Assembly (NCBI RefSeq): GCF_016587355.1 | Contig: NZ_BNJF01000001.1 | Location: 2,988,501 to 3,052,500 of the forward strand | DNA length: 64,000 nucleotides | Direction of reading: 5' to 3' | Source of the DNA: Ktedonospora formicarum | GTDB lineage: Bacteria > Chloroflexota > Ktedonobacteria > Ktedonobacterales > Ktedonobacteraceae | Shown: piece after piece, positions 1 to 64,000 of the stretch | Position numbering within the stretch: the first letter of the stretch is position 1 | Layout of the letters: every line of letters starts with the position of its first letter | The notes under the pieces: model-generated | Seen by the model: only the letters and a program-made list of their open reading frames with translations | The model's database searches: none | Told to the model about the DNA's origin: nothing | Translations under genes and position numbers: made by a program

Positions 1-771
1 CTTGGCATAGCCACCTCGATCCTGATCGATGCATTCGCGGTCAGGAATGCAGCGCAAATTTCCCAGCGAAAGAGTTGCTTGAGCCTCGCCCCGCGTGCCG
101 AAGGTACTTTCATGCTGATAGAAAGCGAGAGCGTACACAGGATCAATGCCGTATTTAACGCCGAGATCATACATAGCCTGTCCCTTGCCAGCGGCAGGCG
201 AACCCGCATTCGCAAGCACACGATTGATGAAGGACGCGCTAATGGTTGGTTTACCCAGAACTGAGTAAGGACCTTTAGAGGTTGGTACTTTTGTCGGTAT
301 AGGTTTGGGCGTTTGCCATGTGGTTGCTTGGTTGCCTCCAACCTGAATATCGTAAACTTTACCTCCGTAGTTGGGAAGCAGTTGTGGCACCCCTGGGCGC
401 TGGGCAATTCCAGCCCATAGCAACACGGCCAGGAAGATCAGCCCAATTGCCGAGCTATAGATGAGTGGATTGAGCCACGGTCTATGGCGTTGCAACGGAT
501 GAGGTGCATACTCATCGATGACTTTGGGGCGACGGCGAACTGATATCTGCCGAGATTCCAAGGGTCTGGCTTTGGGCTTTTGAACACGCTTGGTAACGGC
601 GGTTGTACGTGTGCGAGCGGGCCTAATATCAGTAGTAACCTCTTCATCATCCCAAGGTCCTGCGGCTGGCTGAACAGCCGGGAGATTTCGTGTGGCCCGC
701 AGGGGGATTTGGGTTGTTGTTACTTCTGCCGTTTGTGAGGCGCGCTTCCTGGCGTAATTACCACTCGCCAT
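1..771 (-). CDS. Membrane-anchored muramidase/glucosaminidase-like protein (partial, C-terminus outside window)
   Basis: The reading frame is open from an ATG at 771 to the window edge (257 codons, no stop), so the C-terminus is missing. A good AAGGAG Shine-Dalgarno (SD) lies 8 bases upstream. Residues 1-100 are basic and low-complexity, a hydrophobic segment at about 102-123 (IYSSAIGLIFLAVLLWAG) would anchor the protein in the membrane, and a Pro/Thr-rich spacer follows. From about residue 175 the sequence resembles lysozyme-like peptidoglycan hydrolases, with the motif ALAFYQHESTFGT containing the likely catalytic Glu at 221. By family it would cleave peptidoglycan glycan strands outside the membrane. 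The exact family cannot be fixed from the fragment. Confidence 0.72.
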   Translation of the reverse strand, partial: MASGNYARKRASQTAEVTTTQIPLRATRNLPAVQPAAGPWDDEEVTTDIRPARTRTTAVTKRVQKPKARPLESRQISVRRRPKVIDEYAPHPLQRHRPWLNPLIYSSAIGLIFLAVLLWAGIAQRPGVPQLLPNYGGKVYDIQVGGNQATTWQTPKPIPTKVPTSKGPYSVLGKPTISASFINRVLANAGSPAAGKGQAMYDLGVKYGIDPVYALAFYQHESTFGTRGEAQATLSLGNLRCIPDRECIDQDRGGYAK

Positions 772-783
772 GAACAATCTCCT

Positions 784-1510
784 TATTACTGAGCGTTTGA
801 ACTAGTGTTCTATTGTAGCAGAGTGCCAGAGGGCGCACAAGACTCTGTAGATACCCTGGCTGCTGCGTATGCGAGGCCATATTCTCCTGTTTTTTCTTTT
901 ATTGGCGAGTATGTCGCCATCAACAATGATATGTAGCTAGTTAGAAACTATCATATCACCTGAAAAACAGCTCAAAGAATAAGAAATAAGTCCCGTTTTG
1001 TCGAACTAGATAAGAATTTGCTTAGAATATATTGCACATGAAAGAAGCAATAAAGGGCGCGCTTCTAGCCGAAAGGTTGGATGAAGGCGCAAAAATGTTC
1101 CTTTTTTGCGGCCTTATCGATATATATAGTGAGGGGTCTACATCTGTCTGTAACTTAGAAAACGAGGATGCGGGGTAACGAACGTAAAGGGCGTGCCCTC
1201 AAGTAGGAGTGACGCTTGGAATGAGACCCGGGGCACCTTCTCTTCTATCCATAGAAATAGAAGAAGAAGGAAGAAACTGTATATCCGCGCTTACGGACCA
1301 AATTGATGGTATTCATAGGTGAAAATGTGGCATTTGTAGAGTATTATATAACGAAGATAGTGCAGAACGCTGCCAACTTATAGTCCTATGCTGTCATCAA
1401 AATAGATAACTGGACGTTGTAATGGAGTGTATGTAATTTTCAACGTAAAGATATGTAGCGAGCGCGAAATCATGCTATGTAAAATGAACAGTACCTTCAT
1501 CTCTTATCTG
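784..1510. other. Long intergenic region with several hairpins, no gene seen
   Basis: About 730 bases between divergent genes without a convincing ORF. It contains a dyad at 927-958 (TGATATG and CATATCA arms around TAGTT/AACTA). At about 1057-1093 lies a nested hairpin, GCGC/CTTC paired with GAAG/GCGC, capped by AGCC-GAAA-GGTT. GCAAAAA/TTTTTTGC follows at about 1088-1112. Around 1186-1235 GTGCCC can pair with GGGCAC. These could be parts of a structured leader or small RNA, but no known class was recognised. Confidence 0.35.
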
Positions 1511-1527
1511 AAAGGGGCCTCTGTCCT

Positions 1528-2112
1528 GTGAATATGGTAAATGCAAATCTAAGTGCCCTCCTGGCTTCTGGATCGGGTCAGCCTGAGTGGCTGACAACGT
1601 TACAAAACCTGATCGGGCCAACGGTTGCCTGTTTGGTGGCCTTCTTGGTTGTGTTCTGGCTGAGCACCGTTATTTGGACATTCCGCGATATTCGTGCGCG
1701 TACTCAAGATTTCTTATTGCAGATCATCTCAACTGTAGCTGTAGCTATCTTCCCAATCGCGGGTGTGTTCGTATATATGATCCTTCGCCCACGTCAGACG
1801 CTGGCGGAAATTTATGAGCGGCAGTTGGAAGAAGAGTCCTTGCTTGCTGAGATGACTGAGCGCCAAACTTGCAGCAACTGTCACGCACGTATCGAGTCAG
1901 ATTTCCAGGCTTGCCCCTCCTGCGGTCAGAAGCTCAAGCGCTCTTGCCCCAAGTGTGAGCGTCTGTTGGAACTGCGTTGGACTTTCTGCCCATATTGCGC
2001 GACCAATCTGGCTGGTGGTCCTATGCCTAGCATGCCTGGTATCCCGAATATGGCTGGCGCACCCAACTCGAATATTCCTATGGGGGGACCGGTTCCGGGC
2101 AATCGCTATTAG
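1528..2112 (+). CDS. Two-TM protein with C-terminal double zinc ribbon
   Basis: 194 residues starting at a GTG; an AAAGGGG SD at 1511-1517 fits this start better than the ATG two codons later. Two hydrophobic segments (about 28-48 and 60-83) are followed by a charged helix. Next come two zinc ribbons with spacing CSNC...CPSC and CPKC...CPYC (about 108-150). The last 30 residues are Gly/Pro/Met/Asn-rich. The architecture resembles DZANK-type double zinc ribbons tethered to a membrane. The function is unknown; a role as a scaffold or sensor is inference. It stands alone upstream of gyrB. Confidence 0.75.
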   Translation: MNMVNANLSALLASGSGQPEWLTTLQNLIGPTVACLVAFLVVFWLSTVIWTFRDIRARTQDFLLQIISTVAVAIFPIAGVFVYMILRPRQTLAEIYERQLEEESLLAEMTERQTCSNCHARIESDFQACPSCGQKLKRSCPKCERLLELRWTFCPYCATNLAGGPMPSMPGIPNMAGAPNSNIPMGGPVPGNRY

Positions 2113-2209
2113 GTCTGGATCTGATCGGTTATTCTCGCATCTTCCATGTGGTAGAAGAATTTATCAATACTGTCCTATTGAGGCTGGTTCTGTAACTATC
2201 ATTTATTCT

Positions 2210-2256
2210 CCGAACGGTGTTCGATAACCATTATTTGGGGCTCGAACGCCGTTCGG
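2210..2256. promoter_or_regulatory. Two palindromic CGAAC-N3-GTTCG sites upstream of gyrB
   Basis: CGAACGGTGTTCG (2211-2223) and CGAACGCCGTTCG (2243-2255) are each palindromic, and together they form a 14-bp inverted repeat with one mismatch. Their centres are 32 bp apart, about three helical turns. The half-sites resemble Gram-positive LexA boxes (CGAAC-N4-GTTCG), but the gap is 3, not 4. They lie about 65-110 bp upstream of the gyrB promoter-like sequence, so they could be an operator; alternatively the pair forms a hairpin after the upstream gene. Confidence 0.5.
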
Positions 2257-2320
2257 ATTGCGTCTTCAAAGGCGTGCTTTCATTCCCCTTTCGGTTGTCC
2301 GTTCAACCCACTTCTCTGCT

Positions 2321-2348
2321 TTGTTTATCAAGCCAAATGTGATATAAT
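2321..2348 (+). promoter_or_regulatory. Promoter-like sequence for gyrB
   Basis: TTGTTT, 16-bp spacer, TATAAT preceded by TG (extended -10, TGATATAAT). It implies a leader of about 370 bases before the chosen gyrB start. Confidence 0.55.
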
Positions 2349-2564
2349 GATGTGGCGCATTGTGGCTTCCATTGCCACTTTTTCTATGCTCAATCGGAAT
2401 ATATAACCAGAGAAAATCGCTAGCCTTCCACAACAAAAACATCACCGCTCATCTCGAACTGCGTGGTCTAGGTGTAATACGTAGGGCGATACTCGTGCGA
2501 GGTCAGGCCCGCACCTTTAGCAGAATTGGGGGCTAGTCATTATAGCCACAACCCGTTCCCGTAA

Positions 2565-4757
<2,193 letters not shown>

Positions 4758-4767
4758 GACATTTTAA

Positions 4768-4818
4768 AAAGAAAAAGGTGGAGAGATCATCAACCTTGGT
4801 CTCCCACCTCTTCTTTTC
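4768..4818. terminator. Bidirectional terminator between gyrB and the PhoD-like gene
   Basis: AAAAGGTGGAGA pairs with TCTCCCACCTCTT, flanked by A-rich and T-rich runs, between two convergent genes. Confidence 0.7.
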
Positions 4819-7413
4819 TTATGGCAACGGAGGCTCATTTGTCGTCATTGGTAACTCTAGAGACGCCTGGTAATCGGCATTCTGGAGTATGTATTCCTTG
4901 CCGGTGCTTTCTTGCTTCCACCACCAGAGACGCTGCCTGACCTCATGTTGCTGCTCTCCATTTACCTCCATATTCTCAAAGTTGATCTCACCAATATTGT
5001 TGTATCCAACAATGAGCGATCCTGCCTTCCACTTATTTAACCATTCTCGATTACGTAGTAGTGTGTTTATAATTTTCCCGCGACGTTTCTCTAGCGCTTG
5101 CTCAATCTCCTCACTCTCTTGGATAACCTCGTTTGTGATCGCATGCAAAGGGCGTGTCAGCAGCACACGGGTATCTTGGGCCTCTATGTTATATTGCCGT
5201 ATAATTCCACGACGTATACGACGTACAATGCTTTCAAGTAACCACACTGTTCGTAACGCGAGGCGTTGAGGTTGTTGTAGCGCATGGTAGGCTCTAATGA
5301 GTAGGCCACGCTTGCGCTGCTTGACCTCTGGGGAGAGCGTATTCCGCAGGTAGTGGATACGATAACTTCGGTCTGGTGGGAAGGCATCGAAGGTCCCTGA
5401 GAACCAGCCATGCGCTGGGAGGATGATCTCTCTATTCGAGCGCTGAGCTGCTGCTAGACGTGGAATAGACCACCAGAAGCGTAAAAGGCGCTTACGAATA
5501 CTGCTCAGAATATAATTGGGTATGAGATTGTTGCCTGGAAGAATATCCCAGGCAAAGAAGCTCATGGAAGGATTTCTTCCACGACGAAGCAATTGAAGCA
5601 AACGTGGATACCCTACAGCCAGAGCTGCCATATGCTCACCCGCTCCCTCGTTACAAAGCGGACTGGCAGTAAAGTTGACAATCTTCGCGGTCTTGCCAGT
5701 GTGCCGGTCCCAATACTCCATATAGGAACCAAAGGCATAATGAACATCTCCAGTTAGAATTACGACTTGCCTGAGCTTACTTATCGTTTTCAAGAAGCGT
5801 TGAAATGCTCCCCACTCAAGGCCCCACGCCTCACGATCAAAAGCATAATTGTCATGGATTCGCAGGCGGCTCCAGAATTGAATAGCTTCTATGAAGTCAA
5901 CACCAAGTACCGGGGCTGCTGAGACAAGGATAGTGACTTCGGATTGCGCCTGTGTGTAAGGCGCAATTTGCTTACGCAGAGCTTTTTCTGAGAGGAGGCC
6001 AGGGAATTCTTCGGGTTTATTGTAATGGCGCTGGGTTCGCGTATCCAGGACGATGACTTGATAGCAAGGAGCCTGATAGGTGTAATGCCAGTGTAAGGCG
6101 CGCTCAGAGCGCTCTAGCTCACCCTGCCCATCGAAAGGAAGCGGCATACCAATCAATTCATCGATTAAGTGTTCCGTATGCGTTCCATGCTCTCCCCGCC
6201 AACTGTCCAGAGCAGCCAGTAGAAGGCGACCTGACGCTTGCTCGAATTGCTCAGGATCATTACCCCATCCCTGAAAGAGGGTGTATGCAAGTAGGCCATT
6301 ACGCACGACACGGTAGCCGAGTTGGCTACTCAACACATTTTTACACCAGGCTCCATCGAGGAACCAGTCGTCGGTAATATCGTGGTCATCACAAATCATA
6401 TAGGTTGCGATATTCGCCAGTGCTCGCCGCGCATGCGGTAAGTGCGCGCGAAAGCTCGCCAGTTGGGTGTTCCACTCCTGATAGTATTGATCTTCGTGAT
6501 CTTGTTGCGCGAAAGTCGCAGGCTTACTCGTTGGATAACGGTGCCAGACCTCTTCGCATCCAGGGAGATCTGAGGACCAGAGTTGATCTGACCAACTAAA
6601 CAAATACATAGCGGCGTATTCAGCTAGTGAGAGTATGTGGCTGGAAGGCGTCTTGGTCGTGAACATCGCTTGTTGGTGAACGATATCACGCCGTAGACCT
6701 GGAGCGTAATGTGAGGCTGGTTGGTAAACGCCCGGTAACAATTCTTCGTTGTCTCCGAGGAGTGCTTGCCCGGCATCTATAAGCGCAAAGAGCATAGGTG
6801 GTGTCACATCGTCAGCATAGATTTGATCGCCGGTAAGAAAGAGTTGTTGAGGCCGTTTTACCGCTGCGTTCTGCCCTTCAAGCGCCGCCTTTTCTAAGAG
6901 TAGATCGAGGGCAGCCAGCATTTCTTGTCCCGTCCCATGTGTTTTGCGGCATGAGCCATGAAAGACCCTTGTGTCTTCCAGCATTTCGGCTGGGAGAACG
7001 AAACCTGGAAAGGGATGACCAGGATAGGCAAGCGAGGATAGCGTATCATCTGGCTCATGTTGCAGAATGCCTGGTGTATGGAGATCACCTTGCGGGTTAC
7101 CCTCAACAGTTTGAAATGAGAGATTGTAATAATAGGATGACCCCCAATTCAGGTGCTCTTGAGTGGATTGCGCACGCGCGGTAACTGCTACGATATGCAG
7201 GTTTTCTCCCAGACGAACCGTCTTGTGTATGCCTTGAAATTGCTCTTGCATCTGGTCTTGATTGGAGCCTTCGAGAATATGAAGAGTGACCAGACAAGCT
7301 TCTTTGAGGGCTAACCAAACAGTGATTGATCCCGGTTCCGTCCGGCGCAAAATAGGTCCAGCAAGAATCAGTGGTAGATCTTGAATACGGTTGGTCAATG
7401 ATGTCCAGGGCAT
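4819..7413 (-). CDS. PhoD-like metallophosphatase family protein
   Basis: 864 residues. The calcineurin-like core shows SCRKTHG (154-160), TGDQIYADD (194-202), ICDDHDITDDW (340-350) and TGDVHYAF (554-561). This is the metal-ligand set of PhoD-type alkaline phosphatases/phosphodiesterases. An N-terminal beta-rich region (1-150) matches the usual PhoD prefix, and the C-terminal 270 residues are less typical. No signal peptide or Tat motif is visible, so unlike classical PhoD it may be cytoplasmic. It follows the LarA-like gene after 44 bases and is probably co-transcribed. An AGGAGG lies about 17 bases before the ATG, rather far. The substrate is unknown. Confidence 0.8.
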   Translation of the reverse strand: MPWTSLTNRIQDLPLILAGPILRRTEPGSITVWLALKEACLVTLHILEGSNQDQMQEQFQGIHKTVRLGENLHIVAVTARAQSTQEHLNWGSSYYYNLSFQTVEGNPQGDLHTPGILQHEPDDTLSSLAYPGHPFPGFVLPAEMLEDTRVFHGSCRKTHGTGQEMLAALDLLLEKAALEGQNAAVKRPQQLFLTGDQIYADDVTPPMLFALIDAGQALLGDNEELLPGVYQPASHYAPGLRRDIVHQQAMFTTKTPSSHILSLAEYAAMYLFSWSDQLWSSDLPGCEEVWHRYPTSKPATFAQQDHEDQYYQEWNTQLASFRAHLPHARRALANIATYMICDDHDITDDWFLDGAWCKNVLSSQLGYRVVRNGLLAYTLFQGWGNDPEQFEQASGRLLLAALDSWRGEHGTHTEHLIDELIGMPLPFDGQGELERSERALHWHYTYQAPCYQVIVLDTRTQRHYNKPEEFPGLLSEKALRKQIAPYTQAQSEVTILVSAAPVLGVDFIEAIQFWSRLRIHDNYAFDREAWGLEWGAFQRFLKTISKLRQVVILTGDVHYAFGSYMEYWDRHTGKTAKIVNFTASPLCNEGAGEHMAALAVGYPRLLQLLRRGRNPSMSFFAWDILPGNNLIPNYILSSIRKRLLRFWWSIPRLAAAQRSNREIILPAHGWFSGTFDAFPPDRSYRIHYLRNTLSPEVKQRKRGLLIRAYHALQQPQRLALRTVWLLESIVRRIRRGIIRQYNIEAQDTRVLLTRPLHAITNEVIQESEEIEQALEKRRGKIINTLLRNREWLNKWKAGSLIVGYNNIGEINFENMEVNGEQQHEVRQRLWWWKQESTGKEYILQNADYQASLELPMTTNEPPLP

Positions 7414-7457
7414 ACGCGGAACTTTCTTTCCTCCTGACGGTGAATAGTGAAATGTTG

Positions 7458-8873
7458 TTATTTGACTGCTTGTTTGATTTCGGGGCTGTAGTAGAGCATT
7501 TCACCTGCGTGCCGTACCAGGAGTAAGCCCTCGTCTTCGCGTCCTTCCCATTCATCTGGATTGATAGTTCGGTAGTCGAGATATCCCAGGTTGATTTTGC
7601 GACAACGCTCTTCAGAGATTGATGTCGCGAGGGTTACCTGGATGCGTGGCTGTTCGATATCTGTCGCGCTATCATATGTCCCTGTCCCTTTTACATGAGT
7701 ACTATGGGCTAGAATTGAGCCAGGCACATTTTTGAAGCGCTCCCATTGTTTGAGAAAGTAGTCTTTGACGTGGTAGCCTACTTCATCGATGAGCGCTCCA
7801 TGTGTGTAGGAAACTTCGCTGATATGGGGAGCATAGATGATAACTTCACCGCCATCAACAATCGCCGCTTCCGTTTTGTACATGGCTTTTGCGGCTGTCC
7901 AGAGGTCATCATAGCGTGTCGAAGGCATAGAAAGAATACGCTTGAAAGGGTGCTTTACTGGAAGCACGTTGAGGCGACCTGATAGGTCTGCGGCGTGGTT
8001 ATATGCGTCAATATAGTCGCCGGTGTAGAGCCCATGCAGATGCTCTCCTTGCATCACCAGAGCCAGACAAAGCAATGGGCGATCCACAAATTCCGCAGCC
8101 CGATGAATGACCCGCCGCACAAGGGTATCCTTTGTGCCAATGGTTAGAGTACTTGTCAGGCGTGCGCCTAGCCAGTGCGTAAAGTTGATAATGTCGGCAC
8201 CCGCGATTCCTGGGAAAAGATATTTTGCCCCCCCTGAGAATCCAACTACTTCATGGGGAAAGACTGGACCACAGATGACTAGCTGATCATATTCAAAGAT
8301 CATACCATTAAGTCGGACGGGTACCTCCTCGGCAAGAAGTCCTTCAGTAAGTTGTGCGGCTTCCTCGCGAGTGATAACACCAATGGTCTTCAACACGCCT
8401 GGTTCAGACCAGTGGTGGTTGTAAATCGAAACGTTGGGGTAGTGTTCCTGGCGTTCATGTGCGTCAACGCCTACGAGTTTCGCGATGGCTTCCTCTGACA
8501 TAGGAGGGTGTGTGCCCAGTGCGATCAAATAGTCCAGGCGTGCCACCTTATGACCGAGAAGGTTATATAGCTCCCGGAACATTAAGGGAATGGGAGCTGT
8601 ACGTGTGCTATCTGGAATGATGACCAGGACGCGTTTACCGTCGAGTGCGCTTTCCTGAAAGGTCTGTACCAGAATCTGGCGCATCTCATCTTCTTTGAGT
8701 GCTTGCTGTAAATAGCCTATGCCTATACCCATTGTCTCGCAGTCCTCTCTAACTTCTGTGTAATGCAGATTAAAAGCATCACAAGAAGCATCTTGTAAAT
8801 CCCTCTTCGAGATTACAAATGTCTCTTGCATTGTATCATGCGTTGATGGAAGAGGCTTGCTGGTATTGAGCAA
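7458..8873 (-). CDS. LarA-like protein (nickel-pincer lactate racemase family, DUF2088)
   Basis: 471 residues. Landmarks of LarA are present: DSTR (D88, R91), GTH (H122), then HEVVGFSGGAKYLFPG with H207 and K217, and H233. The H207-K217 and K217-H233 spacings (10 and 16) equal those of LarA His174-Lys184-His200, which bind the nickel-pincer cofactor. The protein is therefore probably an active 2-hydroxyacid racemase or epimerase; the substrate cannot be read from sequence. The cofactor genes larB, larC and larE are not in the window. The first codon at 8873 is TTG without a clear SD, and an ATG at 8831 is an alternative. TTCCA-TTAT-TGGAA lies just upstream (8884-8897) and could be an operator. 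Confidence 0.82.
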   Translation of the reverse strand: MLNTSKPLPSTHDTMQETFVISKRDLQDASCDAFNLHYTEVREDCETMGIGIGYLQQALKEDEMRQILVQTFQESALDGKRVLVIIPDSTRTAPIPLMFRELYNLLGHKVARLDYLIALGTHPPMSEEAIAKLVGVDAHERQEHYPNVSIYNHHWSEPGVLKTIGVITREEAAQLTEGLLAEEVPVRLNGMIFEYDQLVICGPVFPHEVVGFSGGAKYLFPGIAGADIINFTHWLGARLTSTLTIGTKDTLVRRVIHRAAEFVDRPLLCLALVMQGEHLHGLYTGDYIDAYNHAADLSGRLNVLPVKHPFKRILSMPSTRYDDLWTAAKAMYKTEAAIVDGGEVIIYAPHISEVSYTHGALIDEVGYHVKDYFLKQWERFKNVPGSILAHSTHVKGTGTYDSATDIEQPRIQVTLATSISEERCRKINLGYLDYRTINPDEWEGREDEGLLLVRHAGEMLYYSPEIKQAVK

Positions 8874-8983
8874 AAAGCTCTAGTTCCATTATTGGAATGG
8901 TTAAGATTAGATGCCAGAAATTCCGTAATAAGAAGCCGTTTGAGTGGTTTTTGCGAAATATACACTTGGTGCCGAAACCATAG

Positions 8984-9397
8984 TTATCTCTTTTCCTTGC
9001 TGCAGTAACTCCCCTGGCTCCTGTCGCGTTCGTCGAGGTTGACTATACACCAGAATTGCTCATTGCATCGGCCCCCTTGCTGCTTCGCAAACATGAGGAG
9101 TACGACGAAAGTTGTAAAGTCGGTTTTGAGACGTTTTTTGATGGTCTCTGGAAGTTTCATCCAGACGGAACAAGCACCCAGCGTCAAGAGCCCTATACCT
9201 ATGTTGAGGCCATAACAGAAGTCGCTGAGAACTTGACCCCAGATGGCTTAGAGCAACCTCCATTCGCCTTTGGCGTTGGTTTTACTCTTGGTTGGTTATC
9301 GGCTCTTGCCCTCTCTGATCGGGAACTTGCACACCAGGGGCTAGAAATCACGCGCCTGCAGGTTTCTCAGCGTCTCAAAGAAATGTGTGGTAGGTAG
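8984..9397 (+). pseudogene. Startless ORF, possible gene remnant of unknown function
   Basis: The frame is open from 8984 (after a TAG) to 9397 without any ATG near its beginning; the first usable start is a TTG at 9056 (113 residues) without an SD. The translation looks like a real soluble protein (for example FETFFDGLWKFHPDG and FAFGVGFTLGWLSALALSDREL) rather than a random frame. I do not recognise the family. It lies at the edge of an accessory patch and may have lost its 5' end, or may use the TTG. Confidence 0.4.
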
Positions 9398-9624
9398 GCG
9401 TGCGCGAGCCTTTGAGCGAGTCTTTGGTAGCGTTAGGTAAGCTCTGGACATGTAGGCGAACGATTGCGTGTCTCAGCGCGGCGGCCCAATCCGTCGCTTT
9501 GTGGTACATGCACAACGGGCATATGTCACGTTATTCGTAGGGTGCGCCACATCTTTTTGTATAGAGGGGAAATGTTAGGGCTATCTATGGGGAGATGTTG
9601 AAGGGCTACGACGAAGAGGAGGTG

Positions 9625-9654
9625 CTCAGGACTCGTGCGAACACGGGTCCTGAG
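9625..9654 (-). terminator. Hairpin downstream of the GC-rich small gene
   Basis: A 13-bp stem (CTCAGGACTCGTG / CACGGGTCCTGAG, one G-T pair) with a CGAA loop, about 65 bases past the stop of the 9718-9909 gene. There is no good T tract. Confidence 0.4.
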
Positions 9655-9717
9655 TCCTCACTCCTTACTTCACCATCGTCTTGCTGTGCTGCTCTGGCAG
9701 GCCTGGGCGGCCCGCCC

Positions 9718-9909
9718 TCACGACTCCGCTTTCGGGACACCCAGCTCGTCGAGCCCCTGGTCGAACTTGTTGTTCGCCGCGTCGACCCGCTTCTTGTACT
9801 CCGTGGGGGAGATTGCCCCCTCACTTAGTAGCCGGAGTAGCCCGTTGATCGCCGCCCTGCGCTTGGTGTCCAGATTGTTGATTGCCGCTTGACTCGGGTC
9901 GGTGGTCAC
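9718..9909 (-). CDS. Small protein of 63 residues with SHOCT-like end, GC-rich, probably acquired
   Basis: GTG start with an excellent SD (GGAGGG, 7-base gap), which argues that this is a real gene although it is short. The translation begins MTTDPSQAAINN and carries a helical segment, LLRLLSEGAISPTEYKKRVD, reminiscent of the short SHOCT-type motif in which a small helical pair follows a Gly-Ile turn. No other domain is seen. The stretch from about 9600 to 9990 is clearly richer in G+C than its neighbours and lies beside a recombinase remnant, suggesting transfer. Confidence 0.55.
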   Translation of the reverse strand: MTTDPSQAAINNLDTKRRAAINGLLRLLSEGAISPTEYKKRVDAANNKFDQGLDELGVPKAES

Positions 9910-9994
9910 AGGAACTCCCTCCAGAGTTCGTTGACGTTGTGAAGCTGTCGCTCTCCTCCGTCTACAACCGCAAAGGAGCCAGAGCGAGATTTAC

Positions 9995-10279
9995 ATGATA
10001 ATTAAATATATCCTAAAAGGAGCAAGAAGGCAAACAAGAGGGACCTTGTGTTCATCTTTTCTAAGCGTTGCAAAAAGTTGTGGAGCACCCTTATTCGTAG
10101 AATGTCACGAAATTGTCCAACCTACATATCAAGTAAGCCCCCAACGAGCACACGCAACCCACACACCAATCGTTGGTCTCTGTGGCTTTTCTCATACCTT
10201 TGAGGAGCATATCCAGGAGCTTGAAGCGTTGCGCAATCAGATGCAGGAGTACAACGATGATTTTGAAGACGCTATGTAG
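9995..10279 (+). CDS. Hypothetical protein of 94 residues, doubtful
   Basis: An ATG ORF with a poorly placed GGAG about 16 bases upstream. The C-terminal third (HTFEEHIQELEALRNQMQEY) reads like an amphipathic helix; the rest is unremarkable. No family is recognised. It sits between the GC-rich gene and the truncated recombinase and may be part of the same decayed element, or non-coding. Confidence 0.25.
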   Translation: MIIKYILKGARRQTRGTLCSSFLSVAKSCGAPLFVECHEIVQPTYQVSPQRAHATHTPIVGLCGFSHTFEEHIQELEALRNQMQEYNDDFEDAM

Positions 10280-10342
10280 CAGGCGAGGGGGACGGGTAAG
10301 TAACACCCCCCCTCTGTGTGCCGAAAAGTGCCCTTAAATTGA

Positions 10343-11017
10343 CTTTACCTGGAAAACCCCAGGGTTGGGCGCTACGTCATCAAAACTTTTAGCCCTGAGC
10401 AAATCAATGCTATGCCGGCCTGCTGCAACCCTGATACCTCGATGGGTTTTAGAGATTATGTGATTATTCTCTTGCTCCTGGATACAGGCATTCGTGTTGG
10501 AGAGCTATGTGGGCTAACCCTGGATACCGTGTTTCTCTCCATTGCCGATCAGGTATTTGTTAAGGTGCTGGGCAAGGGACGCCATCAAAGGGAGGTCGGC
10601 CTGATCTCAGAAGTTGCGCAGCAGCTCTGGAAGTATGTTAATGTGCATCGCCATCCAAGAGATCAGGATGTAAAGGCTGTTTTCCTGAGTCGGAACGGAG
10701 AGCCGCTAACCATAAATGGTATCCAGCAACTTGTACAAGAGGCTGGAAAGCGTGCCAACATTAAGGGCGCGCGGGTGTCGCCCCACACGTTCCGGCATAC
10801 CTTCGCCCGTATGTTTCTAGAGAATGGAGGCGATGTCTACAAGTTGTCTGTTCTTCTGGGCCATAGTAGCGTGGTTGTCATTGAGAACTACCTGAAGGAC
10901 TTTGAAAGTAGATCAGCTAGGCGCGTACAGTCGAAACATTCACCTATTGCTCATCTCAAGTTGGGAAGACCAAAAGGCAATTTTAAGAAGAGTAGTACAG
11001 ATATGCTTGACGAGTGA
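10343..11017 (+). pseudogene. Tyrosine recombinase, N-terminally truncated (catalytic domain only)
   Basis: The catalytic core is complete: Arg in DTGIRVGEL, Lys in VLGKGRHQREV, HTFRHTFA (His and Arg), LLGHSS (His) and the nucleophile Tyr in VIENYL. The SAM-like N-terminal DNA-binding domain of XerC/XerD-type enzymes is missing. Family-like sequence (GRYVIKTFSPEQINAM) starts upstream of the first ATG at 10412, and the frame is closed by a TGA at 10340, so the 5' end appears deleted or frameshifted. Without a core-binding domain it is unlikely to recombine DNA by itself. It ends 150 bases from the 3' end of tRNA-Thr, a usual landing site for such enzymes. Confidence 0.75.
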
Positions 11018-11166
11018 TCCTATACCAGAAGTTATTGTTTTGAAAAGTGGCGTTTCCCATCAGAAGGCATGTGAAAAATAGGCCGTTTTGAGTGATTTTC
11101 TGTCTGTGGTGGGAAAGTGCTTGAAGCGGCTTTTCATGTGGAGTGAGGGGAAGAGGGCATGACAAA

Positions 11167-11237
11167 AGCCGACGAAGGGACTCGAACCCCGGCCAGCTGT
11201 TTACAAAACAGCTGCTCTACCACTGAGCTACGTCGGC
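11167..11237 (-). tRNA. tRNA-Thr (anticodon TGT)
   Basis: The acceptor arms GCCGACG/CGTCGGC pair fully. The D arm is GCTC/GAGC. The anticodon stem GCTGT/ACAGC holds the loop TTTGTAA, giving anticodon TGT (reads ACA). The T loop is TTCGAGT on an imperfect stem. CCA is not encoded. Its 3' end faces the recombinase remnant. Confidence 0.93.
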
Positions 11238-11449
11238 TTACTGCAAGAAATTATACAGGGATCCGCTTCTCTTGTCAAGCAAGAATTGCTGGATATTTTC
11301 AAATGGCCTTTATCTCGCTTTTCAGAAGGAATAATTCCGGGGCATTTTCGTTTGGGGCGAAACTAAAAGCGGCTTTTTGTCGTGTTCTAAGTGTTCTACA
11401 AGATGCATGAGCTTGGTTTGGGTGTATTGATGAAGTAAGGAGGGTATGT

Positions 11450-11902
11450 ATGCAGTTTATCGCCAGTTCTATTGAAAATACGTTTTGGTATCAGGAACCT
11501 GTGACCGAAGAGCTGATGGCAACATATCCCCAGATGTCCAGGGATAAAACTATCCTTATTGTGGAAGATGATGATCAGATAGGGACTATTCTGGTGGAAA
11601 CACTAAAGCAAGAGACTCAGTATTACCCTATTCTTGTCAGTGACGCCTGGCAGGCTTTGGAAGCTGTTCATAATACCAGGCCGTGTTTGTTGATTACTGA
11701 TTATTGCCTGCCGTCTATGAATGGGCTGGAATTGCATGATCGTCTCTCTGCCGAGCAGGCATATGCTAACATTCCTACGATTCTGATGAGCGCCTTTTTG
11801 CCGCCAGCACAGGAGATTCGCCAGCGGAATCTTGTTGCCATTAGTAAACCTTTTGAGTTGGATGAGTTCTTAGATAAGATAGACCTGTTATTAGCATGCT
11901 AA
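11450..11902 (+). CDS. Single-domain response regulator (CheY-like)
   Basis: 150 residues: a 30-residue N-terminal tail followed by one receiver domain. Acidic pocket residues are in LIVEDDD, the phospho-acceptor Asp in LLITDYCLPSMNG, the Ser/Thr switch in ILMSAF and the conserved Lys in AISKPF. There is no output domain, so it probably works through protein contacts or a phosphorelay. An SD AAGGAGG ends six bases before the ATG. No histidine kinase gene is adjacent, so the partner is unknown. Confidence 0.88.
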   Translation: MQFIASSIENTFWYQEPVTEELMATYPQMSRDKTILIVEDDDQIGTILVETLKQETQYYPILVSDAWQALEAVHNTRPCLLITDYCLPSMNGLELHDRLSAEQAYANIPTILMSAFLPPAQEIRQRNLVAISKPFELDEFLDKIDLLLAC

Positions 11903-11947
11903 AAAATCTCCCACATAGGCGATGCCTCCCGTTAAAATGGAAATGTT

Positions 11948-11991
11948 AAAGCCTGCCTGTAACTTTAATGGAACAAGGCAGGCTTTACTAT
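11948..11991. terminator. Terminator between the response regulator and the DUF2785 gene
   Basis: AAAGCCTGCC and GGCAGGCTTT form a 10-bp stem with a 19-base loop, followed on the plus strand by ACTATTTTG. It serves two convergent genes. Confidence 0.7.
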
Positions 11992-11997
11992 TTTGTG

Positions 11998-12873
11998 CTA
12001 GAAATTATCTTCAATGTCTGCAAAAGGCGCATCTTGTTGTTTGAGGATGGTTGCGATAGCATCCATGAGAGGGACGGCAATGCTATCCCACAAAAGCAGG
12101 AAGTAGAGGCTACGAAGGAAGTTCTTAACATTTGTCGCTCTGCGCCAGGAGCGAATATCTGCTCCACGCTGTACTGAACATGCTTGTAGCCAGTTTTTTA
12201 TGAATTCTGTATCTACCTGTTTGCCCAGAATGATGTGATAGGCGACCGTTGCTAGACGCACATCCTCTTCCGAGAAGAGGGGAGCTGAATTTTTAATCAA
12301 CTGACTGAGAAGGACAAGTACGTCTTTACGATTCTCTCCAGTTGTATGCGGATGCTGAGCATAGATATCGAGCGCGTCAGCAAGGTGGGCCATACTATGT
12401 GACCAACCTTTACCCTCGATATAGCCGCGCCAGTCTTTTTCTTCTTGTGCGTAACGTGTCAGGGCTTGCTTGACCTGTTGAATGTGTTGCTTGGAAAGCG
12501 TTGGCTTTGAGGCATCGGTATAAAGTATAGCCGCGATAATCAGGTTGGAGAAGCTACGCATAAAGACTGTATCATTGCCTGCTTCTCCTATGTGATAGAA
12601 GAGATGTTTATCGCTAAGTACCTGACCAAGGAGTTGCTCAAGCTGCTCTCCAGTGAGTTTATTCTGCTCGAGAATTCCACGCGCCAGAATCATATAACTA
12701 AATTCATCGCGCAACTCTTCATCAGACGAACCCAGTTGCTTGAGTAAAGCCTGCGCAAATTCAAAGCTGTCAATAGCTTTGGGAATAACATAGTCGTTAT
12801 TTACGATAGAACGTAGAAGTTGTTTATCATCTGCCAGATCTTCGGGGTTGTTTATGCTGTTTGTTGCTTCCAT
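11998..12873 (-). CDS. DUF2785 family protein
   Basis: About 291 residues from the ATG at 12873, which has AGGAA upstream; an in-frame ATG at 12924 lacks an SD. The protein is all-helical in appearance, with the family-like signature GWSHSMAHLADALDIYAQHP near the centre. DUF2785 proteins have no established function; the repeated helices suggest a HEAT-like scaffold. An IS982-type element begins 120 bases upstream of its start, so its promoter region may have been separated from its original context. Confidence 0.75.
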   Translation of the reverse strand: MEATNSINNPEDLADDKQLLRSIVNNDYVIPKAIDSFEFAQALLKQLGSSDEELRDEFSYMILARGILEQNKLTGEQLEQLLGQVLSDKHLFYHIGEAGNDTVFMRSFSNLIIAAILYTDASKPTLSKQHIQQVKQALTRYAQEEKDWRGYIEGKGWSHSMAHLADALDIYAQHPHTTGENRKDVLVLLSQLIKNSAPLFSEEDVRLATVAYHIILGKQVDTEFIKNWLQACSVQRGADIRSWRRATNVKNFLRSLYFLLLWDSIAVPLMDAIATILKQQDAPFADIEDNF

Positions 12874-12993
12874 CGAAATTCCTGTTCTAGTGCCAGTGAA
12901 AAACAAATGCGTCCATGTTCCCATAACTCTCAGGCTGCGTGTCTTTGCCTGGGTAAAACATATGCTTGGATGTTTGCCTTTAGGGATACATGT

Positions 12994-14005
12994 ACGCTTT
13001 GTGCTAATGGTTTAGACAGCCAGATCAGCTAATTGGAGGGCAGGCCTCCCTAAAAGGACGTTGACCATCATCGCAGCACTCTGTGCAGTGACCTTCGTTG
13101 CAATCCGGGTGATCAGCCCCCAGAGGCTTTTGGCAGAGTGTCTGGAGAGATGCATTTGTTCTTGTAACTGAGCATTGACGGTTTCACAGATCAAGCGTAA
13201 CCGGTTGAGCTGCTTTTGGTCAGCCTCTGCCCGTTTTGCCGTCTGGTTGTTTTTTGCAGGAGACAACAAAACAAGGGAACGATGCTGTTCAAGATACCTC
13301 TCAAGAGCGGCATCATTGTAGGCTCCATCTCCCAACAATCGCTGGAGGTGATGAGGAAACGAGTCCAGCACATCGACGACTGGCTGATTATCGTAGAGGC
13401 TGGCTTTGGTGAGCACAAAGCCGAGAATGAGACCAGTGAGGCTCACGACGGTATGCAATTTGAAGCCAAAGTACTTCATGGCTTTGCTGCTACAAATCCC
13501 ATAATCGGCATGACCAACAAAATCGCTTGCTCGTTTGCTGCGTTTGTAGCTCACGCAGGGAACAGGAGCTGAGTCAATGGCAGCCGTCTCTTCCAACAAG
13601 AGGCCCTCTTGCACCAGTTGCAAGCTTGAACGGATGGCGAGAATCACTGACCAGAGCGCACGCTTGCGACGATTGTAGCGGCTACGTTCGTTGAGTCCAG
13701 GAAAGAAGACTCGCAGCGTTGCTTGATACAGTCGGAAGAAGTGGTCCTCTCGTGGTTCGCCAATGAGTTCCTGATAGAGCGCGATGGTCACCAACTCGCT
13801 ATCGGAGAGATGTGGCGCTCTTCCAGGCCGCTGTAAGGCTTCTTGGATCACGGTTGACCCTTTCATTGTATCGTCAACTATGGTAAAAAGGGTGGTGAGA
13901 ACTGTTGCTTTGTCAAGCATCATAGGTACGCTCCTTGGTTGTTTTTGCTTACAAACCAAAGCGTACTACAGTTCTCTTTCTTTTTCAGCCTTTAGCACAA
14001 AGCGT
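12994..14005 (-). mobile_element. IS982-family insertion sequence, apparently complete
   Basis: A 1012-bp element bounded by a perfect 14-bp terminal inverted repeat: ACGCTTTGTGCTAA at 12994-13007 and TTAGCACAAAGCGT at 13992-14005. It contains one full-length transposase gene on the minus strand. ATGT occurs immediately outside both ends and could be a short target duplication, but four bases could be chance. Its size agrees with the usual IS982 length. Confidence 0.85.
13012..13923 (-). CDS. IS982-family transposase
   Basis: About 303 residues from the ATG at 13923, which is preceded by AAGGAG with a good gap; the frame is open upstream to 13959. The N-terminal part carries LSDSELVTIALYQELIG and the basic SRYNRRKRALW typical of IS982. 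A DDE-type catalytic triad is plausible: Asp in AAIDSAPVPC, Asp in LLGDGAYND and Glu in ICETVNAQL. The gene fills the insertion element and is intact, so transposition may still be possible. Confidence 0.88.
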   Translation of the reverse strand: MMLDKATVLTTLFTIVDDTMKGSTVIQEALQRPGRAPHLSDSELVTIALYQELIGEPREDHFFRLYQATLRVFFPGLNERSRYNRRKRALWSVILAIRSSLQLVQEGLLLEETAAIDSAPVPCVSYKRSKRASDFVGHADYGICSSKAMKYFGFKLHTVVSLTGLILGFVLTKASLYDNQPVVDVLDSFPHHLQRLLGDGAYNDAALERYLEQHRSLVLLSPAKNNQTAKRAEADQKQLNRLRLICETVNAQLQEQMHLSRHSAKSLWGLITRIATKVTAQSAAMMVNVLLGRPALQLADLAV

Positions 14006-14231
14006 ATGTATATATCTCTTCAAGCTAGCTTGCCTGCTCCCAGGTCTTTATATGCATTATAAAACTCCGGACCATAAATTTCACTCAATGAAAATTGATC
14101 GACCTGAATATGGAAAGCAAGTACCTCCTTAACTCACGCGATGTCTTGCTCTTATTTGAATATCGCAATAATCTCCTTGAAGAGTACAACAGGCTCTATA
14201 TGCGTTTTGTTTCTCACCATGAAGACGTGCT

Positions 14232-15655
14232 TTAAGGCAGGTCTCTCCGGTGCCAGTCCGTAAGCTGTTGATAGGCGTGAGCGATGCGCAATATGGTTGC
14301 CTCTTCAAAGGGTTTACCCGCGACCTGTAAACCGATGGGAAGACCTTCAGAACTGAAGCCACATGGGAACGAAACGGCGGGCAGCCCCGTGAGATTAAAA
14401 GGCATCGTCAGGCGAAGCAAGGCATCAGTCGCATTTTCACCAATGCCATCAATTTCGATATCCTTTCCAGCTTGATCGGCCCGTGGTGCTGGAATAGGGA
14501 TGGTTGGTAACACCAAGGCATCAATCTCTCGTAAGAGCGAGCGAAAACTCCCGGCAAGAGCTCGGCGCTCTTGTTGGGCTCGTAAATAGTCGATGGCGTG
14601 AATTTGTGAGCCTTCTTCTATGCGCGTACGTACCAGATCAGTATAGAGATCCTTTTTCTCGGGATACCACCCCTGCTGATTATGCGTGAGCGAAGCCTCA
14701 GGTTTCTGAACGGTGCGATAGAGTGCCATGGTTGGTCGCTGCAATTCAACATCGATGAGCTTGGCCCCTTCTTCCTCAAAAACTCGTAGCGCGGCCTTCC
14801 ATGCCGCACGTACTTCCGGATGGAGAGGTGTCACATATGATTCCTGGGGAACTCCCAGCTTGAGACCTTGGAGTGAGAGGGGGCTACGTCCTTCTGGCCC
14901 AGCGATTAAAGCGCTTGTGTTGGTAGAACCTCCAGGTGTTATCGAGGGGCCGGAAACACTGTTGGGATCGCGTGGATCATATTTGGCGATAGCATCAAAT
15001 ATGATGGCACAGTCCTCGGCGCTTCGTCCCATCGGACCAACATGATCTAGTGACCAGCTAAGTGGAACAACGCCATAGCAACTCACGCGCCCATAGGTTG
15101 GCTTCAAACCTGTGATGCCACAGCAGGCCGAGGGCACTCGAATAGAGCCACCTGTATCAGTCCCAATTGCTCCCAGACTCATCCCTGTTGCAACGGCTGC
15201 TGCCGAGCCGCCACTGGACCCCCCTGTCGTATGCTCACGTTTCCAGGGATTGCGTGTAGGGGGGAGTAGGGACCGTAGGCAAATTCATAGGTCCAGGATT
15301 TGCCCACCATGATAGCTCCACTTCGGCGCAACTGTTCAACTACTGTAGCATCTATTTCAGACGTATGGTTAGCCAGAACCTTCGATCCTGCTGTCGTGGG
15401 AATACCTTTGACCGCTATGAGATCTTTAATAGCAAGAGGAATTCCATGTAGAGTCCCTCGATAGAGCCCTGTTCTCATCTCCCTTTCCGCCTGCTCGGCT
15501 GCATGCAAGGCCTCTTCGCGCATAAGGGTGATAAAGGCTTGCGTCTCATGTTCTTGCTGGTCTATGTGTTCAAATATCTCGGTTACGAGTTCGGTTGGCG
15601 TGATTATGCCTGAGCGGAGTTCTTCAGCGGTCTCGCGGATAGAGGTATATGGCAT
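14232..15655 (-). pseudogene. Amidase (GatA-like amidase signature family) broken by a frameshift
   Basis: Two overlapping frames together encode one amidase of about 470 residues. The upstream frame (15655 to 15179) has LAIKDLIAVKG with the catalytic Lys, then turns to nonsense after FAYGPYSPL. The downstream frame (to 14232) holds the nucleophile region IGTDTGGSIRVPSACCG. Between them the third frame reads NPWKREHTTGGSSGGSAAA, the missing signature with the cis-Ser. The switch coincides with a G6 run (C6 in the coding sense) at 15259-15264, where a seventh base would restore the frame. The two frames also meet at an ATGA, but re-initiation there would still lack the signature. The substrate is unknown; it need not be the GatA of tRNA amidation. 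Confidence 0.85.
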
Positions 15656-15849
15656 AAGAGCGATATTTCCTTTGTTTCTTTCGTCTAAATAGTTTGTCTT
15701 CTGGAAGTCTGCGCATTTTATCCATAATTGTAGCAGGTTTTTCTAGATAGAGGGATAGGTTATCCAACAGAATAGTGGAGTATAGTAAAGATAAGGGATG
15801 AGTAAATCTTGTTTGTTATTCGATTGTATAGGGAAAGGTTACAAGCGCT

Positions 15850-16278
15850 ATGAAAACAAAGAATATTACACCTCAGGTCCGCTCATTCTTGCTGGATGGC
15901 ACGCGCACAGGCAAAATTGCTACTGTCCGCTCTGATCACAGGCCCCACGTAGTTCCTGTCTGGTTTAACCTGGATGGTGATGAGATCGTTTTTACCACAG
16001 GGAAAGATTCGCTTAAGGCCAAAAACCTCCGTCGCGATGGTCTCGTTGCTATGTGTGTAGATGACGAGCACCCTCCATATGCATATGTTGAGATTGAGGG
16101 CAATGTCTCGTTTAGTGAAGATTCCAAAGAATTGCTTATCTGGGCAACCAGGATTGGTGGGCGATATATGGGTCAGGAGCATGCCAGGGATTATGGTCAG
16201 CGCAACAGCGCTCCAGGAGAAGTTGTGGTTCGTATCCATCCGCAAAAAGTGCTTTTTGAAGAGAAGGTTGCTGAATAG
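15850..16278 (+). CDS. PPOX-class (F420- or FMN-dependent) oxidoreductase family protein
   Basis: 142 residues with a split-barrel flavin fold: TGKIATVRSDHRPHVVPVWFNLDGDEIVFTTG is the usual N-terminal strand pair, followed by KAKNLRRDGLVAMCVDDEHPPYAYVEIEGNV. By family it binds F420 or FMN and reduces small substrates; which cofactor is used cannot be decided from sequence. AAAGG lies 13 bases before the ATG. It is transcribed divergently from the broken amidase gene. Confidence 0.8.
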   Translation: MKTKNITPQVRSFLLDGTRTGKIATVRSDHRPHVVPVWFNLDGDEIVFTTGKDSLKAKNLRRDGLVAMCVDDEHPPYAYVEIEGNVSFSEDSKELLIWATRIGGRYMGQEHARDYGQRNSAPGEVVVRIHPQKVLFEEKVAE

Positions 16279-16880
16279 ATGTGCTTCTAAACTCATTAAT
16301 GTATTGCGTTTATGTAGTTATGAATGCAGGATTTAATTCTTAAGTTGTAAGAAGAAATATATTGTGGTATTATCGTCGTTGGGATACTAGCTGAAGATAT
16401 ATCACACCATCACCTGCATGGATTTCTCTAACATTAGTCACGACTTGGCGTCTGTGTAGTAGTAGAGAGAGGTTTTATGGACTCCAGTGAGGGCTGGGAA
16501 GGATACAAATCTGGCATACCCTGGCGCAAGAGGTGTCTCGCTACGCATATGTACTCCAATTAGTGTATTGCTTGCTTTTTTAAAAGCCCTTTGTTATAGT
16601 GAAAAATATTGATGAATTCGTAGCAAAAGAATATGACTTGCTGCAAATGGCTTCGCTGGGGCGAGTACATAAATTGATCTAGTTATGTTTGCTAGAGCTG
16701 CCAGAGGACCCGCATGTAATGTTTCCCTCTCAATCAAACAATGGCAGAAGCCTTTTTCGATGGTGTATGTGTGGTTACAATGATGTATCTATGCGCTGCA
16801 ATGTATGAAGCTCCTGATCAAACCAACGCAAGGCCCTGAAAATTGTAGCAGTGTCACAGTTGCAGTATTGATGTGTACCT
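16279..16880. other. Intergenic region, about 600 bases
   Basis: AT-rich, with no convincing ORF. A promoter-like TTGCTT, 17 bases, TATAGT lies at 16572-16600, about 280 bases upstream of the DUF2079 gene, implying a long leader. Nothing else is recognised. Confidence 0.3.
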
Positions 16881-18641
16881 ATGAATAAACTTGTAAAACT
16901 GACAAAGTTGACCTGGCAGAAAGGGGTTTATACCAAGCCCCAACCCCTTCCACGAAATCGCTCTTTCTGGATTGCGCTGGGGGTAGTCTCTCTGCTTGTT
17001 CTGGCATATTGCGTCTATTTTTGTATCCTGTTGACAACCAAGCAAGATGCATTTAAGACCAATGGTGAAGACATGGGGATCATGGACCAGGCTATCTGGA
17101 GCTTCCTTCATGGGTCAATGTTTCACCAAACAATCTGTAATTCGTTGACAGATACTAACTGCTATGGCTTAGATGGTGTCAATCGTTTCGCAATCCATTA
17201 CGAGCCTATTCTCTTCCCCATCTCGCTGCTCTATTTGATCTGGCCTGACCCCAAAGCTCTGTTGATTTTCCAGGTGCTCGTCGTCGCAAGTGGTGCTTTC
17301 CCAGCCTTCTTGCTGGCTCGTCTGCGCTTGCGGAATTCCTGGGCCGGCATTCCATTTGCCTTTCTTTTCTTGTTGTATCCTGCGCAACAGTATGCTGTCA
17401 ATTTTGACTTCCATCCTGTGACGTTGACAGCAGCCCTGCTGCTCTTCGTGCTTTATTTTACCTATACGCGCAGGACAGTCTGGCTCTTTGTGTTTGCTAT
17501 CTTAAGTCTGGCATGTAAAGAGGAACTGGCTGGAATTATTGCCATGGTTGGTCTCTGGACTCTCGTATTTCAGGGGCGTTGGCGGGTTGGCCTGGGTCTG
17601 ATAGTGGTGGCCCTGGCCTGGATGGGCGTTGGGCTTCTCATTGTTCACTACGCAAGCCCGGTTGGCAAATCAATGCTAGCTTCGCGTTACTCGTATCTGG
17701 GTAACGGACCAGTGGATATGGCACTGAATGTTCTTCTCCATCCAAGGAGTATCATCAAGGATCATATCTTTGAACCTTCGCATTTTGCCTATATTCGGCG
17801 ACTGCTCACGCCTTCGGGAGGACTACCTCTTCTCGCACCCTGGATACTAGTGATAGCGGCACCGACACTAGCGCTTAATCTGTTCAGTAATACGCCGAAT
17901 ATGTATAGCGGCCATTTCCAGTATAGCGCTGAGATTGTGCCTATTCTGGTTTTCTCCGCCATTGAGGGGGTAGTGGTGCTTATGTGGGTGCTTCGCTGGG
18001 CTCTTCGCCGCTTGAAGATTGAGCGCGATGAGGTTCAGCCAGAACTCGCAACGAAATCTCAGCCGCTGGCTACATCCAAACCCTCCCTCTCTCTTTCGTT
18101 GCTGCTTCGTGTCGGCGCACTTACCTTGCTTCTTTGCTACATTGTCGCTTGCGTTTCGATCAGTACCAGGAAGTACGATACCTATAGCGCGATGTTCTAT
18201 ACAAATGGCTTTATTTGGCCTTCGGTCACATCCCACAATAAATTGGCGTCGCGCTTCCTGGATCAGATTCCTGCTGATGCTTCGGTCTCCACTCAAACCT
18301 CGCTGATACCTCATCTCAGCCAGCGCAAGAATGTATATCTCTTCCCATATGCCATTGGGCATGCTGATTACATTCTGCTTGACGCGACTGGGTATCGCTA
18401 TCCTTTCAAGGGATATGATGCCTATGCCGCGACGGTGCAGTCAACCTTGCAAGGCGGTAACTATGGCCTGGTCGATTTGGAGGATGGTTTCATTCTAATG
18501 AAGCGGGGCGCCCCAGTAAAGGATTTTACACCGGCTCTAAAAATGATTGAGAAGTATGCGCCTCCACCACTAACGCCTACTCCTCCTGAACAAACGCCTC
18601 CCTCAAATACAGGTTTGATTAGGCAATCATCCTCACAGTGA
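16881..18641 (+). CDS. DUF2079 family integral membrane protein (copy 1)
   Basis: 586 residues with about ten hydrophobic segments. Family-like stretches are EDMGIMDQAIWSFLHG near the N-terminus, AIHYEPILFPISLLYL, NFDFHPVTLTAALLLF and ACKEELAGIIAMVGLW. DUF2079 proteins share an overall design with membrane glycosyltransferases of the GT-C type, but no activity is established. The C-terminal 120 residues form a soluble part containing TSLIPHLSQRKNVYLFP, followed by a Pro-rich tail. It is clearly related to the gene at 30899-32653. No operon partner is adjacent. Confidence 0.82.
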   Translation: MNKLVKLTKLTWQKGVYTKPQPLPRNRSFWIALGVVSLLVLAYCVYFCILLTTKQDAFKTNGEDMGIMDQAIWSFLHGSMFHQTICNSLTDTNCYGLDGVNRFAIHYEPILFPISLLYLIWPDPKALLIFQVLVVASGAFPAFLLARLRLRNSWAGIPFAFLFLLYPAQQYAVNFDFHPVTLTAALLLFVLYFTYTRRTVWLFVFAILSLACKEELAGIIAMVGLWTLVFQGRWRVGLGLIVVALAWMGVGLLIVHYASPVGKSMLASRYSYLGNGPVDMALNVLLHPRSIIKDHIFEPSHFAYIRRLLTPSGGLPLLAPWILVIAAPTLALNLFSNTPNMYSGHFQYSAEIVPILVFSAIEGVVVLMWVLRWALRRLKIERDEVQPELATKSQPLATSKPSLSLSLLLRVGALTLLLCYIVACVSISTRKYDTYSAMFYTNGFIWPSVTSHNKLASRFLDQIPADASVSTQTSLIPHLSQRKNVYLFPYAIGHADYILLDATGYRYPFKGYDAYAATVQSTLQGGNYGLVDLEDGFILMKRGAPVKDFTPALKMIEKYAPPPLTPTPPEQTPPSNTGLIRQSSSQ

Positions 18642-18668
18642 GATAACGTATTAGTGAGATAACGTATT
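18637..18668 (+). repeat. Tandem 16-bp duplication spanning a stop codon
   Basis: AGTGAGATAACGTATT occurs twice in direct succession; the first copy contains the TGA stop of the DUF2079 gene. It looks like a recent slippage duplication. Confidence 0.85.
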
Positions 18669-18671
18669 AAG

Positions 18672-18729
18672 GAGAGAGGCTGACCACTCGCATCACTTGG
18701 TGTGGGGATCAGCCTCTCTCTATTTCATT
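18672..18729. terminator. Terminator after DUF2079 copy 1
   Basis: GAGAGAGGCTGA pairs with TCAGCCTCTCTC (12 bp), followed by TATTTCATT. It may also serve the convergent XRE gene. Confidence 0.7.
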
Positions 18730-18795
18730 AGAGCCGCATATTCCTTTTGAGTTCACGGTTCATGTTCAGACTTCCAAAATGTCCTTATGAGGCGC

Positions 18796-19047
18796 TCACA
18801 TTCTCTGACCATAACGCTCTTCTGAGAGTGGCTTGAAAGGGGCGCGTGAGAAGACGGCTTCAATGGGCAGACCGAAGTACTCGCTGATGCGGAAGGCTAA
18901 TTCAAGGCCGGGGTTATAATCTCCGCGTTCGATATATCCTATGGTTTGGTAATTGATGCCTAATGCTTGTGCTAGCTCCATGCGTGAGATATCACGTTCA
19001 GCTCGGAGGGTAGGGATGCGATTGTAAATGGTTGGCTCTTTCTCCAT
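18796..19047 (-). CDS. Small XRE-family transcriptional regulator
   Basis: 83 residues, nearly all one HTH_3 domain: SRMELAQALGINYQTIGYIERGDYNPGLELAFRISEYFGLPIEAVF. It belongs to the short YozG-like class that often regulates itself or an adjacent membrane protein. GAGG precedes the ATG by 9 bases. A perfect dyad (19100-19115) overlaps the likely -35 of its promoter, consistent with autorepression. Its targets are unknown. Confidence 0.85.
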   Translation of the reverse strand: MEKEPTIYNRIPTLRAERDISRMELAQALGINYQTIGYIERGDYNPGLELAFRISEYFGLPIEAVFSRAPFKPLSEERYGQRM

Positions 19048-19087
19048 GTGCTGCTGCCTCGCTTTCTCCGACAGTGCTGTTGTGTAA

Positions 19088-19115
19088 ATTATATGTATCG
19101 TTGTAATAATACAAC
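19088..19115 (-). promoter_or_regulatory. Promoter and operator-like palindrome of the XRE gene
   Basis: On the minus strand a TATAAT (19088-19093) is preceded by TTGTAT (19109-19114). The 16-bp dyad GTTGTA-ATAA-TACAAC (19100-19115) overlaps the -35 element. Confidence 0.5.
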
Positions 19116-19303
19116 ATATATCAAGCTTTATGGCTGCAAAGTCTCTGTCGGGAGAGGAATTTTGCTCGCATTCTTGTTTCTATTGCTGACTTTATGTTAA
19201 GCTCTACTGGGCCTATGAACTCATTTATATATAGGCTTGTTTAGATGTAGTGAGTGTGGGTTGTAAGTTAGTAAGCAATGGTGCGTATCAAATAGTTTTC
19301 TCC

Positions 19304-19371
19304 TCGAAAAACTGAGCGCTAACCGTGACGTCCATGCAGGGGCGCGGCAGCACGTGAGTTTTCGCAGAAGA
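19304..19371 (-). repeat. Dispersed intergenic repeat, locus at 19.3 kb
   Basis: Read on the minus strand it begins with GAAAACTCACGTGCTGCCGC and ends with GGTTAGCGCTCAGTTTTTCGA. Both ends match the other loci of the family. It lies just upstream of the methyltransferase gene. Confidence 0.55.
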
Positions 19372-19397
19372 TCTTAGCAAACGAGGTTTCTAAACGT

Positions 19398-20206
19398 ATG
19401 CCTTACGAGATGGGCGAATATTACGAACGAGTCGACGATTACGATCTGGAATATCAGGGTCAGTCAGAGCAGGATGTGCCTTTCTGGCAGGAATTAATGG
19501 TGCGCTATATCCCCCAGCGTGTACTGGAACTGGCATGCGGTAGCGGGCGCATCGGCCTGGAATTACTCAATGTATCAGGTGCCTTTCAGCTAGATGGTCT
19601 GGATCTAGAGCCTGGGATGTTGAAGGTGTACGAGCGCAAGCTCTCAGCACTCCCAGATGAGAAGCGGCAACGGGTGACATTGTTTGAAGGCGATATGTGC
19701 TCCTACGATCTACCCACAAAGGGTACATATGATCTGATTTTCCTCCCTTTTAATTCCATATGTCATCTCTATGAAATTGAACAGCAATTTGAAGCGTTCA
19801 AAGCCACTATGGATCACCTGGCTCCTGGTGGACGCTTTGTTGTTGATGTCTTCTTGCCGGATATTGATTATTTAAGCAATGCCCTGAATCGCCCTTCTAC
19901 AGTTTACCTGGAGGATGAGATTGAATCTCCCGAGGGGATTTTACTATGCTACTCTATACTACGCGTAAATACGATGCTATTGAGCAGTTGCAGCATATTA
20001 CCTGGACTCATGAGAAGTTTTTCGAGACAGGCGAGAATGAGCGCTACCTGTCTCGTCTGGATATGCATGCCTTCTTCCCACGTGAGTTACAGCTTCTCTT
20101 CCTGGCGAGTGGCTTTAGTATCGAGGCTATCTATGGAGGCTATGATTGGAAGCCCTTTGGCAAAGGGACACGTCAGATTGTAGTTGGTCGCAAACCTCGC
20201 GCTTAA
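19398..20206 (+). pseudogene. Class I SAM-dependent methyltransferase with frameshift
   Basis: One methyltransferase of about 268 residues is split over two frames. The first frame gives the Rossmann motif I LELACGSGRIGLELL, then LDLEPGML, GDM and APGGRFVVDVF, and continues sensibly to GILLCYS at about 19956. The other frame then resumes with TTRKYDAIEQ and runs to 20206 with a normal C-terminal half (LQLLFLASGFSIEAIYGGYD). Two extra bases, or one missing base, in CTCTATACTACG explain the break. GAGG lies 11 bases before the ATG. The substrate is unknown. Confidence 0.8.
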
Positions 20207-20344
20207 TAGCCTGGCCTATCACCTCGCTCTGATTATCTTCGGCTATAATAAGATGCATCAAGTAGAGTTAGATGTGTGTTGAAGAATATCCAGGCTACAT
20301 CGTTTTAAGTAGACTGGCATCCTCATATTAGCAAGGAGTAGATC

Positions 20345-21061
20345 ATGGAGACGCAGGCACTCTATCATACCGATGCTTATATCAAGGAGTTTGATGCCAC
20401 AGTGGTGGCTATAGACGGTAACGCGGTCGCGTTGGATACAACCGCCTTTTATCCTGGAGGTGGCGGTCAACCATGCGATATGGGCACAATTACTTTGGGC
20501 GCCCGGTCCTGGTTGGTGACGAAGGTATCAAAGGATGAACGCTACATCTGGCATTTGCTTGAAGGGGATGCGCCAGTTGTTGGAAGTGTGGTGCATGGTG
20601 TGCTGGATTGGGAACGACGTTATGCATTGATGCGCACACATACGGCTATGCATATTCTCTGTGGTGTTGTATGGCGTGATTATGGTGCGAAGGTCACAGG
20701 CGGAAATATGGAGCCGTTGCGTGGGCGTATGGATTTTGAGTTTGAAAACCTACGTGCGGAACTCGTCCAGGAAATCGAAGCACGAATCAATGCTGAGATT
20801 GCCGAGGCGCGTTCCACGCGAGTCTATTTTCTTTCCCGTGCCGAGGCCGATCAGAATCCTGATCTGATTCGTACCAAGGTCAGTCTGCTGCCTGCCGCAA
20901 TGACGACAGTACGTATCTTTGAGATAGAGGGGTTGGATATCCAGGCTGATGGTGGCACTCATGTCGCTAATACGCGTGAGGTTGAGCGCATCCGCGTGGT
21001 CAATTATAAGAGCAAAGGGAAGATTAATAAACGGCTAGAGATTGCCGTTGAATCTCGCTAA
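20345..21061 (+). CDS. Stand-alone alanyl-tRNA editing protein (AlaX-M type)
   Basis: 238 residues. AlaX proteins hydrolyse mischarged Ser- or Gly-tRNA(Ala) in trans. The glycine-rich FYPGGGGQP and the zinc-binding RTHTAMH (H99, H103) are typical. The second zinc motif, usually CGGTHV, reads ADGGTHVANT, so the Cys is replaced by Asp202 while His206 is kept. The length fits the medium AlaX class without the C-terminal domain. AAGGAG stands eight bases before the ATG, an excellent SD. A long hairpin terminator follows. Confidence 0.87.
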   Translation: METQALYHTDAYIKEFDATVVAIDGNAVALDTTAFYPGGGGQPCDMGTITLGARSWLVTKVSKDERYIWHLLEGDAPVVGSVVHGVLDWERRYALMRTHTAMHILCGVVWRDYGAKVTGGNMEPLRGRMDFEFENLRAELVQEIEARINAEIAEARSTRVYFLSRAEADQNPDLIRTKVSLLPAAMTTVRIFEIEGLDIQADGGTHVANTREVERIRVVNYKSKGKINKRLEIAVESR

Positions 21062-21120
21062 ATATTGGATGCGAAATTTTCTAACTTGCCTGTCATTATC
21101 CGCTCTGCAGACCTGCGGGT

Positions 21121-21173
21121 AAGGGATATATGGATGGGAAGTAAAGAGACTACTTCCCATCCATATATCCCTT
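21121..21173. terminator. Long perfect hairpin terminator (23-bp stem)
   Basis: AAGGGATATATGGATGGGAA plus GTA (21121-21143) pairs perfectly with 21151-21173 around a 7-base loop, followed by GTCTTTC. It separates alaX from the Rrf2 regulator. Confidence 0.75.
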
Positions 21174-21187
21174 GTCTTTCAATATAC

Positions 21188-21203
21188 AGGCACTAATGTG
21201 CCT
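21188..21203. promoter_or_regulatory. Palindrome GGCACTAATGTGCC upstream of the Rrf2 regulator
   Basis: AGGCACTAATGTGCCT is a 6+4+6 dyad. The identical 14-bp core occurs at 21934-21947 before sufC. It is the likely operator of the Rrf2 regulator. Confidence 0.55.
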
Positions 21204-21259
21204 TTAACAAGGGGGATTTCCTGAATGTTGGAATGTCCTACCAGGTGTATCTCCCCCTG

Positions 21260-21288
21260 TTGACGTATGCTGGCCCAGGTGCTAGAAT
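21260..21288 (+). promoter_or_regulatory. Promoter of the Rrf2 regulator gene
   Basis: TTGACG, 17-bp spacer, TAGAAT. A short dyad CCTA-GTGAT-TAGG follows at about 21293-21305, near the expected transcription start. Confidence 0.6.
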
Positions 21289-21368
21289 ATTTCCTAGTGA
21301 TTAGGTCGGATTAATTTCGTGTAGTGCTGAAGCAGAGGGTAAGAGCATAGAGAAAGGGAGAGACCACA

Positions 21369-21884
21369 ATGTTGCGGGTATCTACAAAAGGCGAGTATGG
21401 TGTACGCATTATGGTCGATCTGGCTCGTCATTATGGTGGCCGCCCCCGTTCACTAACCGACATTTCGCAGGCTGAGAACTTGCCGCTGGCGTATTTAGAG
21501 CAACTCGTCAAACTCTTGCGTGATGCAGACCCGCCGCTGGTAGCCAGTACGAGAGGTGCTCATGGCGGTTACCGTCTCAGTCGCAATCCTGCTGAGATTA
21601 CCATGGGAGAAGTTGTACGCGTACTTGAGGGACCGATCTCGCCTATGATCTGCGCGACTGAAGGTGAGATGAGTCAGGTGTGCGGTTTCATGGATTCGTG
21701 TAAGACCAAGTATCTCTGGGCGAAAGTTCGGGATGCCGTGGCCCAGACGCTGGATTCGATTACTCTGGAGGAGTTAGTTGCTCATACAGAGAATTCTCAG
21801 CAGGTGGGACAATTTATCGCGCTCTCCGATATCCATGTTGGTCTTAACGCAGATGTCTCAGCTGCCGCGCTTACAACGGAATAA
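21369..21884 (+). CDS. Rrf2-family regulator, IscR/SufR-like
   Basis: 171 residues. A winged HTH (MLRVSTKGEYGVRIMVDLA ... STRGAHGGYRLSR) is followed by three cysteines, C95, C105 and C111, placed as the Fe-S ligands of IscR-type proteins (E. coli C92, C98, C104). By family it would sense the Fe-S status of the cell and control cluster assembly. Its position 334 bases upstream of sufC, and the identical palindrome before both, fit this role. GAAAGGGAG precedes the ATG. Confidence 0.88.
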   Translation: MLRVSTKGEYGVRIMVDLARHYGGRPRSLTDISQAENLPLAYLEQLVKLLRDADPPLVASTRGAHGGYRLSRNPAEITMGEVVRVLEGPISPMICATEGEMSQVCGFMDSCKTKYLWAKVRDAVAQTLDSITLEELVAHTENSQQVGQFIALSDIHVGLNADVSAAALTTE

Positions 21885-21932
21885 TGTTTTAAGACACAAG
21901 CGGCGGCTAGCGCGAATTTCTTAGATGGTTCC

Positions 21933-21948
21933 TGGCACTAATGTGCCA
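21933..21948. promoter_or_regulatory. Second copy of the GGCACTAATGTGCC palindrome, upstream of sufC
   Basis: TGGCACTAATGTGCCA, with a core identical to the site at 21189-21202. A TATAAC at 21971-21976 follows at a distance that would put the palindrome over a -35 region. Confidence 0.55.
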
Positions 21949-22166
21949 GTCACTCTGGCATTGCGGATTTTATAACGTGTCTGGGTTTCCAAATAAGGAG
22001 CGCGTTGTTATTCAGGGCTCATCGCGGCCATTTGCTCTGCCAGTATTTATGCCGATAGTTATCAAAGTAGCCGGGATATGGCTTCATGGAGCGGTATCCA
22101 AACTTTGTGGCTGTATAGATAGTAAACCTACGAAGAGATAAAGCGGATCATTTGAAAATTATCATG

Positions 22167-22196
22167 TGGACAGTGATGCGCTCTTTCGACTATAGT
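22167..22196 (+). promoter_or_regulatory. Promoter-like sequence directly before sufC
   Basis: TGGACA, 18-bp spacer, TATAGT, ending 22 bases before the sufC ATG. GAGGAAGG lies between them as the SD. Confidence 0.5.
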
Positions 22197-22218
22197 TTGA
22201 GGAAGGTATTAAGCGATA

Positions 22219-23043
22219 ATGGGATCTGAACTCGTTATAAAGAACCTTCATGCGAATATTGAAGGTAAGCCAATTCTGCGTGGCGTCGATCTCGTTGTAA
22301 ACCAGGGTGAGGTGCACGCGTTAATGGGACCTAACGGGTCCGGTAAGAGCACGCTGGCGAACGTCATCATGGGCAACCCCAAGTATGAAGTTACGGATGG
22401 TGAGATCTGGTTTAAGGGCGAGAACATTCTTGAGTATTCGCCTGACCGCCGCGCGCGTATGCGCCTCTTCCTGGCTTTCCAGTATCCCATGTCTATCCCT
22501 GGTGTGAGCGTAGCGAACTTCCTGCGCCGCTCGTTGGAGGCTGTGCGTGAGGGAAACAAGCCTCTCGAAGAGGGTGAGAATCCAACAGGCAAAATGGGCA
22601 AACGCAGAACAGTTCCTCCTGGTGAGTTCCGCCGCCTGCTGCAAGAAAAGATGAAGCTGTTGAAGGTTGATAACAGCTTTATTAACCGCTCAATTAACGA
22701 TGGTTTCTCGGGTGGCGAGAAGAAACGCGCTGAGATTCTTCAGATGGCTTTGCTAGAGCCTGAAATCGCTCTGATGGATGAGACCGACTCTGGTCTTGAT
22801 ATTGACGCGCTCAAGATTGTCTCCGAGAGTGTGAACGCGCTACGCGGGCCCAACCTCGGTGTTCTGCTTATCACGCACTATCAGCGAATGCTTAACTACA
22901 TCACTCCTGATTACGTGCATGTAATGTATCAGGGACGTGTCATTAAGTCAGGTGGTAAGGAACTGGCTCTTGAGCTTGAGGAGAAGGGCTACGAGTGGCT
23001 GAAGGCTACCGTGTCTGAGAATGGAGTGACCACGAATGCTTAA
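22219..23043 (+). CDS. sufC: SufC, ATPase of the SUF Fe-S cluster assembly machinery
   Basis: 274 residues, an ABC-type ATPase without membrane domain. It has Walker [10 protein letters not shown], the signature [19 protein letters not shown], Walker [16 protein letters not shown] and the switch His in [10 protein letters not shown]. SufC drives conformational change of the SufB/SufD scaffold in the cytoplasm. It is first in a run with sufD, sufS, sufU and a Rieske gene. Its last codons overlap the sufD start by eight bases, indicating translational coupling. Confidence 0.95.
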
Positions 23044-24493
23044 TGCTCTAACTACAGGTTTCACAAAAGATGCGCTTGTTGAACTGTCGCGTCAAAAAGG
23101 GGAACCTGAGTGGATGCTACAGAAGCGCTTGCAAGCCTGGGAAGTATACGAAAAGACACCTGCACCCCTGGGCCGTCGTGGCGATCTGGGTACACTCCAG
23201 GCTCTCTCTCGCTTCAAATTTCAACAACTGAGCCCCTTTGTTCCTGCGCAGGACAAGGCATTGCCCGAGGCTATTCAACAGTCTCTACAGGAATCCCTGG
23301 TCAACGAGCGCTCGGGGCTGATTGTTCAGCATAACTCGTCAGTGGTCTATACACAGCTTAATGAGGACCTGAAAGCGAAAGGCGTGATCCTGACAGATCT
23401 GGAGAGCGCTGTACGTGAGTATCCTGAGCTTGTGCAAGAGTACTTTATGACGAAGTGCGTGCCTGTCGATGCAAGCAAGTATACGGCACTGCATGCAGCC
23501 TTCTGGACTGGTGGTGTTTTCCTCTACGTTCCCGAGGGTGTGGAAATTGAGGCTCCGATTCTAGCCCAAGTCTGGATTGATAGTTCGGCTGCTGCGATTT
23601 TCTCCCATTCGCTGGTGATCGCGTCTTCTCAGAGCAGTGTCCGCTTTGCGCAGGAGTTTACCTCAAGCGTTGAGAGCGAGAGGCCCAGCCTGGTCAGCGA
23701 CGTGGCTGAGGTCTTCGCCAAGCGCGAGGCAATTGTTGAGTTTAGCAATCTGCAAGACCTGGACCAGCATACCTGGAATATCACGAACAAGAATGCCATC
23801 CATGAGAATGACTCTAGCGTTACTTTTGTAATGGCTGACCTTGGTGCGAAGCTGAATCTGAATACCATCGGGGCTGGTTTGCATGGTAATGCCAGCGCGG
23901 CGGAACTGGTAGGCGTCTTCTTCACCGACCACGATCAGCGCTATGCCATTAACTCCCTCTCGGATCATGTTGGGCTCTCAACCAATGCCGAGACGATGAT
24001 TAAGGGCGTGTTGACTGACGAATCACGTGTTGAGTTTGATGGCATGATTCGCATTCGCCCGAAGGCGCAGCAGACAGCATCTTTCCTGGCGGCTCATGGT
24101 CTGCTACTGAGCAAGAAGGCGCGTGGCGAGTTCATTCCTGGCCTGGAAATTGGCGCGAATGATGTCAGCGCTAGCCATGGTGCTACCAGTGGGCAGATTG
24201 ACGAGGAACAACTCTTCTACCTGATGGTGCGTGGTATCGCGCGCCCAGAGGCCGAGCGCATTATTGTGCAGGGTTTCTTTGAACCAGTCTTACAGCGCAT
24301 CCCGTTGGAGAATCTACGTATCCGCTTGCGTCGTAGCATCATCTCGCGCATGAGTGGTGAGTATGAGACTGAGGCCGATACTTGGGTTGATGCTCAGGAG
24401 CGCTGGGAGATTGAAGGAGTCGATGAGGGGGCTATCTACCTGGATGACTCTACACGGCCCAAGTCGGATGAGATCGAGTTGGACGAATACTAG
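23036..24493 (+). CDS. sufD: SufB/SufD family scaffold protein, SufD-like
   Basis: 485 residues with the beta-helix core of the family. The C-terminal signature [26 protein letters not shown] resembles SufD (SHGAT-GQ-DEE) more than SufB. By family it forms a complex with SufC on which clusters are built, and SufB normally carries the essential cysteine. No second SufB-type gene is in the window, so it is either elsewhere or this protein works without a partner. It overlaps sufC by eight bases. A 21-bp hairpin follows, so sufS may be transcribed separately or by read-through. Confidence 0.88.
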
Positions 24494-24507
24494 AAGATAT
24501 CCATCTT

Positions 24508-24559
24508 CTATAGAGGATCAGGACACCCCCAACCCGGTGGGTGTCCTGATCCTCTATAG
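24508..24559. terminator. 21-bp perfect hairpin between sufD and sufS
   Basis: CTATAGAGGATCAGGACACC plus one base pairs perfectly with 24539-24559 around a 10-base loop. There is no T tract, so it may attenuate rather than end suf transcription, or stabilise the upstream mRNA. Confidence 0.55.
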
Positions 24560-24692
24560 AGGCTAATGGCGAGATGCAAGCAGGCTTGATACATTCTTGA
24601 CGATAAACCGACTCTCTAGAGAGAAGTTAGGGGTTCTGGTTTTCGGAGAGGAAGTGGATCCGGTTGCACTCTCTGCCATGCGAGGAAGTAAT

Positions 24693-25970
24693 ATGGCAAC
24701 ATCTGAGAAGCCAAGAGAAGAGATGGTTACAACACACCGTGCGCGTTCCGCTGCCGAGATTCGCGCTGATTTTCCTATACTCGCGCGTCAGGTACATGGA
24801 AAGCCACTGGTCTATCTCGATAGCACGGCCAGTTCGCAGAAGCCTCAATCGGTTATTGAGACCATGAATACCTATTACCAGTCTTATAACGCCAATGTGC
24901 ATCGTGGCGTATATGAGATCAGTGAAGAAGCTACCGCGGCTGTTGAGCGGGCTCGCGTTAAGATTGCTCGCTTTATTCACGCGCGCCATAGCAAGCAAGT
25001 TATCTTTACACGCAATACGACCGAGAGTATCAATCTGGTTGCGTATAGCTGGGGAAACGCTAATATCCACTCTGGCGACCTGATCGTGCTGACCGAGATG
25101 GAGCATCATAGCAATCTGGTTCCCTGGCAGTTGCTTGCTCAGCGTACGGGGGCGCGCCTGGAGTTTGTGCCGGTGACTGAGGATGGCCTGCTGCGTCAGG
25201 ATATCTACGACGAGTTGCTAACATACCATCCTCGTCTGATTGCTTTTACGCATATGTCGAATGTTCTGGGAACTATTAATCCAGTGCAGGAGATGATTGC
25301 CCGGGCGCATGCCGTCGGCGCGACAGTGCTGGTCGATGGCGCGCAGAGCGTTCCACATCTGCCGGTCGATGTGCAGGCGCTTGATGCTGATTTTTATTGC
25401 TTTAGTGGCCATAAGATGCTTGGTCCGACAGGTATTGGTGTGCTCTATGGGAAGCGTGAACTGTTAGAAGCGATGCCACCTTTTATGGGTGGTGGGGATA
25501 TGATCCGTACCGTCAAGTTGCAGGCTTCAACCTGGAATGATTTACCCTGGAAATTTGAGGCTGGTACCCCCGCGATTGCCGAGGCGATTGGTCTTGGAGC
25601 CGCTGTTGATTATCTCAACGACCTGGGAATGGAGTGGGTAATCGAGCATGAGCATGAAATTACGGCTTATGCTCTGGAACGCCTGCAAGAGATTCCTGGT
25701 CTGACGATCTATGGACCCAGAGCCCTTGAGCAGCGGGGAGGTGTCATCTCCTTTACCTTGGGCGATATTCATCCTCATGATCTGGCCTCGATTCTGGATC
25801 AAGAGGTTGGTGTCGCGATTCGCGCAGGCCATCATTGCGCGCAGCCCCTAATGGAGCGCTATGATGTGGCCGCGACCGCACGAGCCAGCTTCTATGTATA
25901 CACGACGACAGAAGATGTCGATGCTCTGGTGCAGGGCTTGCAGAAGGCGCAGCAAATCTTCAGCTTCTAG
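24693..25970 (+). CDS. sufS: Cysteine desulfurase, SufS type
   Basis: 426 residues from the ATG at 24693, which has GAGGAAG just upstream; the frame is open back to a TTG at 24597. This class V aminotransferase takes sulfur from cysteine for Fe-S clusters. The PLP Lys is in FSGHKMLGPTGIG (about K241) and the persulfide-forming Cys in RAGHHCAQP (about C382), the arrangement of group II desulfurases. N-terminal signature: VYLDSTASSQKP. It works with SufU, the gene following 44 bases downstream. Confidence 0.94.
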   Translation: MATSEKPREEMVTTHRARSAAEIRADFPILARQVHGKPLVYLDSTASSQKPQSVIETMNTYYQSYNANVHRGVYEISEEATAAVERARVKIARFIHARHSKQVIFTRNTTESINLVAYSWGNANIHSGDLIVLTEMEHHSNLVPWQLLAQRTGARLEFVPVTEDGLLRQDIYDELLTYHPRLIAFTHMSNVLGTINPVQEMIARAHAVGATVLVDGAQSVPHLPVDVQALDADFYCFSGHKMLGPTGIGVLYGKRELLEAMPPFMGGGDMIRTVKLQASTWNDLPWKFEAGTPAIAEAIGLGAAVDYLNDLGMEWVIEHEHEITAYALERLQEIPGLTIYGPRALEQRGGVISFTLGDIHPHDLASILDQEVGVAIRAGHHCAQPLMERYDVAATARASFYVYTTTEDVDALVQGLQKAQQIFSF

Positions 25971-26014
25971 TATTCTCAGTAGAGCTTCCTTTGGGGCTTG
26001 GAGACTATATACAT

Positions 26015-26428
26015 ATGGCAATGGATTATTATCGCGAATATATACTGGATCATTATCGCAATCCACGCAACTTTGGCACACTGGAGAATCCCGATGTACA
26101 TTCGGAAGATTCTAATCCACTCTGTGGCGATCAGCTTGCTATGGATCTGATCGTCGAGAATGGGCACGTTGCGGAAGTACGTTTCAAGGGGCGTGGATGC
26201 GCTATTAGCCAGGCGTCGGCATCGATGCTCTCCGAAATGATTGAGGGCAAGCCGATTGAAGAGGTTGTGCAGCTTGGCAAAGAGAATGTGCTGGAGGAGC
26301 TGGGTATTCCTATTAGTCCCGCACGTACCAAGTGTGCCTTCCTCTCGTTGCGTGTACTACATCGTGGTCTGGCAATCGCAGGCTATGAGCATCCCAATCT
26401 CGATGAGGACGAGGAAGAGGATGTGTAA
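26015..26428 (+). CDS. sufU: SufU, sulfur-transfer partner of SufS
   Basis: 138 residues from the ATG at 26015 (GGAG about 11 bases upstream); a TTG at 25991 is less likely. It is IscU-like, with ligands C37 and D39 (PLCGDQ), C62 (GRGCAIS) and C107 (RTKCAFL), the zinc site through which SufU accepts persulfide from SufS. The insert between the second and third Cys is longer than in IscU, as is usual for SufU. The acidic tail EDEEEDV is odd but harmless. The Rieske gene starts three bases after the stop. Confidence 0.93.
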   Translation: MAMDYYREYILDHYRNPRNFGTLENPDVHSEDSNPLCGDQLAMDLIVENGHVAEVRFKGRGCAISQASASMLSEMIEGKPIEEVVQLGKENVLEELGIPISPARTKCAFLSLRVLHRGLAIAGYEHPNLDEDEEEDV

Positions 26429-26431
26429 GGT

Positions 26432-26755
26432 ATGATGGAGTATTACAAGGCGGCGGAGGTATCTGATGTGCGGGAGGGGGAGCTCCATCCCGTAGAGGTT
26501 GATGGTGAGCCTGTGTGCCTGGCAAAGATCGATAATCAGATCTTTGCCTTTACCGACAACTGCACACACATCAGTGGTCCCCTGAATGAGGGGGATTTCG
26601 AGGGCTGCATGGTAACCTGTCCCTGGCATGGTGCGCAGTTCGATGTGCGAACGGGTAAGGTCTTGCGCGGCCCCGCGCGCCAGGATCTCCATACGTATCC
26701 TGTGAAGATCGAAGGTGAGAGTATTTTTATTGGTCTGCCACCCAACGAAGAATGA
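26432..26755 (+). CDS. Rieske-type [2Fe-2S] ferredoxin-like protein
   Basis: 107 residues, soluble. The two Rieske boxes are DNCTHISGPL (C44, H46) and TCPWHGAQFD (C63, H66). Stand-alone Rieske ferredoxins of this length serve as electron donors, or as NirD-like subunits. Its position right behind sufU suggests it is co-expressed with the SUF system, perhaps supplying electrons or being a client; that is inference. It ends at a bidirectional hairpin that starts at the stop codon. Confidence 0.9.
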   Translation: MMEYYKAAEVSDVREGELHPVEVDGEPVCLAKIDNQIFAFTDNCTHISGPLNEGDFEGCMVTCPWHGAQFDVRTGKVLRGPARQDLHTYPVKIEGESIFIGLPPNEE

Positions 26756-26801
26756 AAAGAGAGGTCATTGATGCGTCAAAATGCGTCAATGACCTCTCTT
26801 T
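26756..26801. terminator. Bidirectional terminator of the suf operon and phzF
   Basis: AAAGAGAGGTCATTGA and TCAATGACCTCTCTTT form a 16-bp perfect stem. The A and T runs at its base suit both convergent transcripts. Confidence 0.8.
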
Positions 26802-26810
26802 GTTGGAACT

Positions 26811-27725
26811 CTAAGCTAGTGTAAAGGCGCCCTCAGCCATATAGTGGCATTGCCCACCTACTAATATGCGTGAGAACTCTTCCCCCTGGCGCTCGATACG
26901 GATATGCACGATGCTGGGACGCCCCATCTCAAAGCCTTGCTCGCTGACGATTTCGACCAGCCCATCTTGACCCTCAACTACTTTGTAGCGCGTGAGGTAC
27001 GCACCAAGCGGGCCACTGGCTGCGCCTGTCGCGGCATCTTCCACTATCCCCATTTCGGGCGCGAACATCCGACTATGTATTGTTGTTCCGTTCCTCTCTC
27101 CACCTCGCGCGAAGATAAAGACGCCCTGCGCCTCGTTGTCCATGAGCTCGCGCTCGTACACGTCGCGCTTGAAACGTACATCCTTAACAGCTTCCAGACT
27201 CTTGATGGGTACATAGAGAAAGGGAACACCACAGGATACAACCTGTATGGGCAAGTGCGCGTCCAGGTCGTCAGGTGTGAGCGAGAGCATCTCCGCGATT
27301 GCCTCGCGGCGCTCAAAGTGCGCTCCGAAGCGTGGCAGTGGCTGTTGCATCTCAATCATATCGATAATGCCATCGCGCGACTGAATTGTCACTGGAATAG
27401 GTCCCACCTTCTCTTCCAAGGTAATGCTGGTAGTGCCATCTTGCAATGAGATCATGCTCTCACGTGCCAGCACAAAGGTGGTTCCCAGTGTAGGGTGACC
27501 CGCCATTGGCAATTCGCGGGCTGGCGTGAAGATACGTAGTTGGTAGGTGTGTTGTTCTTGTGTAGCAGGCAGCACAAAGGTTGTTTCCGAGAGATTGAGT
27601 TCTTTCGCCAGAGCCTGCATCTCGGCTTCAGTTACGTCCTGCCCGTCAGGAAAAACTGCGAGCGGGTTACCGCCAAAGGCCTGATTAGTAAATACATCCA
27701 CTAAGATATAGCGTAGCTTCTTCAT
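26811..27725 (-). CDS. PhzF-family isomerase/epimerase
   Basis: 304 residues with the diaminopimelate-epimerase-like fold of PhzF. The start YILVDVFTNQAFGGNPLAVF is the family signature, followed by LSETTFVLPA, MAGHPTLGTTF and DAATGAASGPLGAYL. The catalytic Glu would be that in NLSETTF. Family members isomerise small acids, and most outside phenazine clusters have no assigned substrate. No phenazine genes are nearby. It is transcribed alone. Confidence 0.88.
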   Translation of the reverse strand: MKKLRYILVDVFTNQAFGGNPLAVFPDGQDVTEAEMQALAKELNLSETTFVLPATQEQHTYQLRIFTPARELPMAGHPTLGTTFVLARESMISLQDGTTSITLEEKVGPIPVTIQSRDGIIDMIEMQQPLPRFGAHFERREAIAEMLSLTPDDLDAHLPIQVVSCGVPFLYVPIKSLEAVKDVRFKRDVYERELMDNEAQGVFIFARGGERNGTTIHSRMFAPEMGIVEDAATGAASGPLGAYLTRYKVVEGQDGLVEIVSEQGFEMGRPSIVHIRIERQGEEFSRILVGGQCHYMAEGAFTLA

Positions 27726-27883
27726 TAAGCATCTTCCTTTCCGTTAGTTGCTTCATTATAAAATGTGTTTTGCTGCTATTACAAATGGAGATTTCTTGAT
27801 TCTCGTAGGACCATAGAATGTGCTGGCGTTGCATTGTATTACTATGCACTACCAGAATGTGTGGCATAGGTAGATGGGACACG

Positions 27884-27932
27884 AAAAAAGCGTTCCAAGC
27901 AGGATGAGAATATCAGTCCTGCTTGGAACGCT
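27884..27932 (-). terminator. Intrinsic terminator of the clc gene
   Basis: On the minus strand AGCGTTCCAAGCAGGA pairs with TCCTGCTTGGAACGCT and is followed by T6. It lies 70 bases past the clc stop. Confidence 0.85.
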
Positions 27933-28004
27933 CAGAACTCGCTATAGTTAGAATAAGTATATATACCTTTCATATATAGCGTATGCGAAAGAGTCTATTG
28001 GTGT

Positions 28005-29882
28005 TTAGCTTGCCTCATCTTTGGTGAGTTCCCTGGCTCGTTTAGGGAAGAGCAGGCGCATATGGAGCACACGCTCGCGCTGACGTTCTTCGGTCAGATT
28101 GCGAGAGCGGGCTTTTAGTAAATCCTGAAGCGAGACAATGCCTGCCAATTCATCTGCTCTGCCCTCTTTTAAGACTGGCAGGCGAGTGTATCCTGTCTCT
28201 GCCATGCGATAGACGACATTGCGTAAGCTTTCATCCTCATAGGCGACAACCGGGCTGGCCTTGATGAAATCTGCTAATTGGCGTTTATCGGGTTCATCGC
28301 GAACGAGGTGAAGCAGATCTTGGCGTGTTGCTACGCCTTCTAGATTGTTTTGTTCTCCTACTATAGGGTAGAGATGCTGAATACCGCGTGGGGCTTGCCC
28401 ATCATGCAACAAGTGATGTAGCTCATCGCGTGTTATACTGGCTGGGATTGCGACGACACTGGTGCGCATCACTTCGCGTACAAAGAGAATTTCGAGCGGG
28501 TCGGTAGCATATTCGCGGCTTAAGTGGTAACCACGCCTGCTGATCTTTTCCGTCAATATGGAGCGCTTCATCAGCAGCACACTGACACTATATGCGGCCA
28601 AGGTTCCCAAGAGTAATGGTAGGAAGGAGTTGAAGTCGTGCGTTAGTTCAAGTGCGAAGACCATACTAGTGAAGGGCACACGCATAGTAGCAGCCAGCAT
28701 AGCCCCCATGCCGATAAGTGCCCAGAAACCAACACCTTCATTTGGGAATACATGGCTCAAAGCTGCACCTAATGCGCAGCCGATCATCAATAATGGAGCT
28801 AGAACACCACCAGAAGTGCCTGATCCCAGCGAAAAAGACCAGATGAATACCTTAACCAACAGGACACCAAGGATCAATTGCAGCGAAATGTCGCCCGCCA
28901 ACAATTGACCAATCACGTCATAACCTACTCCCAACGCACGCGGATAAATCAAGCCTCCAATACCAATGCCCAGACCACCAATAGCAGGCCACCACATCCA
29001 ATGGATAGGTAAGCGTCCAAAAGCGTCCTCAAAGCCATAGACGAGTAGCGTCATGACCGTTGAGGCCAATCCTGCTAATAGACCAAGCAGAATACAGCCG
29101 CCAAAACCTATTGGGTCAAGAAACGCTGCGTGTGCTGGTACTGGAAAGATTGGCCCTGCTCCTATCAGATAGTGCCGCAGAATGCCTGCCGTGCAGCTTG
29201 CTAATGCCACAGGGATCAGGCTACGCGGCTTCCATTCGAAGAGCATCAATTCAACTGCTAGTAAAACTGCCGCAACAGGGGCTGAAAAGGTTGCGGACAT
29301 GCCTGCTGCCGCACCTGCTACCAGTAAGGTTTTACGCTCACTACTAGAAAAGTGAAAGAATTGCGCAATAAAGGAACCAATAGCGCCCCCAGTCATAATA
29401 ATTGGTCCCTCTGCACCAAAGGGGCCGCCAGAGCCGATAGATATTGCTGCTGAGATGGGTTTGAGGAGAGCCACTTTAGGCTCAACTTTACTGCCGTTAA
29501 TTAAAATGGATTCGATTGCCTCAGGGATACCATGCCCGCGAATCTTTGAGGAACCATAACGAGCCATTAAGCCAACGATAAGGCCACCAATGATTGGTAC
29601 GAAAATGATAAAGAGACCAAAGGGGCTACCTGCGGGATTGGCTATCTCTGTATTCCAGCGCAAATAGAAGAAGAGATTGGTGCAGAGCCCGATCAATTTC
29701 AATAAGAGTAAGGCTACAAAGGTACTGATAACGCCAATGCATAGTGCTATCAGCGCGATGAGAAGCATACGCGGTGTTGTCGTGAAATCACTCAGATGCT
29801 CTTTAGCCTGCCGATTGTTTGCCTGTTTAGACTCCTTGTCTGATAATGTACTTTTCCGCCATACATTTGTTAACAAACCCAC
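28005..29882 (-). CDS. ClC-family chloride channel/antiporter with CBS pair
   Basis: 625 residues. The transmembrane part contains GSGGPFGAEGPIIMTGGAIG, whose Glu in GAEGP is the gating glutamate, and GSGTSGGVLAPLLMIGCALGA, the second selectivity-filter region. About ten hydrophobic segments are seen. The C-terminal 170 residues form two CBS domains (VREVMRTSVVAIPA and ADFIKASPVVAYEDE), which may sense nucleotides. It transports chloride or another anion. The start is GTG at 29882 with AGGAGG only three bases away; a TTG two codons later is better spaced. A strong terminator follows. Confidence 0.9.
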   Translation of the reverse strand: MGLLTNVWRKSTLSDKESKQANNRQAKEHLSDFTTTPRMLLIALIALCIGVISTFVALLLLKLIGLCTNLFFYLRWNTEIANPAGSPFGLFIIFVPIIGGLIVGLMARYGSSKIRGHGIPEAIESILINGSKVEPKVALLKPISAAISIGSGGPFGAEGPIIMTGGAIGSFIAQFFHFSSSERKTLLVAGAAAGMSATFSAPVAAVLLAVELMLFEWKPRSLIPVALASCTAGILRHYLIGAGPIFPVPAHAAFLDPIGFGGCILLGLLAGLASTVMTLLVYGFEDAFGRLPIHWMWWPAIGGLGIGIGGLIYPRALGVGYDVIGQLLAGDISLQLILGVLLVKVFIWSFSLGSGTSGGVLAPLLMIGCALGAALSHVFPNEGVGFWALIGMGAMLAATMRVPFTSMVFALELTHDFNSFLPLLLGTLAAYSVSVLLMKRSILTEKISRRGYHLSREYATDPLEILFVREVMRTSVVAIPASITRDELHHLLHDGQAPRGIQHLYPIVGEQNNLEGVATRQDLLHLVRDEPDKRQLADFIKASPVVAYEDESLRNVVYRMAETGYTRLPVLKEGRADELAGIVSLQDLLKARSRNLTEERQRERVLHMRLLFPKRARELTKDEAS

Positions 29883-30103
29883 TTTCCTCCTTTAGCTATA
29901 TAATGCTTGTTTCTTATCAATCCAGCACCTATTCTATATGTGATGGTGGCTGTGTTATGCATATTGTAGCGTGATGCTATACAAATGAAAAGAGAAAGCC
30001 TTGCGGTAGAAGTGTGAAGTTAAGGAATGGGCGGAAGGATATCGAAGCTATCCATCGAGGTTCCCGCGGAATTTTTTGTATCACTCTCGAAATAAAACAG
30101 CTA

Positions 30104-30133
30104 TTGACAACGGCTGTAAGTTCTTTCTACAAT
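30104..30133 (+). promoter_or_regulatory. Promoter of the DUF457-type gene
   Basis: TTGACA, 18-bp spacer, TACAAT, about 50 bases before the ATG at 30184. Confidence 0.6.
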
Positions 30134-30183
30134 GGTCGAGAATAGTAGGAGTATGAGATCACTTCAGGAGTGAAAGATAACGC

Positions 30184-30786
30184 ATGGAAGGTCGTTCGCA
30201 TCTATTGATTGGCTTGACGGCAGGAGTCGTCTTCGATCATTTCGCCCACCTTTCGGGTGCCCCGTTGACTGCCACTGGAGGAACGGTCACGCTAGCCTTG
30301 TTGGTGAACAAAGCCGTCTATTATAGCGCGGTTGGCTTTGGTGCTCTTCTCCCTGACATCGATAACGCGCGTAGCACCCTTGGACAGAAGTTTGGTTGGG
30401 TTAGCAAGACGATTCAGGGACTCGCGGGACATCGCACTGTGTTTCATAGCCTTCTCGGGTTAGCAGTGGGATGTTTATTGGCGATAGGGCTAGAGCAAGT
30501 GGTAATATATTTACTGAGTTTACAGGGATATACCGCTCCCGCGCATGTTGTGGGCTTCTCACATCTTGTCTTCTTTGGCATCTTGTTTGGTTGTGTGATG
30601 CATCTCTTCTGCGACGCTTTGACCTATGGTGGTATTCCCCTTTTCTGGCCGCTGAAGAAGCGTTTTGGCATTCCCATGGAAAATGATTGGCGCTTCCGCA
30701 CGGGTACCTGGCCGGAGCATCTCATTGTCTGGAGTTTTATGATCATGGTAGTTTTCTGTATCTGGAAAGCTCTCATTATCATTTAA
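30184..30786 (+). CDS. Membrane-bound metal-dependent hydrolase, YdjM/DUF457 family
   Basis: 200 residues with four or five hydrophobic segments. The expected polar motifs are RSHLLIGLTAG near the N-terminus, LLPDIDNARSTLG (Asp pair), HRTVFHSLLG (His pair) and LFCDALTYGG (Asp), which together would hold a metal in the membrane. The family is named for this motif set; no substrate is firmly known. AGGAG lies 13 bases upstream. The second DUF2079 gene follows after 112 bases and may be co-transcribed. Confidence 0.8.
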   Translation: MEGRSHLLIGLTAGVVFDHFAHLSGAPLTATGGTVTLALLVNKAVYYSAVGFGALLPDIDNARSTLGQKFGWVSKTIQGLAGHRTVFHSLLGLAVGCLLAIGLEQVVIYLLSLQGYTAPAHVVGFSHLVFFGILFGCVMHLFCDALTYGGIPLFWPLKKRFGIPMENDWRFRTGTWPEHLIVWSFMIMVVFCIWKALIII

Positions 30787-30898
30787 TAGCTTGTCAAACT
30801 TCGTATGCAAGGTGGCTGCCTGTGGCGGAGAGATATGAATACAGTGGACTGATGTCTCTTTGTGCTCCCCGCGCATTTTACCTTGAATAGCTAATTGC

Positions 30899-32653
30899 AT
30901 GGGACGAATACGCTTGTTCTATTTACGTTTCCGTCTGACACCACGCGTTCAGGTGTATCTGGCCTGGTTCCTGCTAGTAGCAGGAATGCTCGCTTATACG
31001 CTGATCACGGGCTTTGAGGCCGTGTTGCGCTATAATACTTTTACTTCGACGGCGTTTGATCTGGGAAATATGGATCAGGTGCTTTGGAATACTTTGCATG
31101 GTCACCCTTTTCAGTGGACCAATCAAGGCGTCGATTGGTTTGGGCCGCCAATTCGTCTCGCGCAACACTTTGAGCCAATTTTGCTTCCCCTCTCGCTGTT
31201 GTATGCCTTTGGCGCTGACCCTCGTATTCTGTTGATCTTTCAAACCCTTGTATTAGCTAGCGGCGCGCTCCCAATCTTTCTGCTGTCTCGCCACTACCTT
31301 CCCCGCTGGCCCCTGGTCGCTGGGGCGTTGGTATTGGGATATTTGCTCTCCTCAGCACTGATAGGCGTTAATCTCTTTGACTTCCATCCCGTCGCGTTGG
31401 TAACACCCCTCTTCCTCTATGCTTTTCTGGCCCTGACTCGGCGACGCTTCGTTTGGTGCTTGATCTGTTGTGTGCTTGCTGCCACATGCAAGGAGGAAAT
31501 CCCTTTTGTTGTGATGCTTTTTGGCTTCCTGGTGCTCTGGAAGTATCAGGCACCGCGCCTGGGTCTGATATTAATAATAGGTGGCCTGCTGTATGGCATA
31601 GTAGCCTGGACCGCCATCAAGCATTTCTATCCTGGTAACCAGGGGAATAACTTTTGGTATCGCTATGCCTACCTGGGAGCGACACCAACCGATGCTATCG
31701 TCAATATTGCGATGCATCCCTGGATTTTGCCCCTGACTTATCTAACCCTTGAGCGCCTCTACTATCTAGCCGGGCTACTACGCTGCTATGGTTTTCCAAG
31801 CCTGCTGGCGCCTGAATGGTTGCTGCCAGCGCTGCCCAACCTGGCTCTGAACCTGTTGCCTAATAACAACTCGCTGCTCTATAGCGGCATTTATCACTAT
31901 AATGCTCCTCTCATTCCTTTTGTTGCTATGTCGGCTATCATAGGTCTGGCACGCCTGGTTGCATTCTGGCAACAGTGGCGTAGTGAGCCTGTGGAGTCTG
32001 TGCTGCTTGATGAAGAGCATGTGTTACGTGAGCAGGCACGTCTGGATGTATTAACGCAGCGTCTCGATAACATACGTATTAAGCTTCTTATGACCATTGC
32101 CTTCGTGGGACGACCGCTGGCCTTTGTGCGACCTGGCTTGCTGGTGGTCTCGCGGGTGCGTGAGAGTCGCTGGCGTAGCCTTAACGAGCGCTTGATAGAC
32201 TTGGCACGCACGATTTCGCTTGATCGTTTACAATGGATTGTCTCGCTCTGGATTGTATGTATGGTGCTGCTCAATTTTGTGATTATGATTCCCTGGTTCA
32301 ATGTCTTGCGGGCTGATCACCTGCCGGGGGAGCGTGAACAGGGCATCAATCAGCTTTTAGCTGTTATTCCGTCTACAGCGTCAGTCTCAGCCAGTGGAAC
32401 GCTTAATCCACACCTCTCAGAGCGCTCCTATGTGACTGTATTTCCGTTGATTACCTATACTGACCAGCAGAAGAACCTGCGCACAGTCGACTATATCGTC
32501 GTTGACCTTAATCATATAGTTCCTGAAGAGGATAAGGATAGCACTGTGCGTATGCTCAATCAGGTACGTAACTCGCGTCAGTTCTGCACTCTCAAGCAAT
32601 ATGATGGGGTTTTGCTCCTTGTCAAGAGCGATGGTGTGTGTAGTACAAGTTAA
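30899..32653 (+). CDS. DUF2079 family integral membrane protein (copy 2)
   Basis: 584 residues, about ten hydrophobic segments. It aligns by eye with the gene at 16881-18641 over the whole length: FDLGNMDQVLWNTLHG versus EDMGIMDQAIWSFLHG, QHFEPILLPLSLLYAF versus IHYEPILFPISLLYLI, FDFHPVALVTPLFLY versus FDFHPVTLTAALLLF, and CKEEIPFVVMLFGFLVLW. An amphipathic insertion of about 80 residues (HVLREQARLDVLTQRLDNIRI) separates the main membrane part from a last hydrophobic segment and the soluble tail. A glycosyltransferase-like role is possible but unproven. Confidence 0.82.
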   Translation: MGRIRLFYLRFRLTPRVQVYLAWFLLVAGMLAYTLITGFEAVLRYNTFTSTAFDLGNMDQVLWNTLHGHPFQWTNQGVDWFGPPIRLAQHFEPILLPLSLLYAFGADPRILLIFQTLVLASGALPIFLLSRHYLPRWPLVAGALVLGYLLSSALIGVNLFDFHPVALVTPLFLYAFLALTRRRFVWCLICCVLAATCKEEIPFVVMLFGFLVLWKYQAPRLGLILIIGGLLYGIVAWTAIKHFYPGNQGNNFWYRYAYLGATPTDAIVNIAMHPWILPLTYLTLERLYYLAGLLRCYGFPSLLAPEWLLPALPNLALNLLPNNNSLLYSGIYHYNAPLIPFVAMSAIIGLARLVAFWQQWRSEPVESVLLDEEHVLREQARLDVLTQRLDNIRIKLLMTIAFVGRPLAFVRPGLLVVSRVRESRWRSLNERLIDLARTISLDRLQWIVSLWIVCMVLLNFVIMIPWFNVLRADHLPGEREQGINQLLAVIPSTASVSASGTLNPHLSERSYVTVFPLITYTDQQKNLRTVDYIVVDLNHIVPEEDKDSTVRMLNQVRNSRQFCTLKQYDGVLLLVKSDGVCSTS

Positions 32654-32727
32654 AGTAAAAGACCAGAATTCGGTGCAATGGTTCTCTGTGGGGGCGCGAG
32701 ATGCCTCCCGAAGCCTTCCGCTCAAAG

Positions 32728-32795
32728 TCATTTAGTGCCTGTGAAAAGCTATAGTTTCGCTAGCGAAACTATAGCTTTTCACAGGCACTAAATGA
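32728..32795. repeat. 68-bp perfect palindrome
   Basis: Two 34-base arms meet without a loop at GCT/AGC (32761/32762). The arms start TCATTTAGTGCCTGTGAAAA and read the same on the other strand. The length and perfection exceed a normal terminator. A TGATATAAT extended -10 overlaps its right edge (32793-32801). It can act as a hairpin terminator for copy 2 of DUF2079, as an operator, or form a cruciform. Confidence 0.85.
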
Positions 32796-32873
32796 TATAA
32801 TTCATGCAGGCGAACAATTGCTGAAGCGCTTGATTCTTCGCTTTGAGGAAATAGTTGTTGGAGGAATGGCCGG

Positions 32874-33356
32874 ATGCGCAATAATAATCCTTATCCCGAT
32901 GAGCCTACTAGCGTACAAGCCACACGAACTGGACGCATGGAGGACATCCCCATGAAGCAAGCATCTCCCCCGTCCGCTCCCATTGATGAGCCCAATCCTG
33001 ATATAGAAATCGCGGAGACACGTCAGGAAGAGGCGCGAACCGTTAAATATGCTATAGGTAAGCTAAATGACTTCCTGCGCTGGTTTATGGCGGTTCTTGA
33101 GGTCACGCTGGCGATACGTTTTCTGCTCAGGCTAATCGGTGCAGATCCGAATAACCTCTTTGCCGGGTTCCTCTATTCGCTGACAGATATTGTCCTCTAT
33201 CCTTTCAGCACACTTATTCATCCATTCTCGGTTCGCCGAGATCAGGCATTTGAGTGGTCTACGCTGATTGCTATGCTGATTTACTTCCTGACCTTCTGGG
33301 CGATTCGTCGCTTCCTACATATCCTGGTCACCGGACCTGACGATAACGCTGAGTAG
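32874..33356 (+). CDS. YggT-family membrane protein
   Basis: 160 residues: a polar, Pro-rich N-terminus of 55 residues, then a membrane part with FMAVLEVTLAIRFLLRLIGA, the family sequence FLYSLTDIVLYPFSTLI and a last segment WSTLIAMLIYFLTFWAI. YggT proteins are small membrane proteins linked to cell-division or osmotic functions in some bacteria; the role here is not known. GGAGG is nine bases before the ATG. The long N-terminal tail is unusual for the family. Confidence 0.8.
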   Translation: MRNNNPYPDEPTSVQATRTGRMEDIPMKQASPPSAPIDEPNPDIEIAETRQEEARTVKYAIGKLNDFLRWFMAVLEVTLAIRFLLRLIGADPNNLFAGFLYSLTDIVLYPFSTLIHPFSVRRDQAFEWSTLIAMLIYFLTFWAIRRFLHILVTGPDDNAE

Positions 33357-33552
33357 GAGCTCCCCTATAGGTATGGCGCTGATGCCGTAACCTCTCTCCT
33401 GGCATGTTTAACTCGATTGGATCGGCGCCACGTGCTTATTGGGTAGTGGCGTCTCATTTTGCCAGGATTGTCAATGCCGACATTAAAGCGTACTCACTGT
33501 GGAAAAGCTTTATAGCGCTCTGGACATGCTTCTGCGGGCCCGCTTCCTCGTA

Positions 33553-33561
33553 TGATATAAT
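33553..33561 (+). promoter_or_regulatory. Extended -10 element before prs
   Basis: TGATATAAT, 24 bases before the prs start. No good -35 is seen, as is common with extended -10 promoters. Confidence 0.5.
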
Positions 33562-33584
33562 CGGAGGAACTCAGGAGGTGCCAC

Positions 33585-34535
33585 TTGAACCCAGTCGCTA
33601 GTGAACTGAGCATTTTCAGTGGAAACGCGAATCGTCAGCTTGCGATAGAGATATGCCAGCATCTGGGTATATCACTGGGTAAGGCTGACGTTTTTCAATT
33701 TAGTAACGAAAATATTTTTGTTAAAATCAATGAAAATGTGCGTGGGAATGATGTATTTGTAGTGCAACCCTTTAGTTCACCTGTGAATCGCTCGATCATG
33801 GAATTATTAATTATGGTTGATGCGCTGAAACGAGCCTCGGCTTCGCAGGTGACCGCTGTCATCCCTTATTATGCGTATGGTCGTACTGATAAGAAGGATC
33901 AGCCACGCGTACCGATTACCGCTCGCCTCATCGCCGATTGCATCACAGTTGCTGGAGCACATCGTGTCGTCACTATGGATATGCATGCTGGACAGATTCA
34001 GGGATTCTTCAATATTCCAGTGGATGAACTCACTGCCCAGACGATCCAGGCCGATTACTTTGCTAGTAAACAACTTCCAGATCTGACAGTGGTCTCTACC
34101 GATGAAGGCTTTGCCAAGAACGCGCGGAAGCTCGCGGATCGCCTCAACGCGCCTTTAGCTATTGTAGAGAAGCGCCGCCTGGGCAATGAAGGGGTTACCG
34201 AAGCAATGGGGATCATCGGTAATGTTGCAGGGCGTGTCGCGCTCATCGTCGACGATGAGATTGATACTGCTGGCTCGATTACTCAGGCTGTGCGCCTGGT
34301 GTGCGAGCAGGGTGCGCGTGAGGTCTACTGTTGCGCAACTCATGGAGTCTTCTCCGGACCTGCCATTGAGCGCCTGCATGCTGCTCCCATCCGGGAATTA
34401 GTTGTGACCAACTCTATTCCTGCTCCCGACATCAAACTCCTGCCTAACCTGACAACGCTCTCGGTTGCGGGCCTCTTTGCTGGCGCGATTAGTCGTATCC
34501 ACGATGGTCGTTCTGTTTCTGAGCTCTTCTATTAG
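33585..34535 (+). CDS. prs: Ribose-phosphate pyrophosphokinase
   Basis: 316 residues. Makes PRPP from ribose 5-phosphate and ATP for nucleotide, His and Trp synthesis. Recognisable parts are SIFSGNANRQLA at the N-terminus, the ATP/metal region PYYAYGRTDKKDQPRVPITARL, DMHAGQIQGFF, the flexible-loop KRRLGNEG and the PRPP loop LIVDDEIDTAGSI. The start is TTG: AGGAGG stands six bases before it and no ATG precedes the conserved beginning. It carries its own promoter and a large hairpin terminator. Confidence 0.95.
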   Translation: MNPVASELSIFSGNANRQLAIEICQHLGISLGKADVFQFSNENIFVKINENVRGNDVFVVQPFSSPVNRSIMELLIMVDALKRASASQVTAVIPYYAYGRTDKKDQPRVPITARLIADCITVAGAHRVVTMDMHAGQIQGFFNIPVDELTAQTIQADYFASKQLPDLTVVSTDEGFAKNARKLADRLNAPLAIVEKRRLGNEGVTEAMGIIGNVAGRVALIVDDEIDTAGSITQAVRLVCEQGAREVYCCATHGVFSGPAIERLHAAPIRELVVTNSIPAPDIKLLPNLTTLSVAGLFAGAISRIHDGRSVSELFY

Positions 34536-34566
34536 GAAGGCGCTTTATTATCTAGATCTATTAGTG

Positions 34567-34622
34567 GAGTAAAAGAGTGCGGCAAAATGTTGAGCGCAAC
34601 ATTTTACCGCACTCTTTTACTC
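34567..34622. terminator. 26-bp hairpin after prs
   Basis: Arms 34567-34592 and 34597-34622 pair over 26 bp with one C-A mismatch around the loop AGCG. The base contains GAGTAAAAGAG/CTCTTTTACTC. Confidence 0.75.
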
Positions 34623-34723
34623 AGGGGTCCGCGAAGTGGGCCAATTCCCATCTACGCAGAACTAGAATATCCTGGGTGGTCCAGGAGCCCTGAGAGTCTG
34701 AATTCCCCAGCGAACGTACTTTA

Positions 34724-34732
34724 TGCTATAAT
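34724..34732 (+). promoter_or_regulatory. Extended -10 element before der
   Basis: TGCTATAAT, about 70 bases before the der ATG; the -35 region is weak. Confidence 0.45.
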
Positions 34733-34800
34733 GCCTGCGTCAAGATTCGATCTCATACATCTTTTGTTGTGTACAGAAGAAAGGGTGGAAGGGCGACACC

Positions 34801-36216
34801 ATGAAGCCACTTGTTGCCATCGTTGGCCGACCAAATGTCGGCAAGTCTACATTTTTTAATCGCATGATTGGCGAGCGTGTCGCCATTGTTGAGGATATGC
34901 CCGGTACTACTCGCGACCGTTTGTATGGTGATACAGATTGGAACGGACGCGAGTTTACGTTAATTGATACTGGTGGTCTTGAACTGGGTTCAGGTATTCC
35001 GGTAGGTCAGGTTGGTTTAACAGGCCAGCCCGGTGATCTGATGGACCATGTCATGAGTCAGGCTCAACTAGCCATCGAAGAAGCCGACGTAATCATCTTT
35101 ATGGTTGATGCACGTTCAGGCATCACCGCCGCTGATGATGAGGTCGCAGATCTGTTGCGCCGCAGTACCAAGCCAGTGGTTGTCGCCGCGAATAAGGCCG
35201 ACAACGCCGAGCGCCGCCTGGATGTCGTTGAATTCTATGGTCTGGGGCTTGGCGAACCCACCGATATCTCATCAATTCAGGGGACTGGAACAGGCGATTT
35301 ACTAGATCGCATTGTGGAAGCTTTGCCACCAGCCTCTGAGATGGAAGAGGAAGAGGACGAGAATATACCCCGTATCGCTATTGTTGGCCGTCCTAACGTT
35401 GGCAAATCCTCGTTGCTGAACGCTGTTCTGGGCTTCAAACGCTCTATTGTAAGCAATGTTCCAGGCACGACTCGCGATGCTATTGACACTGAGGTCGAGT
35501 TTGGGGAACAGAAGATCAAGCTGATTGATACCGCTGGTATTCGTCGGCGTGGTCGTATTGGGGTTGGCGTCGAGAAGTATAGCGTATTGCGTTCGACGCG
35601 CGCGATTGAGCGTTGTGATGTCGCGCTCTTGCTGATCGATGCCAGCGAAGGTCTTGCGGCCCAGGATACCCATATTGCTGGTATCATTCACGAGATGGGC
35701 AAAGGCGTAATTGTGATCGTCAACAAATGGGACATAGCTCAGGAGCAGATTCGCGCTGAGCGCGAGGGGATTTATCCTGATCCCGATGATGAGATCCAGA
35801 GCGCTGAGAGCTATCGCAAGGCGCTCATGGGAGCGCTTAAGTTTATTCCCTACGCCCCTATCATCTTCGCGTCAGCGAAGACAGGTTATCATATCAAATC
35901 TATCCTGGAGACCGCGCTTAAGATTAGCGATATGCGCTATCTGCGTGTACCTACCTCACGTCTTAACGAGGTCGTGCAGGAGGCTGTCCGTCGCCATCAT
36001 CCAGCGGCGGTGACCGCCATGAAGCCTTTGCGTGTCTATTATGCGACCCAGACACGCGTTAATCCGCCAACTTTTGTCTTCTTCGTAAATGATCCGCGTT
36101 CGGTTCACTTCTCCTATGAGCGCTATCTGGAGAATCGTTTACGCGAAGCCTTTAGCTTCTACGGAACTGGTATCCGTATCTTCTTCCGCGCTCGCTCATC
36201 CAAAGAGGAACGCTAA
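34801..36216 (+). CDS. der: Ribosome-assembly GTPase Der (EngA)
   Basis: 471 residues with two GTPase domains in tandem, the hallmark of Der. Domain 1 has GRPNVGKST, DTGG and NKAD; domain 2 has GRPNVGKSS, DTAGIRRRG and NKWD. The C-terminal KH-like domain (LRVYYATQTRVNPPTFVFFVND) ends the protein. It acts in maturation of the 50S subunit. Slightly longer than usual because of inserts after the first G3 motif (ELGSGIPVGQVGLTGQPG) and in domain 2 (EGIYPDPDDEIQSAE). GGAAGG precedes the ATG. Confidence 0.96.
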   Translation: MKPLVAIVGRPNVGKSTFFNRMIGERVAIVEDMPGTTRDRLYGDTDWNGREFTLIDTGGLELGSGIPVGQVGLTGQPGDLMDHVMSQAQLAIEEADVIIFMVDARSGITAADDEVADLLRRSTKPVVVAANKADNAERRLDVVEFYGLGLGEPTDISSIQGTGTGDLLDRIVEALPPASEMEEEEDENIPRIAIVGRPNVGKSSLLNAVLGFKRSIVSNVPGTTRDAIDTEVEFGEQKIKLIDTAGIRRRGRIGVGVEKYSVLRSTRAIERCDVALLLIDASEGLAAQDTHIAGIIHEMGKGVIVIVNKWDIAQEQIRAEREGIYPDPDDEIQSAESYRKALMGALKFIPYAPIIFASAKTGYHIKSILETALKISDMRYLRVPTSRLNEVVQEAVRRHHPAAVTAMKPLRVYYATQTRVNPPTFVFFVNDPRSVHFSYERYLENRLREAFSFYGTGIRIFFRARSSKEER

Positions 36217-36261
36217 TTTCTTTCGTATCTCCTCCCTCCCCCATGGGATTGGAGAATTCCC

Positions 36262-36292
36262 CTGACGGGACCGCAATTGGCGGTCCCGTCAG
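36262..36292 (+). terminator. Hairpin after der
   Basis: CTGACGGGACCGC and GCGGTCCCGTCAG, a 13-bp GC-rich perfect stem with loop AATTG. No T tract. The following 270 bases are AT-rich and hold only the next promoter. Confidence 0.6.
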
Positions 36293-36562
36293 CACCTCCA
36301 CATCTCCTCGAAGTGCTTGAACACTAAGAAATATCCAGCTTTTTTCTAACCTTGCAGCTAGTTAACACGTATATGCAAAAGAACACAGGCAAGCGGGTGG
36401 GATAAGTATATCAATATATGAGTAAAGACGCGTACATATGTATATATACCGAATTATGATAGGCTTGATAAAAACTCTCTACCAACATTGCCAGCGTATG
36501 CCATTTCACTACTTAAGAAAAGTAAGCAGATTTCATCTATCAATCTATCTGCAATGTCTTAA

Positions 36563-36591
36563 TTGTCATCAATACTGCTATATGCTATAGT
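36563..36591 (+). promoter_or_regulatory. Promoter of the phospho-signalling cluster
   Basis: TTGTCA, 17-bp spacer, TATAGT with TG of an extended -10, about 50 bases before the PP2C start. Confidence 0.6.
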
Positions 36592-36641
36592 GAGCATGGA
36601 AAACAACATTTCGCATTCCTGCTCCTGTGAGGTACGTACCT

Positions 36642-37505
36642 ATGCATATAAAACTTGCTGCCGCTGATAAGACTGACGTCGGCAAACAACGTGAACAGAA
36701 TGAAGATAGACCTTATAAAAGAATTGAATCCGCTGAAGATGGGGATCGTGGTCTATTTATAGTCGCGGACGGCATGGGAGGTCATAAAGCTGGTGAGGTT
36801 GCCAGTCGACTTGCTGTCGAAACCATCAATAAGAATCTGGATACCTTTTTCAAGCCTATTCATGACCAACCTACAGTCAGAATTGACCGTGCTATGTTGC
36901 GTCCACAGCCCTCGGGTGCCCAGCCTTCGCCAGCCGATACGCACAGATTATCGGAGGCAACACTAGCTGGTGCAATCGAGAATCAGCTAAAGAACGCGGT
37001 TCAACAGGCAAATCAGGCGATTGTGCGCTATGGTGGCCAGCACAGTGATGCGCGCGGGCTTGGAAGCACTGTTACAGCCCTCTTGATTCAGAATGACCTC
37101 GCTTATATTGGCAACGTTGGGGATAGTCGTACGTATATATTGCGTGGTGGGACGCTCACTCCAATTACCAAAGATCATTCGCGGGTTGCCAGGCTGGTAG
37201 AGATTAAGCAGATAACCCCTGAAGAGGCTTATACGCATCCGCAACGAAATTTGATTTATCGCTCGCTGGGCGCGGATCGCTCCAACGTTATTGTTGATGT
37301 CTTTCATGAGACCGTACAGCCAGGAGACCTCTTCCTGCTTTGTTCGGATGGTCTCTGGGAGATGGTACGCCATGAGGAGTTAGAGCGTACCATGAAAATG
37401 TCAGCTAGCCCGCAAGCTATCTGCGATAGACTTATAGAGCAGGCGAACGCTGGCGGGGGTGAGGATAATATCACAGCCATTGTGGTTCAGGTTGGTGCTC
37501 ACTAA
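36642..37505 (+). CDS. PP2C-family Ser/Thr protein phosphatase
   Basis: 287 residues from the ATG at 36642, with GAGG nine bases upstream; a GTG at 36627 is possible. PP2C metal and core motifs are present: KQREQNEDR, VADGMGGH, GLGSTVTALLI, NVGDSRTY, SDGLWEMV and GGGEDNITAIVV. No membrane segment is seen, so it is a cytosolic phosphatase of the PrpC/Stp type, here with a 30-residue polar insert before the third motif. It would reverse phosphorylation by the kinase encoded 175 bases downstream. Confidence 0.93.
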   Translation: MHIKLAAADKTDVGKQREQNEDRPYKRIESAEDGDRGLFIVADGMGGHKAGEVASRLAVETINKNLDTFFKPIHDQPTVRIDRAMLRPQPSGAQPSPADTHRLSEATLAGAIENQLKNAVQQANQAIVRYGGQHSDARGLGSTVTALLIQNDLAYIGNVGDSRTYILRGGTLTPITKDHSRVARLVEIKQITPEEAYTHPQRNLIYRSLGADRSNVIVDVFHETVQPGDLFLLCSDGLWEMVRHEELERTMKMSASPQAICDRLIEQANAGGGEDNITAIVVQVGAH

Positions 37506-37514
37506 GGTCTTATG

Positions 37515-37626
37515 TGGAAACCAATGCCGCTGACGCGCTCAGGTGTTCGGTGAGGCGAGAGCACTAGCTGCTGTGAAGGCAGTGTTGGTTTTTGTAGCAA
37601 CAATCGCGCTCAGGCTTTCAAATAGG
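37515..37626 (+). repeat. Dispersed intergenic repeat, locus at 37.5 kb
   Basis: A composite: GGAAACCAATGCCGC with GCGCTCAGGTGTTCG, then an inverted left half ending GTGTTGGTTTTTGTAGC, then a right end GCGCTCAGGCTTTCAAATAGG. It lies between the PP2C and kinase genes. Confidence 0.6.
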
Positions 37627-37679
37627 ATGTAACCTGTCATAGTGTAGAGCTTTGTGAAGAAAGGTTTAGTGCGTGGAGT

Positions 37680-39716
37680 ATGGCTCTCCCAATCGGTACA
37701 ATACTCGATGGTAAATTTAAGGTTGCGCAGATCCTTGGCGAAGGTGGTATGGGAACCGTCTATAAGGTCGAGCAGCTTGGGACAAATCCTCCTTACTATT
37801 ATGCAGTGAAAGAACTACTCATCAGTTCCAACACCAGCGAGGAAGAGCGTAATCAATCCATTGAGCGCTTTAACAAGGAGATTGCGCTGCTACGTAGCCT
37901 GAAGCATCCGCGTATTGCGGCCTTGATGCTACCATTTCAGGACCGTGGGAACTACTACTTCGCCATGGAATTTGTGCCGGGTCGCAGCCTGGAGAAGATT
38001 CTTGAGGATAGTAAAGGGCCGCTACCAGAGGAACAGACCATCAAGTGGATGATGCAGGTTTGTGAGGCGTTGAGCTATATTCATTCGCGAAATCCACCCA
38101 TCATCTTGCGCGATCTCAAGCCGGGCAACATTATGATTACGCCTGATAATGAGGTCCAACTTATTGACTTTGGAATCGCGCGTCGTTTTGACCCCAACAA
38201 GCGGACTAATACAGAGAATCTTGGCACAATCTCATACGCATCCCCAGAGCATCTGGGCTCGATCACAGCCCCAGGACAACGCCGCTCCGCGCACAACCCT
38301 GGTCGACCAGTGCAGACTGATGCGCGGGCCGATGTCTATTCATTGGGTGCGACGCTCTATCACTTGCTGACAAACTACGAGCCTGATCCAATTCAGACAC
38401 CTGCTCCCGGTAGCGTTCTGGCAAAGAATCCCAAACTTTTAACCCGTGAGGTGAATGGTAAGCGTATCTGCCCTGTTGAGCAGGTTATTATCAAGGCTAT
38501 GCAACAGGAGCGTGAGCAGCGCTTTCAGAGCGCGGACGCGATGCGCAACGCCTTGCTCTCCTGCCTACCCGCTGAGGTGCAAGCGCGGGTAGCCTCACCA
38601 ACTGTACAGATACCAGCGATGTCGCCTGCTGCGACTGTTGTGGTGAAAGCGCAACCATCCCTCTCCGCACCGGCATCCGGGCCTGTCTGTCCCCGCTGTG
38701 GTTTTCAGAATCGTCCAGGGGCCAAGTTCTGTAAACGTGATGGCTATCAACTGGTGCAGGGAGCTGTGCCTCCACCTCAGACACGGACACATCAACCAAT
38801 TCAGGCGCGACCAGCTCGCCAGCCGCTTCAGGCTCGCTCCTCCTCTATTCTCGCGCGTCCAGTGACCAACAGTCGGGGTATCCAGGCTCGCCCGGTTTCA
38901 CCCTCCAATGGAGCCACTGCCACGCGTGACCCGATGATACCCTATCGGGCAGGTCTGCAATACTTAAATAGTAAGAACTATGCCGAGGCGGTTAACCAGT
39001 TCAAAATTTCACAGGCACAAGGTGGACCAGTCTATGATATCCTGTATAGCCTTGGGCGTGCCTATCGTCAGTATGGCCTCTCAGTACGTGGCATCGATCA
39101 GAAGCTTTCGCAAGAGAATATGAAGTATGCCGCTGAACAGTTCGAAGAAGCTCTGCGCCATAATAGTTCAGCGTTCAATGCTCACTTCCAGTTAGGCATG
39201 TGCTACCGTGATCTGGAACTGCTCACCCAGGCCGTGCAATCTTTCAAGAAAGCGCTCTCGCTGGCTCCAGATGATGCGGCTGTCTATTACCAACTAGGTT
39301 TGACCTCTCTAGAGCAGGGATCATATCGTGACGCAGAGTCCTACCTGCGTGAGGGTATGCGTCTCAGCCCTGAACATGTGCTGATGATGGTTACGCTTGG
39401 CAGGCTGTATTCCGAAACTCGGCGCGTACCAGAGGCGATTGAGGTCTTGAGGCGTGCCGTCAAGGCGGAGCCGGAATCCTGGGATGCCTGGTATCAACTT
39501 GGGCGCGCCCATATGCGTATGAAAGAGTGGAAGTATGCTGTCAGTGCTCTGGAGCGTGCTCGCCAGACTGGCTCTCAATCGCCTCTCATTTATAGTTCAC
39601 TGGCGAACTGTTACCTCAAGTTGAATAGAAAGGCTGAGGCCCGCCAGATGGTTGATGAGACACTCAAACGTGATCGCAACAATACCGAAGCCTTGCGACT
39701 AGTAAAACAGCTTTAA
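37680..39716 (+). CDS. Ser/Thr protein kinase with zinc ribbon and TPR repeats
   Basis: 678 residues. The kinase domain (about 10-290) has the P loop GEGGMGTVYK, the ATP Lys in YAVKELL (K44), the catalytic loop LRDLKPGN (D145, with Leu in place of the His of HRD) and DFG (D163). It is followed by a zinc-ribbon-like CPRCGFQNRPGAKFCKRDG whose fourth Cys is Asp, a basic RPARQPLQARSS linker, and about six TPR units (425-678) for protein contacts. No membrane segment is present, unlike PknB. The next gene starts 12 bases later, so the two are surely co-transcribed. Confidence 0.93.
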   Translation: MALPIGTILDGKFKVAQILGEGGMGTVYKVEQLGTNPPYYYAVKELLISSNTSEEERNQSIERFNKEIALLRSLKHPRIAALMLPFQDRGNYYFAMEFVPGRSLEKILEDSKGPLPEEQTIKWMMQVCEALSYIHSRNPPIILRDLKPGNIMITPDNEVQLIDFGIARRFDPNKRTNTENLGTISYASPEHLGSITAPGQRRSAHNPGRPVQTDARADVYSLGATLYHLLTNYEPDPIQTPAPGSVLAKNPKLLTREVNGKRICPVEQVIIKAMQQEREQRFQSADAMRNALLSCLPAEVQARVASPTVQIPAMSPAATVVVKAQPSLSAPASGPVCPRCGFQNRPGAKFCKRDGYQLVQGAVPPPQTRTHQPIQARPARQPLQARSSSILARPVTNSRGIQARPVSPSNGATATRDPMIPYRAGLQYLNSKNYAEAVNQFKISQAQGGPVYDILYSLGRAYRQYGLSVRGIDQKLSQENMKYAAEQFEEALRHNSSAFNAHFQLGMCYRDLELLTQAVQSFKKALSLAPDDAAVYYQLGLTSLEQGSYRDAESYLREGMRLSPEHVLMMVTLGRLYSETRRVPEAIEVLRRAVKAEPESWDAWYQLGRAHMRMKEWKYAVSALERARQTGSQSPLIYSSLANCYLKLNRKAEARQMVDETLKRDRNNTEALRLVKQL

Positions 39717-39728
39717 AAGGAGGGCAGA

Positions 39729-41675
39729 ATGCTCTGTCCGTCATGTCATACACCCAATCGCGCCAATGCCAAATTCTGTAAGGGTTGTGGGCAGGTTTTG
39801 CCAGCCGAGCAGGCTCAAGAGATTGCGCCCTCTGAGGCTGTCCAGCCTGCACCCAACACTGCGCCCGCTGAGCCTGTAGCGGAGGCATCTCACCCAGCTA
39901 TGCCTGTGGAGGAATTGGATGAGACGCTCGCTTCCAGCGAAGAGGACGACAAGGTGATTGAGGTAGTCGTGTCAGAGCCTGCCCCCCAGGAGCAGGAGGA
40001 AGACCTCAGCCAGGCACCGACGCAAATACTCTCACCAGATAAAATGGTGCAATACCAGACACGCCGCTGGCAGCAAGAATTGGAACGTCAACCTCACGTT
40101 GGGGGAGCGGACATCTCCGATATACCAACTATGCTGATTACACCAGCACCCAAGGAAGCGAGCGCGAACGAAACATCCGAGATATTAACTGATATCTCAG
40201 TACAGGATATCTCTGAGGCACCTACCATCTTGATGGATATCTCTGAGAGCCCCTCCGTCCCTCGCGCACTTGCGGAAGATTATAGTACTGTTCCCATTCT
40301 TCCCACTGCCACTGGCGGCGAGGCTACTACAGATCAGGATAATAATGAATTGGAGGCGCAGGCGCCAAGCGCTACACCCTCCACTGGAAATGCAGAGGTT
40401 GTAATGGAGCAGGTGACACCACCTTATGAGGATCGTCCAACTGAGCAGGAACCACAGAGTATTCCTGCCCCCCCACCGCCTGAGCAGGAAACTCCACAGA
40501 GCAATAACGAAGAGATTTCCCAAGAGAGCAATACGGCACTGGTGGCAGGTACGCTTTTGAATGAGCGGTATGAGATTACCGAACTGCTTGCGGAAGACCA
40601 GCAGAGTCGTCTCTACAAGGCTGTGGACCGTCAAGGTTATAAGCGCTGCTGGAACTGTGGCTCAACCGATAACCTGAAAGATGATGAGTTTTGCATTAGC
40701 TGCGGCGCGGAATTACTGAATGCTACCTATAATGTGCGTGAGTATCTTGCCTCTACGGAGGAGCAGGTTGATACCCCCTCTGGGTCTGGTTCATCACTTG
40801 ATACTTTCACCGCAAATGGACATACCTATGTTATCGAGCAGCAGCAAAGCTTGCAAGCATCATTCCCAACTGGCGTACATGTGCTAGCCGCCTGCGATTC
40901 AGACGCGGGCAATATGCGTCGTGGCGAGCCTAACGAGGATAGTACGCTCGTATTGCAGTTGCAGCGCGTCCATGAATCTCTCTCGGCTCCGCTGGGCCTC
41001 TATATCGTCGCTGATGGAATGGGTGGTCACGATCAAGGCCAGCTCGCCAGCCGGATTGCTATCCGTACAATCAGTGATTTCATCACGCGCGAGCTCTTGT
41101 TGCCCTCACTCACGACAGATGATGCTACTCAGGAGCCCCAGCAACGTGATGAGAATGATTTGGTTGAGTTACTGCATAACGCGGTAGAGAACGCTAATGC
41201 CAGCATTTGCCAGGTGAATGAGGCCAAGCAGAGTGATATGGGTTGCACCATCACTGGTTTTATGCTGGTAGGGGATTTTGCGTATATTCTCAATGTAGGG
41301 GATAGTCGCACTTATCTTCTGCGTGACAGCAAACTCTACAAACTCACGACTGATCACTCGCTTGTGGGGCAGTTGGTCGCTGGTGGCATCATTGAGCCAG
41401 ACGAGGTATATACCCATCCTCAGCGTAATCAGATCTTCCGTAGCCTGGGCGATAAGCTCAACGTACAGATCGATATTATCAAGCAGCAGGTACATCCAGG
41501 TGATGTCTTGCTGAGCTGTTCGGATGGTCTCTGGGAAATGGTGCGCGACCCACAGATTGAAGAGATCTTAAATAATGCACCCGATCCACAGATCGCTTGT
41601 TCACACTTGATTGAGACCGCCAACATTAACGGGGGCGAAGATAATGTAAGCGCTGTCACGGTGTTTGTGCGTTAA
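39729..41675 (+). CDS. Zinc ribbon / degenerate kinase N-lobe / PP2C fusion protein
   Basis: 648 residues with an unusual order. Residues 1-22 are a zinc ribbon (CPSCHTPNRANAKFCKGC). Residues 25-270 are acidic and Pro-rich, with repeats of ISEAPTILMDIS type. At about 274-303 GTLLNERYEITELLAEDQQS plus RLYKAVD copies the start of a Ser/Thr kinase domain, but with the P-loop glycines lost and the rest absent. A second ribbon (CWNC...CISC) lies at about 307-334. PP2C fills 384-648: NEDS, VADGMGGHD, GCTITGF, NVGDSRTYLL, SDGLWEMV and GGEDNVSAV. The phosphatase should be active and the kinase part cannot be. It probably acts on the kinase encoded immediately upstream. Confidence 0.9.
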   Translation: MLCPSCHTPNRANAKFCKGCGQVLPAEQAQEIAPSEAVQPAPNTAPAEPVAEASHPAMPVEELDETLASSEEDDKVIEVVVSEPAPQEQEEDLSQAPTQILSPDKMVQYQTRRWQQELERQPHVGGADISDIPTMLITPAPKEASANETSEILTDISVQDISEAPTILMDISESPSVPRALAEDYSTVPILPTATGGEATTDQDNNELEAQAPSATPSTGNAEVVMEQVTPPYEDRPTEQEPQSIPAPPPPEQETPQSNNEEISQESNTALVAGTLLNERYEITELLAEDQQSRLYKAVDRQGYKRCWNCGSTDNLKDDEFCISCGAELLNATYNVREYLASTEEQVDTPSGSGSSLDTFTANGHTYVIEQQQSLQASFPTGVHVLAACDSDAGNMRRGEPNEDSTLVLQLQRVHESLSAPLGLYIVADGMGGHDQGQLASRIAIRTISDFITRELLLPSLTTDDATQEPQQRDENDLVELLHNAVENANASICQVNEAKQSDMGCTITGFMLVGDFAYILNVGDSRTYLLRDSKLYKLTTDHSLVGQLVAGGIIEPDEVYTHPQRNQIFRSLGDKLNVQIDIIKQQVHPGDVLLSCSDGLWEMVRDPQIEEILNNAPDPQIACSHLIETANINGGEDNVSAVTVFVR

Positions 41676-41823
41676 TGCCTCGAAGCTTTTATGCTTACCA
41701 GGGATGCTGCCACTGCGCTTTCTTTAGAGGTCGTAAAGCCCGTTATTGTGGTTAGCGCTGCATGATCTGGTTTGCGAGTGGGGAGCAAGAGGATTCATGC
41801 CGATACGCTCGAGAAGCGTGTTA

Positions 41824-41832
41824 TGATATACT
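41824..41832 (+). promoter_or_regulatory. Extended -10 element before the VWA gene
   Basis: TGATATACT, 34 bases before the ATG; the -35 is weak. It would give the VWA gene its own start. Confidence 0.4.
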
Positions 41833-41866
41833 ATGGACCAGCCGAAGGCGAAAGGAGCTGATAGAT

Positions 41867-43105
41867 ATGCCCGGAGAGGTATCACTAACATCGCAAGTAG
41901 GGAAAGAATATATGCCCGTCACTGGCGGAAGCCAGCTTGCTTATGTCCTGTTCGAGACACAACCCTCGGATGTCATGGCTCAGGTGCGTATGCCCCTCAA
42001 TTTCTCATTGGTCATCGACCATTCAGGCTCGATGAAAGGGGCCAAGCTACGCAATGTAAAAGAAGCTGTCAAACTTGTTATTGATCGCCTGGAGCCTACC
42101 GATTACATTTCAGTCATCATTTTTGATGATACAGCACAAGTCATCATTCCATCCATGCCAGCCAATGATCCAGTGGGGATGAAGGCCGCGATTGACCGCA
42201 TTCAAGATGCGGGTGGCACAACAATGTCATTAGGTATGATCCAGAGCCTGGGCGAACTCCGCCGCTGGAATATTCCGAATGCCGTGAGCCGCATGATTTT
42301 GTTGACCGATGGCGTCACCTATGGCGATACCGACCGTTGCCGCCAGCTGGCACGTGATGCCGCCGCCGCTGGAATTTCCATTTATCCCTTGGGTATTGGT
42401 GCCGACTGGGATGAGAATCTGCTAGATGACGTTGGGCAACTGAGCGGTGGCATGCCAGCGGAGTTTATTCGTTCTCCAAATGATGCCATGAACATCTTTG
42501 AGCAGCAGGTACAGAGCGCGGTCGCCGTTGCTGTGCGAAACGCTGTGCTAACGCTTAATCTTCCTGCGGGCGTCTCACCACGCAAGGCCGTGAAAGTCCT
42601 GCCACTCATTCGCGATATTGATGCTTCTGCGCTCTCTGACCGCCGTGTTGTTGTGCCGTTAGGAGATCTGGAGAGGGATACCCCGCAGGCAGTCCTGGTT
42701 GAGCTAATGCTTGACCCTCGCCCGGCTGGTCTCTTCCGTATCGCTCAGGCTGAGCTTTCATACGATGTGCCGATCACCAATGTTATTGGCGAGCGTATAC
42801 GTCAGAATATCACTGTGAGCTTCTCTAATGATGCCAACCAGACATCTCAGGTAAACGCGCTCGTCATGAACTATGCCGAGAAGGCTAATGCCAATCGTCT
42901 GGTGACCCGTGTGCTGGACGAGTATAAGCGCACTGGCAAGGCCACAACGAAACTTGCTCCCAATGTGACCCGTGTGCTTGATCAGGAGACTCAATCAGCC
43001 CTCGAACAATTAAGTCAGGGCCAGTCAATCTCGCAGGAGCAGGTTAAATCGATTGGTAATAAGACCCGTAAACTTACTCAGCGCCTCGATGACTTGCTCC
43101 CGTAA
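41867..43105 (+). CDS. von Willebrand factor A (VWA) domain protein
   Basis: 412 residues from the ATG at 41867, which has AAAGGAG nine bases upstream; the frame continues upstream to 41762 without support. The MIDAS metal site is intact: DHSGSM (residues 51-56), the Thr in AGGTTMS and LLTDGVTYG. After the VWA domain come a beta-rich part and a helical tail (QSISQEQVKSIGNKTRKLTQRL). There is no signal peptide, so it is a cytosolic adaptor. With kinase, phosphatases and FHA as neighbours, a role in assembling phosphorylated complexes is plausible. Confidence 0.9.
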   Translation: MPGEVSLTSQVGKEYMPVTGGSQLAYVLFETQPSDVMAQVRMPLNFSLVIDHSGSMKGAKLRNVKEAVKLVIDRLEPTDYISVIIFDDTAQVIIPSMPANDPVGMKAAIDRIQDAGGTTMSLGMIQSLGELRRWNIPNAVSRMILLTDGVTYGDTDRCRQLARDAAAAGISIYPLGIGADWDENLLDDVGQLSGGMPAEFIRSPNDAMNIFEQQVQSAVAVAVRNAVLTLNLPAGVSPRKAVKVLPLIRDIDASALSDRRVVVPLGDLERDTPQAVLVELMLDPRPAGLFRIAQAELSYDVPITNVIGERIRQNITVSFSNDANQTSQVNALVMNYAEKANANRLVTRVLDEYKRTGKATTKLAPNVTRVLDQETQSALEQLSQGQSISQEQVKSIGNKTRKLTQRLDDLLP

Positions 43106-43174
43106 GCATTGGCATCGTACGCAGTTTTTTTCGCGCAGATGCGTACCTCCAAAGGTCACATATGCCTGAATCTT

Positions 43175-43298
43175 ACGAAACCTGAGCGCGGTTGCTCTTA
43201 CGAATCCTAATGCCGCCTGGACGGCGGCTAACGCAGGCGCGCTCAGGTATTCGAACGAAGAGTTCGCGCTAGCCACGAAAGTGGCGTTGGTTTTGTAT
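43175..43298. repeat. Dispersed intergenic repeat, composite locus at 43.2 kb
   Basis: A full forward copy CGAATCCTAATGCCGCC ... GGCGGCTAACGC ... GCGCTCAGGTATTCG (43201-43254). It is flanked on the left by an inverted right end (CGAAACCTGAGCGCGGTTG) and on the right by an inverted left half (GCGCTAGCC ... GGCGTTGGTTTTGTATGAG). Confidence 0.7.
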
Positions 43299-43362
43299 GA
43301 GACCTTAACCTTACAACAGATATGCCGATACACACATAGAGAAGAGGAAGGACAGAACAACA

Positions 43363-44013
43363 ATGTCAGTACAATGTTCTCTTGGTCATGAAAATCCAGA
43401 TGGGTCTGCTTTCTGCGATGAATGCGGAGAACCGCTGAGCAGCGCGCAGCCCAGCGCTCCCGCAGCAACCGCGACGGCTCCAGCTCCCGCGCCGGTAGAT
43501 ACCTCTGCTGGAACGCAGGTGTGTGCTGCCTGTGGTGCGACTAATCCGGCTGGGGAAGCCTTTTGTTCGAGCTGTGGTGCCAGCCTTCAGGGAACCCCCG
43601 CTCCTGTTCAGACACCGCCGTCGGCGCCATCTGAGCCTCCTCAGCCAGCGCCTGCCGCGCCATCTGAACCAGCTGCCGCGCCTCAAGGGCTTCAAGCCCG
43701 CTTGATTGTGGAAGCCGACAATCAGGAGTTTGACTTGAGTGGCAAAGATAATGTCACCGTTGGCCGCGAGGACGCCGTGAGCAATATCTATCCTGATGTT
43801 GATCTCACTGCACATGGCGGAGAAGAGGGTGGAGTCTCGCGCTTGCACGCTCACATCTTCGTTGAGAACGGTCAGTATATGGTCGAAGATGAGAACAGCA
43901 CCAACTTTACGTTCTTGAATCGCCAACGCCTGGCTGCGAAAACGCCAACACCTCTTCATGACAACGACGAGCTACGTTTTGGGCGTGTCTTGCTGCGTTT
44001 CAAGAACTCTTAA
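43363..44013 (+). CDS. Double zinc ribbon protein with C-terminal FHA domain
   Basis: 216 residues. Two ribbons at the N-terminus (CSLGHENPDGSAFCDECG, where the first pair is C and H, and CAACGATNPAGEAFCSSCG) are separated by Pro/Ala-rich linkers from an FHA domain (about 110-216) with VGRED, GGVSRLHAHIFV and the Asn/Thr region DENSTNFTFLN. FHA domains bind phosphothreonine, so this is the natural reader for the kinase of this cluster. The same ribbon-linker style occurs in the kinase and in the PP2C fusion. It is the last gene before the rpmH promoter. Confidence 0.92.
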   Translation: MSVQCSLGHENPDGSAFCDECGEPLSSAQPSAPAATATAPAPAPVDTSAGTQVCAACGATNPAGEAFCSSCGASLQGTPAPVQTPPSAPSEPPQPAPAAPSEPAAAPQGLQARLIVEADNQEFDLSGKDNVTVGREDAVSNIYPDVDLTAHGGEEGGVSRLHAHIFVENGQYMVEDENSTNFTFLNRQRLAAKTPTPLHDNDELRFGRVLLRFKNS

Positions 44014-44073
44014 AGGCTTGTCTCAATTCCCTATTTATGGGATGCGCCGTAGTTTCACTCTCGGCGCAGAGAA

Positions 44074-44102
44074 TTGACAGCATACATAATACTCGCTATA
44101 AT
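44074..44102 (+). promoter_or_regulatory. Consensus promoter of the rpmH operon
   Basis: TTGACA, 17-bp spacer, TATAAT: a perfect sigma-70 type match, with a leader of about 135 bases before rpmH. No DnaA boxes are seen in the upstream 230 bases. Confidence 0.85.
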
Positions 44103-44243
44103 CTACGGGATATTGAAAGTGGAGGTTCAGGAACCCGATCCTTTCAGAGAGGATAAGCTTGCCTTCGTGTAAGCCTGGACCTGGCCAGATTCGGCCCCCC
44201 TTTTAGAGTGCAGATTCTGGCGAGTCTCCACGACGGAGGTTTT

Positions 44244-44378
44244 ATGAAACGTACTTGGCAACCCAAGCGCATCCCGCGTAAGCGCGAACATGGTTTTCTG
44301 AAACGCATGTTTACCCGTAATGGGCGCCGCGTCCTCAAAGCTCGTCGAGCTAAAGGTCGCTGGAGCCTGACGGTTTAA
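44244..44378 (+). CDS. rpmH: 50S ribosomal protein L34
   Basis: 44 residues, very basic, with the complete family sequence: [38 protein letters not shown] and an RWSLTV end. A GGAGG SD is five bases before the ATG. L34 binds 23S rRNA in the large subunit. It is the first gene of the rpmH-rnpA-yidD-yidC-jag cluster. In most bacteria dnaA lies divergently upstream; here a zinc-ribbon/FHA gene takes that place. Confidence 0.96.
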
Positions 44379-44401
44379 CTCTAGCTAGTAGGATAGCCTG
44401 A

Positions 44402-44845
44402 ATGGCCCTTCCTCGTGCTGGACGCTTACGCAAAAATGGTGATTTTCAGCGGGTTAGGCAGCGGAGGCAAAGCGTTTCGTCTCGGCTGCTTATACTCGCT
44501 TGGTCGCCCTGTGGCGACTCAACTCTGGCTATTAGCCGGGTGGGCTTTGTGGTGAGCAAACGCATCGCCAAAAATGCGACCACCCGTAACTATATTAAAC
44601 GCTTGCTCTCCGAGGCAGTCAGGTCACTCGGACATGAGATCCCTCAGGGTCTCGATCTTGTCTTGAGTGCGCGTCCTCAAATTGTGAGCACTGACTCTCG
44701 CACGGGCAAACGCTTTGTCGTTACCGATCTTTCTACGTTGAAACAGGATATTCGTCTCTTGCTTCGTAGAGCGCATCTCTTGGTCACTGCTTCAGCGGTG
44801 AGCGATACAAGTTTTCATGAGCATCCCAAAGGTTCCCAGCTGTGA
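44402..44845 (+). CDS. rnpA: Ribonuclease P protein component
   Basis: 147 residues, basic. Binds RNase P RNA and helps process the 5' ends of tRNA precursors. The family motif KRIAKNATTRNYIKRLLSEAVR (in two parts: RN and KRLL) and the N-terminal LPRAGRLRKNGDFQRV are clear. The C-terminus is about 30 residues longer than usual (LVTASAVSDTSFHEHPKG). The stop overlaps the GTG of yidD by four bases (GTGA). Confidence 0.95.
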   Translation: MALPRAGRLRKNGDFQRVRQRRQSVSSRLLILAWSPCGDSTLAISRVGFVVSKRIAKNATTRNYIKRLLSEAVRSLGHEIPQGLDLVLSARPQIVSTDSRTGKRFVVTDLSTLKQDIRLLLRRAHLLVTASAVSDTSFHEHPKGSQL

Positions 44846-45072
44846 AATACATTGCACTTGGCTTGATTCGCTTGTATCAACGCACGTTGTCGGTTGTCAT
44901 GCCTCCATCGTGCCGCTTTACACCCTCGTGTTCCCATTATGGATATGAGGCAATTGAACGTTTCGGCTTCTTCCGTGGAGGATGGCTGACCATAAAGCGC
45001 ATCGGACGCTGTCAACCTTTTTATCACGGTGATCCCTACGATCCCGTTCCAGAAGTCTGGCCGGTTAAGTAG
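44842..45072 (+). CDS. yidD: Membrane protein insertion efficiency factor
   Basis: 76 residues with GTG start overlapping the rnpA stop. The family core is LIRLYQRTLS, PPSCRFTPSCSHYGYEAIERFG and RIGRCQPFYHGDPYDPVP with its three conserved cysteines. YidD assists YidC in inserting proteins into the membrane, and its gene sits between rnpA and yidC in most bacteria, as here. Confidence 0.96.
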   Translation: MKYIALGLIRLYQRTLSVVMPPSCRFTPSCSHYGYEAIERFGFFRGGWLTIKRIGRCQPFYHGDPYDPVPEVWPVK

Positions 45073-45098
45073 GGGGAGAGGAACGCAGGAGTAAACTC

Positions 45099-46151
45099 GT
45101 GTTTGAGGCTATCGGTCATCTTTTTAACATAATCTTTTCGTTCCCCATCGTCAATGCCCTGGTGGTGCTCTACCGCCTCTTCGGCGACTTTGGCCTGGCT
45201 ATCATTGTCCTTACCGTCCTTATCAAGCTCATCTTATTCCCTCTGACTCTGACGCAGTTGCGTTCCTCCAAGGCGATGCAGGTGCTTCAGCCAAAGATCG
45301 CTGAAATCAAGAAGAAGCATCCGGGCGACCTTCAATCGCAGTCGCTGGCTATGAACCAGCTCTATAAAGAGCATGGCGTGAGGCCTATGGCGGGTTGTCT
45401 GCCCATGGTGATTCAGCTTCCCGTGCTCTGGGGCCTCTACTATGCCGTCGGCGCGATTCTGCGCGATCCCAAGCTAAATGTTATTAATAGCGAACTGTAT
45501 CCTTTCATTACGCCATTTAAGCAACTTCCCAATATTGACCTGAACTGGTTCACGTTCATCAATCCCGCCTGGCATATTTCGTTGGGGCAGCCTGATCCAA
45601 CGCACATCCTGCCAATCCTGGCTGGCCTTGCGACCTTCGTCTCCCTGCGCATGGCTCAGCCTCGTAATGCCCAGGCGAACAAAGATAAATCCAAGAGCAC
45701 ACCTGATCCCATGGTCCAATCAATGCAGACCATGCAGTATGTAATGCCATTTGTGACCATCTTTATTGGTTGGAGCTTCCCGGCTGGCCTGGCATTATAT
45801 TGGACCGTTTCTTCGGTCTTCCAGGCCGTTCAGCAGTACTTCGTCACTGGTTGGGGTGCCCTGCTCACTACACCTAAATTTTCTACTGAGCCAAAAGTTG
45901 CTCCCGCTGTAGTTGAGGGATCGCTATCCAGTGAGACTTCCAGTAAGAAGCAGCGTGAAAAGGATCTATTGCGCCGCTCCAACATTGAGTCAACCGATGC
46001 ATCCAAGGAGACAGAGAGCGCTCGCGGCCCAGTTGCCAGTCAGATGCGCTCTTCCAATGGTTCCGCAAATCAGAATTCGCAGCGTCGACGCTCACGCAAT
46101 AATAGCGCTTCTGCTCGCCGCCGTGGTAGCGCTCAACGTTCGCGAGGCTAA
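45099..46151 (+). CDS. yidC: Membrane protein insertase YidC/Oxa1 family
   Basis: 350 residues with GTG start and AGGAG nine bases before it. This is the short Gram-positive-like form without the large periplasmic domain. The hydrophobic core has FGLAIIVLTVLIKLILFPLT, carrying the conserved Arg-binding groove region, then KKHPGDLQSQSLAMNQLYKEHG, the Oxa1 signature GCLPMVIQLPVLWGLYYAV and FPAGLALYWTVSSVFQAVQQ. The C-terminal 80 residues are Ser/Arg-rich and positively charged, as in forms that contact ribosomes directly. Confidence 0.94.
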   Translation: MFEAIGHLFNIIFSFPIVNALVVLYRLFGDFGLAIIVLTVLIKLILFPLTLTQLRSSKAMQVLQPKIAEIKKKHPGDLQSQSLAMNQLYKEHGVRPMAGCLPMVIQLPVLWGLYYAVGAILRDPKLNVINSELYPFITPFKQLPNIDLNWFTFINPAWHISLGQPDPTHILPILAGLATFVSLRMAQPRNAQANKDKSKSTPDPMVQSMQTMQYVMPFVTIFIGWSFPAGLALYWTVSSVFQAVQQYFVTGWGALLTTPKFSTEPKVAPAVVEGSLSSETSSKKQREKDLLRRSNIESTDASKETESARGPVASQMRSSNGSANQNSQRRRSRNNSASARRRGSAQRSRG

Positions 46152-46159
46152 GATCTTAT

Positions 46160-46214
46160 GCGAAAACTAGCCCGTTTCTCGGGCGCGCGGTTAGCGCTCA
46201 GGTTTTCGAATAGG
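46160..46214 (+). repeat. Dispersed intergenic repeat, locus at 46.2 kb
   Basis: CGAAAACTAGCCCG-TTTCT-CGGGCGCGCGGTTAGCGCTCAGG-TTTTCGAATAGG. CGAAAAC and the TTTTCG end form terminal inverted repeats. It lies between yidC and jag. Confidence 0.7.
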
Positions 46215-46332
46215 TAGTTAAGCTTGATTGATTGCAGCCTACCTCCTACTGCTCTGGATTGCACAGTGGGGTAGGTTGTAATCTTTACTTATAAAGTTTA
46301 TTTCTGACGTTATTTAGGGAGGCAAGGAAACT

Positions 46333-47286
46333 GTGGAAAGTATAGAGGCTAGTGGCAAGAACATAGAGGATGCTGTTCAGCAGGCCCTGGCTCGTCTGGG
46401 CAAACGCCGTGATGAGGTTGATGTGCTGGTGCTGCAAGAGCCTTCTCGTGGTACCTTTGGCCTGGGAAGCAAAGATGCGCGTGTTCGCGTGACTGCTCGC
46501 TCTTCCTCTGCCACCACCCCAAGCGGGGCGGTCATCACTCCCGAGATGGCCGATGCCATTCTCGGCTCCCATAACGATCTCGCCGATGTCGAACTCTATG
46601 AAGATGAGGATGAAGGCGAGGAGGATGAGGAGTATGTCGAGGATGACCTGGTCGACGAGTATGAAGACGATGAGGAATTTGAGGACGAAGAGGAGGAGGA
46701 GGATGAAGAGGGTGAGATGCCTTTTATTCCCTCTAATACTTTCCCTTCCCCAGTCTCTCTAGCTGAGCAAGAGGAACCTGCTGAGCAAGCAGGCGGTGCG
46801 CTTCCGCTTGTTGAGAATCCTTCGCGTGAGGACATTGAGATTACTGTTGATGTCTTGCAGCATATCCTGCGTTACATGAATATCCGTGCCACTATTCAGG
46901 TGCGCTCTACTAGCCCCCTTACGCTGAATATTCATGGCATGCATGAGAACCTTGGTTTGCTGATCGGCCGCCGAGGAGAAACTCTGGCTGCCCTCCAGCT
47001 GCTTGTCAACTTGATTGTCAGCCATCGAACCCGCCATCGTATGCGTATCATTGTCGATGCTGAAAATTATCGCCAGCGGCGCGAGGAGAACCTTCGCTCG
47101 CTCGCTCAGCGGGTCGCTCAACAGGTGCGTAGTTATCGACGTTCTATTGCTCTGGAAGCTATGCCTCCACATGAGCGGCGCATTGTTCACCTGGCTCTCT
47201 CTGAAAGCGGCGATATCAGTACTGAGAGCATTGGCGAGGGAGATCAGCGGCGCGTAGTTATCTCGCTCAAGCGTCCTGGGCGCTAG
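46333..47286 (+). CDS. jag: Jag/KhpB-type RNA-binding protein
   Basis: 317 residues, GTG start with AAGGAAA upstream. An N-terminal Jag_N domain (SIEASGKNIEDAVQQALARL ... GTFGLGSKDARVRV) leads into a very acidic linker of about 45 residues (roughly 90-135, mainly Glu and Asp). A KH domain (LGLLIGRRGETLAALQLLVN) and an R3H domain (RREENLRSLAQRVAQQV ... PHERRIVHLALS) follow. The protein binds RNA and influences cell division or envelope growth in Firmicutes. The acidic linker is longer than usual. A terminator follows. Confidence 0.94.
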   Translation: MESIEASGKNIEDAVQQALARLGKRRDEVDVLVLQEPSRGTFGLGSKDARVRVTARSSSATTPSGAVITPEMADAILGSHNDLADVELYEDEDEGEEDEEYVEDDLVDEYEDDEEFEDEEEEEDEEGEMPFIPSNTFPSPVSLAEQEEPAEQAGGALPLVENPSREDIEITVDVLQHILRYMNIRATIQVRSTSPLTLNIHGMHENLGLLIGRRGETLAALQLLVNLIVSHRTRHRMRIIVDAENYRQRREENLRSLAQRVAQQVRSYRRSIALEAMPPHERRIVHLALSESGDISTESIGEGDQRRVVISLKRPGR

Positions 47287-47353
47287 TTGAGACCGCTGGC
47301 AGATCGTTTGTGATTGCTTGATCTTACAATCTATCTTCAGGAAACAAGGAGCG

Positions 47354-47390
47354 GGGCGATTCCATGTAGTGAATCGCCCTTTAATATTTT
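47354..47390 (+). terminator. Intrinsic terminator of the rpmH-jag operon
   Basis: GGGCGATTC pairs with GAATCGCCC around an 8-base loop, followed by TTTAATATTTT. It ends only three bases before the ATG of the next gene. Confidence 0.75.
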
Positions 47391-47393
47391 ACT

Positions 47394-48347
47394 ATGGCGC
47401 ATTCCTATTCTGCTTCTCCCGATTTTCTTTCTATCGGCCATATTACGAAGGATCTCCGTGCTGATGGCTCTTTTTCACTTGGAGGTACCGTTACCTTCGC
47501 CGCTTACACAGCCTATCGTCTCGGGCTGGCACCTGCTGTGGTTACCTCAGCCGATCCACATTTGCTGGCTTCGCTTCCCGAATTCCTTCCGGCTGCTCAT
47601 GTCACACTGGCTGCTGATGCTGAGGTATCACTAGCACCAGAGACCTCGACTTTCCCCTCTGTATTTGTCCATGCCACTTCATCTGCTGAGAGCACTACCT
47701 TTGTGAATCTGTATGATGATGGCTTTCGTACCCAATATTTGCGCGCGCAGGCCAGTCAGATCGCGGCCAGTCATGTGCCTGCCGCCTGGCGTGATCTCCC
47801 TATTACCCTTCTAGGGCCAGTGGCTCAGGAAATCCAAGCAGATGTCTTGTCGCTGCTGTCCCGTCAACCAGGTCGCCTTCTTGCGGCCACTCCCCAGGGG
47901 TGGTTGCGTCGCTGGGATGCGGATGGTCGTATCTGGCCGACCCCCTGGCAGGAGGCTGAGCGGGTGTTGCCGTTGCTCGATGTACTCATTCTCAGCCATG
48001 ACGACTTGCTTCCCTTCTCCAATGGGAACCGTACGGAAGCGGATGCTATCCTGGCCGATTGGAGTCAGCATGTTCCCTTGCTTGTCGCTACCGATGGTCG
48101 CCATGGAGCCACTCTCTTCCAGCATGGGAAGCCCTCTAGCTTCCCCGCATATGCTATACGCGAAGTCGATCCAACTGGCGCGGGTGATGTCTTCGCTGCC
48201 GCTTTTCTTACACACTTGCACTGGCACGGCGACCCCATTCAAGCTACCAACTTTGCTAACTGTGCCGCTTCTTTCTGCGTTGAGCGGCCCGGCATCAGTG
48301 GTATCCCAACGCTCGATCAGATTGCGCAACGCCTACGAACTTTGTAA
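47394..48347 (+). CDS. PfkB-family carbohydrate/nucleoside kinase
   Basis: 317 residues. The start FLSIGHITKDL, the SLGGTVTFAAYTAYRLG region and the C-terminal anion-hole/catalytic motif DPTGAGDVFAAAFLTHLH (Asp as base) define the family. The substrate sugar cannot be assigned. The ATG stands directly behind the U tract of a terminator, with no SD. A TAATAT at 47382-47387 would place the transcript start at or near the ATG, so a leaderless mRNA is likely. Confidence 0.85.
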   Translation: MAHSYSASPDFLSIGHITKDLRADGSFSLGGTVTFAAYTAYRLGLAPAVVTSADPHLLASLPEFLPAAHVTLAADAEVSLAPETSTFPSVFVHATSSAESTTFVNLYDDGFRTQYLRAQASQIAASHVPAAWRDLPITLLGPVAQEIQADVLSLLSRQPGRLLAATPQGWLRRWDADGRIWPTPWQEAERVLPLLDVLILSHDDLLPFSNGNRTEADAILADWSQHVPLLVATDGRHGATLFQHGKPSSFPAYAIREVDPTGAGDVFAAAFLTHLHWHGDPIQATNFANCAASFCVERPGISGIPTLDQIAQRLRTL

Positions 48348-48814
48348 GGGGAAAAATAGCGTGTAGGGATTGATCATATCCTCCTAAACGATGCTATTAT
48401 GCCCTACACCTTTGACCCACTCGAAACGTCAAGGCTTTACTGTGCGAATGGTTATCGCGAAAACAATTTAGGTTATAGGCGATCTTCGATGTTATCACGA
48501 TAATATTTAGAGAGGTTATATGGTCTGAGTGGACACGGCTCAATCAATTTGTTCTCCCCGAAGCGAACCGATTCTATTGTCTGAACCGATTGTGAAGATC
48601 TGATTGCTGTGTGAATATGCTTTTCAGCCTTTCTGGATTCTGGTATGCTTAGACGAGAGATTCATGAGACTGGAAGGCCGAAGTGATGTTTGTCGTGTAG
48701 TTTGTGCCTATCAGCCAGAAATCATTACCGCTTTTTTCACTGCTAGAGGAATAGAGTGATAGATACACCTGGTACGTGCTAGCCTGCCAGGATTATTAAA
48801 GTAGAGGGAGACGG
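48348..48814. other. Intergenic region, about 470 bases
   Basis: AT-rich with no ORF of note. Two similar motifs, GTTATCGCGAAAAC and GTTATCACGATAAT, lie at about 48450-48510. TTTTCA and TATGCT at about 48620-48650 are only a weak promoter. Nothing else is recognised. Confidence 0.3.
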
Positions 48815-49558
48815 ATGATCGATCTGAATGATCCTACGCTTCAAGAGCGTCTGTTGCGCCGCACTCCGGAAGGGCGCTATGAAATCAGCGAGATCGAACT
48901 GGTAAAGAGTATGCGAGCCCTTCAGTCGGCGGGCAATACCACCGGTGTGCACCTGCTGGCGGAAGTCTTACTACAGCGTTGTGCTCCACTCTTTCAGCGC
49001 CACTCTCAGGGGTTGCGCCATCGTCCCGATTTGCGTGAAGAGGTGATCTCGAACATGAGTGAGCATCTGTTGAGAGAGGCCCTCGATCCGAAAGAGGTGT
49101 TTATTACCCAGAACTTCATTCACTATTTGCGTTGTCTCTGCGTTGATGAGTTCAATCGTGTCCTGCGCCAGGAAGGTCTCTACTATCGCCGTGATGAAGA
49201 AGGGCGTCCATCTGGTCGACCCCAGCACGTCCCGCGCTCACTGGTGGAATCGCTACGCCCTGCCGCATCTGATGATGAAAGCTCACCCAATGCTGACGTG
49301 GCCGATCCACATGACCAGTATGAACAGATGCATGCTATTGATGAGAGCCAGCGCATTTTAACCTACCTGAGTGATCCCCTGGATCGCATGATTATGGTCT
49401 TGCGCGCGATAGAGGGGATGAAGTGGGATGATATCGCCGTCGTTTGTAAGCGCACTGAGCGTACCGTACGCTTGCGTTATGAGCGCGCTCGGGGCTATTT
49501 ACGCGAATGTATTGCGCGTGAACACCAACTTGCATATCCACCAATGATTTCGCAATAA
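48815..49558 (+). CDS. RNA polymerase sigma factor-like protein
   Basis: 247 residues. The C-terminal part is a sigma region 4 helix-turn-helix: DRMIMVLRAIEGMKWDDIAV followed by CKRTERTVRLRYERARGYLREC. The middle (HRPDLREEVISNMSEHLLRE ... FITQNFIHYLRCLCVDEFNRVLR) could be a diverged region 2. A 60-residue polar linker separates them. It would be an unusual ECF-type sigma factor or a DNA-binding relative. AGGGAG is close to the ATG. The HTH protein gene 108 bases downstream is probably its partner. No transmembrane anti-sigma factor is near. Confidence 0.7.
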   Translation: MIDLNDPTLQERLLRRTPEGRYEISEIELVKSMRALQSAGNTTGVHLLAEVLLQRCAPLFQRHSQGLRHRPDLREEVISNMSEHLLREALDPKEVFITQNFIHYLRCLCVDEFNRVLRQEGLYYRRDEEGRPSGRPQHVPRSLVESLRPAASDDESSPNADVADPHDQYEQMHAIDESQRILTYLSDPLDRMIMVLRAIEGMKWDDIAVVCKRTERTVRLRYERARGYLRECIAREHQLAYPPMISQ

Positions 49559-49569
49559 GAAGGTTTCTA

Positions 49570-49630
49570 TGAAAAACAATGCCGCCTGGATGGTGGCTGG
49601 CGCTCATACGCCCAGATTTTCGCATTAAAG
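49570..49630 (+). repeat. Dispersed intergenic repeat, locus at 49.6 kb
   Basis: TGAAAAACAATGCCGCC-TGGAT-GGTGGCTGGCGCTCA, then CGCCCAGATTTTCGCATTAA. It fits the family consensus and lies between the sigma-like gene and its HTH neighbour. Confidence 0.65.
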
Positions 49631-49666
49631 AGCAGGGTCGAGCAAGGCGCGAAAGGATGTTATAAG

Positions 49667-50260
49667 ATGAACACGACGTTGCAACAGTTGAAAATGGCCT
49701 GGCTGGCCGCGAAGGAGGCTGGTGATGCTGAAGGGCAACTCCGGCTCTTAAAAGATCACCCTGAAGAACAGGCTGCGTTAACCGATTTCATTGCTGGCTA
49801 TTATGCTACCAGCGTAAGTGAGTTAGAGGAAAACGCGACTCTCCTGCCCCTTACGAGGCGTGCCTATCAGTCTGCGCTTGAACGGGTCTTCGCGCCTCAA
49901 GCGCAGGTGGCAACCCTGGGTGAGTTACGAAAGCAGAAAAGCCTCAAAAAAATCGAGGTCGCAAAGGCCCTTCGTCTCTCAGTTGATGTCTGGAATAAGT
50001 TTGAGGCGGGAGCTATCGAACTGGCGAGTCTAAGCCAACGCCAGCTTGAGCGTTTCGCGGACTACTTTCAGATCACCTTTGACCAATTCTCTAATCTGCT
50101 TGGGAATAGCCAGCCCGTGTTGACCGCCAATCGTCGTCAGACCTCGCATGGCGCAAGTCAGCCGGAGCAGGGGCCGCAGAGGCAGAGTTTCGCCGAGGCT
50201 GTAGCTCGTAGTACTATGTCTCGCGAAGATCAGCACTTCTGGCTGGAAGAGGAAGATTGA
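49667..50260 (+). CDS. HTH-domain protein next to the sigma-like factor
   Basis: 197 residues. An XRE-type helix-turn-helix sits in the middle: GELRKQKSLKKIEVAKALRLSVDVWNKFEAGAIELASLSQRQLERFADYF. Helical sequence precedes it and a polar Gln/Ser-rich tail follows, ending with DQHFWLEEED. There are no membrane segments. The N-terminal 90 residues might bind the sigma-like protein encoded upstream; that is inference from gene order only. AAGGA lies ten bases before the ATG. Confidence 0.7.
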   Translation: MNTTLQQLKMAWLAAKEAGDAEGQLRLLKDHPEEQAALTDFIAGYYATSVSELEENATLLPLTRRAYQSALERVFAPQAQVATLGELRKQKSLKKIEVAKALRLSVDVWNKFEAGAIELASLSQRQLERFADYFQITFDQFSNLLGNSQPVLTANRRQTSHGASQPEQGPQRQSFAEAVARSTMSREDQHFWLEEED

Positions 50261-50317
50261 GTCTCTTACCCTTCCAGGCTTCCAGCCCAAAAGTTCCTTT
50301 ACGCGTTGTGTGATTGA

Positions 50318-51055
50318 TTAACGTCCCTTAGTTGCGTACCCGACATAAGAAACCAGTTTTGGCCCACCCACACCCAGCGTCAGGCGCCCTTTGACGAGAC
50401 GGGGTGTGAAGCCAACCATTTCATGGATTCGCAAATGGTGTTTGGTCAGAACCGCCTGGAGTTCATGCGGTTTGATAAAGCTGTGATAATCGTGAAGACC
50501 GGGTACAAGCCCACTCTCATGGAAGAAGCGCTCGCCAATCCAGATAAGTGTCAGGCGAGCTAGCAGTGTGCGGTTAATTGTGTCAAAGATGAAGATACCA
50601 CCAGGAGCCAGCACACGTTCAATCTCACCAATGGTCGTATCTAAATCTTGTACATGTTCCAAAACATCTAGGCACACGATCACGGAAAAGCTGTTGTTGG
50701 CATATGGCAACTGCTCACCGTAGCCTTGCTCGAAGAAGGTTTGTTGCCCCAAACCTTCCAGGTGCGCTTTCTCGCGTGCTATCTGTAATGCCCCAACAGA
50801 TGGATCAATACCAAAGGTAACCGCGCCTCGCTGTGCTAGGTTCAGGCAGATCAAGCCGCCACCACAGCCAATTTCCAGAACCTCTTGTTGCTTGAGGGCC
50901 TCACGCCCAAAAATGCGCTCCACACGGGATTGGATATAGTCACAGCGTTCTTGCGTGATGTGGAGGAGCAAAGAGCCCTTGCCCCACCAGTTGTACGCAG
51001 AAAAGATATTCTCCTGCGTTTGTTTAGGTGCCGTTTTGAAACCTAATATCCGCAT
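50318..51055 (-). CDS. UbiG-like SAM-dependent methyltransferase
   Basis: 245 residues. Class I methyltransferase: motif I VLEIGCGGGLICLNLA, acidic motif II FGIDPSVGALQIAREKA, EQLPYANNSFSVIVCLDVLEHV and APGGIFIFDTINRT. The last motif and the length are those of UbiG-type O-methyltransferases. No quinone-biosynthesis gene is adjacent, so the substrate is open. It is transcribed away from ffh. No clear terminator is seen at its 3' end. Confidence 0.82.
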   Translation of the reverse strand: MRILGFKTAPKQTQENIFSAYNWWGKGSLLLHITQERCDYIQSRVERIFGREALKQQEVLEIGCGGGLICLNLAQRGAVTFGIDPSVGALQIAREKAHLEGLGQQTFFEQGYGEQLPYANNSFSVIVCLDVLEHVQDLDTTIGEIERVLAPGGIFIFDTINRTLLARLTLIWIGERFFHESGLVPGLHDYHSFIKPHELQAVLTKHHLRIHEMVGFTPRLVKGRLTLGVGGPKLVSYVGYATKGR

Positions 51056-51357
51056 AATACCTCTTATTGCTTCTGAACTACATATTCCGCTTATTGTATC
51101 ATATATAGGCGCTAAATTAGCCTTTATATAGTGTATTCAATGGTCGATGAAGAAGAGTAGTGAAATACGCTGGTGACTCCAATTTGCAGTGCCAAGAGCT
51201 TATTTGGAGTCTGTGGCTCGGGGATGTGGGAAGATTGCTCATGAGATATCAGATTTCCTATTGCAAATTTTTCCCTTTTACCATTCTTGATAATGTCCTG
51301 AGTCACTCAAATCTGAAGCCTCCAGAGTGTAACAAGGGTCTTGAGTAGTTATGAGGC

Positions 51358-51395
51358 TTTACAATCATTCATAATCCTGTAAAATAGAGTATAAT
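51358..51395 (+). promoter_or_regulatory. Promoter region of ffh
   Basis: TTTACA, 16-bp spacer, TAAAAT, with a TATAAT five bases further on (51390-51395). The rest of the 470-base gap (51056-51528) shows no gene, and no 4.5S RNA was recognised there. Confidence 0.45.
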
Positions 51396-51528
51396 CTTGC
51401 CAGAACTATAGATAGCAGAAACGAGTCGCAGAACTCTAACGATCTTACCAATTTCATTTCACAATTGCGGCACTGGAATCGTCTCAGAGGCATTATCTGC
51501 TCGGCGGAGAGAGGAACAAATAAAGCAT

Positions 51529-53031
51529 ATGGCAATGTTTGAAAGCTTAACCAAGCGCCTTGAGGGTATCTTTCAAAACCTTGAGGGTCGGGGAAAACTA
51601 ACGGAAGATGATGTTAACTCCGCCCTACGCGAGGTGCGTATCGCCCTGATTGAGGCGGATGTCAATTTAAAAGTAGCACGACAGTTTGTTGATCGGGTAA
51701 AGCAGAAAGCTATCGGTGCGGATGTCATGGGAAGCCTCTCGCCCGCGCAGCAGGTTCTTTCTATCGTTCAGGAAGAACTCGTTGAGGTCCTGGGTGGGTC
51801 GGATGACAAGAATAAGCTTGATTTAAGTGGTAACCCGAATATTATTATGCTGGTTGGTCTAAATGGCGCCGGTAAGACGACCTCCGCTGCCAAACTGGCT
51901 AACTACCTGCGTAAGCAGCATGGCTCACGCCCTCTGCTGGTCGCGGCGGATATGTATCGCCCCGCTGCTGTCAATCAGTTAAAGACGTTGGGCAAACAGA
52001 TTCAAGTTCCCGTCTATTCAGAGCCTGCTGGCTCTGATCCTGTTGATATCTGTGTACATGCGCTCGACTATGCGCGTGAACAGGCGTGTAATACGATCAT
52101 TCTAGATACTGCTGGTCGTATCAACATCGATGAGCGCATGATGCAAGAAGTGGTCAATATCCGTGACCGCGTGCGCCCGCACGAGGTCTTGCTGGTCGCT
52201 GATGCCATGACTGGTCAGGAGGCTGTGCGCGTCGCGCAGGACTTTAATGATGCCGTCTCGCTAACTGGTATGATCTTATCTAAGATGGATGGCGATGCAC
52301 GTGGAGGCGCCGCGCTCTCGATTCGCACTGTCACGGGTGTACCAGTGAAATTTATGGCCCTTGGTGAGAAGCTGGATGCTATCCAGCCATTCTATCCCGA
52401 TCGCCTGGCACAGCGTATCCTGGGTATGGGCGATGTTATGACCCTCATTGATCAGGCACGCGATGCCATCGATGAAGAGGAAGCGCTTCAGACGCAGCAG
52501 AAACTGCAGCAGGGTAAGTTCGATCTGGAAGACTTCTTAAATGCGATGCACCGCCTGAAGAAGATGGGACCGCTACGCCAGATTATGGAGATGATGCCAG
52601 GCTTTAATAAGCTCACCTCGATGCCGGAGATGGACGAGGCGCTTGAGGGCGATCAGCTCAAATACGTTGAGGCGATGATTCTCTCAATGACGAAAGAGGA
52701 GCGACGAAACCCAGAGATTATTAATGGTAGCCGCCGCAAGCGTATCGCTCTGGGTAGTGGTACCAAAGTGGAAGAGCTGAACCAGTTGCTCAAGCAATTT
52801 AATGAGATGCGAACTATGATTCGTCAGATGAGCTCTGGTAAAGGACCCTGGGCGCAAATGATGCGCCAGTTTGGAGGCGCGGGAGGCCAGGGAATACCCG
52901 GCCTCCCCGATGGTATGGGTGGCTTCCCCGGTATGCCAGAGATGCCAAAGCTGCCTCGTGGCAAGAAGACAGGCAAGGCTGCGCGTAAAGAGAAGCACAA
53001 GAAGCAAAAGGCGCGCGGAGGCAGGCGCTAA
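51529..53031 (+). CDS. ffh: Signal recognition particle protein Ffh
   Basis: 500 residues. SRP54-type GTPase: an N-domain (LREVRIALIEADVNLKV), then a G-domain with LVGLNGAGKTTSAAKLA, AADMYRPAAV, LDTAGR, SKMDGDARGGAAL and FMALGEKLDAI. A Met-rich M-domain follows (MHRLKKMGPLRQIMEMMPG; GSRRKRIALGSG), which binds 4.5S RNA and signal sequences. The tail is Gly/Met- then Lys/Arg-rich and longer than usual. Two ATGs, at 51529 and 51535, are equivalent. Terminators follow. Confidence 0.96.
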   Translation: MAMFESLTKRLEGIFQNLEGRGKLTEDDVNSALREVRIALIEADVNLKVARQFVDRVKQKAIGADVMGSLSPAQQVLSIVQEELVEVLGGSDDKNKLDLSGNPNIIMLVGLNGAGKTTSAAKLANYLRKQHGSRPLLVAADMYRPAAVNQLKTLGKQIQVPVYSEPAGSDPVDICVHALDYAREQACNTIILDTAGRINIDERMMQEVVNIRDRVRPHEVLLVADAMTGQEAVRVAQDFNDAVSLTGMILSKMDGDARGGAALSIRTVTGVPVKFMALGEKLDAIQPFYPDRLAQRILGMGDVMTLIDQARDAIDEEEALQTQQKLQQGKFDLEDFLNAMHRLKKMGPLRQIMEMMPGFNKLTSMPEMDEALEGDQLKYVEAMILSMTKEERRNPEIINGSRRKRIALGSGTKVEELNQLLKQFNEMRTMIRQMSSGKGPWAQMMRQFGGAGGQGIPGLPDGMGGFPGMPEMPKLPRGKKTGKAARKEKHKKQKARGGRR

Positions 53032-53050
53032 GAGCCTCATTATATGCTAG

Positions 53051-53095
53051 AGAGAAGCCGGTCAGGAATGAGCATCCTGATCGGCTTCTCTTTGT
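53051..53095 (+). terminator. Terminator of ffh
   Basis: AGAGAAGCCGGTCAGGA pairs with TCCTGATCGGCTTCTCT (one wobble), followed by TTGTG. Confidence 0.75.
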
Positions 53096-53117
53096 GAATT
53101 CTCAAATTGCCTTAGAT

Positions 53118-53166
53118 GGCGAAAAGCTCTGAATTTGTCGTGCTGAAAGAAATTCAGGGCTTTTCG
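53118..53166. other. Second hairpin behind ffh
   Basis: CGAAAAGCTCTGAATTT and AAATTCAGGGCTTTTCG pair over about 17 bp with one interruption. It may be a back-up terminator. The remaining 290 bases to 53455 show nothing certain. Confidence 0.5.
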
Positions 53167-53455
53167 TGTTATGATTTGAGAGATATCGCGATGTAATAGA
53201 TAGAAAGGATGAGAAAGACGCTTCTCTGCGAGCGGACTTTGTGATATTCTTAGCTTTCTCGACGAATTGTAATATATAAAAGTACTGAGTACCGCAAAAA
53301 ACTCAGTTATGTATCGTCTCTATGTCAGGAACATATCCAAACATAGATATTCTGTGCTCAATCTCTACGCTATATCGAAATGTTTTTATGTTTTTGCCTG
53401 GTCTCGCGACCAAATAAATATATAAAGTTCTATTGTTTTTTCAAGGACACACAAG

Positions 53456-55240
53456 ATGCAATGTATACCACAGAGAAAGGGCGAGTTCCCCATGCAACCT
53501 CCACATTCGCCTGATGATATTGCGCCGGTGTCTTTCTCGCCTTTTGTTACGAGAAAACGGACTGGAGCGCAGACTTTGAGTAAGCGCGTAACGCATCTGG
53601 GTTTGCTGATAGTCTTACTAGCCTCGCTCTTATCGTTGCTGAGTGCCTGTGGTTCTGACCCCCGGGTGCAGCAAGAGAGCAGCCAGAGCCGCAACAAACT
53701 CAATCAACTCGTGCAACATGCGAAAAGCATAGGTATTCCTGCCACGACATTACAGCCTGTTTTGAAGCAGAAAGATGCCCTCGATACATCTTCAGCCCCC
53801 TGGAACCCTTTTAATGCTCAACTTGTGAATGATTATTATACCAATACCGCGACCCGTTATGATCAGCTAACGTTACAATTGCAAGGACTCATTAGCGCTA
53901 CTACCGAGCGCTCGGATAACCAGGCCCAAAATGATCTGCAAAAGCTGCAAATTACCATTGCGCAGCAGCGCTCCAAAGGCTATCCAGTAGATACCATCCA
54001 GAAGCTCTATGAGCAAAATGTCAATACAATGCATACCGCTAAGCTCCCCAAGGATTTCTTTGCGGTTAGTCGCCAGGTAAACGACGCTACGCAAACCCTT
54101 AATATGATGCCTACGACCAGCGATAAGTTGAAGACCTTTAAGGGTACGATAGATCTGATGGCCGAAGGCAAAATGGATGTGACGACGCTCCAATCACAAT
54201 ATAAGAGCGATCAGGATGAAATGGCGAAGGCCACAAAGCCTGGGGATCTTCAGGATATCAACAAAACGATTGAAGCCCAGTATCAGCAGGCTGCGACGAG
54301 CTTCACGCAAGCCATCCCGTATATCGCGAAATCGAAAGTCGATGATTTAGATTCCAAAATTAAGCAGCTGAAAGGCGAGGGCGTAGATGTCAGCAAGTAT
54401 GAGAAGAACCTGACGAGTGCCCGCGAGCTTCAGCAGAAGACGAAAACGCTTGATGATTACAAGAAATTGAGCACACAAATAGAGAAGGACTTGAGCGCGA
54501 TGCAGAAGGATCTGGTGATGGTCCAGGCACGCAAGTTGCTCAAGAGTTTCCATAACGAGGTCAATAAGTGGGGCAATAGCCATCTAGTCGCTGGTGCCTA
54601 TTACCTGAATGTTGGCTACATGGCTCAAGGCATTGGCGAGGATCTTGATGCTGAGTTGGCGAATGCTTCGACAACAGAAGAATATCAGACCGCGCTGAAT
54701 GATATCCAGAATGCTATCTTCCATCATAAGATGCTAGAGCAGAATTATAACGATAAGACTCCTTCTGATCAGGTCCATCAGACCGATATGCAACTACTCA
54801 ATCGCTACCAGTTGAATAACTCAACCGCGATAGTAGTTTCATTCACTGAGGAAGCGCTCCGCTTTTACAAGAATGGCAAACTGATTTATTCCTTCCTCAT
54901 TACGTCTGGGCGGCAGGAGCTTCCCGCGCTACCCGGACTCTGGACTGTGCTCAGTCGGCAGACTGATATTGTGTTTAAGTCGCCCTATCCTAAGGGTTCT
55001 CCCTATTGGTATGAAGATACACCAATCAAGGTGGCTATTGGCTATCATGCAGGCGGCTACTTCCTCCATGATTCTCCGTGGCGCTGGAATTACGGACCTG
55101 GAACTCAATTCCCTCATACTGATGGGAGTGGGAATGAAAGCGCGTCGAATGGCACGCATGGCTGTATCAACATGCCACCAGAACAAGCCGATTGGGTGTT
55201 GGCGAATAGCGATTGGAATACCAGTATCGTGATCTATTAG
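53456..55240 (+). CDS. L,D-transpeptidase (YkuD) lipoprotein
   Basis: 594 residues. A hydrophobic segment (about 46-63) ends in a lipobox LSAC (C65), so the protein should be lipid-anchored outside the membrane; the 45 residues before it are an unusually long lead, and an ATG at 53492 is a possible shorter start. Residues 70-430 are helical, partly coiled-coil, with an SKYEKNLTSARELQQKTKTL style. The YkuD domain (about 455-594) ends with GTHGCINMPPEQADW, which contains the catalytic Cys and His. It would cross-link peptidoglycan or attach the helical stalk to it. Confidence 0.9.
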   Translation: MQCIPQRKGEFPMQPPHSPDDIAPVSFSPFVTRKRTGAQTLSKRVTHLGLLIVLLASLLSLLSACGSDPRVQQESSQSRNKLNQLVQHAKSIGIPATTLQPVLKQKDALDTSSAPWNPFNAQLVNDYYTNTATRYDQLTLQLQGLISATTERSDNQAQNDLQKLQITIAQQRSKGYPVDTIQKLYEQNVNTMHTAKLPKDFFAVSRQVNDATQTLNMMPTTSDKLKTFKGTIDLMAEGKMDVTTLQSQYKSDQDEMAKATKPGDLQDINKTIEAQYQQAATSFTQAIPYIAKSKVDDLDSKIKQLKGEGVDVSKYEKNLTSARELQQKTKTLDDYKKLSTQIEKDLSAMQKDLVMVQARKLLKSFHNEVNKWGNSHLVAGAYYLNVGYMAQGIGEDLDAELANASTTEEYQTALNDIQNAIFHHKMLEQNYNDKTPSDQVHQTDMQLLNRYQLNNSTAIVVSFTEEALRFYKNGKLIYSFLITSGRQELPALPGLWTVLSRQTDIVFKSPYPKGSPYWYEDTPIKVAIGYHAGGYFLHDSPWRWNYGPGTQFPHTDGSGNESASNGTHGCINMPPEQADWVLANSDWNTSIVIY

Positions 55241-55285
55241 CGGGCCACTTGTTTCTTAAAAAACATTACAGGTCCTTTCCTTTGG

Positions 55286-55325
55286 AAGAGTCGCTGAGAA
55301 TGCGCATTCTCGGCGACTCTTTGTC
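55286..55325. terminator. Near-perfect loopless palindrome after the YkuD gene
   Basis: AAGAGTCGCTGAGAATGC and GCATTCTCGGCGACTCTT meet without a loop (one wobble), followed by TTGTC. Confidence 0.7.
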
Positions 55326-55389
55326 ACTCTTGCATTTTTGTATATTTTGTTGCGTTAATATAGGGTGGACTGAGCGAAGCGTGTCTTCT

Positions 55390-55430
55390 CACAATGCGCA
55401 GCGAGAGCGGCGTTGATTTTCGCAGAAGAC
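55390..55430 (-). repeat. Dispersed intergenic repeat, half copy at 55.4 kb
   Basis: On the minus strand: TCTGCGAAAATCAACGCCGC ... GCTGCGC, the left half of the family element, directly before the next gene. Confidence 0.5.
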
Positions 55431-55470
55431 CTTGGAAAGATTGGTTGTTCCTCCGGGAGGCCGCCCACGT

Positions 55471-56538
55471 ATGCGCCATCTTACATCTCAGAAACAGGTG
55501 CCGCTTGATATCCTGGGCGCGGCGATAGCGTATCGTCTTGGCATACCAGAAAAAGTGTTTGAGACGCGTGGAGAGCCGTTGATCTTTCGTTTTATCGGCT
55601 TTGCTAGCCTCTTCATTGGTTGCCTCATCATCTTGATCTTTATTGTGGCATATGGGCAACTCTTTAGCTGGTGGCTGCTCTGGCAGGCATTATTTATTCC
55701 CCTTATAGGTGTGTCGTGGTTCATCTTCGGTGGTTGGGTCTTGCTGGCTCCTCATGTCTATCCCCAACCTCATGTCTATATGTGTCCTGAGGGGCTTATT
55801 TTCATTTCCGATAAACTTGAGGTAGTGAGGTGGGATCAATTGGAGCGATTGTGGCAGGAAAGTGATGGGAAAGCCCAGGGCAGGCGTCGTTATATAGTGC
55901 GTCGGAGTGATGAGACCTTACTGTCGTTTGGTAGTGAGCTTGCTGGAGTTGAGTATCTAGTAAAAGCAATCGAACAAGAGCTTACACGGCGCCTCTTACC
56001 ACGCGCGCTAGCCGCGTACCGCGTGGGCGCGAACGTCTCTTTTGACGAGATTGTTGTGAGCAAGCGTGGTCTGCGCTTGAGTGCTAGCAAGCGGATGCTC
56101 CTCTGGGAAAATCTGGGCGAACTGGTTATAGACCCGCAAAATATAATAGTTCACGAACAGCACTTAAGCAAACCAGCAGCGCGCATCAAGGCGTTTCGTG
56201 TTCCCAATATGCATATTCTTCGCCAACTTGTAGCCTATGCACGCCAGGAACGCGCTCTAAGTGCTAAACCATATGTTGCCGCCTATATATCTGGTCGACC
56301 GCTTTCCTTTGGTAAGCTAAGAATAAGTCAGCAAGGTATACAGATTGAGCAGGAACAGCCAGTTACTCTCCCCTGGCAAGAGATTGGAGCGATTGGTATT
56401 GGAGCGAGCGAACTGATGATAGCGCGTCAGAGGGAGCAGCAAACATATGAATGGTATGTCGTCTCATTGTGGGAGATAACCAATCTTGAGCAGTTGCGCG
56501 ATGTGGTGGCATATGTGCTCCAAAATGGGCCTCGGTAA
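55471..56538 (+). CDS. Membrane protein of a DUF6585-like family (copy 1)
   Basis: 355 residues from the ATG at 55471, which has GGGAGG ten bases upstream; the frame is open back to a TTG at 55432. Two hydrophobic segments (FIGFASLFIGCLIILIFIVA and a WLLWQALFIPLIGVSWFIFG type) are followed by PH-like beta repeats: YMCPEGLIFISDKLEVVRWD then VSFDEIVVSKRGLRLS, and a third similar unit (LSFGKLRISQQGIQIEQEQ). The gene at 56813-57604 has the same plan. The family name is my best recollection; the function is unknown. Confidence 0.6.
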   Translation: MRHLTSQKQVPLDILGAAIAYRLGIPEKVFETRGEPLIFRFIGFASLFIGCLIILIFIVAYGQLFSWWLLWQALFIPLIGVSWFIFGGWVLLAPHVYPQPHVYMCPEGLIFISDKLEVVRWDQLERLWQESDGKAQGRRRYIVRRSDETLLSFGSELAGVEYLVKAIEQELTRRLLPRALAAYRVGANVSFDEIVVSKRGLRLSASKRMLLWENLGELVIDPQNIIVHEQHLSKPAARIKAFRVPNMHILRQLVAYARQERALSAKPYVAAYISGRPLSFGKLRISQQGIQIEQEQPVTLPWQEIGAIGIGASELMIARQREQQTYEWYVVSLWEITNLEQLRDVVAYVLQNGPR

Positions 56539-56617
56539 AATATGTGATGCAATTCATATCGATCTGACACACATGATATTATAATAATCTATAACTTGTA
56601 AGATTATTTGTCAGTGA

Positions 56618-56708
56618 TGGTTAGCATCGCTCAGGCAACTGAAGACATGTTGTAAGACAGTCATCAACGCCGCCAGTAGGCGGCTAACATCGCCCAGACG
56701 ACTGAAAG
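56618..56708 (+). repeat. Dispersed intergenic repeat, double locus at 56.6 kb
   Basis: A right end GGTTAGCATCGCTCAGGCAACTGAAGAC, in two pieces, is followed by a fuller copy AACGCCGCC-AGTA-GGCGGCTAACATCGCCCAG-ACGACTGAAAGG. It lies between the two related membrane-protein genes. Confidence 0.6.
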
Positions 56709-56812
56709 GCCGCACATGGGGTTTCCTCATATGTGCATATTTGCTTTCTGGATGAATCTGTTTATTGCCTATCTTGGTAAGAGAGTGTTTTTTAGAGGAG
56801 TAAGGAATTATT

Positions 56813-57604
56813 ATGTCTAATCAAATGTACCAGCAGCCTTACGCACAGGCTCCCGGCGCAACTGAGGGAGCAGTGCCTGGCGAGGTGTATCAACAGGCCG
56901 AAATGCAGCGTCTTGGATCGCTTATTCGCGTATTCAAACCTACTAGTATCTGGGTGGCTCTGGCAATTTCCGCTGGTGTCCTGATTCTAGATCTTGGGCT
57001 GATGTTCGCGCTGTGGTTGGCCGACCGGATAAGCATATACCTACTCATCGTACCTATATTCTTGATTGTCTATGTTGTGAACGCTATTAGAAGCAACAAT
57101 CATAAAGCCTATCTCTACCAGGAAGGTTTCATCTATGCTAACGGCTCACAACTTCATGCTGTGCGCTGGGACCATGTAGAGGCTGTTTGGCAGAAGCAGG
57201 TGAGCTACTCTATCTGGTCCACGCGTAGCACCTATACTGTTAAGCGCCCAGATGGTGCTCAGGTGGTTATTAGCAGCCATGTACATAAGGTGCGGGAATT
57301 GGGTGATGCAATTCTGAACGAGGTGACGAAACGCCATCTCCCATTGGCTCAGCAAGTGTACAATAGTGGCGCCCCTGTTCCTTTTGGCAATTTGAGCATT
57401 GGTATGCAGGGAATTGGTTTCAGAGACAAACTATTACCCTGGCCGGAAGTTAAAGATGTAGTGATTGTGAATGGACAGGTGCAGGTCAAGAGGCAAGGGA
57501 ACATGATTAACTTCGCGACGGTCCAGGTTGCTGATGTCCCCAATCTGCCTGTGATGATGCAATTGGTGGCGAATGGGTTACGTAGCGTGCCGCCGATGCG
57601 CTAA
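56813..57604 (+). CDS. Membrane protein of a DUF6585-like family (copy 2)
   Basis: 263 residues. After a Gln/Ala/Pro-rich N-terminus come two hydrophobic segments (IWVALAISAGVLILDLGLMF and YLLIVPIFLIVYVV) and two PH-like beta units: YQEGFIYANGSQLHAVRWDH and VPFGNLSIGMQGIGFRDK. The match with the gene at 55471-56538 is visible in HAVRWDHVEAVWQ versus EVVRWDQLERLWQ, and KRHLPLAQQVYNSGAPVPF versus TRRLLPRALAAYRVGANVSF. AGGAG is upstream of the ATG. The function is unknown. Confidence 0.6.
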   Translation: MSNQMYQQPYAQAPGATEGAVPGEVYQQAEMQRLGSLIRVFKPTSIWVALAISAGVLILDLGLMFALWLADRISIYLLIVPIFLIVYVVNAIRSNNHKAYLYQEGFIYANGSQLHAVRWDHVEAVWQKQVSYSIWSTRSTYTVKRPDGAQVVISSHVHKVRELGDAILNEVTKRHLPLAQQVYNSGAPVPFGNLSIGMQGIGFRDKLLPWPEVKDVVIVNGQVQVKRQGNMINFATVQVADVPNLPVMMQLVANGLRSVPPMR

Positions 57605-57632
57605 TATCGCGCTGGGACGTCCTATAAGAGCT

Positions 57633-57683
57633 AGACACATAGAAGGGAGCTACCCCATAGGGATAGCTCCCTTCTATGTGTCT
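57633..57683. terminator. 20-bp perfect hairpin between convergent genes
   Basis: AGACACATAGAAGGGAGCTA and TAGCTCCCTTCTATGTGTCT enclose an 11-base loop. It serves the DUF6585-like gene and the GH57 gene. Confidence 0.8.
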
Positions 57684-57691
57684 CTAAGTGC

Positions 57692-59173
57692 TTAGAAGTG
57701 AAGAGGGAAAGGGGGGAGCAGGCCATCTTCGACGGCTGGTAACTCCTTGTAGAGATCGACACCATTCTTCTGGGTGCGCCAGCTACGTGCTGGAAGGAGA
57801 TCTTGCAAGAAATCATATTGGAGATCAACATCGATAGCCTGCCAGATGAGGCTAATCGCGCGACGTGCGAAAGCGATTCCATTGCGGGGCTCAATGCGAT
57901 CAAGATCCTCAAAGAAGAAGGCGCAACTGGTGAAACTATACTGTTGATAGTACTGAGCCTCCAATAGCCGTTGGGCTCGATATTCGAGCAAGGCTGAGGG
58001 ACGCTGACCGCCCTTCCCGTGCCGCGTCCAGAAGCTCTCTTCGCTCTCCCAGCCATTGCGGAGCGCCAGATAATCATTACGCGCCGCCCAGGGATCTTCT
58101 AGAATCTCGGAAGCATATTGCTCGAAGAGCAGATCACCGCGTTCAGCCAGGCGTGAGAGGGCACGCCGTAGGACGGGTTTCCAATTGCTCTCTCCCTCGG
58201 TACAAGAGCAACCTGTACCCCAGCGTGCTACTCCATGCTCACAACTCCAGGCGCTCGGCACCCGTAACTGAACCTCTTTTGTTGGGGGCTGCAATAGCAT
58301 ATAGCGTTCAAGAGTACAGATCTCGAAGCCCTCTTCAGGTGCTCCATGCTGGATCAGATGTGAGAGAAACTTGTCACGCCAGGGCTTATGGTGTCCATAG
58401 AGCTCGCCATCAGTCGCTATGAGAATCAGTTGCGGCTCTCCGTTATCGATCTTCTCGCGTACAAGATGCCCAGGCAGGTAGGAAGACGCAAAGACATCGG
58501 CATTACTGGTAGAGGCCGAATCAAAGGAGACTCCACCTGAGAGTGGGCCATTGTAGAAGAAGACCGTCATCGAGCGCCCACTCTTGAGCGGCACAGTATA
58601 GGGTTCTGTCGGATCAATTGCTGTGGCTGCCTGCCAGGGAGCTAGTACCGTGTAAGTTACTCCATATTGGGCTAGAATATCGAGACATTCCAGGTCGATA
58701 GCTGTTTCCGCCAGCCACATCCCATGAGCATCACGTCCATAGCGGTGGCGGAAGTCTTGCAGGCCCCAGAGGATCTGGGTGTGCTTATCACGCGTTGTTG
58801 CCAGGGGCAAGATTGTATGATTATAGGCCTGTGCCATGGCATTGCCAACACCATAGCGTTCCATATGCTTTCGGTCCGCATCAATAATCAATTGATGGAC
58901 ATCAGGTTCATGTGCTTCGAGCCAGGCTGCGAGCGTGGGACCTAGATTATAACTGATCTCAGCGAAATTCCCCTCTTCTGCATTAGGACGGTAGCATTCC
59001 GCAGTGATTTTCTCGTTATAGTTAAGAAATGGAGCAGCACCAGACTCTATAGGTATTTCATGTGTAAAAGGGTTTTCGCGAGGGGGTTGATAGAAATGGC
59101 CATGTAAGCAGAGGTAAGTGGAACCCAGCTTGGAACGCGATATTGAACCATTGGGAAGTGTTTTCTCGATCAT
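57692..59173 (-). CDS. Glycoside hydrolase family 57 protein
   Basis: 493 residues, no signal peptide, so cytosolic. GH57 landmarks: LHGHFYQPPRENPF near the N-terminus, GMWLAETAID with the probable nucleophile E156, and LIATDGELYGHH with the probable acid/base D255. The C-terminal half contains WSCEHGVARWGTGCSC and corresponds to the domain attached to the DUF3536-type GH57 branch. Members act on alpha-glucans as amylases or branching enzymes; the exact reaction cannot be told. AAGGTGG precedes the ATG. Confidence 0.9.
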   Translation of the reverse strand: MIEKTLPNGSISRSKLGSTYLCLHGHFYQPPRENPFTHEIPIESGAAPFLNYNEKITAECYRPNAEEGNFAEISYNLGPTLAAWLEAHEPDVHQLIIDADRKHMERYGVGNAMAQAYNHTILPLATTRDKHTQILWGLQDFRHRYGRDAHGMWLAETAIDLECLDILAQYGVTYTVLAPWQAATAIDPTEPYTVPLKSGRSMTVFFYNGPLSGGVSFDSASTSNADVFASSYLPGHLVREKIDNGEPQLILIATDGELYGHHKPWRDKFLSHLIQHGAPEEGFEICTLERYMLLQPPTKEVQLRVPSAWSCEHGVARWGTGCSCTEGESNWKPVLRRALSRLAERGDLLFEQYASEILEDPWAARNDYLALRNGWESEESFWTRHGKGGQRPSALLEYRAQRLLEAQYYQQYSFTSCAFFFEDLDRIEPRNGIAFARRAISLIWQAIDVDLQYDFLQDLLPARSWRTQKNGVDLYKELPAVEDGLLPPFPLHF

Positions 59174-59628
59174 GCAACCACCTTTTAGGTCCCAGGCGAA
59201 AACCTATCCCTATTTGTGGGAACGGCGTCACTAGCATTAGCATGCCAAGTTTTCGCATAAGAACTACTGGTCCAGAGCCGAAACAGCGTTCGTCTACCTG
59301 GACTTACTCTACAATAACGTCACTCATCAATAATGGTAGCAGAGTCAAGAACAATGGGACAATCAATCTACCAATATTGGGAGGCTAATCGGCGTTTTGG
59401 GCGACCCGGATAACTATTAAATGGGTCGCCCATCTTCACCAATGATTGTGTTTGCCCTCATAGCAAATACGTATTGAAGAGTCTTGGTAGATGCAGATTG
59501 ATTGGGTAGGGGGAAGAGCAATAAGCTTTTCTTCCCTACCAAAGAAGACGAATAAGATCGTAGTAATAAACGCAGACTACATTCATGTATGCATTGCTAC
59601 ATCACGCAAATGTATTAGGATACCCTAC
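59174..59628. other. Intergenic region with a GC hairpin, about 455 bases
   Basis: GGGCGACCC (59399-59407) and GGGTCGCCC (59423-59431) form a 9-bp hairpin that may end the HNH transcript, but there is no T tract. No ORF or other feature is convincing. Confidence 0.35.
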
Positions 59629-60174
59629 TCAGGCGCTAAATGCTTTAGCAGATCCTCCATGAAATGTCGTAAGAAACTCCTCATATGCGGCGCGTAGCTT
59701 CGGATAGCGCAACAGGAAGACTCCTGCGTATTCTGTTGTCAGCGGACGAGGTTGATGCAGCAGACGCATGTTGACGTCCTTCAGCAGGTGGTTGCTCTTT
59801 TTGCCGTTGCAGTATCGGCAACACGCGACAAGATTCTCCCAAGTGCTCTGTCCGCCGCGAGAGCGTGGAATGACGTGATCAAGCGTCAATTCGCGCGTGC
59901 GCTTGCCGCAGTACTGACAAGTCTCTTCATCGCGTAGCATAATATTCGCGCGTGTTGGCTGGAGAGCCATACGCGGAATGCGCACGTTGGCAAGTAGCTG
60001 AACGATAACAGGGCGTTCGAGCTCCAGGCGACGGGCGCTAATGCTTTCCTCGATCAGGGAGCGCACACTCTCATCGACGAAGGTAACTTTCTGCTTCGAC
60101 AACAAGACAATTAAGCGGCGCTCTGGAATGACCGAGAGAGGCTGTAGCGAGGAGTTCAATACAAGAACAGGCAT
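59629..60174 (-). CDS. HNH endonuclease family protein
   Basis: 181 residues from the ATG at 60174, which has AAAGGA at the right distance; the frame extends to 60213 without support. The N-terminal half (PVLVLNSSLQPLSVIPERR) is typical of chromosomal HNH proteins found in many bacteria. The HNH site is ETCQYCGKRT, then LTLDHVIPRSRGG and WENLVACCRYCNGKK, with two CxxC pairs binding zinc. It could cut DNA in repair or act on incoming DNA; the cellular role of this widespread subgroup is not settled. No mobile element surrounds it. Confidence 0.9.
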   Translation of the reverse strand: MPVLVLNSSLQPLSVIPERRLIVLLSKQKVTFVDESVRSLIEESISARRLELERPVIVQLLANVRIPRMALQPTRANIMLRDEETCQYCGKRTRELTLDHVIPRSRGGQSTWENLVACCRYCNGKKSNHLLKDVNMRLLHQPRPLTTEYAGVFLLRYPKLRAAYEEFLTTFHGGSAKAFSA

Positions 60175-60491
60175 GAATATTCCTTTCCTCTCTGTCAGAG
60201 CCGACACATACACAGACAGCGAGGAGAGGCAGAAAGGTTATGGAAGTGATGGAGAATACTTCCAGTCCCTTTCGCTTCTACCGCCGTCTATGACGACCAA
60301 GCGGATAGGGGTGAAGAAATCTTGCATGTCCAGGAAGGACAGGCACAACAGGGTGTATCTCACCTATACCATCCCTGGTATGCATGATACCCGAAATGGC
60401 ATGAGGGGAAGTGATGGTGCAGACCATAGAATCGGTCTGCATTGTACACAACCTGAGAACCCGCATGTTAGGAAAACTCCTTAGTGCCTGC

Positions 60492-60605
60492 AAAAAAAAA
60501 GCGGCACATACTCATCACACTGAAGGAACAGTTTTCTGTTTTATCGACCTTATACATCGATACTTCCTTCGCTCCCCTTATCACCTAAGGGGAAGAGTAT
60601 GTGCC
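60492..60605 (-). ncRNA. Structured RNA element with terminator, directly after tRNA-Pro
   Basis: On the minus strand an 11-bp outer stem (GGCACATACTC / GAGTATGTGCC; 60595-60605 with 60503-60513) encloses three branches: CCCCTTA/TAAGGGG, then GAAGGAA/TTCCTTC, which itself holds TATCGA/TCGATA and AACAG-AAAA-CTGTT. GC and nine T follow (60492-60500). It begins nine bases past the tRNA 3' end. It may be an elaborate terminator or a small RNA co-transcribed with the tRNA. No known class was recognised. Confidence 0.5.
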
Positions 60606-60613
60606 TTACCTGG

Positions 60614-60687
60614 TCGGGGTGAGAGGACTTGAACCTCCGACCTCAGCGTCCCGAACGCTGCGCGCTAGCCGACTGCGCCACACCCCG
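60614..60687 (-). tRNA. tRNA-Pro (anticodon CGG)
   Basis: Acceptor CGGGGTG/CACCCCG with discriminator A. The D arm contains GGCGCAGTCGGCTAGCGC. The anticodon stem CAGCG/CGCTG carries the loop TTCGGGA, giving anticodon CGG (reads CCG). The T arm GGAGG-TTCAAGT-CCTCT is regular. CCA is not encoded. 74 bases. Confidence 0.96.
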
Positions 60688-60778
60688 AAAGTCTTCCATG
60701 CAAATGCTTTATCGCACCGCACTTATCCGTTTTGAGCAAGCTTACTCAATTTCCAGGTTCGACCACTAAAACCTTATA

Positions 60779-60837
60779 AGAAAACCAACGCCACTGGCGT
60801 GTCTAGCGCTAACGCGCTCAGGTTTTTACATAAGGAG
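60779..60837 (+). repeat. Dispersed intergenic repeat, locus at 60.8 kb
   Basis: GAAAACCAACGCC-ACT-GGCGTGTCTAGCGC, then TAACGCGCTCAGGTTTTTACATAAGG. This is the cleanest single copy: AAAACC and GGTTTT are its inverted ends and CGCC/GGCG its inner stem. Confidence 0.7.
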
Positions 60838-61040
60838 TAGACGGGTATGATATCCGACTACGAAGCTGTAACCTACGAAACCGACAATCTTTCTTTCTTC
60901 CCGGCCCAAGTAGCCGGAGCGAATTATTATACTGCTCAACGGCTAGTATAGCATACCTCTTGCTATTTGACAATAGGTTTATGGCTGAATTTAGCATGGA
61001 TCGATCAAATTGATCTCAGCCCGGGGAGCCAGCGCACAGG

Positions 61041-62345
61041 CTATTCGCCTGCAGCGCCTGATTCCTCTGTGTGCGATTTTGCTTCATGTAGGACCTGTTG
61101 GATCAGGTCTTCGGCAAGTGCAAGTGAGTAGTTCTGACCTCGGTCATGAGGGTAGACCTGGAACATATTCGCCAGCCAGAGACCTTGCAATGGTGTCCGG
61201 TGAGGTGGAATATGCTCACGATAATCAACGGTTACGATTGGCTGAGCAAAGGGGGCATGAAATATCCAACTCTCGGTGACCCATGAAGGATCGAAGGAAG
61301 GCTGAATGCGTTTGACCTGTGGAAGGAAGGCTGCCAGGACCTCCTCTTTGCTTTGAGTGAAGAGAGGGTCATGCATTGGGCGATAGTTGCCCAGGTAGAT
61401 CAGGTGGCGTCCACCGTACTCCTCAATTGGTCGATAGTTGGTATGTTCAACCAGGGCCATAAAGGGATAACCTGGATCGCAGATGTTCATCCAGTAGATA
61501 TCTGTCAGAGGACGATCCAGTGCCAGGATGAGGCAGTGGGCTCCGTATGCTTGCACCCCGTCATATTGTTGGCGATAGTCAGAAGGAAGCTCTGGTATTA
61601 ACTGGCAGGTCAGGCGCGTGGGTAGCGTTGATATCACCTGATCAAACTCCCATGAACCCTGGTTGGTATGTACATGCCAGCGTCCGTTGTCATGCTGAAC
61701 CTGGTCTACACTGGTTCCCAGAAGTATCTTGCCACTTAGCTCCTGAATACGCTCACTAAGTCGATCATAGAGCAACTGGAAGCCACCTCGCAGGTAGCCA
61801 AGCTGAGTTGTGCGATCATGGAGTCGGGCCCAGATCCAGGGAAGGGCAATTTTATCGCGCAGGTCGCCAAACTTACCGGTGAAGAGTGGCTCAAAGAGCA
61901 CTTCATAGGGACGCTTCCCCATCCAGCGCTTGAGCCAGGGGATAGCGGTTTTACCCTCGAACCACGAGGGAGGAGCGATCTTGAGAAATGCCAGAACCGC
62001 GCCCACGCGCAGCCGCTCATCCAGCCGCCAGGGCTTGAACTTGAGCAGAGTGAGAGGAGAGTCAAGCTGCTCGATTTTGTTGTCGATCAGGCTAACCGTG
62101 CGGGGTCGTAGCCATTCAAGCTGGTCCTCTAACCCTAACTCCTTGATGATGCGAATGACGGTCGTATCAGAGCGAAAGATATGGTGATAAAACTTATCTA
62201 GCCAGGAGTCGCCAACGCGAAAGCCTGAGGCTAATCCGCCAGCCATTGGTTCCTTCTCGAAGAGCATGACCGAGTGCCCGGCCTGAGCCAGACGATAGGC
62301 CGTCATCAGCCCTAAAGCGCCCCCTCCAAGGACCGCATATTCCAT
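61041..62345 (-). CDS. FAD-dependent amine oxidase/desaturase-like oxidoreductase
   Basis: 434 residues from the ATG at 62345 with AGGAG eight bases upstream; the frame extends to 62363. The Rossmann motif AVLGGGALGLMTAYRLAQAG and FEKEPMAGGLASGF bind FAD, and the C-terminal QVYPHDRGQNYSLALAEDLI is the second FAD-contact region. The overall pattern (DKFYHHIFRSD, PWLKRWMGKRPYEVLFEPLF) resembles the protoporphyrinogen-oxidase-like proteins found near lipid or polysaccharide genes in many bacteria. The substrate is unknown. It stands alone. Confidence 0.83.
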   Translation of the reverse strand: MEYAVLGGGALGLMTAYRLAQAGHSVMLFEKEPMAGGLASGFRVGDSWLDKFYHHIFRSDTTVIRIIKELGLEDQLEWLRPRTVSLIDNKIEQLDSPLTLLKFKPWRLDERLRVGAVLAFLKIAPPSWFEGKTAIPWLKRWMGKRPYEVLFEPLFTGKFGDLRDKIALPWIWARLHDRTTQLGYLRGGFQLLYDRLSERIQELSGKILLGTSVDQVQHDNGRWHVHTNQGSWEFDQVISTLPTRLTCQLIPELPSDYRQQYDGVQAYGAHCLILALDRPLTDIYWMNICDPGYPFMALVEHTNYRPIEEYGGRHLIYLGNYRPMHDPLFTQSKEEVLAAFLPQVKRIQPSFDPSWVTESWIFHAPFAQPIVTVDYREHIPPHRTPLQGLWLANMFQVYPHDRGQNYSLALAEDLIQQVLHEAKSHTEESGAAGE

Positions 62346-62476
62346 GTGTATTCTCCTCAACAATATATTCTTGTGTGCAACGCATGCATTATTGCTGCTC
62401 GTCTTGGAAAGCGAACACTACTCGTTTTGTGAATGATGTTTGGAAAACGAATGGCTTCGATTCTCGGGCCAACATG

Positions 62477-62502
62477 GGCCTAGACAAACAAGAGGTCTAG
62501 CC
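62477..62502. other. Hairpin in the divergent intergenic region
   Basis: GGCCTAGAC and GTCTAGCC pair around AAACAAGAG. It lies between the oxidoreductase and RlmA-like genes. The remaining bases of this 350-base gap show no gene. Confidence 0.35.
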
Positions 62503-62698
62503 AAATATATCGGCCTTCATGGGCGTGTGCTTCAATAGCGCTTAGCCTGCCTTATTCTAACATAGATAGTCATTTCTGATTACTGTGGGGGACTAACTGG
62601 GCCCTTGTTGTGTTGCTATGAGATAGTTATACTATGGCTCTGGACATGTTCCGCTCTATGAGCGTATCTATTTGTTATGCCAGCGAATGGGAGAAGCT

Positions 62699-63556
62699 GT
62701 GACCATTAAGACATGCGCCCTGAACCTTTTAACCTGTCCCCTCTGTCAAGGTAGCTTTCATGTTGAGGCTCGAAGCCTGCTCTGTGAGCAGAGACACACC
62801 TTTGATATCGCGCGCGAGGGCTATCTTTATCTGTTGCGTAAGAAGGCCAGTGGGGATACGAAGGAGATGTTAGAGGCTAGGCGGGCCTTTCTGGAGCGAG
62901 GGTACTACGCTCCTCTGGCACAGAGATTGACCGAGCTGCTGATGGCCCGCCTACGCGAGAGGTCGGTAGAGAACGCCTCTCCATTTACTATTCTTGATGC
63001 GGGCTGTGGAAACGGTTATTATCTTGGTTATCTACTGGCACAGCTCGAAGCCAATTCGTATACCTGCGCGTTGGGATTCGATATCTCGAAAGATGCGATC
63101 CGGATGGCGGCAAAAAGCTATCCCCAGGCCCAGTTTATCGTTGCTAATCTTAAGGAGCACCTGCCCCTGCGCGATGCCAGCGTTCAGACTATCCTCAATG
63201 TTTTTGCTCCACGCAATATCTCCGAGTTCGCGCGTGTGCTGGTATCACAGGGGGAACTGCTTATAGTCATCCCTGGAGAGCATCATTTGGCGCAAGCACG
63301 TGCAGAACTGGGTTTACTGAATTTGGAGGAGAATAAGCGGCAGCACGTTCTCTCACAGGTTACCGCAAACTTTGATTTGCTGGAACAGCATGATGTTGCG
63401 TATACGCTTGACCTGGATCAGGAGGCGTTGCGCCAACTGGTGCGTATGACTCCCAACTACTGGCATATGACGGATGCTATTGAGGAGCGTCTGAGCGCGA
63501 TTGAGAGGCAGCCTTGCGATGTTGAGTTTCACTGCTTACTCTTGCGCAAGAAATAA
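62699..63556 (+). CDS. RlmA-like 23S rRNA guanine-N1 methyltransferase
   Basis: 285 residues from the GTG at 62699 with GGGAGA just upstream; an ATG at 62687 is the alternative. The N-terminal zinc finger TCPLC...LCEQRHTFDIAREGYLYLL and GDTKEMLEARRAFLERGYYAPL are characteristic of RlmA-type enzymes that methylate a guanine of helix 35 in 23S rRNA. The SAM motif I is ILDAGCGNGYYLGYLL and the catalytic region NVFAPRNISEFARVL. In some relatives this modification affects macrolide binding. Confidence 0.88.
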   Translation: MTIKTCALNLLTCPLCQGSFHVEARSLLCEQRHTFDIAREGYLYLLRKKASGDTKEMLEARRAFLERGYYAPLAQRLTELLMARLRERSVENASPFTILDAGCGNGYYLGYLLAQLEANSYTCALGFDISKDAIRMAAKSYPQAQFIVANLKEHLPLRDASVQTILNVFAPRNISEFARVLVSQGELLIVIPGEHHLAQARAELGLLNLEENKRQHVLSQVTANFDLLEQHDVAYTLDLDQEALRQLVRMTPNYWHMTDAIEERLSAIERQPCDVEFHCLLLRKK

Positions 63557-63561
63557 CGAGG

Positions 63562-63590
63562 CAAGCGGCGAGATACAGTCCCGCCGCTTG
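63562..63590. terminator. Hairpin between RlmA-like and gcvPB genes
   Basis: CAAGCGGCG and CGCCGCTTG enclose an 11-base loop. It lies between convergent genes, with only a weak T tract. Confidence 0.6.
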
Positions 63591-63604
63591 TACGCATGCT
63601 TTAA

Positions 63605-64000
63605 TTAAGCGTGAGTGACCTCCTGTCCGGGTTCCCAGCGCAGATTGGGTTTACGGGCTGCCAGTGCTTGATCCAGGCGTCCGATGACTGTAGTGTGCGG
63701 AGCCGTTTTCACTACTTCAGGAGTGGTTCGTGTCTCCTCGGCGATCTGCTTCATGACCTGAATGAACTCATCAAGAGTCTCGCGTGTCTCAGTCTCGGTG
63801 GGTTCGATCATTAGCGCCTCTGGAACGATCAGTGGGAAGTAGGTCGTAGGTGCATACATCCCGAAGTCAAGCAGGCGCTTGGCGATATCCGTCGCTGTAA
63901 CTCCTGCCTCCTGTTTTTGACGGCGAGCCGTTGCCACAAACTCGTGCTGGCAGATAAGCGGATAGGCGATCTCATACTCCTCGGCGAGACCATGCTTCAC
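63605..64000 (-). CDS. gcvPB: Glycine dehydrogenase (decarboxylating) subunit 2, C-terminal part
   Basis: 131 residues up to the window edge; the N-terminal part with the PLP lysine lies outside. [40 protein letters not shown] and [20 protein letters not shown] are the strongly conserved end of the P-protein. The following sequence, [19 protein letters not shown], is the usual end of the split GcvPB form. In the glycine cleavage system it decarboxylates glycine and loads the H-protein. gcvPA would be expected next to it beyond the window. Confidence 0.93.

Follow-up and report, generated by a model that had tools for sequence, protein, structure and literature searches.

Fe-S cluster assembly is controlled by Rrf2-family regulators in several described systems. 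RisR of Myxococcus xanthus is an Rrf2 repressor of Fe-S assembly operons that controls both isc and suf; it is a member of the IS6 group and binds GAC-N7-GTC, an imperfect palindrome flanked by AT-rich sequence (PMC9973013). The structure 4cic represents the IscR of Thermincola potens (PMC4618611). The papers searched contain no experimental work on Fe-S regulation in Chloroflexota or Ktedonobacter; an earlier in silico prediction in RegPrecise, which includes a Chloroflexi collection, is possible. The locus analyzed here lies in a 64,000-nucleotide stretch of the Ktedonospora formicarum genome (the window), in which a gene for an Rrf2-family regulator (rrf2) stands ahead of suf genes (Table 1). 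A sequence-only reading of the window had proposed that the regulator controls its own gene and suf through a 14-nucleotide palindrome, GGCACTAATGTGCC, present before rrf2 and again before sufC.

Table 1. Features of the alaX–rrf2–suf region, with positions counted from the first nucleotide of the window
Feature	Position	Strand	Remarks
Perfect 23-bp inverted repeat, 7-base loop	21121..21173		directly after alaX
GGCACTAATGTGCC, copy 1	21189..21202	+	follows alaX and precedes the rrf2 promoter; conserved operator ~105 bp farther downstream
rrf2 promoter, -35 box TTGACG	21260..21265	+	conserved in relatives
rrf2 promoter, -10 box TAGAAT, extended (TG before), spacer 17	21283..21288	+	conserved
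Palindromic operator ATATTTCCTAGTGATTAGGTCGGATTAAT	21287..21315	+	overlaps both -10 box and expected start; proposed Rrf2 site
Operator core TCCTAGTGATTAGGTCGGA	21292..21310		19 bp
Rrf2-family regulator, 171 aa, C95/C105/C111	21369..21884	+	PF02082, 1.6e-35
GGCACTAATGTGCC, copy 2	21934..21947	+	49 bp past the rrf2 stop codon, ~270 bp before sufC
Hairpin between rrf2 and sufC	22055..22122		single copy in the genome
Promoter-like match	22167..22196		in the rrf2–sufC gap
sufC, Fe-S assembly ATPase	22219..23043	+	TIGR01978 above cut-off
sufD-type SufBD protein	23036..24493	+	TIGR01981 above cut-off; TIGR01980 (sufB) below
sufS, cysteine desulfurase	24597..25970	+	TIGR01979 above cut-off
sufU	25991..26428	+	TIGR01994 above cut-off
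Rieske-type ferredoxin, end of the suf cluster	26432..26755	+	PF00355

The protein belongs to the Rrf2 family by two models, with 122.6 bits for PF02082 (cut-off 30) and 112.4 bits for TIGR00738 (cut-off 73.3), whereas it falls below the cut-offs of the more specific equivalogs. It scores 95.4 bits against the 207.55 set for IscR (TIGR02010) and 134.2 bits against the 195 set for CymR (NF047409), although the latter is the highest-scoring NCBIfam equivalog, and the RirA and NsrR equivalog cut-offs are not reached either. CymR has no cluster cysteines and controls cysteine metabolism. The three cysteines noticed in the sequence-only reading are present here, in the arrangement C-x9-C-x5-C. Compared with the IscR ligand set (Cys92, Cys98, Cys104, His107) the first spacing is longer; a lysine occupies the His107 position, which makes cluster binding less certain. 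The regulator probably works like an IscR and is not classed as an IscR proper.

The observation that Fe-S assembly genes lie behind the regulator was likewise borne out, although the operon in the window has no clear sufB, as its SUFBD gene passes the cut-off as sufD only. The gap between rrf2 and sufC measures 16–37 bp in eight relatives, so that one promoter and one operator suffice there for both autoregulation and suf control. The corresponding gap in the host is 334 bp long and contains the promoter-like match, making read-through of the operon less certain in this organism, and a separate, added sufC promoter is possible. The same gap holds the single-copy hairpin. Four Ktedonobacter genomes share its outer stem (ATAGTTATCAAAG ... 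CTTTGTGGCTGTAT) but differ in the sequence of the inner stem; no compensatory changes were seen in this hairpin.

We compared the upstream regions of rrf2 at 18 orthologous loci in Ktedonobacteria, where the regulator has 73–87% identity. The promoter in the window is of the sigma-70 type and its -10 box is overlapped by ATATTTCCTAGTGATTAGGTCGGATTAAT, in which a CCTAGT core begins 76 bp ahead of the rrf2 start. All 18 loci have a TTGACG-N17-TAGAAT-like promoter (in close variants) followed directly by ATATCCTAGT-N4-AGGTCGGATTAA, and the operator block is identical in the three congeners. Among 29 family genomes, 27 have a match to ATNTCCTAGT-N4-AGGTCGGAWTAA on the rrf2 promoter, with all 13 genera represented; the reversed pattern gave two hits, attributed to chance. 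Conservation extends to a wider sample of the phylum, in which 27 of 29 Rrf2 loci keep at least 14 of the 22 operator positions and the site persists just past the -10 box (as in TATATCCGAGTGAATTAGTCGGAATAT and TAAATCCGAGTAAATTAGTCGGGTTTA). The 19-bp core has a single occurrence in the host genome, even when three mismatches are allowed. Judging from this pattern of conservation, the operator of the regulator is likely to be ATATTTCCTAGTGATTAGGTCGGATTAAT and not GGCACTAATGTGCC, and an appealing but wrong operator call is thus replaced by a candidate regulon of three promoters.

The proposed site had also been described as unlike the IscR boxes of E. coli, which is wrong for the conserved operator. 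Against the type-1 consensus the rrf2 site in the window matches at 16 of 25 positions, the sufB and apbC sites described below at 15 and 17, and the sites of some other Chloroflexota at 19–21. Random 60-mers gave a mean best score of 13.8, with 17 reached in 1.8% and 19 in 0.05% of them. The window site at 16/25 is therefore unconvincing as a type-1 box when taken alone, and it is the conservation that carries the case. A type-1-like box that overlaps the regulator's own promoter is an IscR-like trait.

Sites of the same kind were found at two unlinked genes. Weaker matches of the scan of family genomes pointed to the gene for a protein that joins DUF1858 to an Mrp/ApbC ATPase, of the Fe-S carrier type. 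At all 26 family loci with a placed start, the apbC/mrp promoter has an extended -10 box that bears ATATC(T/A)GAGT-N4-A(G/A)GTCGGAATTA or a closely similar sequence, and the site in the host genome reads TATAATAATCGGAGTAAATAGGTAGGAATT. The host gene itself (C1:3674524-3675554, minus strand) has a one-base frameshift in a C run near residue 303, and the gene of one relative is broken nearby, at another base; the frameshift may be a sequencing error or real decay. The true sufB stands alone at C1:3444793-3446190 (minus strand), with AAAATCCGAGTAGCCAAGTAAGGATTA behind its TTGACA-N17-TATAAT promoter. Of the 26 sufB loci in the family, 23 match a strict expression for this site and two more have a slightly changed form. 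The right half-site at sufB has one extra base (GTAAGGATTA vs GTCGGATTA); because the half-sites differ, a position matrix built from rrf2 sites only missed both sufB and apbC. Congeners and some relatives have extra sufB copies, about 90–92% identical, and the two that were examined have no upstream operator.

Merging the three forms gives a degenerate pattern, WWTCSKAGTNNNNARGTMRG, that is matched exactly at the rrf2, sufB and apbC promoters and at no other place in the genome; as the pattern was derived from these sites, the count of three demonstrates specificity rather than discovery. The motif adjoins the -10 box at rrf2 but begins several bases farther downstream at sufB. This variable spacing points to a protein site and not to a feature of the core promoter. 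A one-mismatch site at C3:1064230 lies on a TTGACA promoter before a gene for a membrane protein of the Pfam family ABC_cobalt, with a divergent ABC ATPase gene starting on the other side. This membrane protein gene is a possible fourth target.

Direct observation extends to the conservation of the motif, to where it lies on the promoters and to the kinds of genes behind it; binding by this Rrf2, cluster occupancy and the sign of regulation are inferred. The circuit of autoregulation and suf control suggested by the sequence-only reading is supported by the comparative evidence, but not its operation through the 14-mer, which is not conserved while another site is. We consider it very probable that the regulator represses its own rrf2-suf unit, sufB and apbC in the manner of IscR, acting through ATATTTCCTAGTGATTAGGTCGGATTAAT-type sites. 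Rrf2, most likely as a cluster-loaded dimer, would bind over its own -10 box and block RNA polymerase, repressing rrf2 together with the downstream sufC, sufD, sufS, sufU and Rieske genes; the operator covers the expected start as well as the -10 box, which fits such repression by occlusion. Through promoter sites of this kind, the unlinked Fe-S genes sufB and apbC/mrp would come under common control with it, and under Fe-S shortage the cluster would be lost and all three units (rrf2-suf, sufB and apbC/mrp) derepressed.

A genome that encodes about ten Rrf2 proteins offers other candidates, and the conserved motif could be real and yet be bound by another Rrf2 paralogue or some other factor instead of the product of the neighbouring rrf2. 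We regard this as improbable, given that the site is fixed at this particular rrf2 promoter throughout the family and recognizable in much of the phylum sample, whereas the other Rrf2-paralogue loci scanned have no rrf2-type site.

The 14-mer pair itself is as reported, with two exact copies, both on the plus strand, and no third in the window. A search of the whole genome (10,667,638 bases) returned the same two exact copies only, and no copies with one mismatch exist in these 10.67 Mb. Allowing up to two mismatches yields 53 places including the two exact ones (51 with two mismatches), compared with 38 for the reversed control, which puts the two-mismatch copies near background and slightly above the control. 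In each copy, arms of 5 bp enclose an asymmetric TAAT; the next pair outward is complementary in both copies but not the same (A...T in one, T...A in the other), and copy 2 extends to 7 bp. Palindromic 14-mer pairs were absent from 100 order-1 Markov simulations of the window. Exact hairpin words repeated within 1 kb are nevertheless not rare in the actual genome, where 859 kb contained 10 of them, nine with at least 14 bases and some from tRNA genes or tandem repeats. This amounts to about one per 100 kb, or an expectation of about 0.7 such pairs per 64-kb window. Intergenic, single-copy pairs with wide spacing are less common; the present pair is mildly unusual as a repeat and only weakly beyond chance.

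The sequence-only reading had itself counted lack of conservation upstream of orthologous regulators as grounds against its proposal. Upstream of the orthologous rrf2 and sufC genes GGCACTAATGTGCC is absent in 18 of 18 loci, with best matches of 8–10 out of 14 that speak against a degenerate site, and the exact word is missing genome-wide from all 28 other family genomes, including the three congeners. On these grounds it is rejected as the operator. A DNA search with the alaX–sufC stretch against the congeners matched rrf2, its promoter and the hairpin before sufC, while both parts that hold the 14-mers (query positions 1–194 and 781–986) were unmatched; the copies thus sit in lineage-specific intergenic DNA. 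No other shared palindromes flank rrf2 in the relatives. A mobile or repeated element was also considered and dismissed, as the flanking sequences each occur once in the genome and the exact word just twice; the surroundings score 14/25 as an IscR box, which is the random level; and neither a terminator nor an Rfam RNA was found at the 14-mers. Most probably, the two copies are a neutral repeat peculiar to this species, with no supported function.

Each copy stands after a stop codon and could act in RNA, as a hairpin following alaX and rrf2 with a stem of 6–7 bp and a UAAU loop, for instance as a 3'-end stabilizer or processing site. The copies do fold well on their own (-9.7 and -14.1 kcal/mol, with z near -3 and -4). 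Such a role is nonetheless unlikely, as the 14-mers have no T tract and hence are not terminator-like, a terminator-like inverted repeat already precedes copy 1 behind alaX, and no relative has equivalent hairpins. That inverted repeat is probably the alaX terminator; matches to miRNA-named Rfam families at 21111-21185 are artefacts of this perfect repeat. Least likely of all is that the pair forms an extra operator of this lineage, used by this Rrf2 or some other factor alongside the conserved one: the identity is exact over 14 bases, the outer pair has changed yet remains palindromic, and the copies are intergenic on either side of rrf2 and found nowhere else in the genome, but the word is absent from all relatives and from the sufB and apbC promoters, is unlike the conserved motif and no better than random as an IscR box, sits some 100 bp ahead of the start in copy 1 and far from sufC in copy 2, and has comparable repeated hairpin words for company in the genome.

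With ATATTTCCTAGTGATTAGGTCGGATTAAT as the preferred operator, these results suggest that an IscR type-1-like box is apparently used far outside Proteobacteria, and that the ApbC/Mrp carrier is a predicted co-regulated target. It is conceivable, though we put this forward tentatively, that a Chloroflexota-wide Rrf2 lineage with C-x9-C-x5-C and without the IscR histidine runs a compact Fe-S regulon through such boxes, comprising rrf2-suf, the unlinked sufB, apbC/mrp and perhaps a cobalt-type transporter, and represents an undescribed branch of the IscR strategy. The frame of the motif, GAG or TAG-N7-GTC, is the same as the GAC-N7-GTC of RisR and is shared with the core of the IscR type-1 box; site A of Pseudomonas aeruginosa, AATCCTGAGTAATTTGATCGGTCTT, is close to it in form (PMC3899308). 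Among solved structures, the closest sequence to the regulator is 4cic (2.2e-33), from a phylum other than that of the host, and the cysteines of the regulator align with substituted positions of the deposited chain; the second closest is 2y75 (3.2e-31), which links it to CymR of Bacillus subtilis and Staphylococcus aureus. With IscR of E. coli and P. aeruginosa the system has in common a three-cysteine Rrf2 protein encoded first in an Fe-S assembly operon, with a type-1-like box overlapping its own promoter. It differs from them in the C-x9-C-x5-C spacing, in the lysine that replaces His107 and in a TIGR02010 score far below the cut-off, as well as in the genes concerned, with suf in place of isc and apbC/mrp as a predicted target.

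Follow-up and report, generated by a model that had tools for sequence, protein, structure and literature searches.

A family of short intergenic repeats in Ktedonobacter, probably a MITE with IS1031-type ends and a folded core

Repeat copies in the window and in the genome

The window analyzed here, a stretch of 64,000 nucleotides, derives from a 10.67-Mb, Ktedonobacter-like genome. It contains a signaling region whose products match PP2C, Ser/Thr kinase, VWA and FHA domains (Pfam), and, at positions 44208 to 46333, a likely rpmH-yidC-jag gene order (60KD_IMP for yidC, R3H/Jag_N for jag, with rpmH read from orthologous stretches), an order often encountered close to the replication origin. 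Gene calls came from a simple finder made for this analysis, and start positions are thus approximate. Scattered between these genes is a short repeat, which the initial annotation had reported as shared by at least eight intergenic loci. Seven of the eight named loci were found to hold copies or half copies, as detected by model R1 and a sequence profile; the eighth, at 56618, possesses the same core enclosed by other outer arms (CAGTCATC/GACGACTG), unlike the canonical ones. The copies are listed below, with coordinates taken from unfiltered R1 hits unless another source is given; the half copies at 55398..55429 and 37601..37626 were detected by the sequence profile but not by R1.

60767..60840, + strand: full-length element, the best copy in the window (TAAAACCTTATAAGAAAACC...GGTTTTTACATAAGGAGTAG); R1, 81 bits, and profile
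46149..46220, + strand: full-length element; R1, 55 bits
43189..43265, + strand: full-length degenerate element, part one of a composite; R1, 42 bits
43244..43307, - strand: inverted partial copy overlapping 43189..43265 in the composite; R1, 20 bits, and profile
43178..43198, - strand: right-end fragment (AAACCTGAGCGCGGTTGCTCT), part three of the composite; inverted repeat I24
49558..49634, + strand: full-length degenerate element; R1, 41 bits
59185..59267, + strand: degenerate copy, absent from the initial annotation; R1, 30 bits
19293..19376, - strand: degenerate copy with a longer loop; R1, 28 bits
37503..37560, + strand: shortened copy, core partly deleted; R1, 25 bits
37601..37626, + strand: solo right end (GCGCTCAGGCTTTCAAATAGG); profile, repeat family D1
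55398..55429, - strand: half copy, left end (CTTCTGCGAAAATCAACGCC); profile, E 4e-4
56650..56712, + strand: re-armed relative with the same core (CAGTCATC AACGCCGCC..GGCGGCTAACATCGCCCAG ACGACTG); arm test and R2 match L073:5150-5212, 55 bits

The exact word GAAAACCAACGCC occurs once in the window (at 60780), the other loci carrying degenerate forms. The copies at 43178 to 43307 form a three-part composite, and composite, tandem (66 to 72 bp) and half copies are common in the family at large.

Further copies are abundant outside the window. The core GCGCTCAGGTTTTCG, with at most one mismatch allowed, has 182 matches genome-wide versus a single match for the reversed pattern, while a profile search (E<1e-3) of a 1.2-Mb survey of the same genome identified 89 copies; the reversed sequence gave none, and a Markov shuffle a single weak match. 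These controls exclude chance and confirm that the repeats in the window belong to a real family. All but one of the 89 survey copies are intergenic in sequence of which 21% is non-coding, in keeping with the placement between genes originally noted, and scaling from the survey gives an estimated 400 to 580 copies per genome. Among exact core matches, 44 of 57 are located on C1, the largest contig of the assembly; contigs C3, C4, C6, C8 and C11 combine an abundance of IS5-type transposases with few exact core matches or none.

The family is confined to Ktedonobacter and one genome of a sister genus within the same family (G022). Across 84,980 species, a set from which the window's own genome was possibly left out, the exact two-part pattern was found in Ktedonobacter only, and the same search of viral contigs and of plasmids returned nothing. 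Model R1 gave 150 or nearly 150 matches, among the matches listed, for G022 and for each of G000 (the window's genome) to G003, the further copies lying in three Ktedonobacter species and G022; eleven other genomes yielded 0 to 2 matches. The initial annotation knew of no described family with this consensus, a statement with which our searches agree: Rfam covariance models detected only tRNAs in the window and nothing at E<1 for positions 60700 to 60900, and no paper linking Ktedonobacter with REPs or MITEs was found among the open-access papers searched.

Mobility and a candidate partner insertion sequence

The element is 66 to 70 bp long and has no coding capacity. Its terminal inverted repeats read G[A/G]TCTTATNCGAAAACC and GGTTTTCGNATAAG[G/A]AG, the pair CTTATNCGAAAACC / GGTTTTCGNATAAG also being observed, and sequence logos display sharp boundaries of the form TAA-GGTCTTATRCGAAAACCAACGCC ... 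CGCTCAGGTTTTCGNATAAGGAG-TAA. Evidence of movement was obtained from three species of the genus to which the window's genome belongs, K. racemifer DSM 44963, K. robiniae SOSP1-30 and Ktedonobacter sp. SOSP1-85, whose genomes are 94 to 95% identical to each other. Numerous elements occur in only one or two of these species and are missing from the others, in which the empty site closes up, so that filled and empty sites differ by exactly one element; an example is CTC-TCA-[GATCTTATCCCG..GAGAAGTAG]-TCA-CTAG, which is represented by CTC-TCA-CTAG in both other species. Split alignments revealed inserts mostly of 69 to 72 bp, along with others of 87 to 127 bp, many of which contain an extra hairpin, CCCCCATTCGGGG. 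Target duplications of 3 bp (TAA, TCA, TAT, TAC or GTA, the last three of which deviate from strict TNA) are present at approximately half of the polymorphic sites and are ambiguous or mutated at the remainder. Among the survey copies, the left and right outer triplets are identical in 19, versus 11 in shuffled data (p=0.0016). In G022, about 20 copies share an identical score, and both of the two copies that were read are flanked by TAA..TAA, which together point to recent movement in that genome.

Pairing of solitary ends across 2.4 Mb did not reveal an autonomous partner; a candidate was instead obtained from transposase loci. An insertion sequence (IS) of 879 to 910 bp in the same genomes carries 17-bp inverted repeats that match the element ends, the representatives at transposase loci of the window's genome being 879 to 880 bp in length with inverted ends GAGCTTATCCGAAAACC. 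The IS copies L202 and L203 (879 to 880 bp) and L246, L254, L262 and L270 (910 bp) all end in GA[GCT]CTTATCCGAAAACC, and are flanked by TAA..TAA (as in L203) or TTA..TTA duplications, except for L202, which displays TAA/TTA. Seven copies of identical score in G026 possess ends GA[CT]CTTATCCGAAAACC and TAA or TTA duplications, and an exact scan located inward-facing end pairs approximately 0.9 kb apart in both the window's genome and G026. The encoded transposase harbors DUF4096 (PF13340) and DDE_Tnp_1 (PF01609) domains, and also matches PF13586. Open frames are retained in the K. racemifer copies; every copy in the window's genome is decayed, and only relatives are known to have intact ones. 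Among the loci read in G022, only remnants of the matching IS were seen, despite the recent burst of the element.

The partner IS fits the IS1031 subgroup of the IS5 family as that subgroup has been described, namely, with TNA targets, 3-bp repeats and, in the member ISLrh, 17-bp inverted repeats and a length of 857 bp (PMC12016507). It shares with the subgroup a 17-bp inverted repeat starting with GA, a 3-bp TNA-type duplication and an IS4/5-family DUF4096 plus DDE transposase, its own length being 880 to 910 bp. The repeats themselves are unlike IS1031 members in that they encode nothing and have only the ends in common, and the inverted repeat GAGCTTATCCGAAAACC differs from that of ISLrh. 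Because the interior of the element is unrelated to that of the IS, with only the terminal 17 bp or so in common, it cannot have arisen from the IS by simple deletion. Two further IS-related features were observed: a 47-bp palindrome in the window's genome (G000:C1:1894509-1894555), in which two IS1031-type ends abut in inverted orientation (TTAGAGCTTATCCGAAAACC / inverted) with next to no sequence separating them, making it a minimal element, and an IS at 12986 to 14013 of the window, with imperfect inverted ends and a DDE_Tnp_1 / DDE_Tnp_1_3 transposase gene (13012-13959, - strand), two more copies of which, of equal score, are located elsewhere in the genome.

The initial annotation had offered three options for the repeats: a MITE, a REP-like element or a structured RNA module. 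Inverted ends, a short non-coding sequence, target duplications, insertion polymorphism and ends in common with an IS, i.e., the hallmarks of a MITE, are all present, and it is the first option that the empty sites, the 3-bp duplications and the matching IS sustain. We therefore regard the repeats as very probably a MITE family of approximately 66 to 70 bp that is moved by an IS1031-type DDE transposase encoded elsewhere. The transposase would bind the inverted ends of the element, cut it out and insert it at T-rich triplets (TNA-like, such as TAA, TTA and TCA, but also TAT, TAC and GTA), the target triplet being duplicated in the process. TAA-type stop codons would be among such targets, and the duplication would restore the stop codon, so that an element could insert between genes, or at the very site of a stop codon, and be tolerated. 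That this particular transposase mobilizes the element is what we infer, given that the window's genome has no unbroken IS copy and that intact ones are known only from relatives.

The REP-like option, in which REP/BIME-like palindromes would be moved as single-stranded hairpins by a RAYT (Y1 tyrosine) transposase, appears extremely improbable. As in the GTAG and CGTC families of REP/BIME (PMC3733652), the elements are short intergenic palindromes, single or often clustered, with compensating changes in their stems; unlike these, they display no GTAG or CGTC tag at either end of the logo, are accompanied by no RAYT gene and are flanked by target duplications. Y1_Tnp (PF01797) is absent from the window's genome, while control genomes give matches. 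RAYT/IS200-type insertion is not known to produce a target duplication. Furthermore, few elements lie between convergent genes: 4 of 131, when TNA sites would predict 12 (P=0.006).

The repeats resemble other bacterial MITEs moved by IS elements, such as RUP of Streptococcus pneumoniae, in being non-coding, shorter than 200 bp, mainly intergenic and present in many copies, with target duplications and with terminal inverted repeats that also occur in an IS (PMC2229807). They are shorter than RUP (66 to 70 bp versus 107 bp [PMC2229807]) and differ from it in their 3-bp duplications, their IS1031/IS5-type ends and a folded core that is common to other element families. The element, with its IS1031-type partner, is of an ordinary kind; what stands out is its occurrence in a lineage for which we found no described MITE, together with an unusual swapping of arms around a constant core. 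Read as a MITE, the element explains repeats that lie by the hundred between Ktedonobacter genes, and it combines a very small size with a candidate transposase and natural empty sites. It also raises the question of how a folded core stays constant while complementary inverted ends are exchanged.

The folded core and its outer arms

The part between the ends contains two five-pair hairpins. In 36 copies, the three helices (the two hairpins and the outer helix) are 85 to 90% paired, the outer helix at 85%, and both-side changes are observed at 13 of 23 pairs. The covariation score exceeds those of all 500 shuffles and all slides, although the structure was drawn from the very sequences tested, so that the slid controls favor it somewhat. 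The hairpin module CCCCCATTCGGGG(ACAAG) is present in the loops of many elements of the K. racemifer group (e.g., L137, L280 and L313) and varies between orthologous copies at the same insertion site; across three 400-kb stretches of this group, 31 of its 35 occurrences are situated no more than 60 bp from the core word, and a 1.2-Mb portion of the window's genome contains none.

Selection on the core sequence alone retrieved 37 places with the usual arms and six without. Four of the latter possess perfectly complementary arms of unrelated sequence (TGAGCACC, CATTTGCC [twice, in tandem] and CGCTCACC), and a fifth has arms that pair at six of eight positions, while the reversed control of this selection gave no place with complementary unrelated arms. 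A looser search added CAATCGTG, CAAACATC and CAGTCATC arms, which were selected for pairing and are therefore not independent evidence. In total, the same core is found with at least six other outer arms, unrelated in sequence and perfectly or nearly complementary. Arms of the CATTCGCC type have 48 pattern matches in the window's genome and 0 to 3 in others, and the presence of CGCTCACC-type copies differs between genomes of the K. racemifer group. None of the PF13340/PF01609 loci examined contained an IS bearing these other arm sequences.

Such a combination of a conserved core with swapped arms is not explained by transposition through the canonical ends. It could be taken to favor a transcribed structured RNA (a cis-regulator or small RNA) whose three-way-junction fold is selected and which spreads by duplication, as both the covariation and the recurrence of the core with different yet complementary arms would be expected of it. 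We consider this unlikely. GT versus AC mismatches in the two hairpins number 43 versus 22 and 39 versus 34 in the window's genome and 8 versus 12 and 0 versus 5 in relatives, and hence lack a consistent strand bias; orientation relative to genes shows no clear preference (54 same, 41 opposite), Rfam holds no match, and copies do not occupy orthologous positions in related species. The structured module that had been suggested is accordingly upheld as regards a folded core with compensatory changes, while an RNA role for that core is unsupported.

As there is no consistent sign of an RNA strand, copying of palindromes at the DNA level or a structure-recognizing step are left as possible reasons. 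Palindromes may be kept by template switching or gene conversion and not by selection, one strand being copied from the other so that arms and hairpins vary in step. Such copying would complement the MITE reading, for arms and hairpins only, and we advance it as a tentative possibility. Whole arms that differ yet stay complementary, the frequency of composite, tandem and half copies, and the lack of a single-strand bias all agree with such a process, which nonetheless leaves the retention of AACGCC and CGCTCAG and the target duplications unaccounted for. A somewhat more doubtful proposal is that the two-hairpin core of approximately 36 nt (AACGCC-hairpin-TAGC-hairpin-CGCTCAG) has repeatedly been given unrelated complementary arms in the genus, some of the re-armed forms having then multiplied. 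If so, the core would either be portable, recruiting transposase ends of different kinds, or be a structure-recognized unit in its own right, and either version would constitute a kind of mobile element that the papers searched do not describe.

Placement relative to genes

The MITE reading allows for insertion at stop codons, and the yidC-like gene (45099-46151) has as its stop codon the TAA that forms the first triplet of the element at 46149..46220. Targeting of stop codons beyond the target preference was not convincing: the outer triplet coincides with a gene's stop codon in 13 of 70 precisely bounded copies, compared to 8.2 expected from random TNA choice.

In several copies (e.g., L003 and L005), AAGGAG lies a few bases before a start codon, which would suit a mobile ribosome-binding-site or promoter cassette whose right end, AAGGAGTAA, gives a Shine-Dalgarno sequence to the downstream gene. 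This is very unlikely, as start codons are found near the left and right ends in equal measure (17 versus 15 within 60 bp; 5 versus 5 within 25 bp), and the role of Shine-Dalgarno donor was dropped in view of this symmetry. Copies in the window's signaling and yidC-jag regions are not present at orthologous places in three other species, which makes a conserved regulatory role there unlikely; local regulation of the signaling genes by the window copies is likewise unlikely.

Long, near-perfect hairpins with short loops, mostly intergenic, were additionally observed at five sites of the window (32728-32795, 34567-34622, 21121-21173, 24507-24560 and 57633-57683), and are perhaps terminators or members of a second palindrome family.
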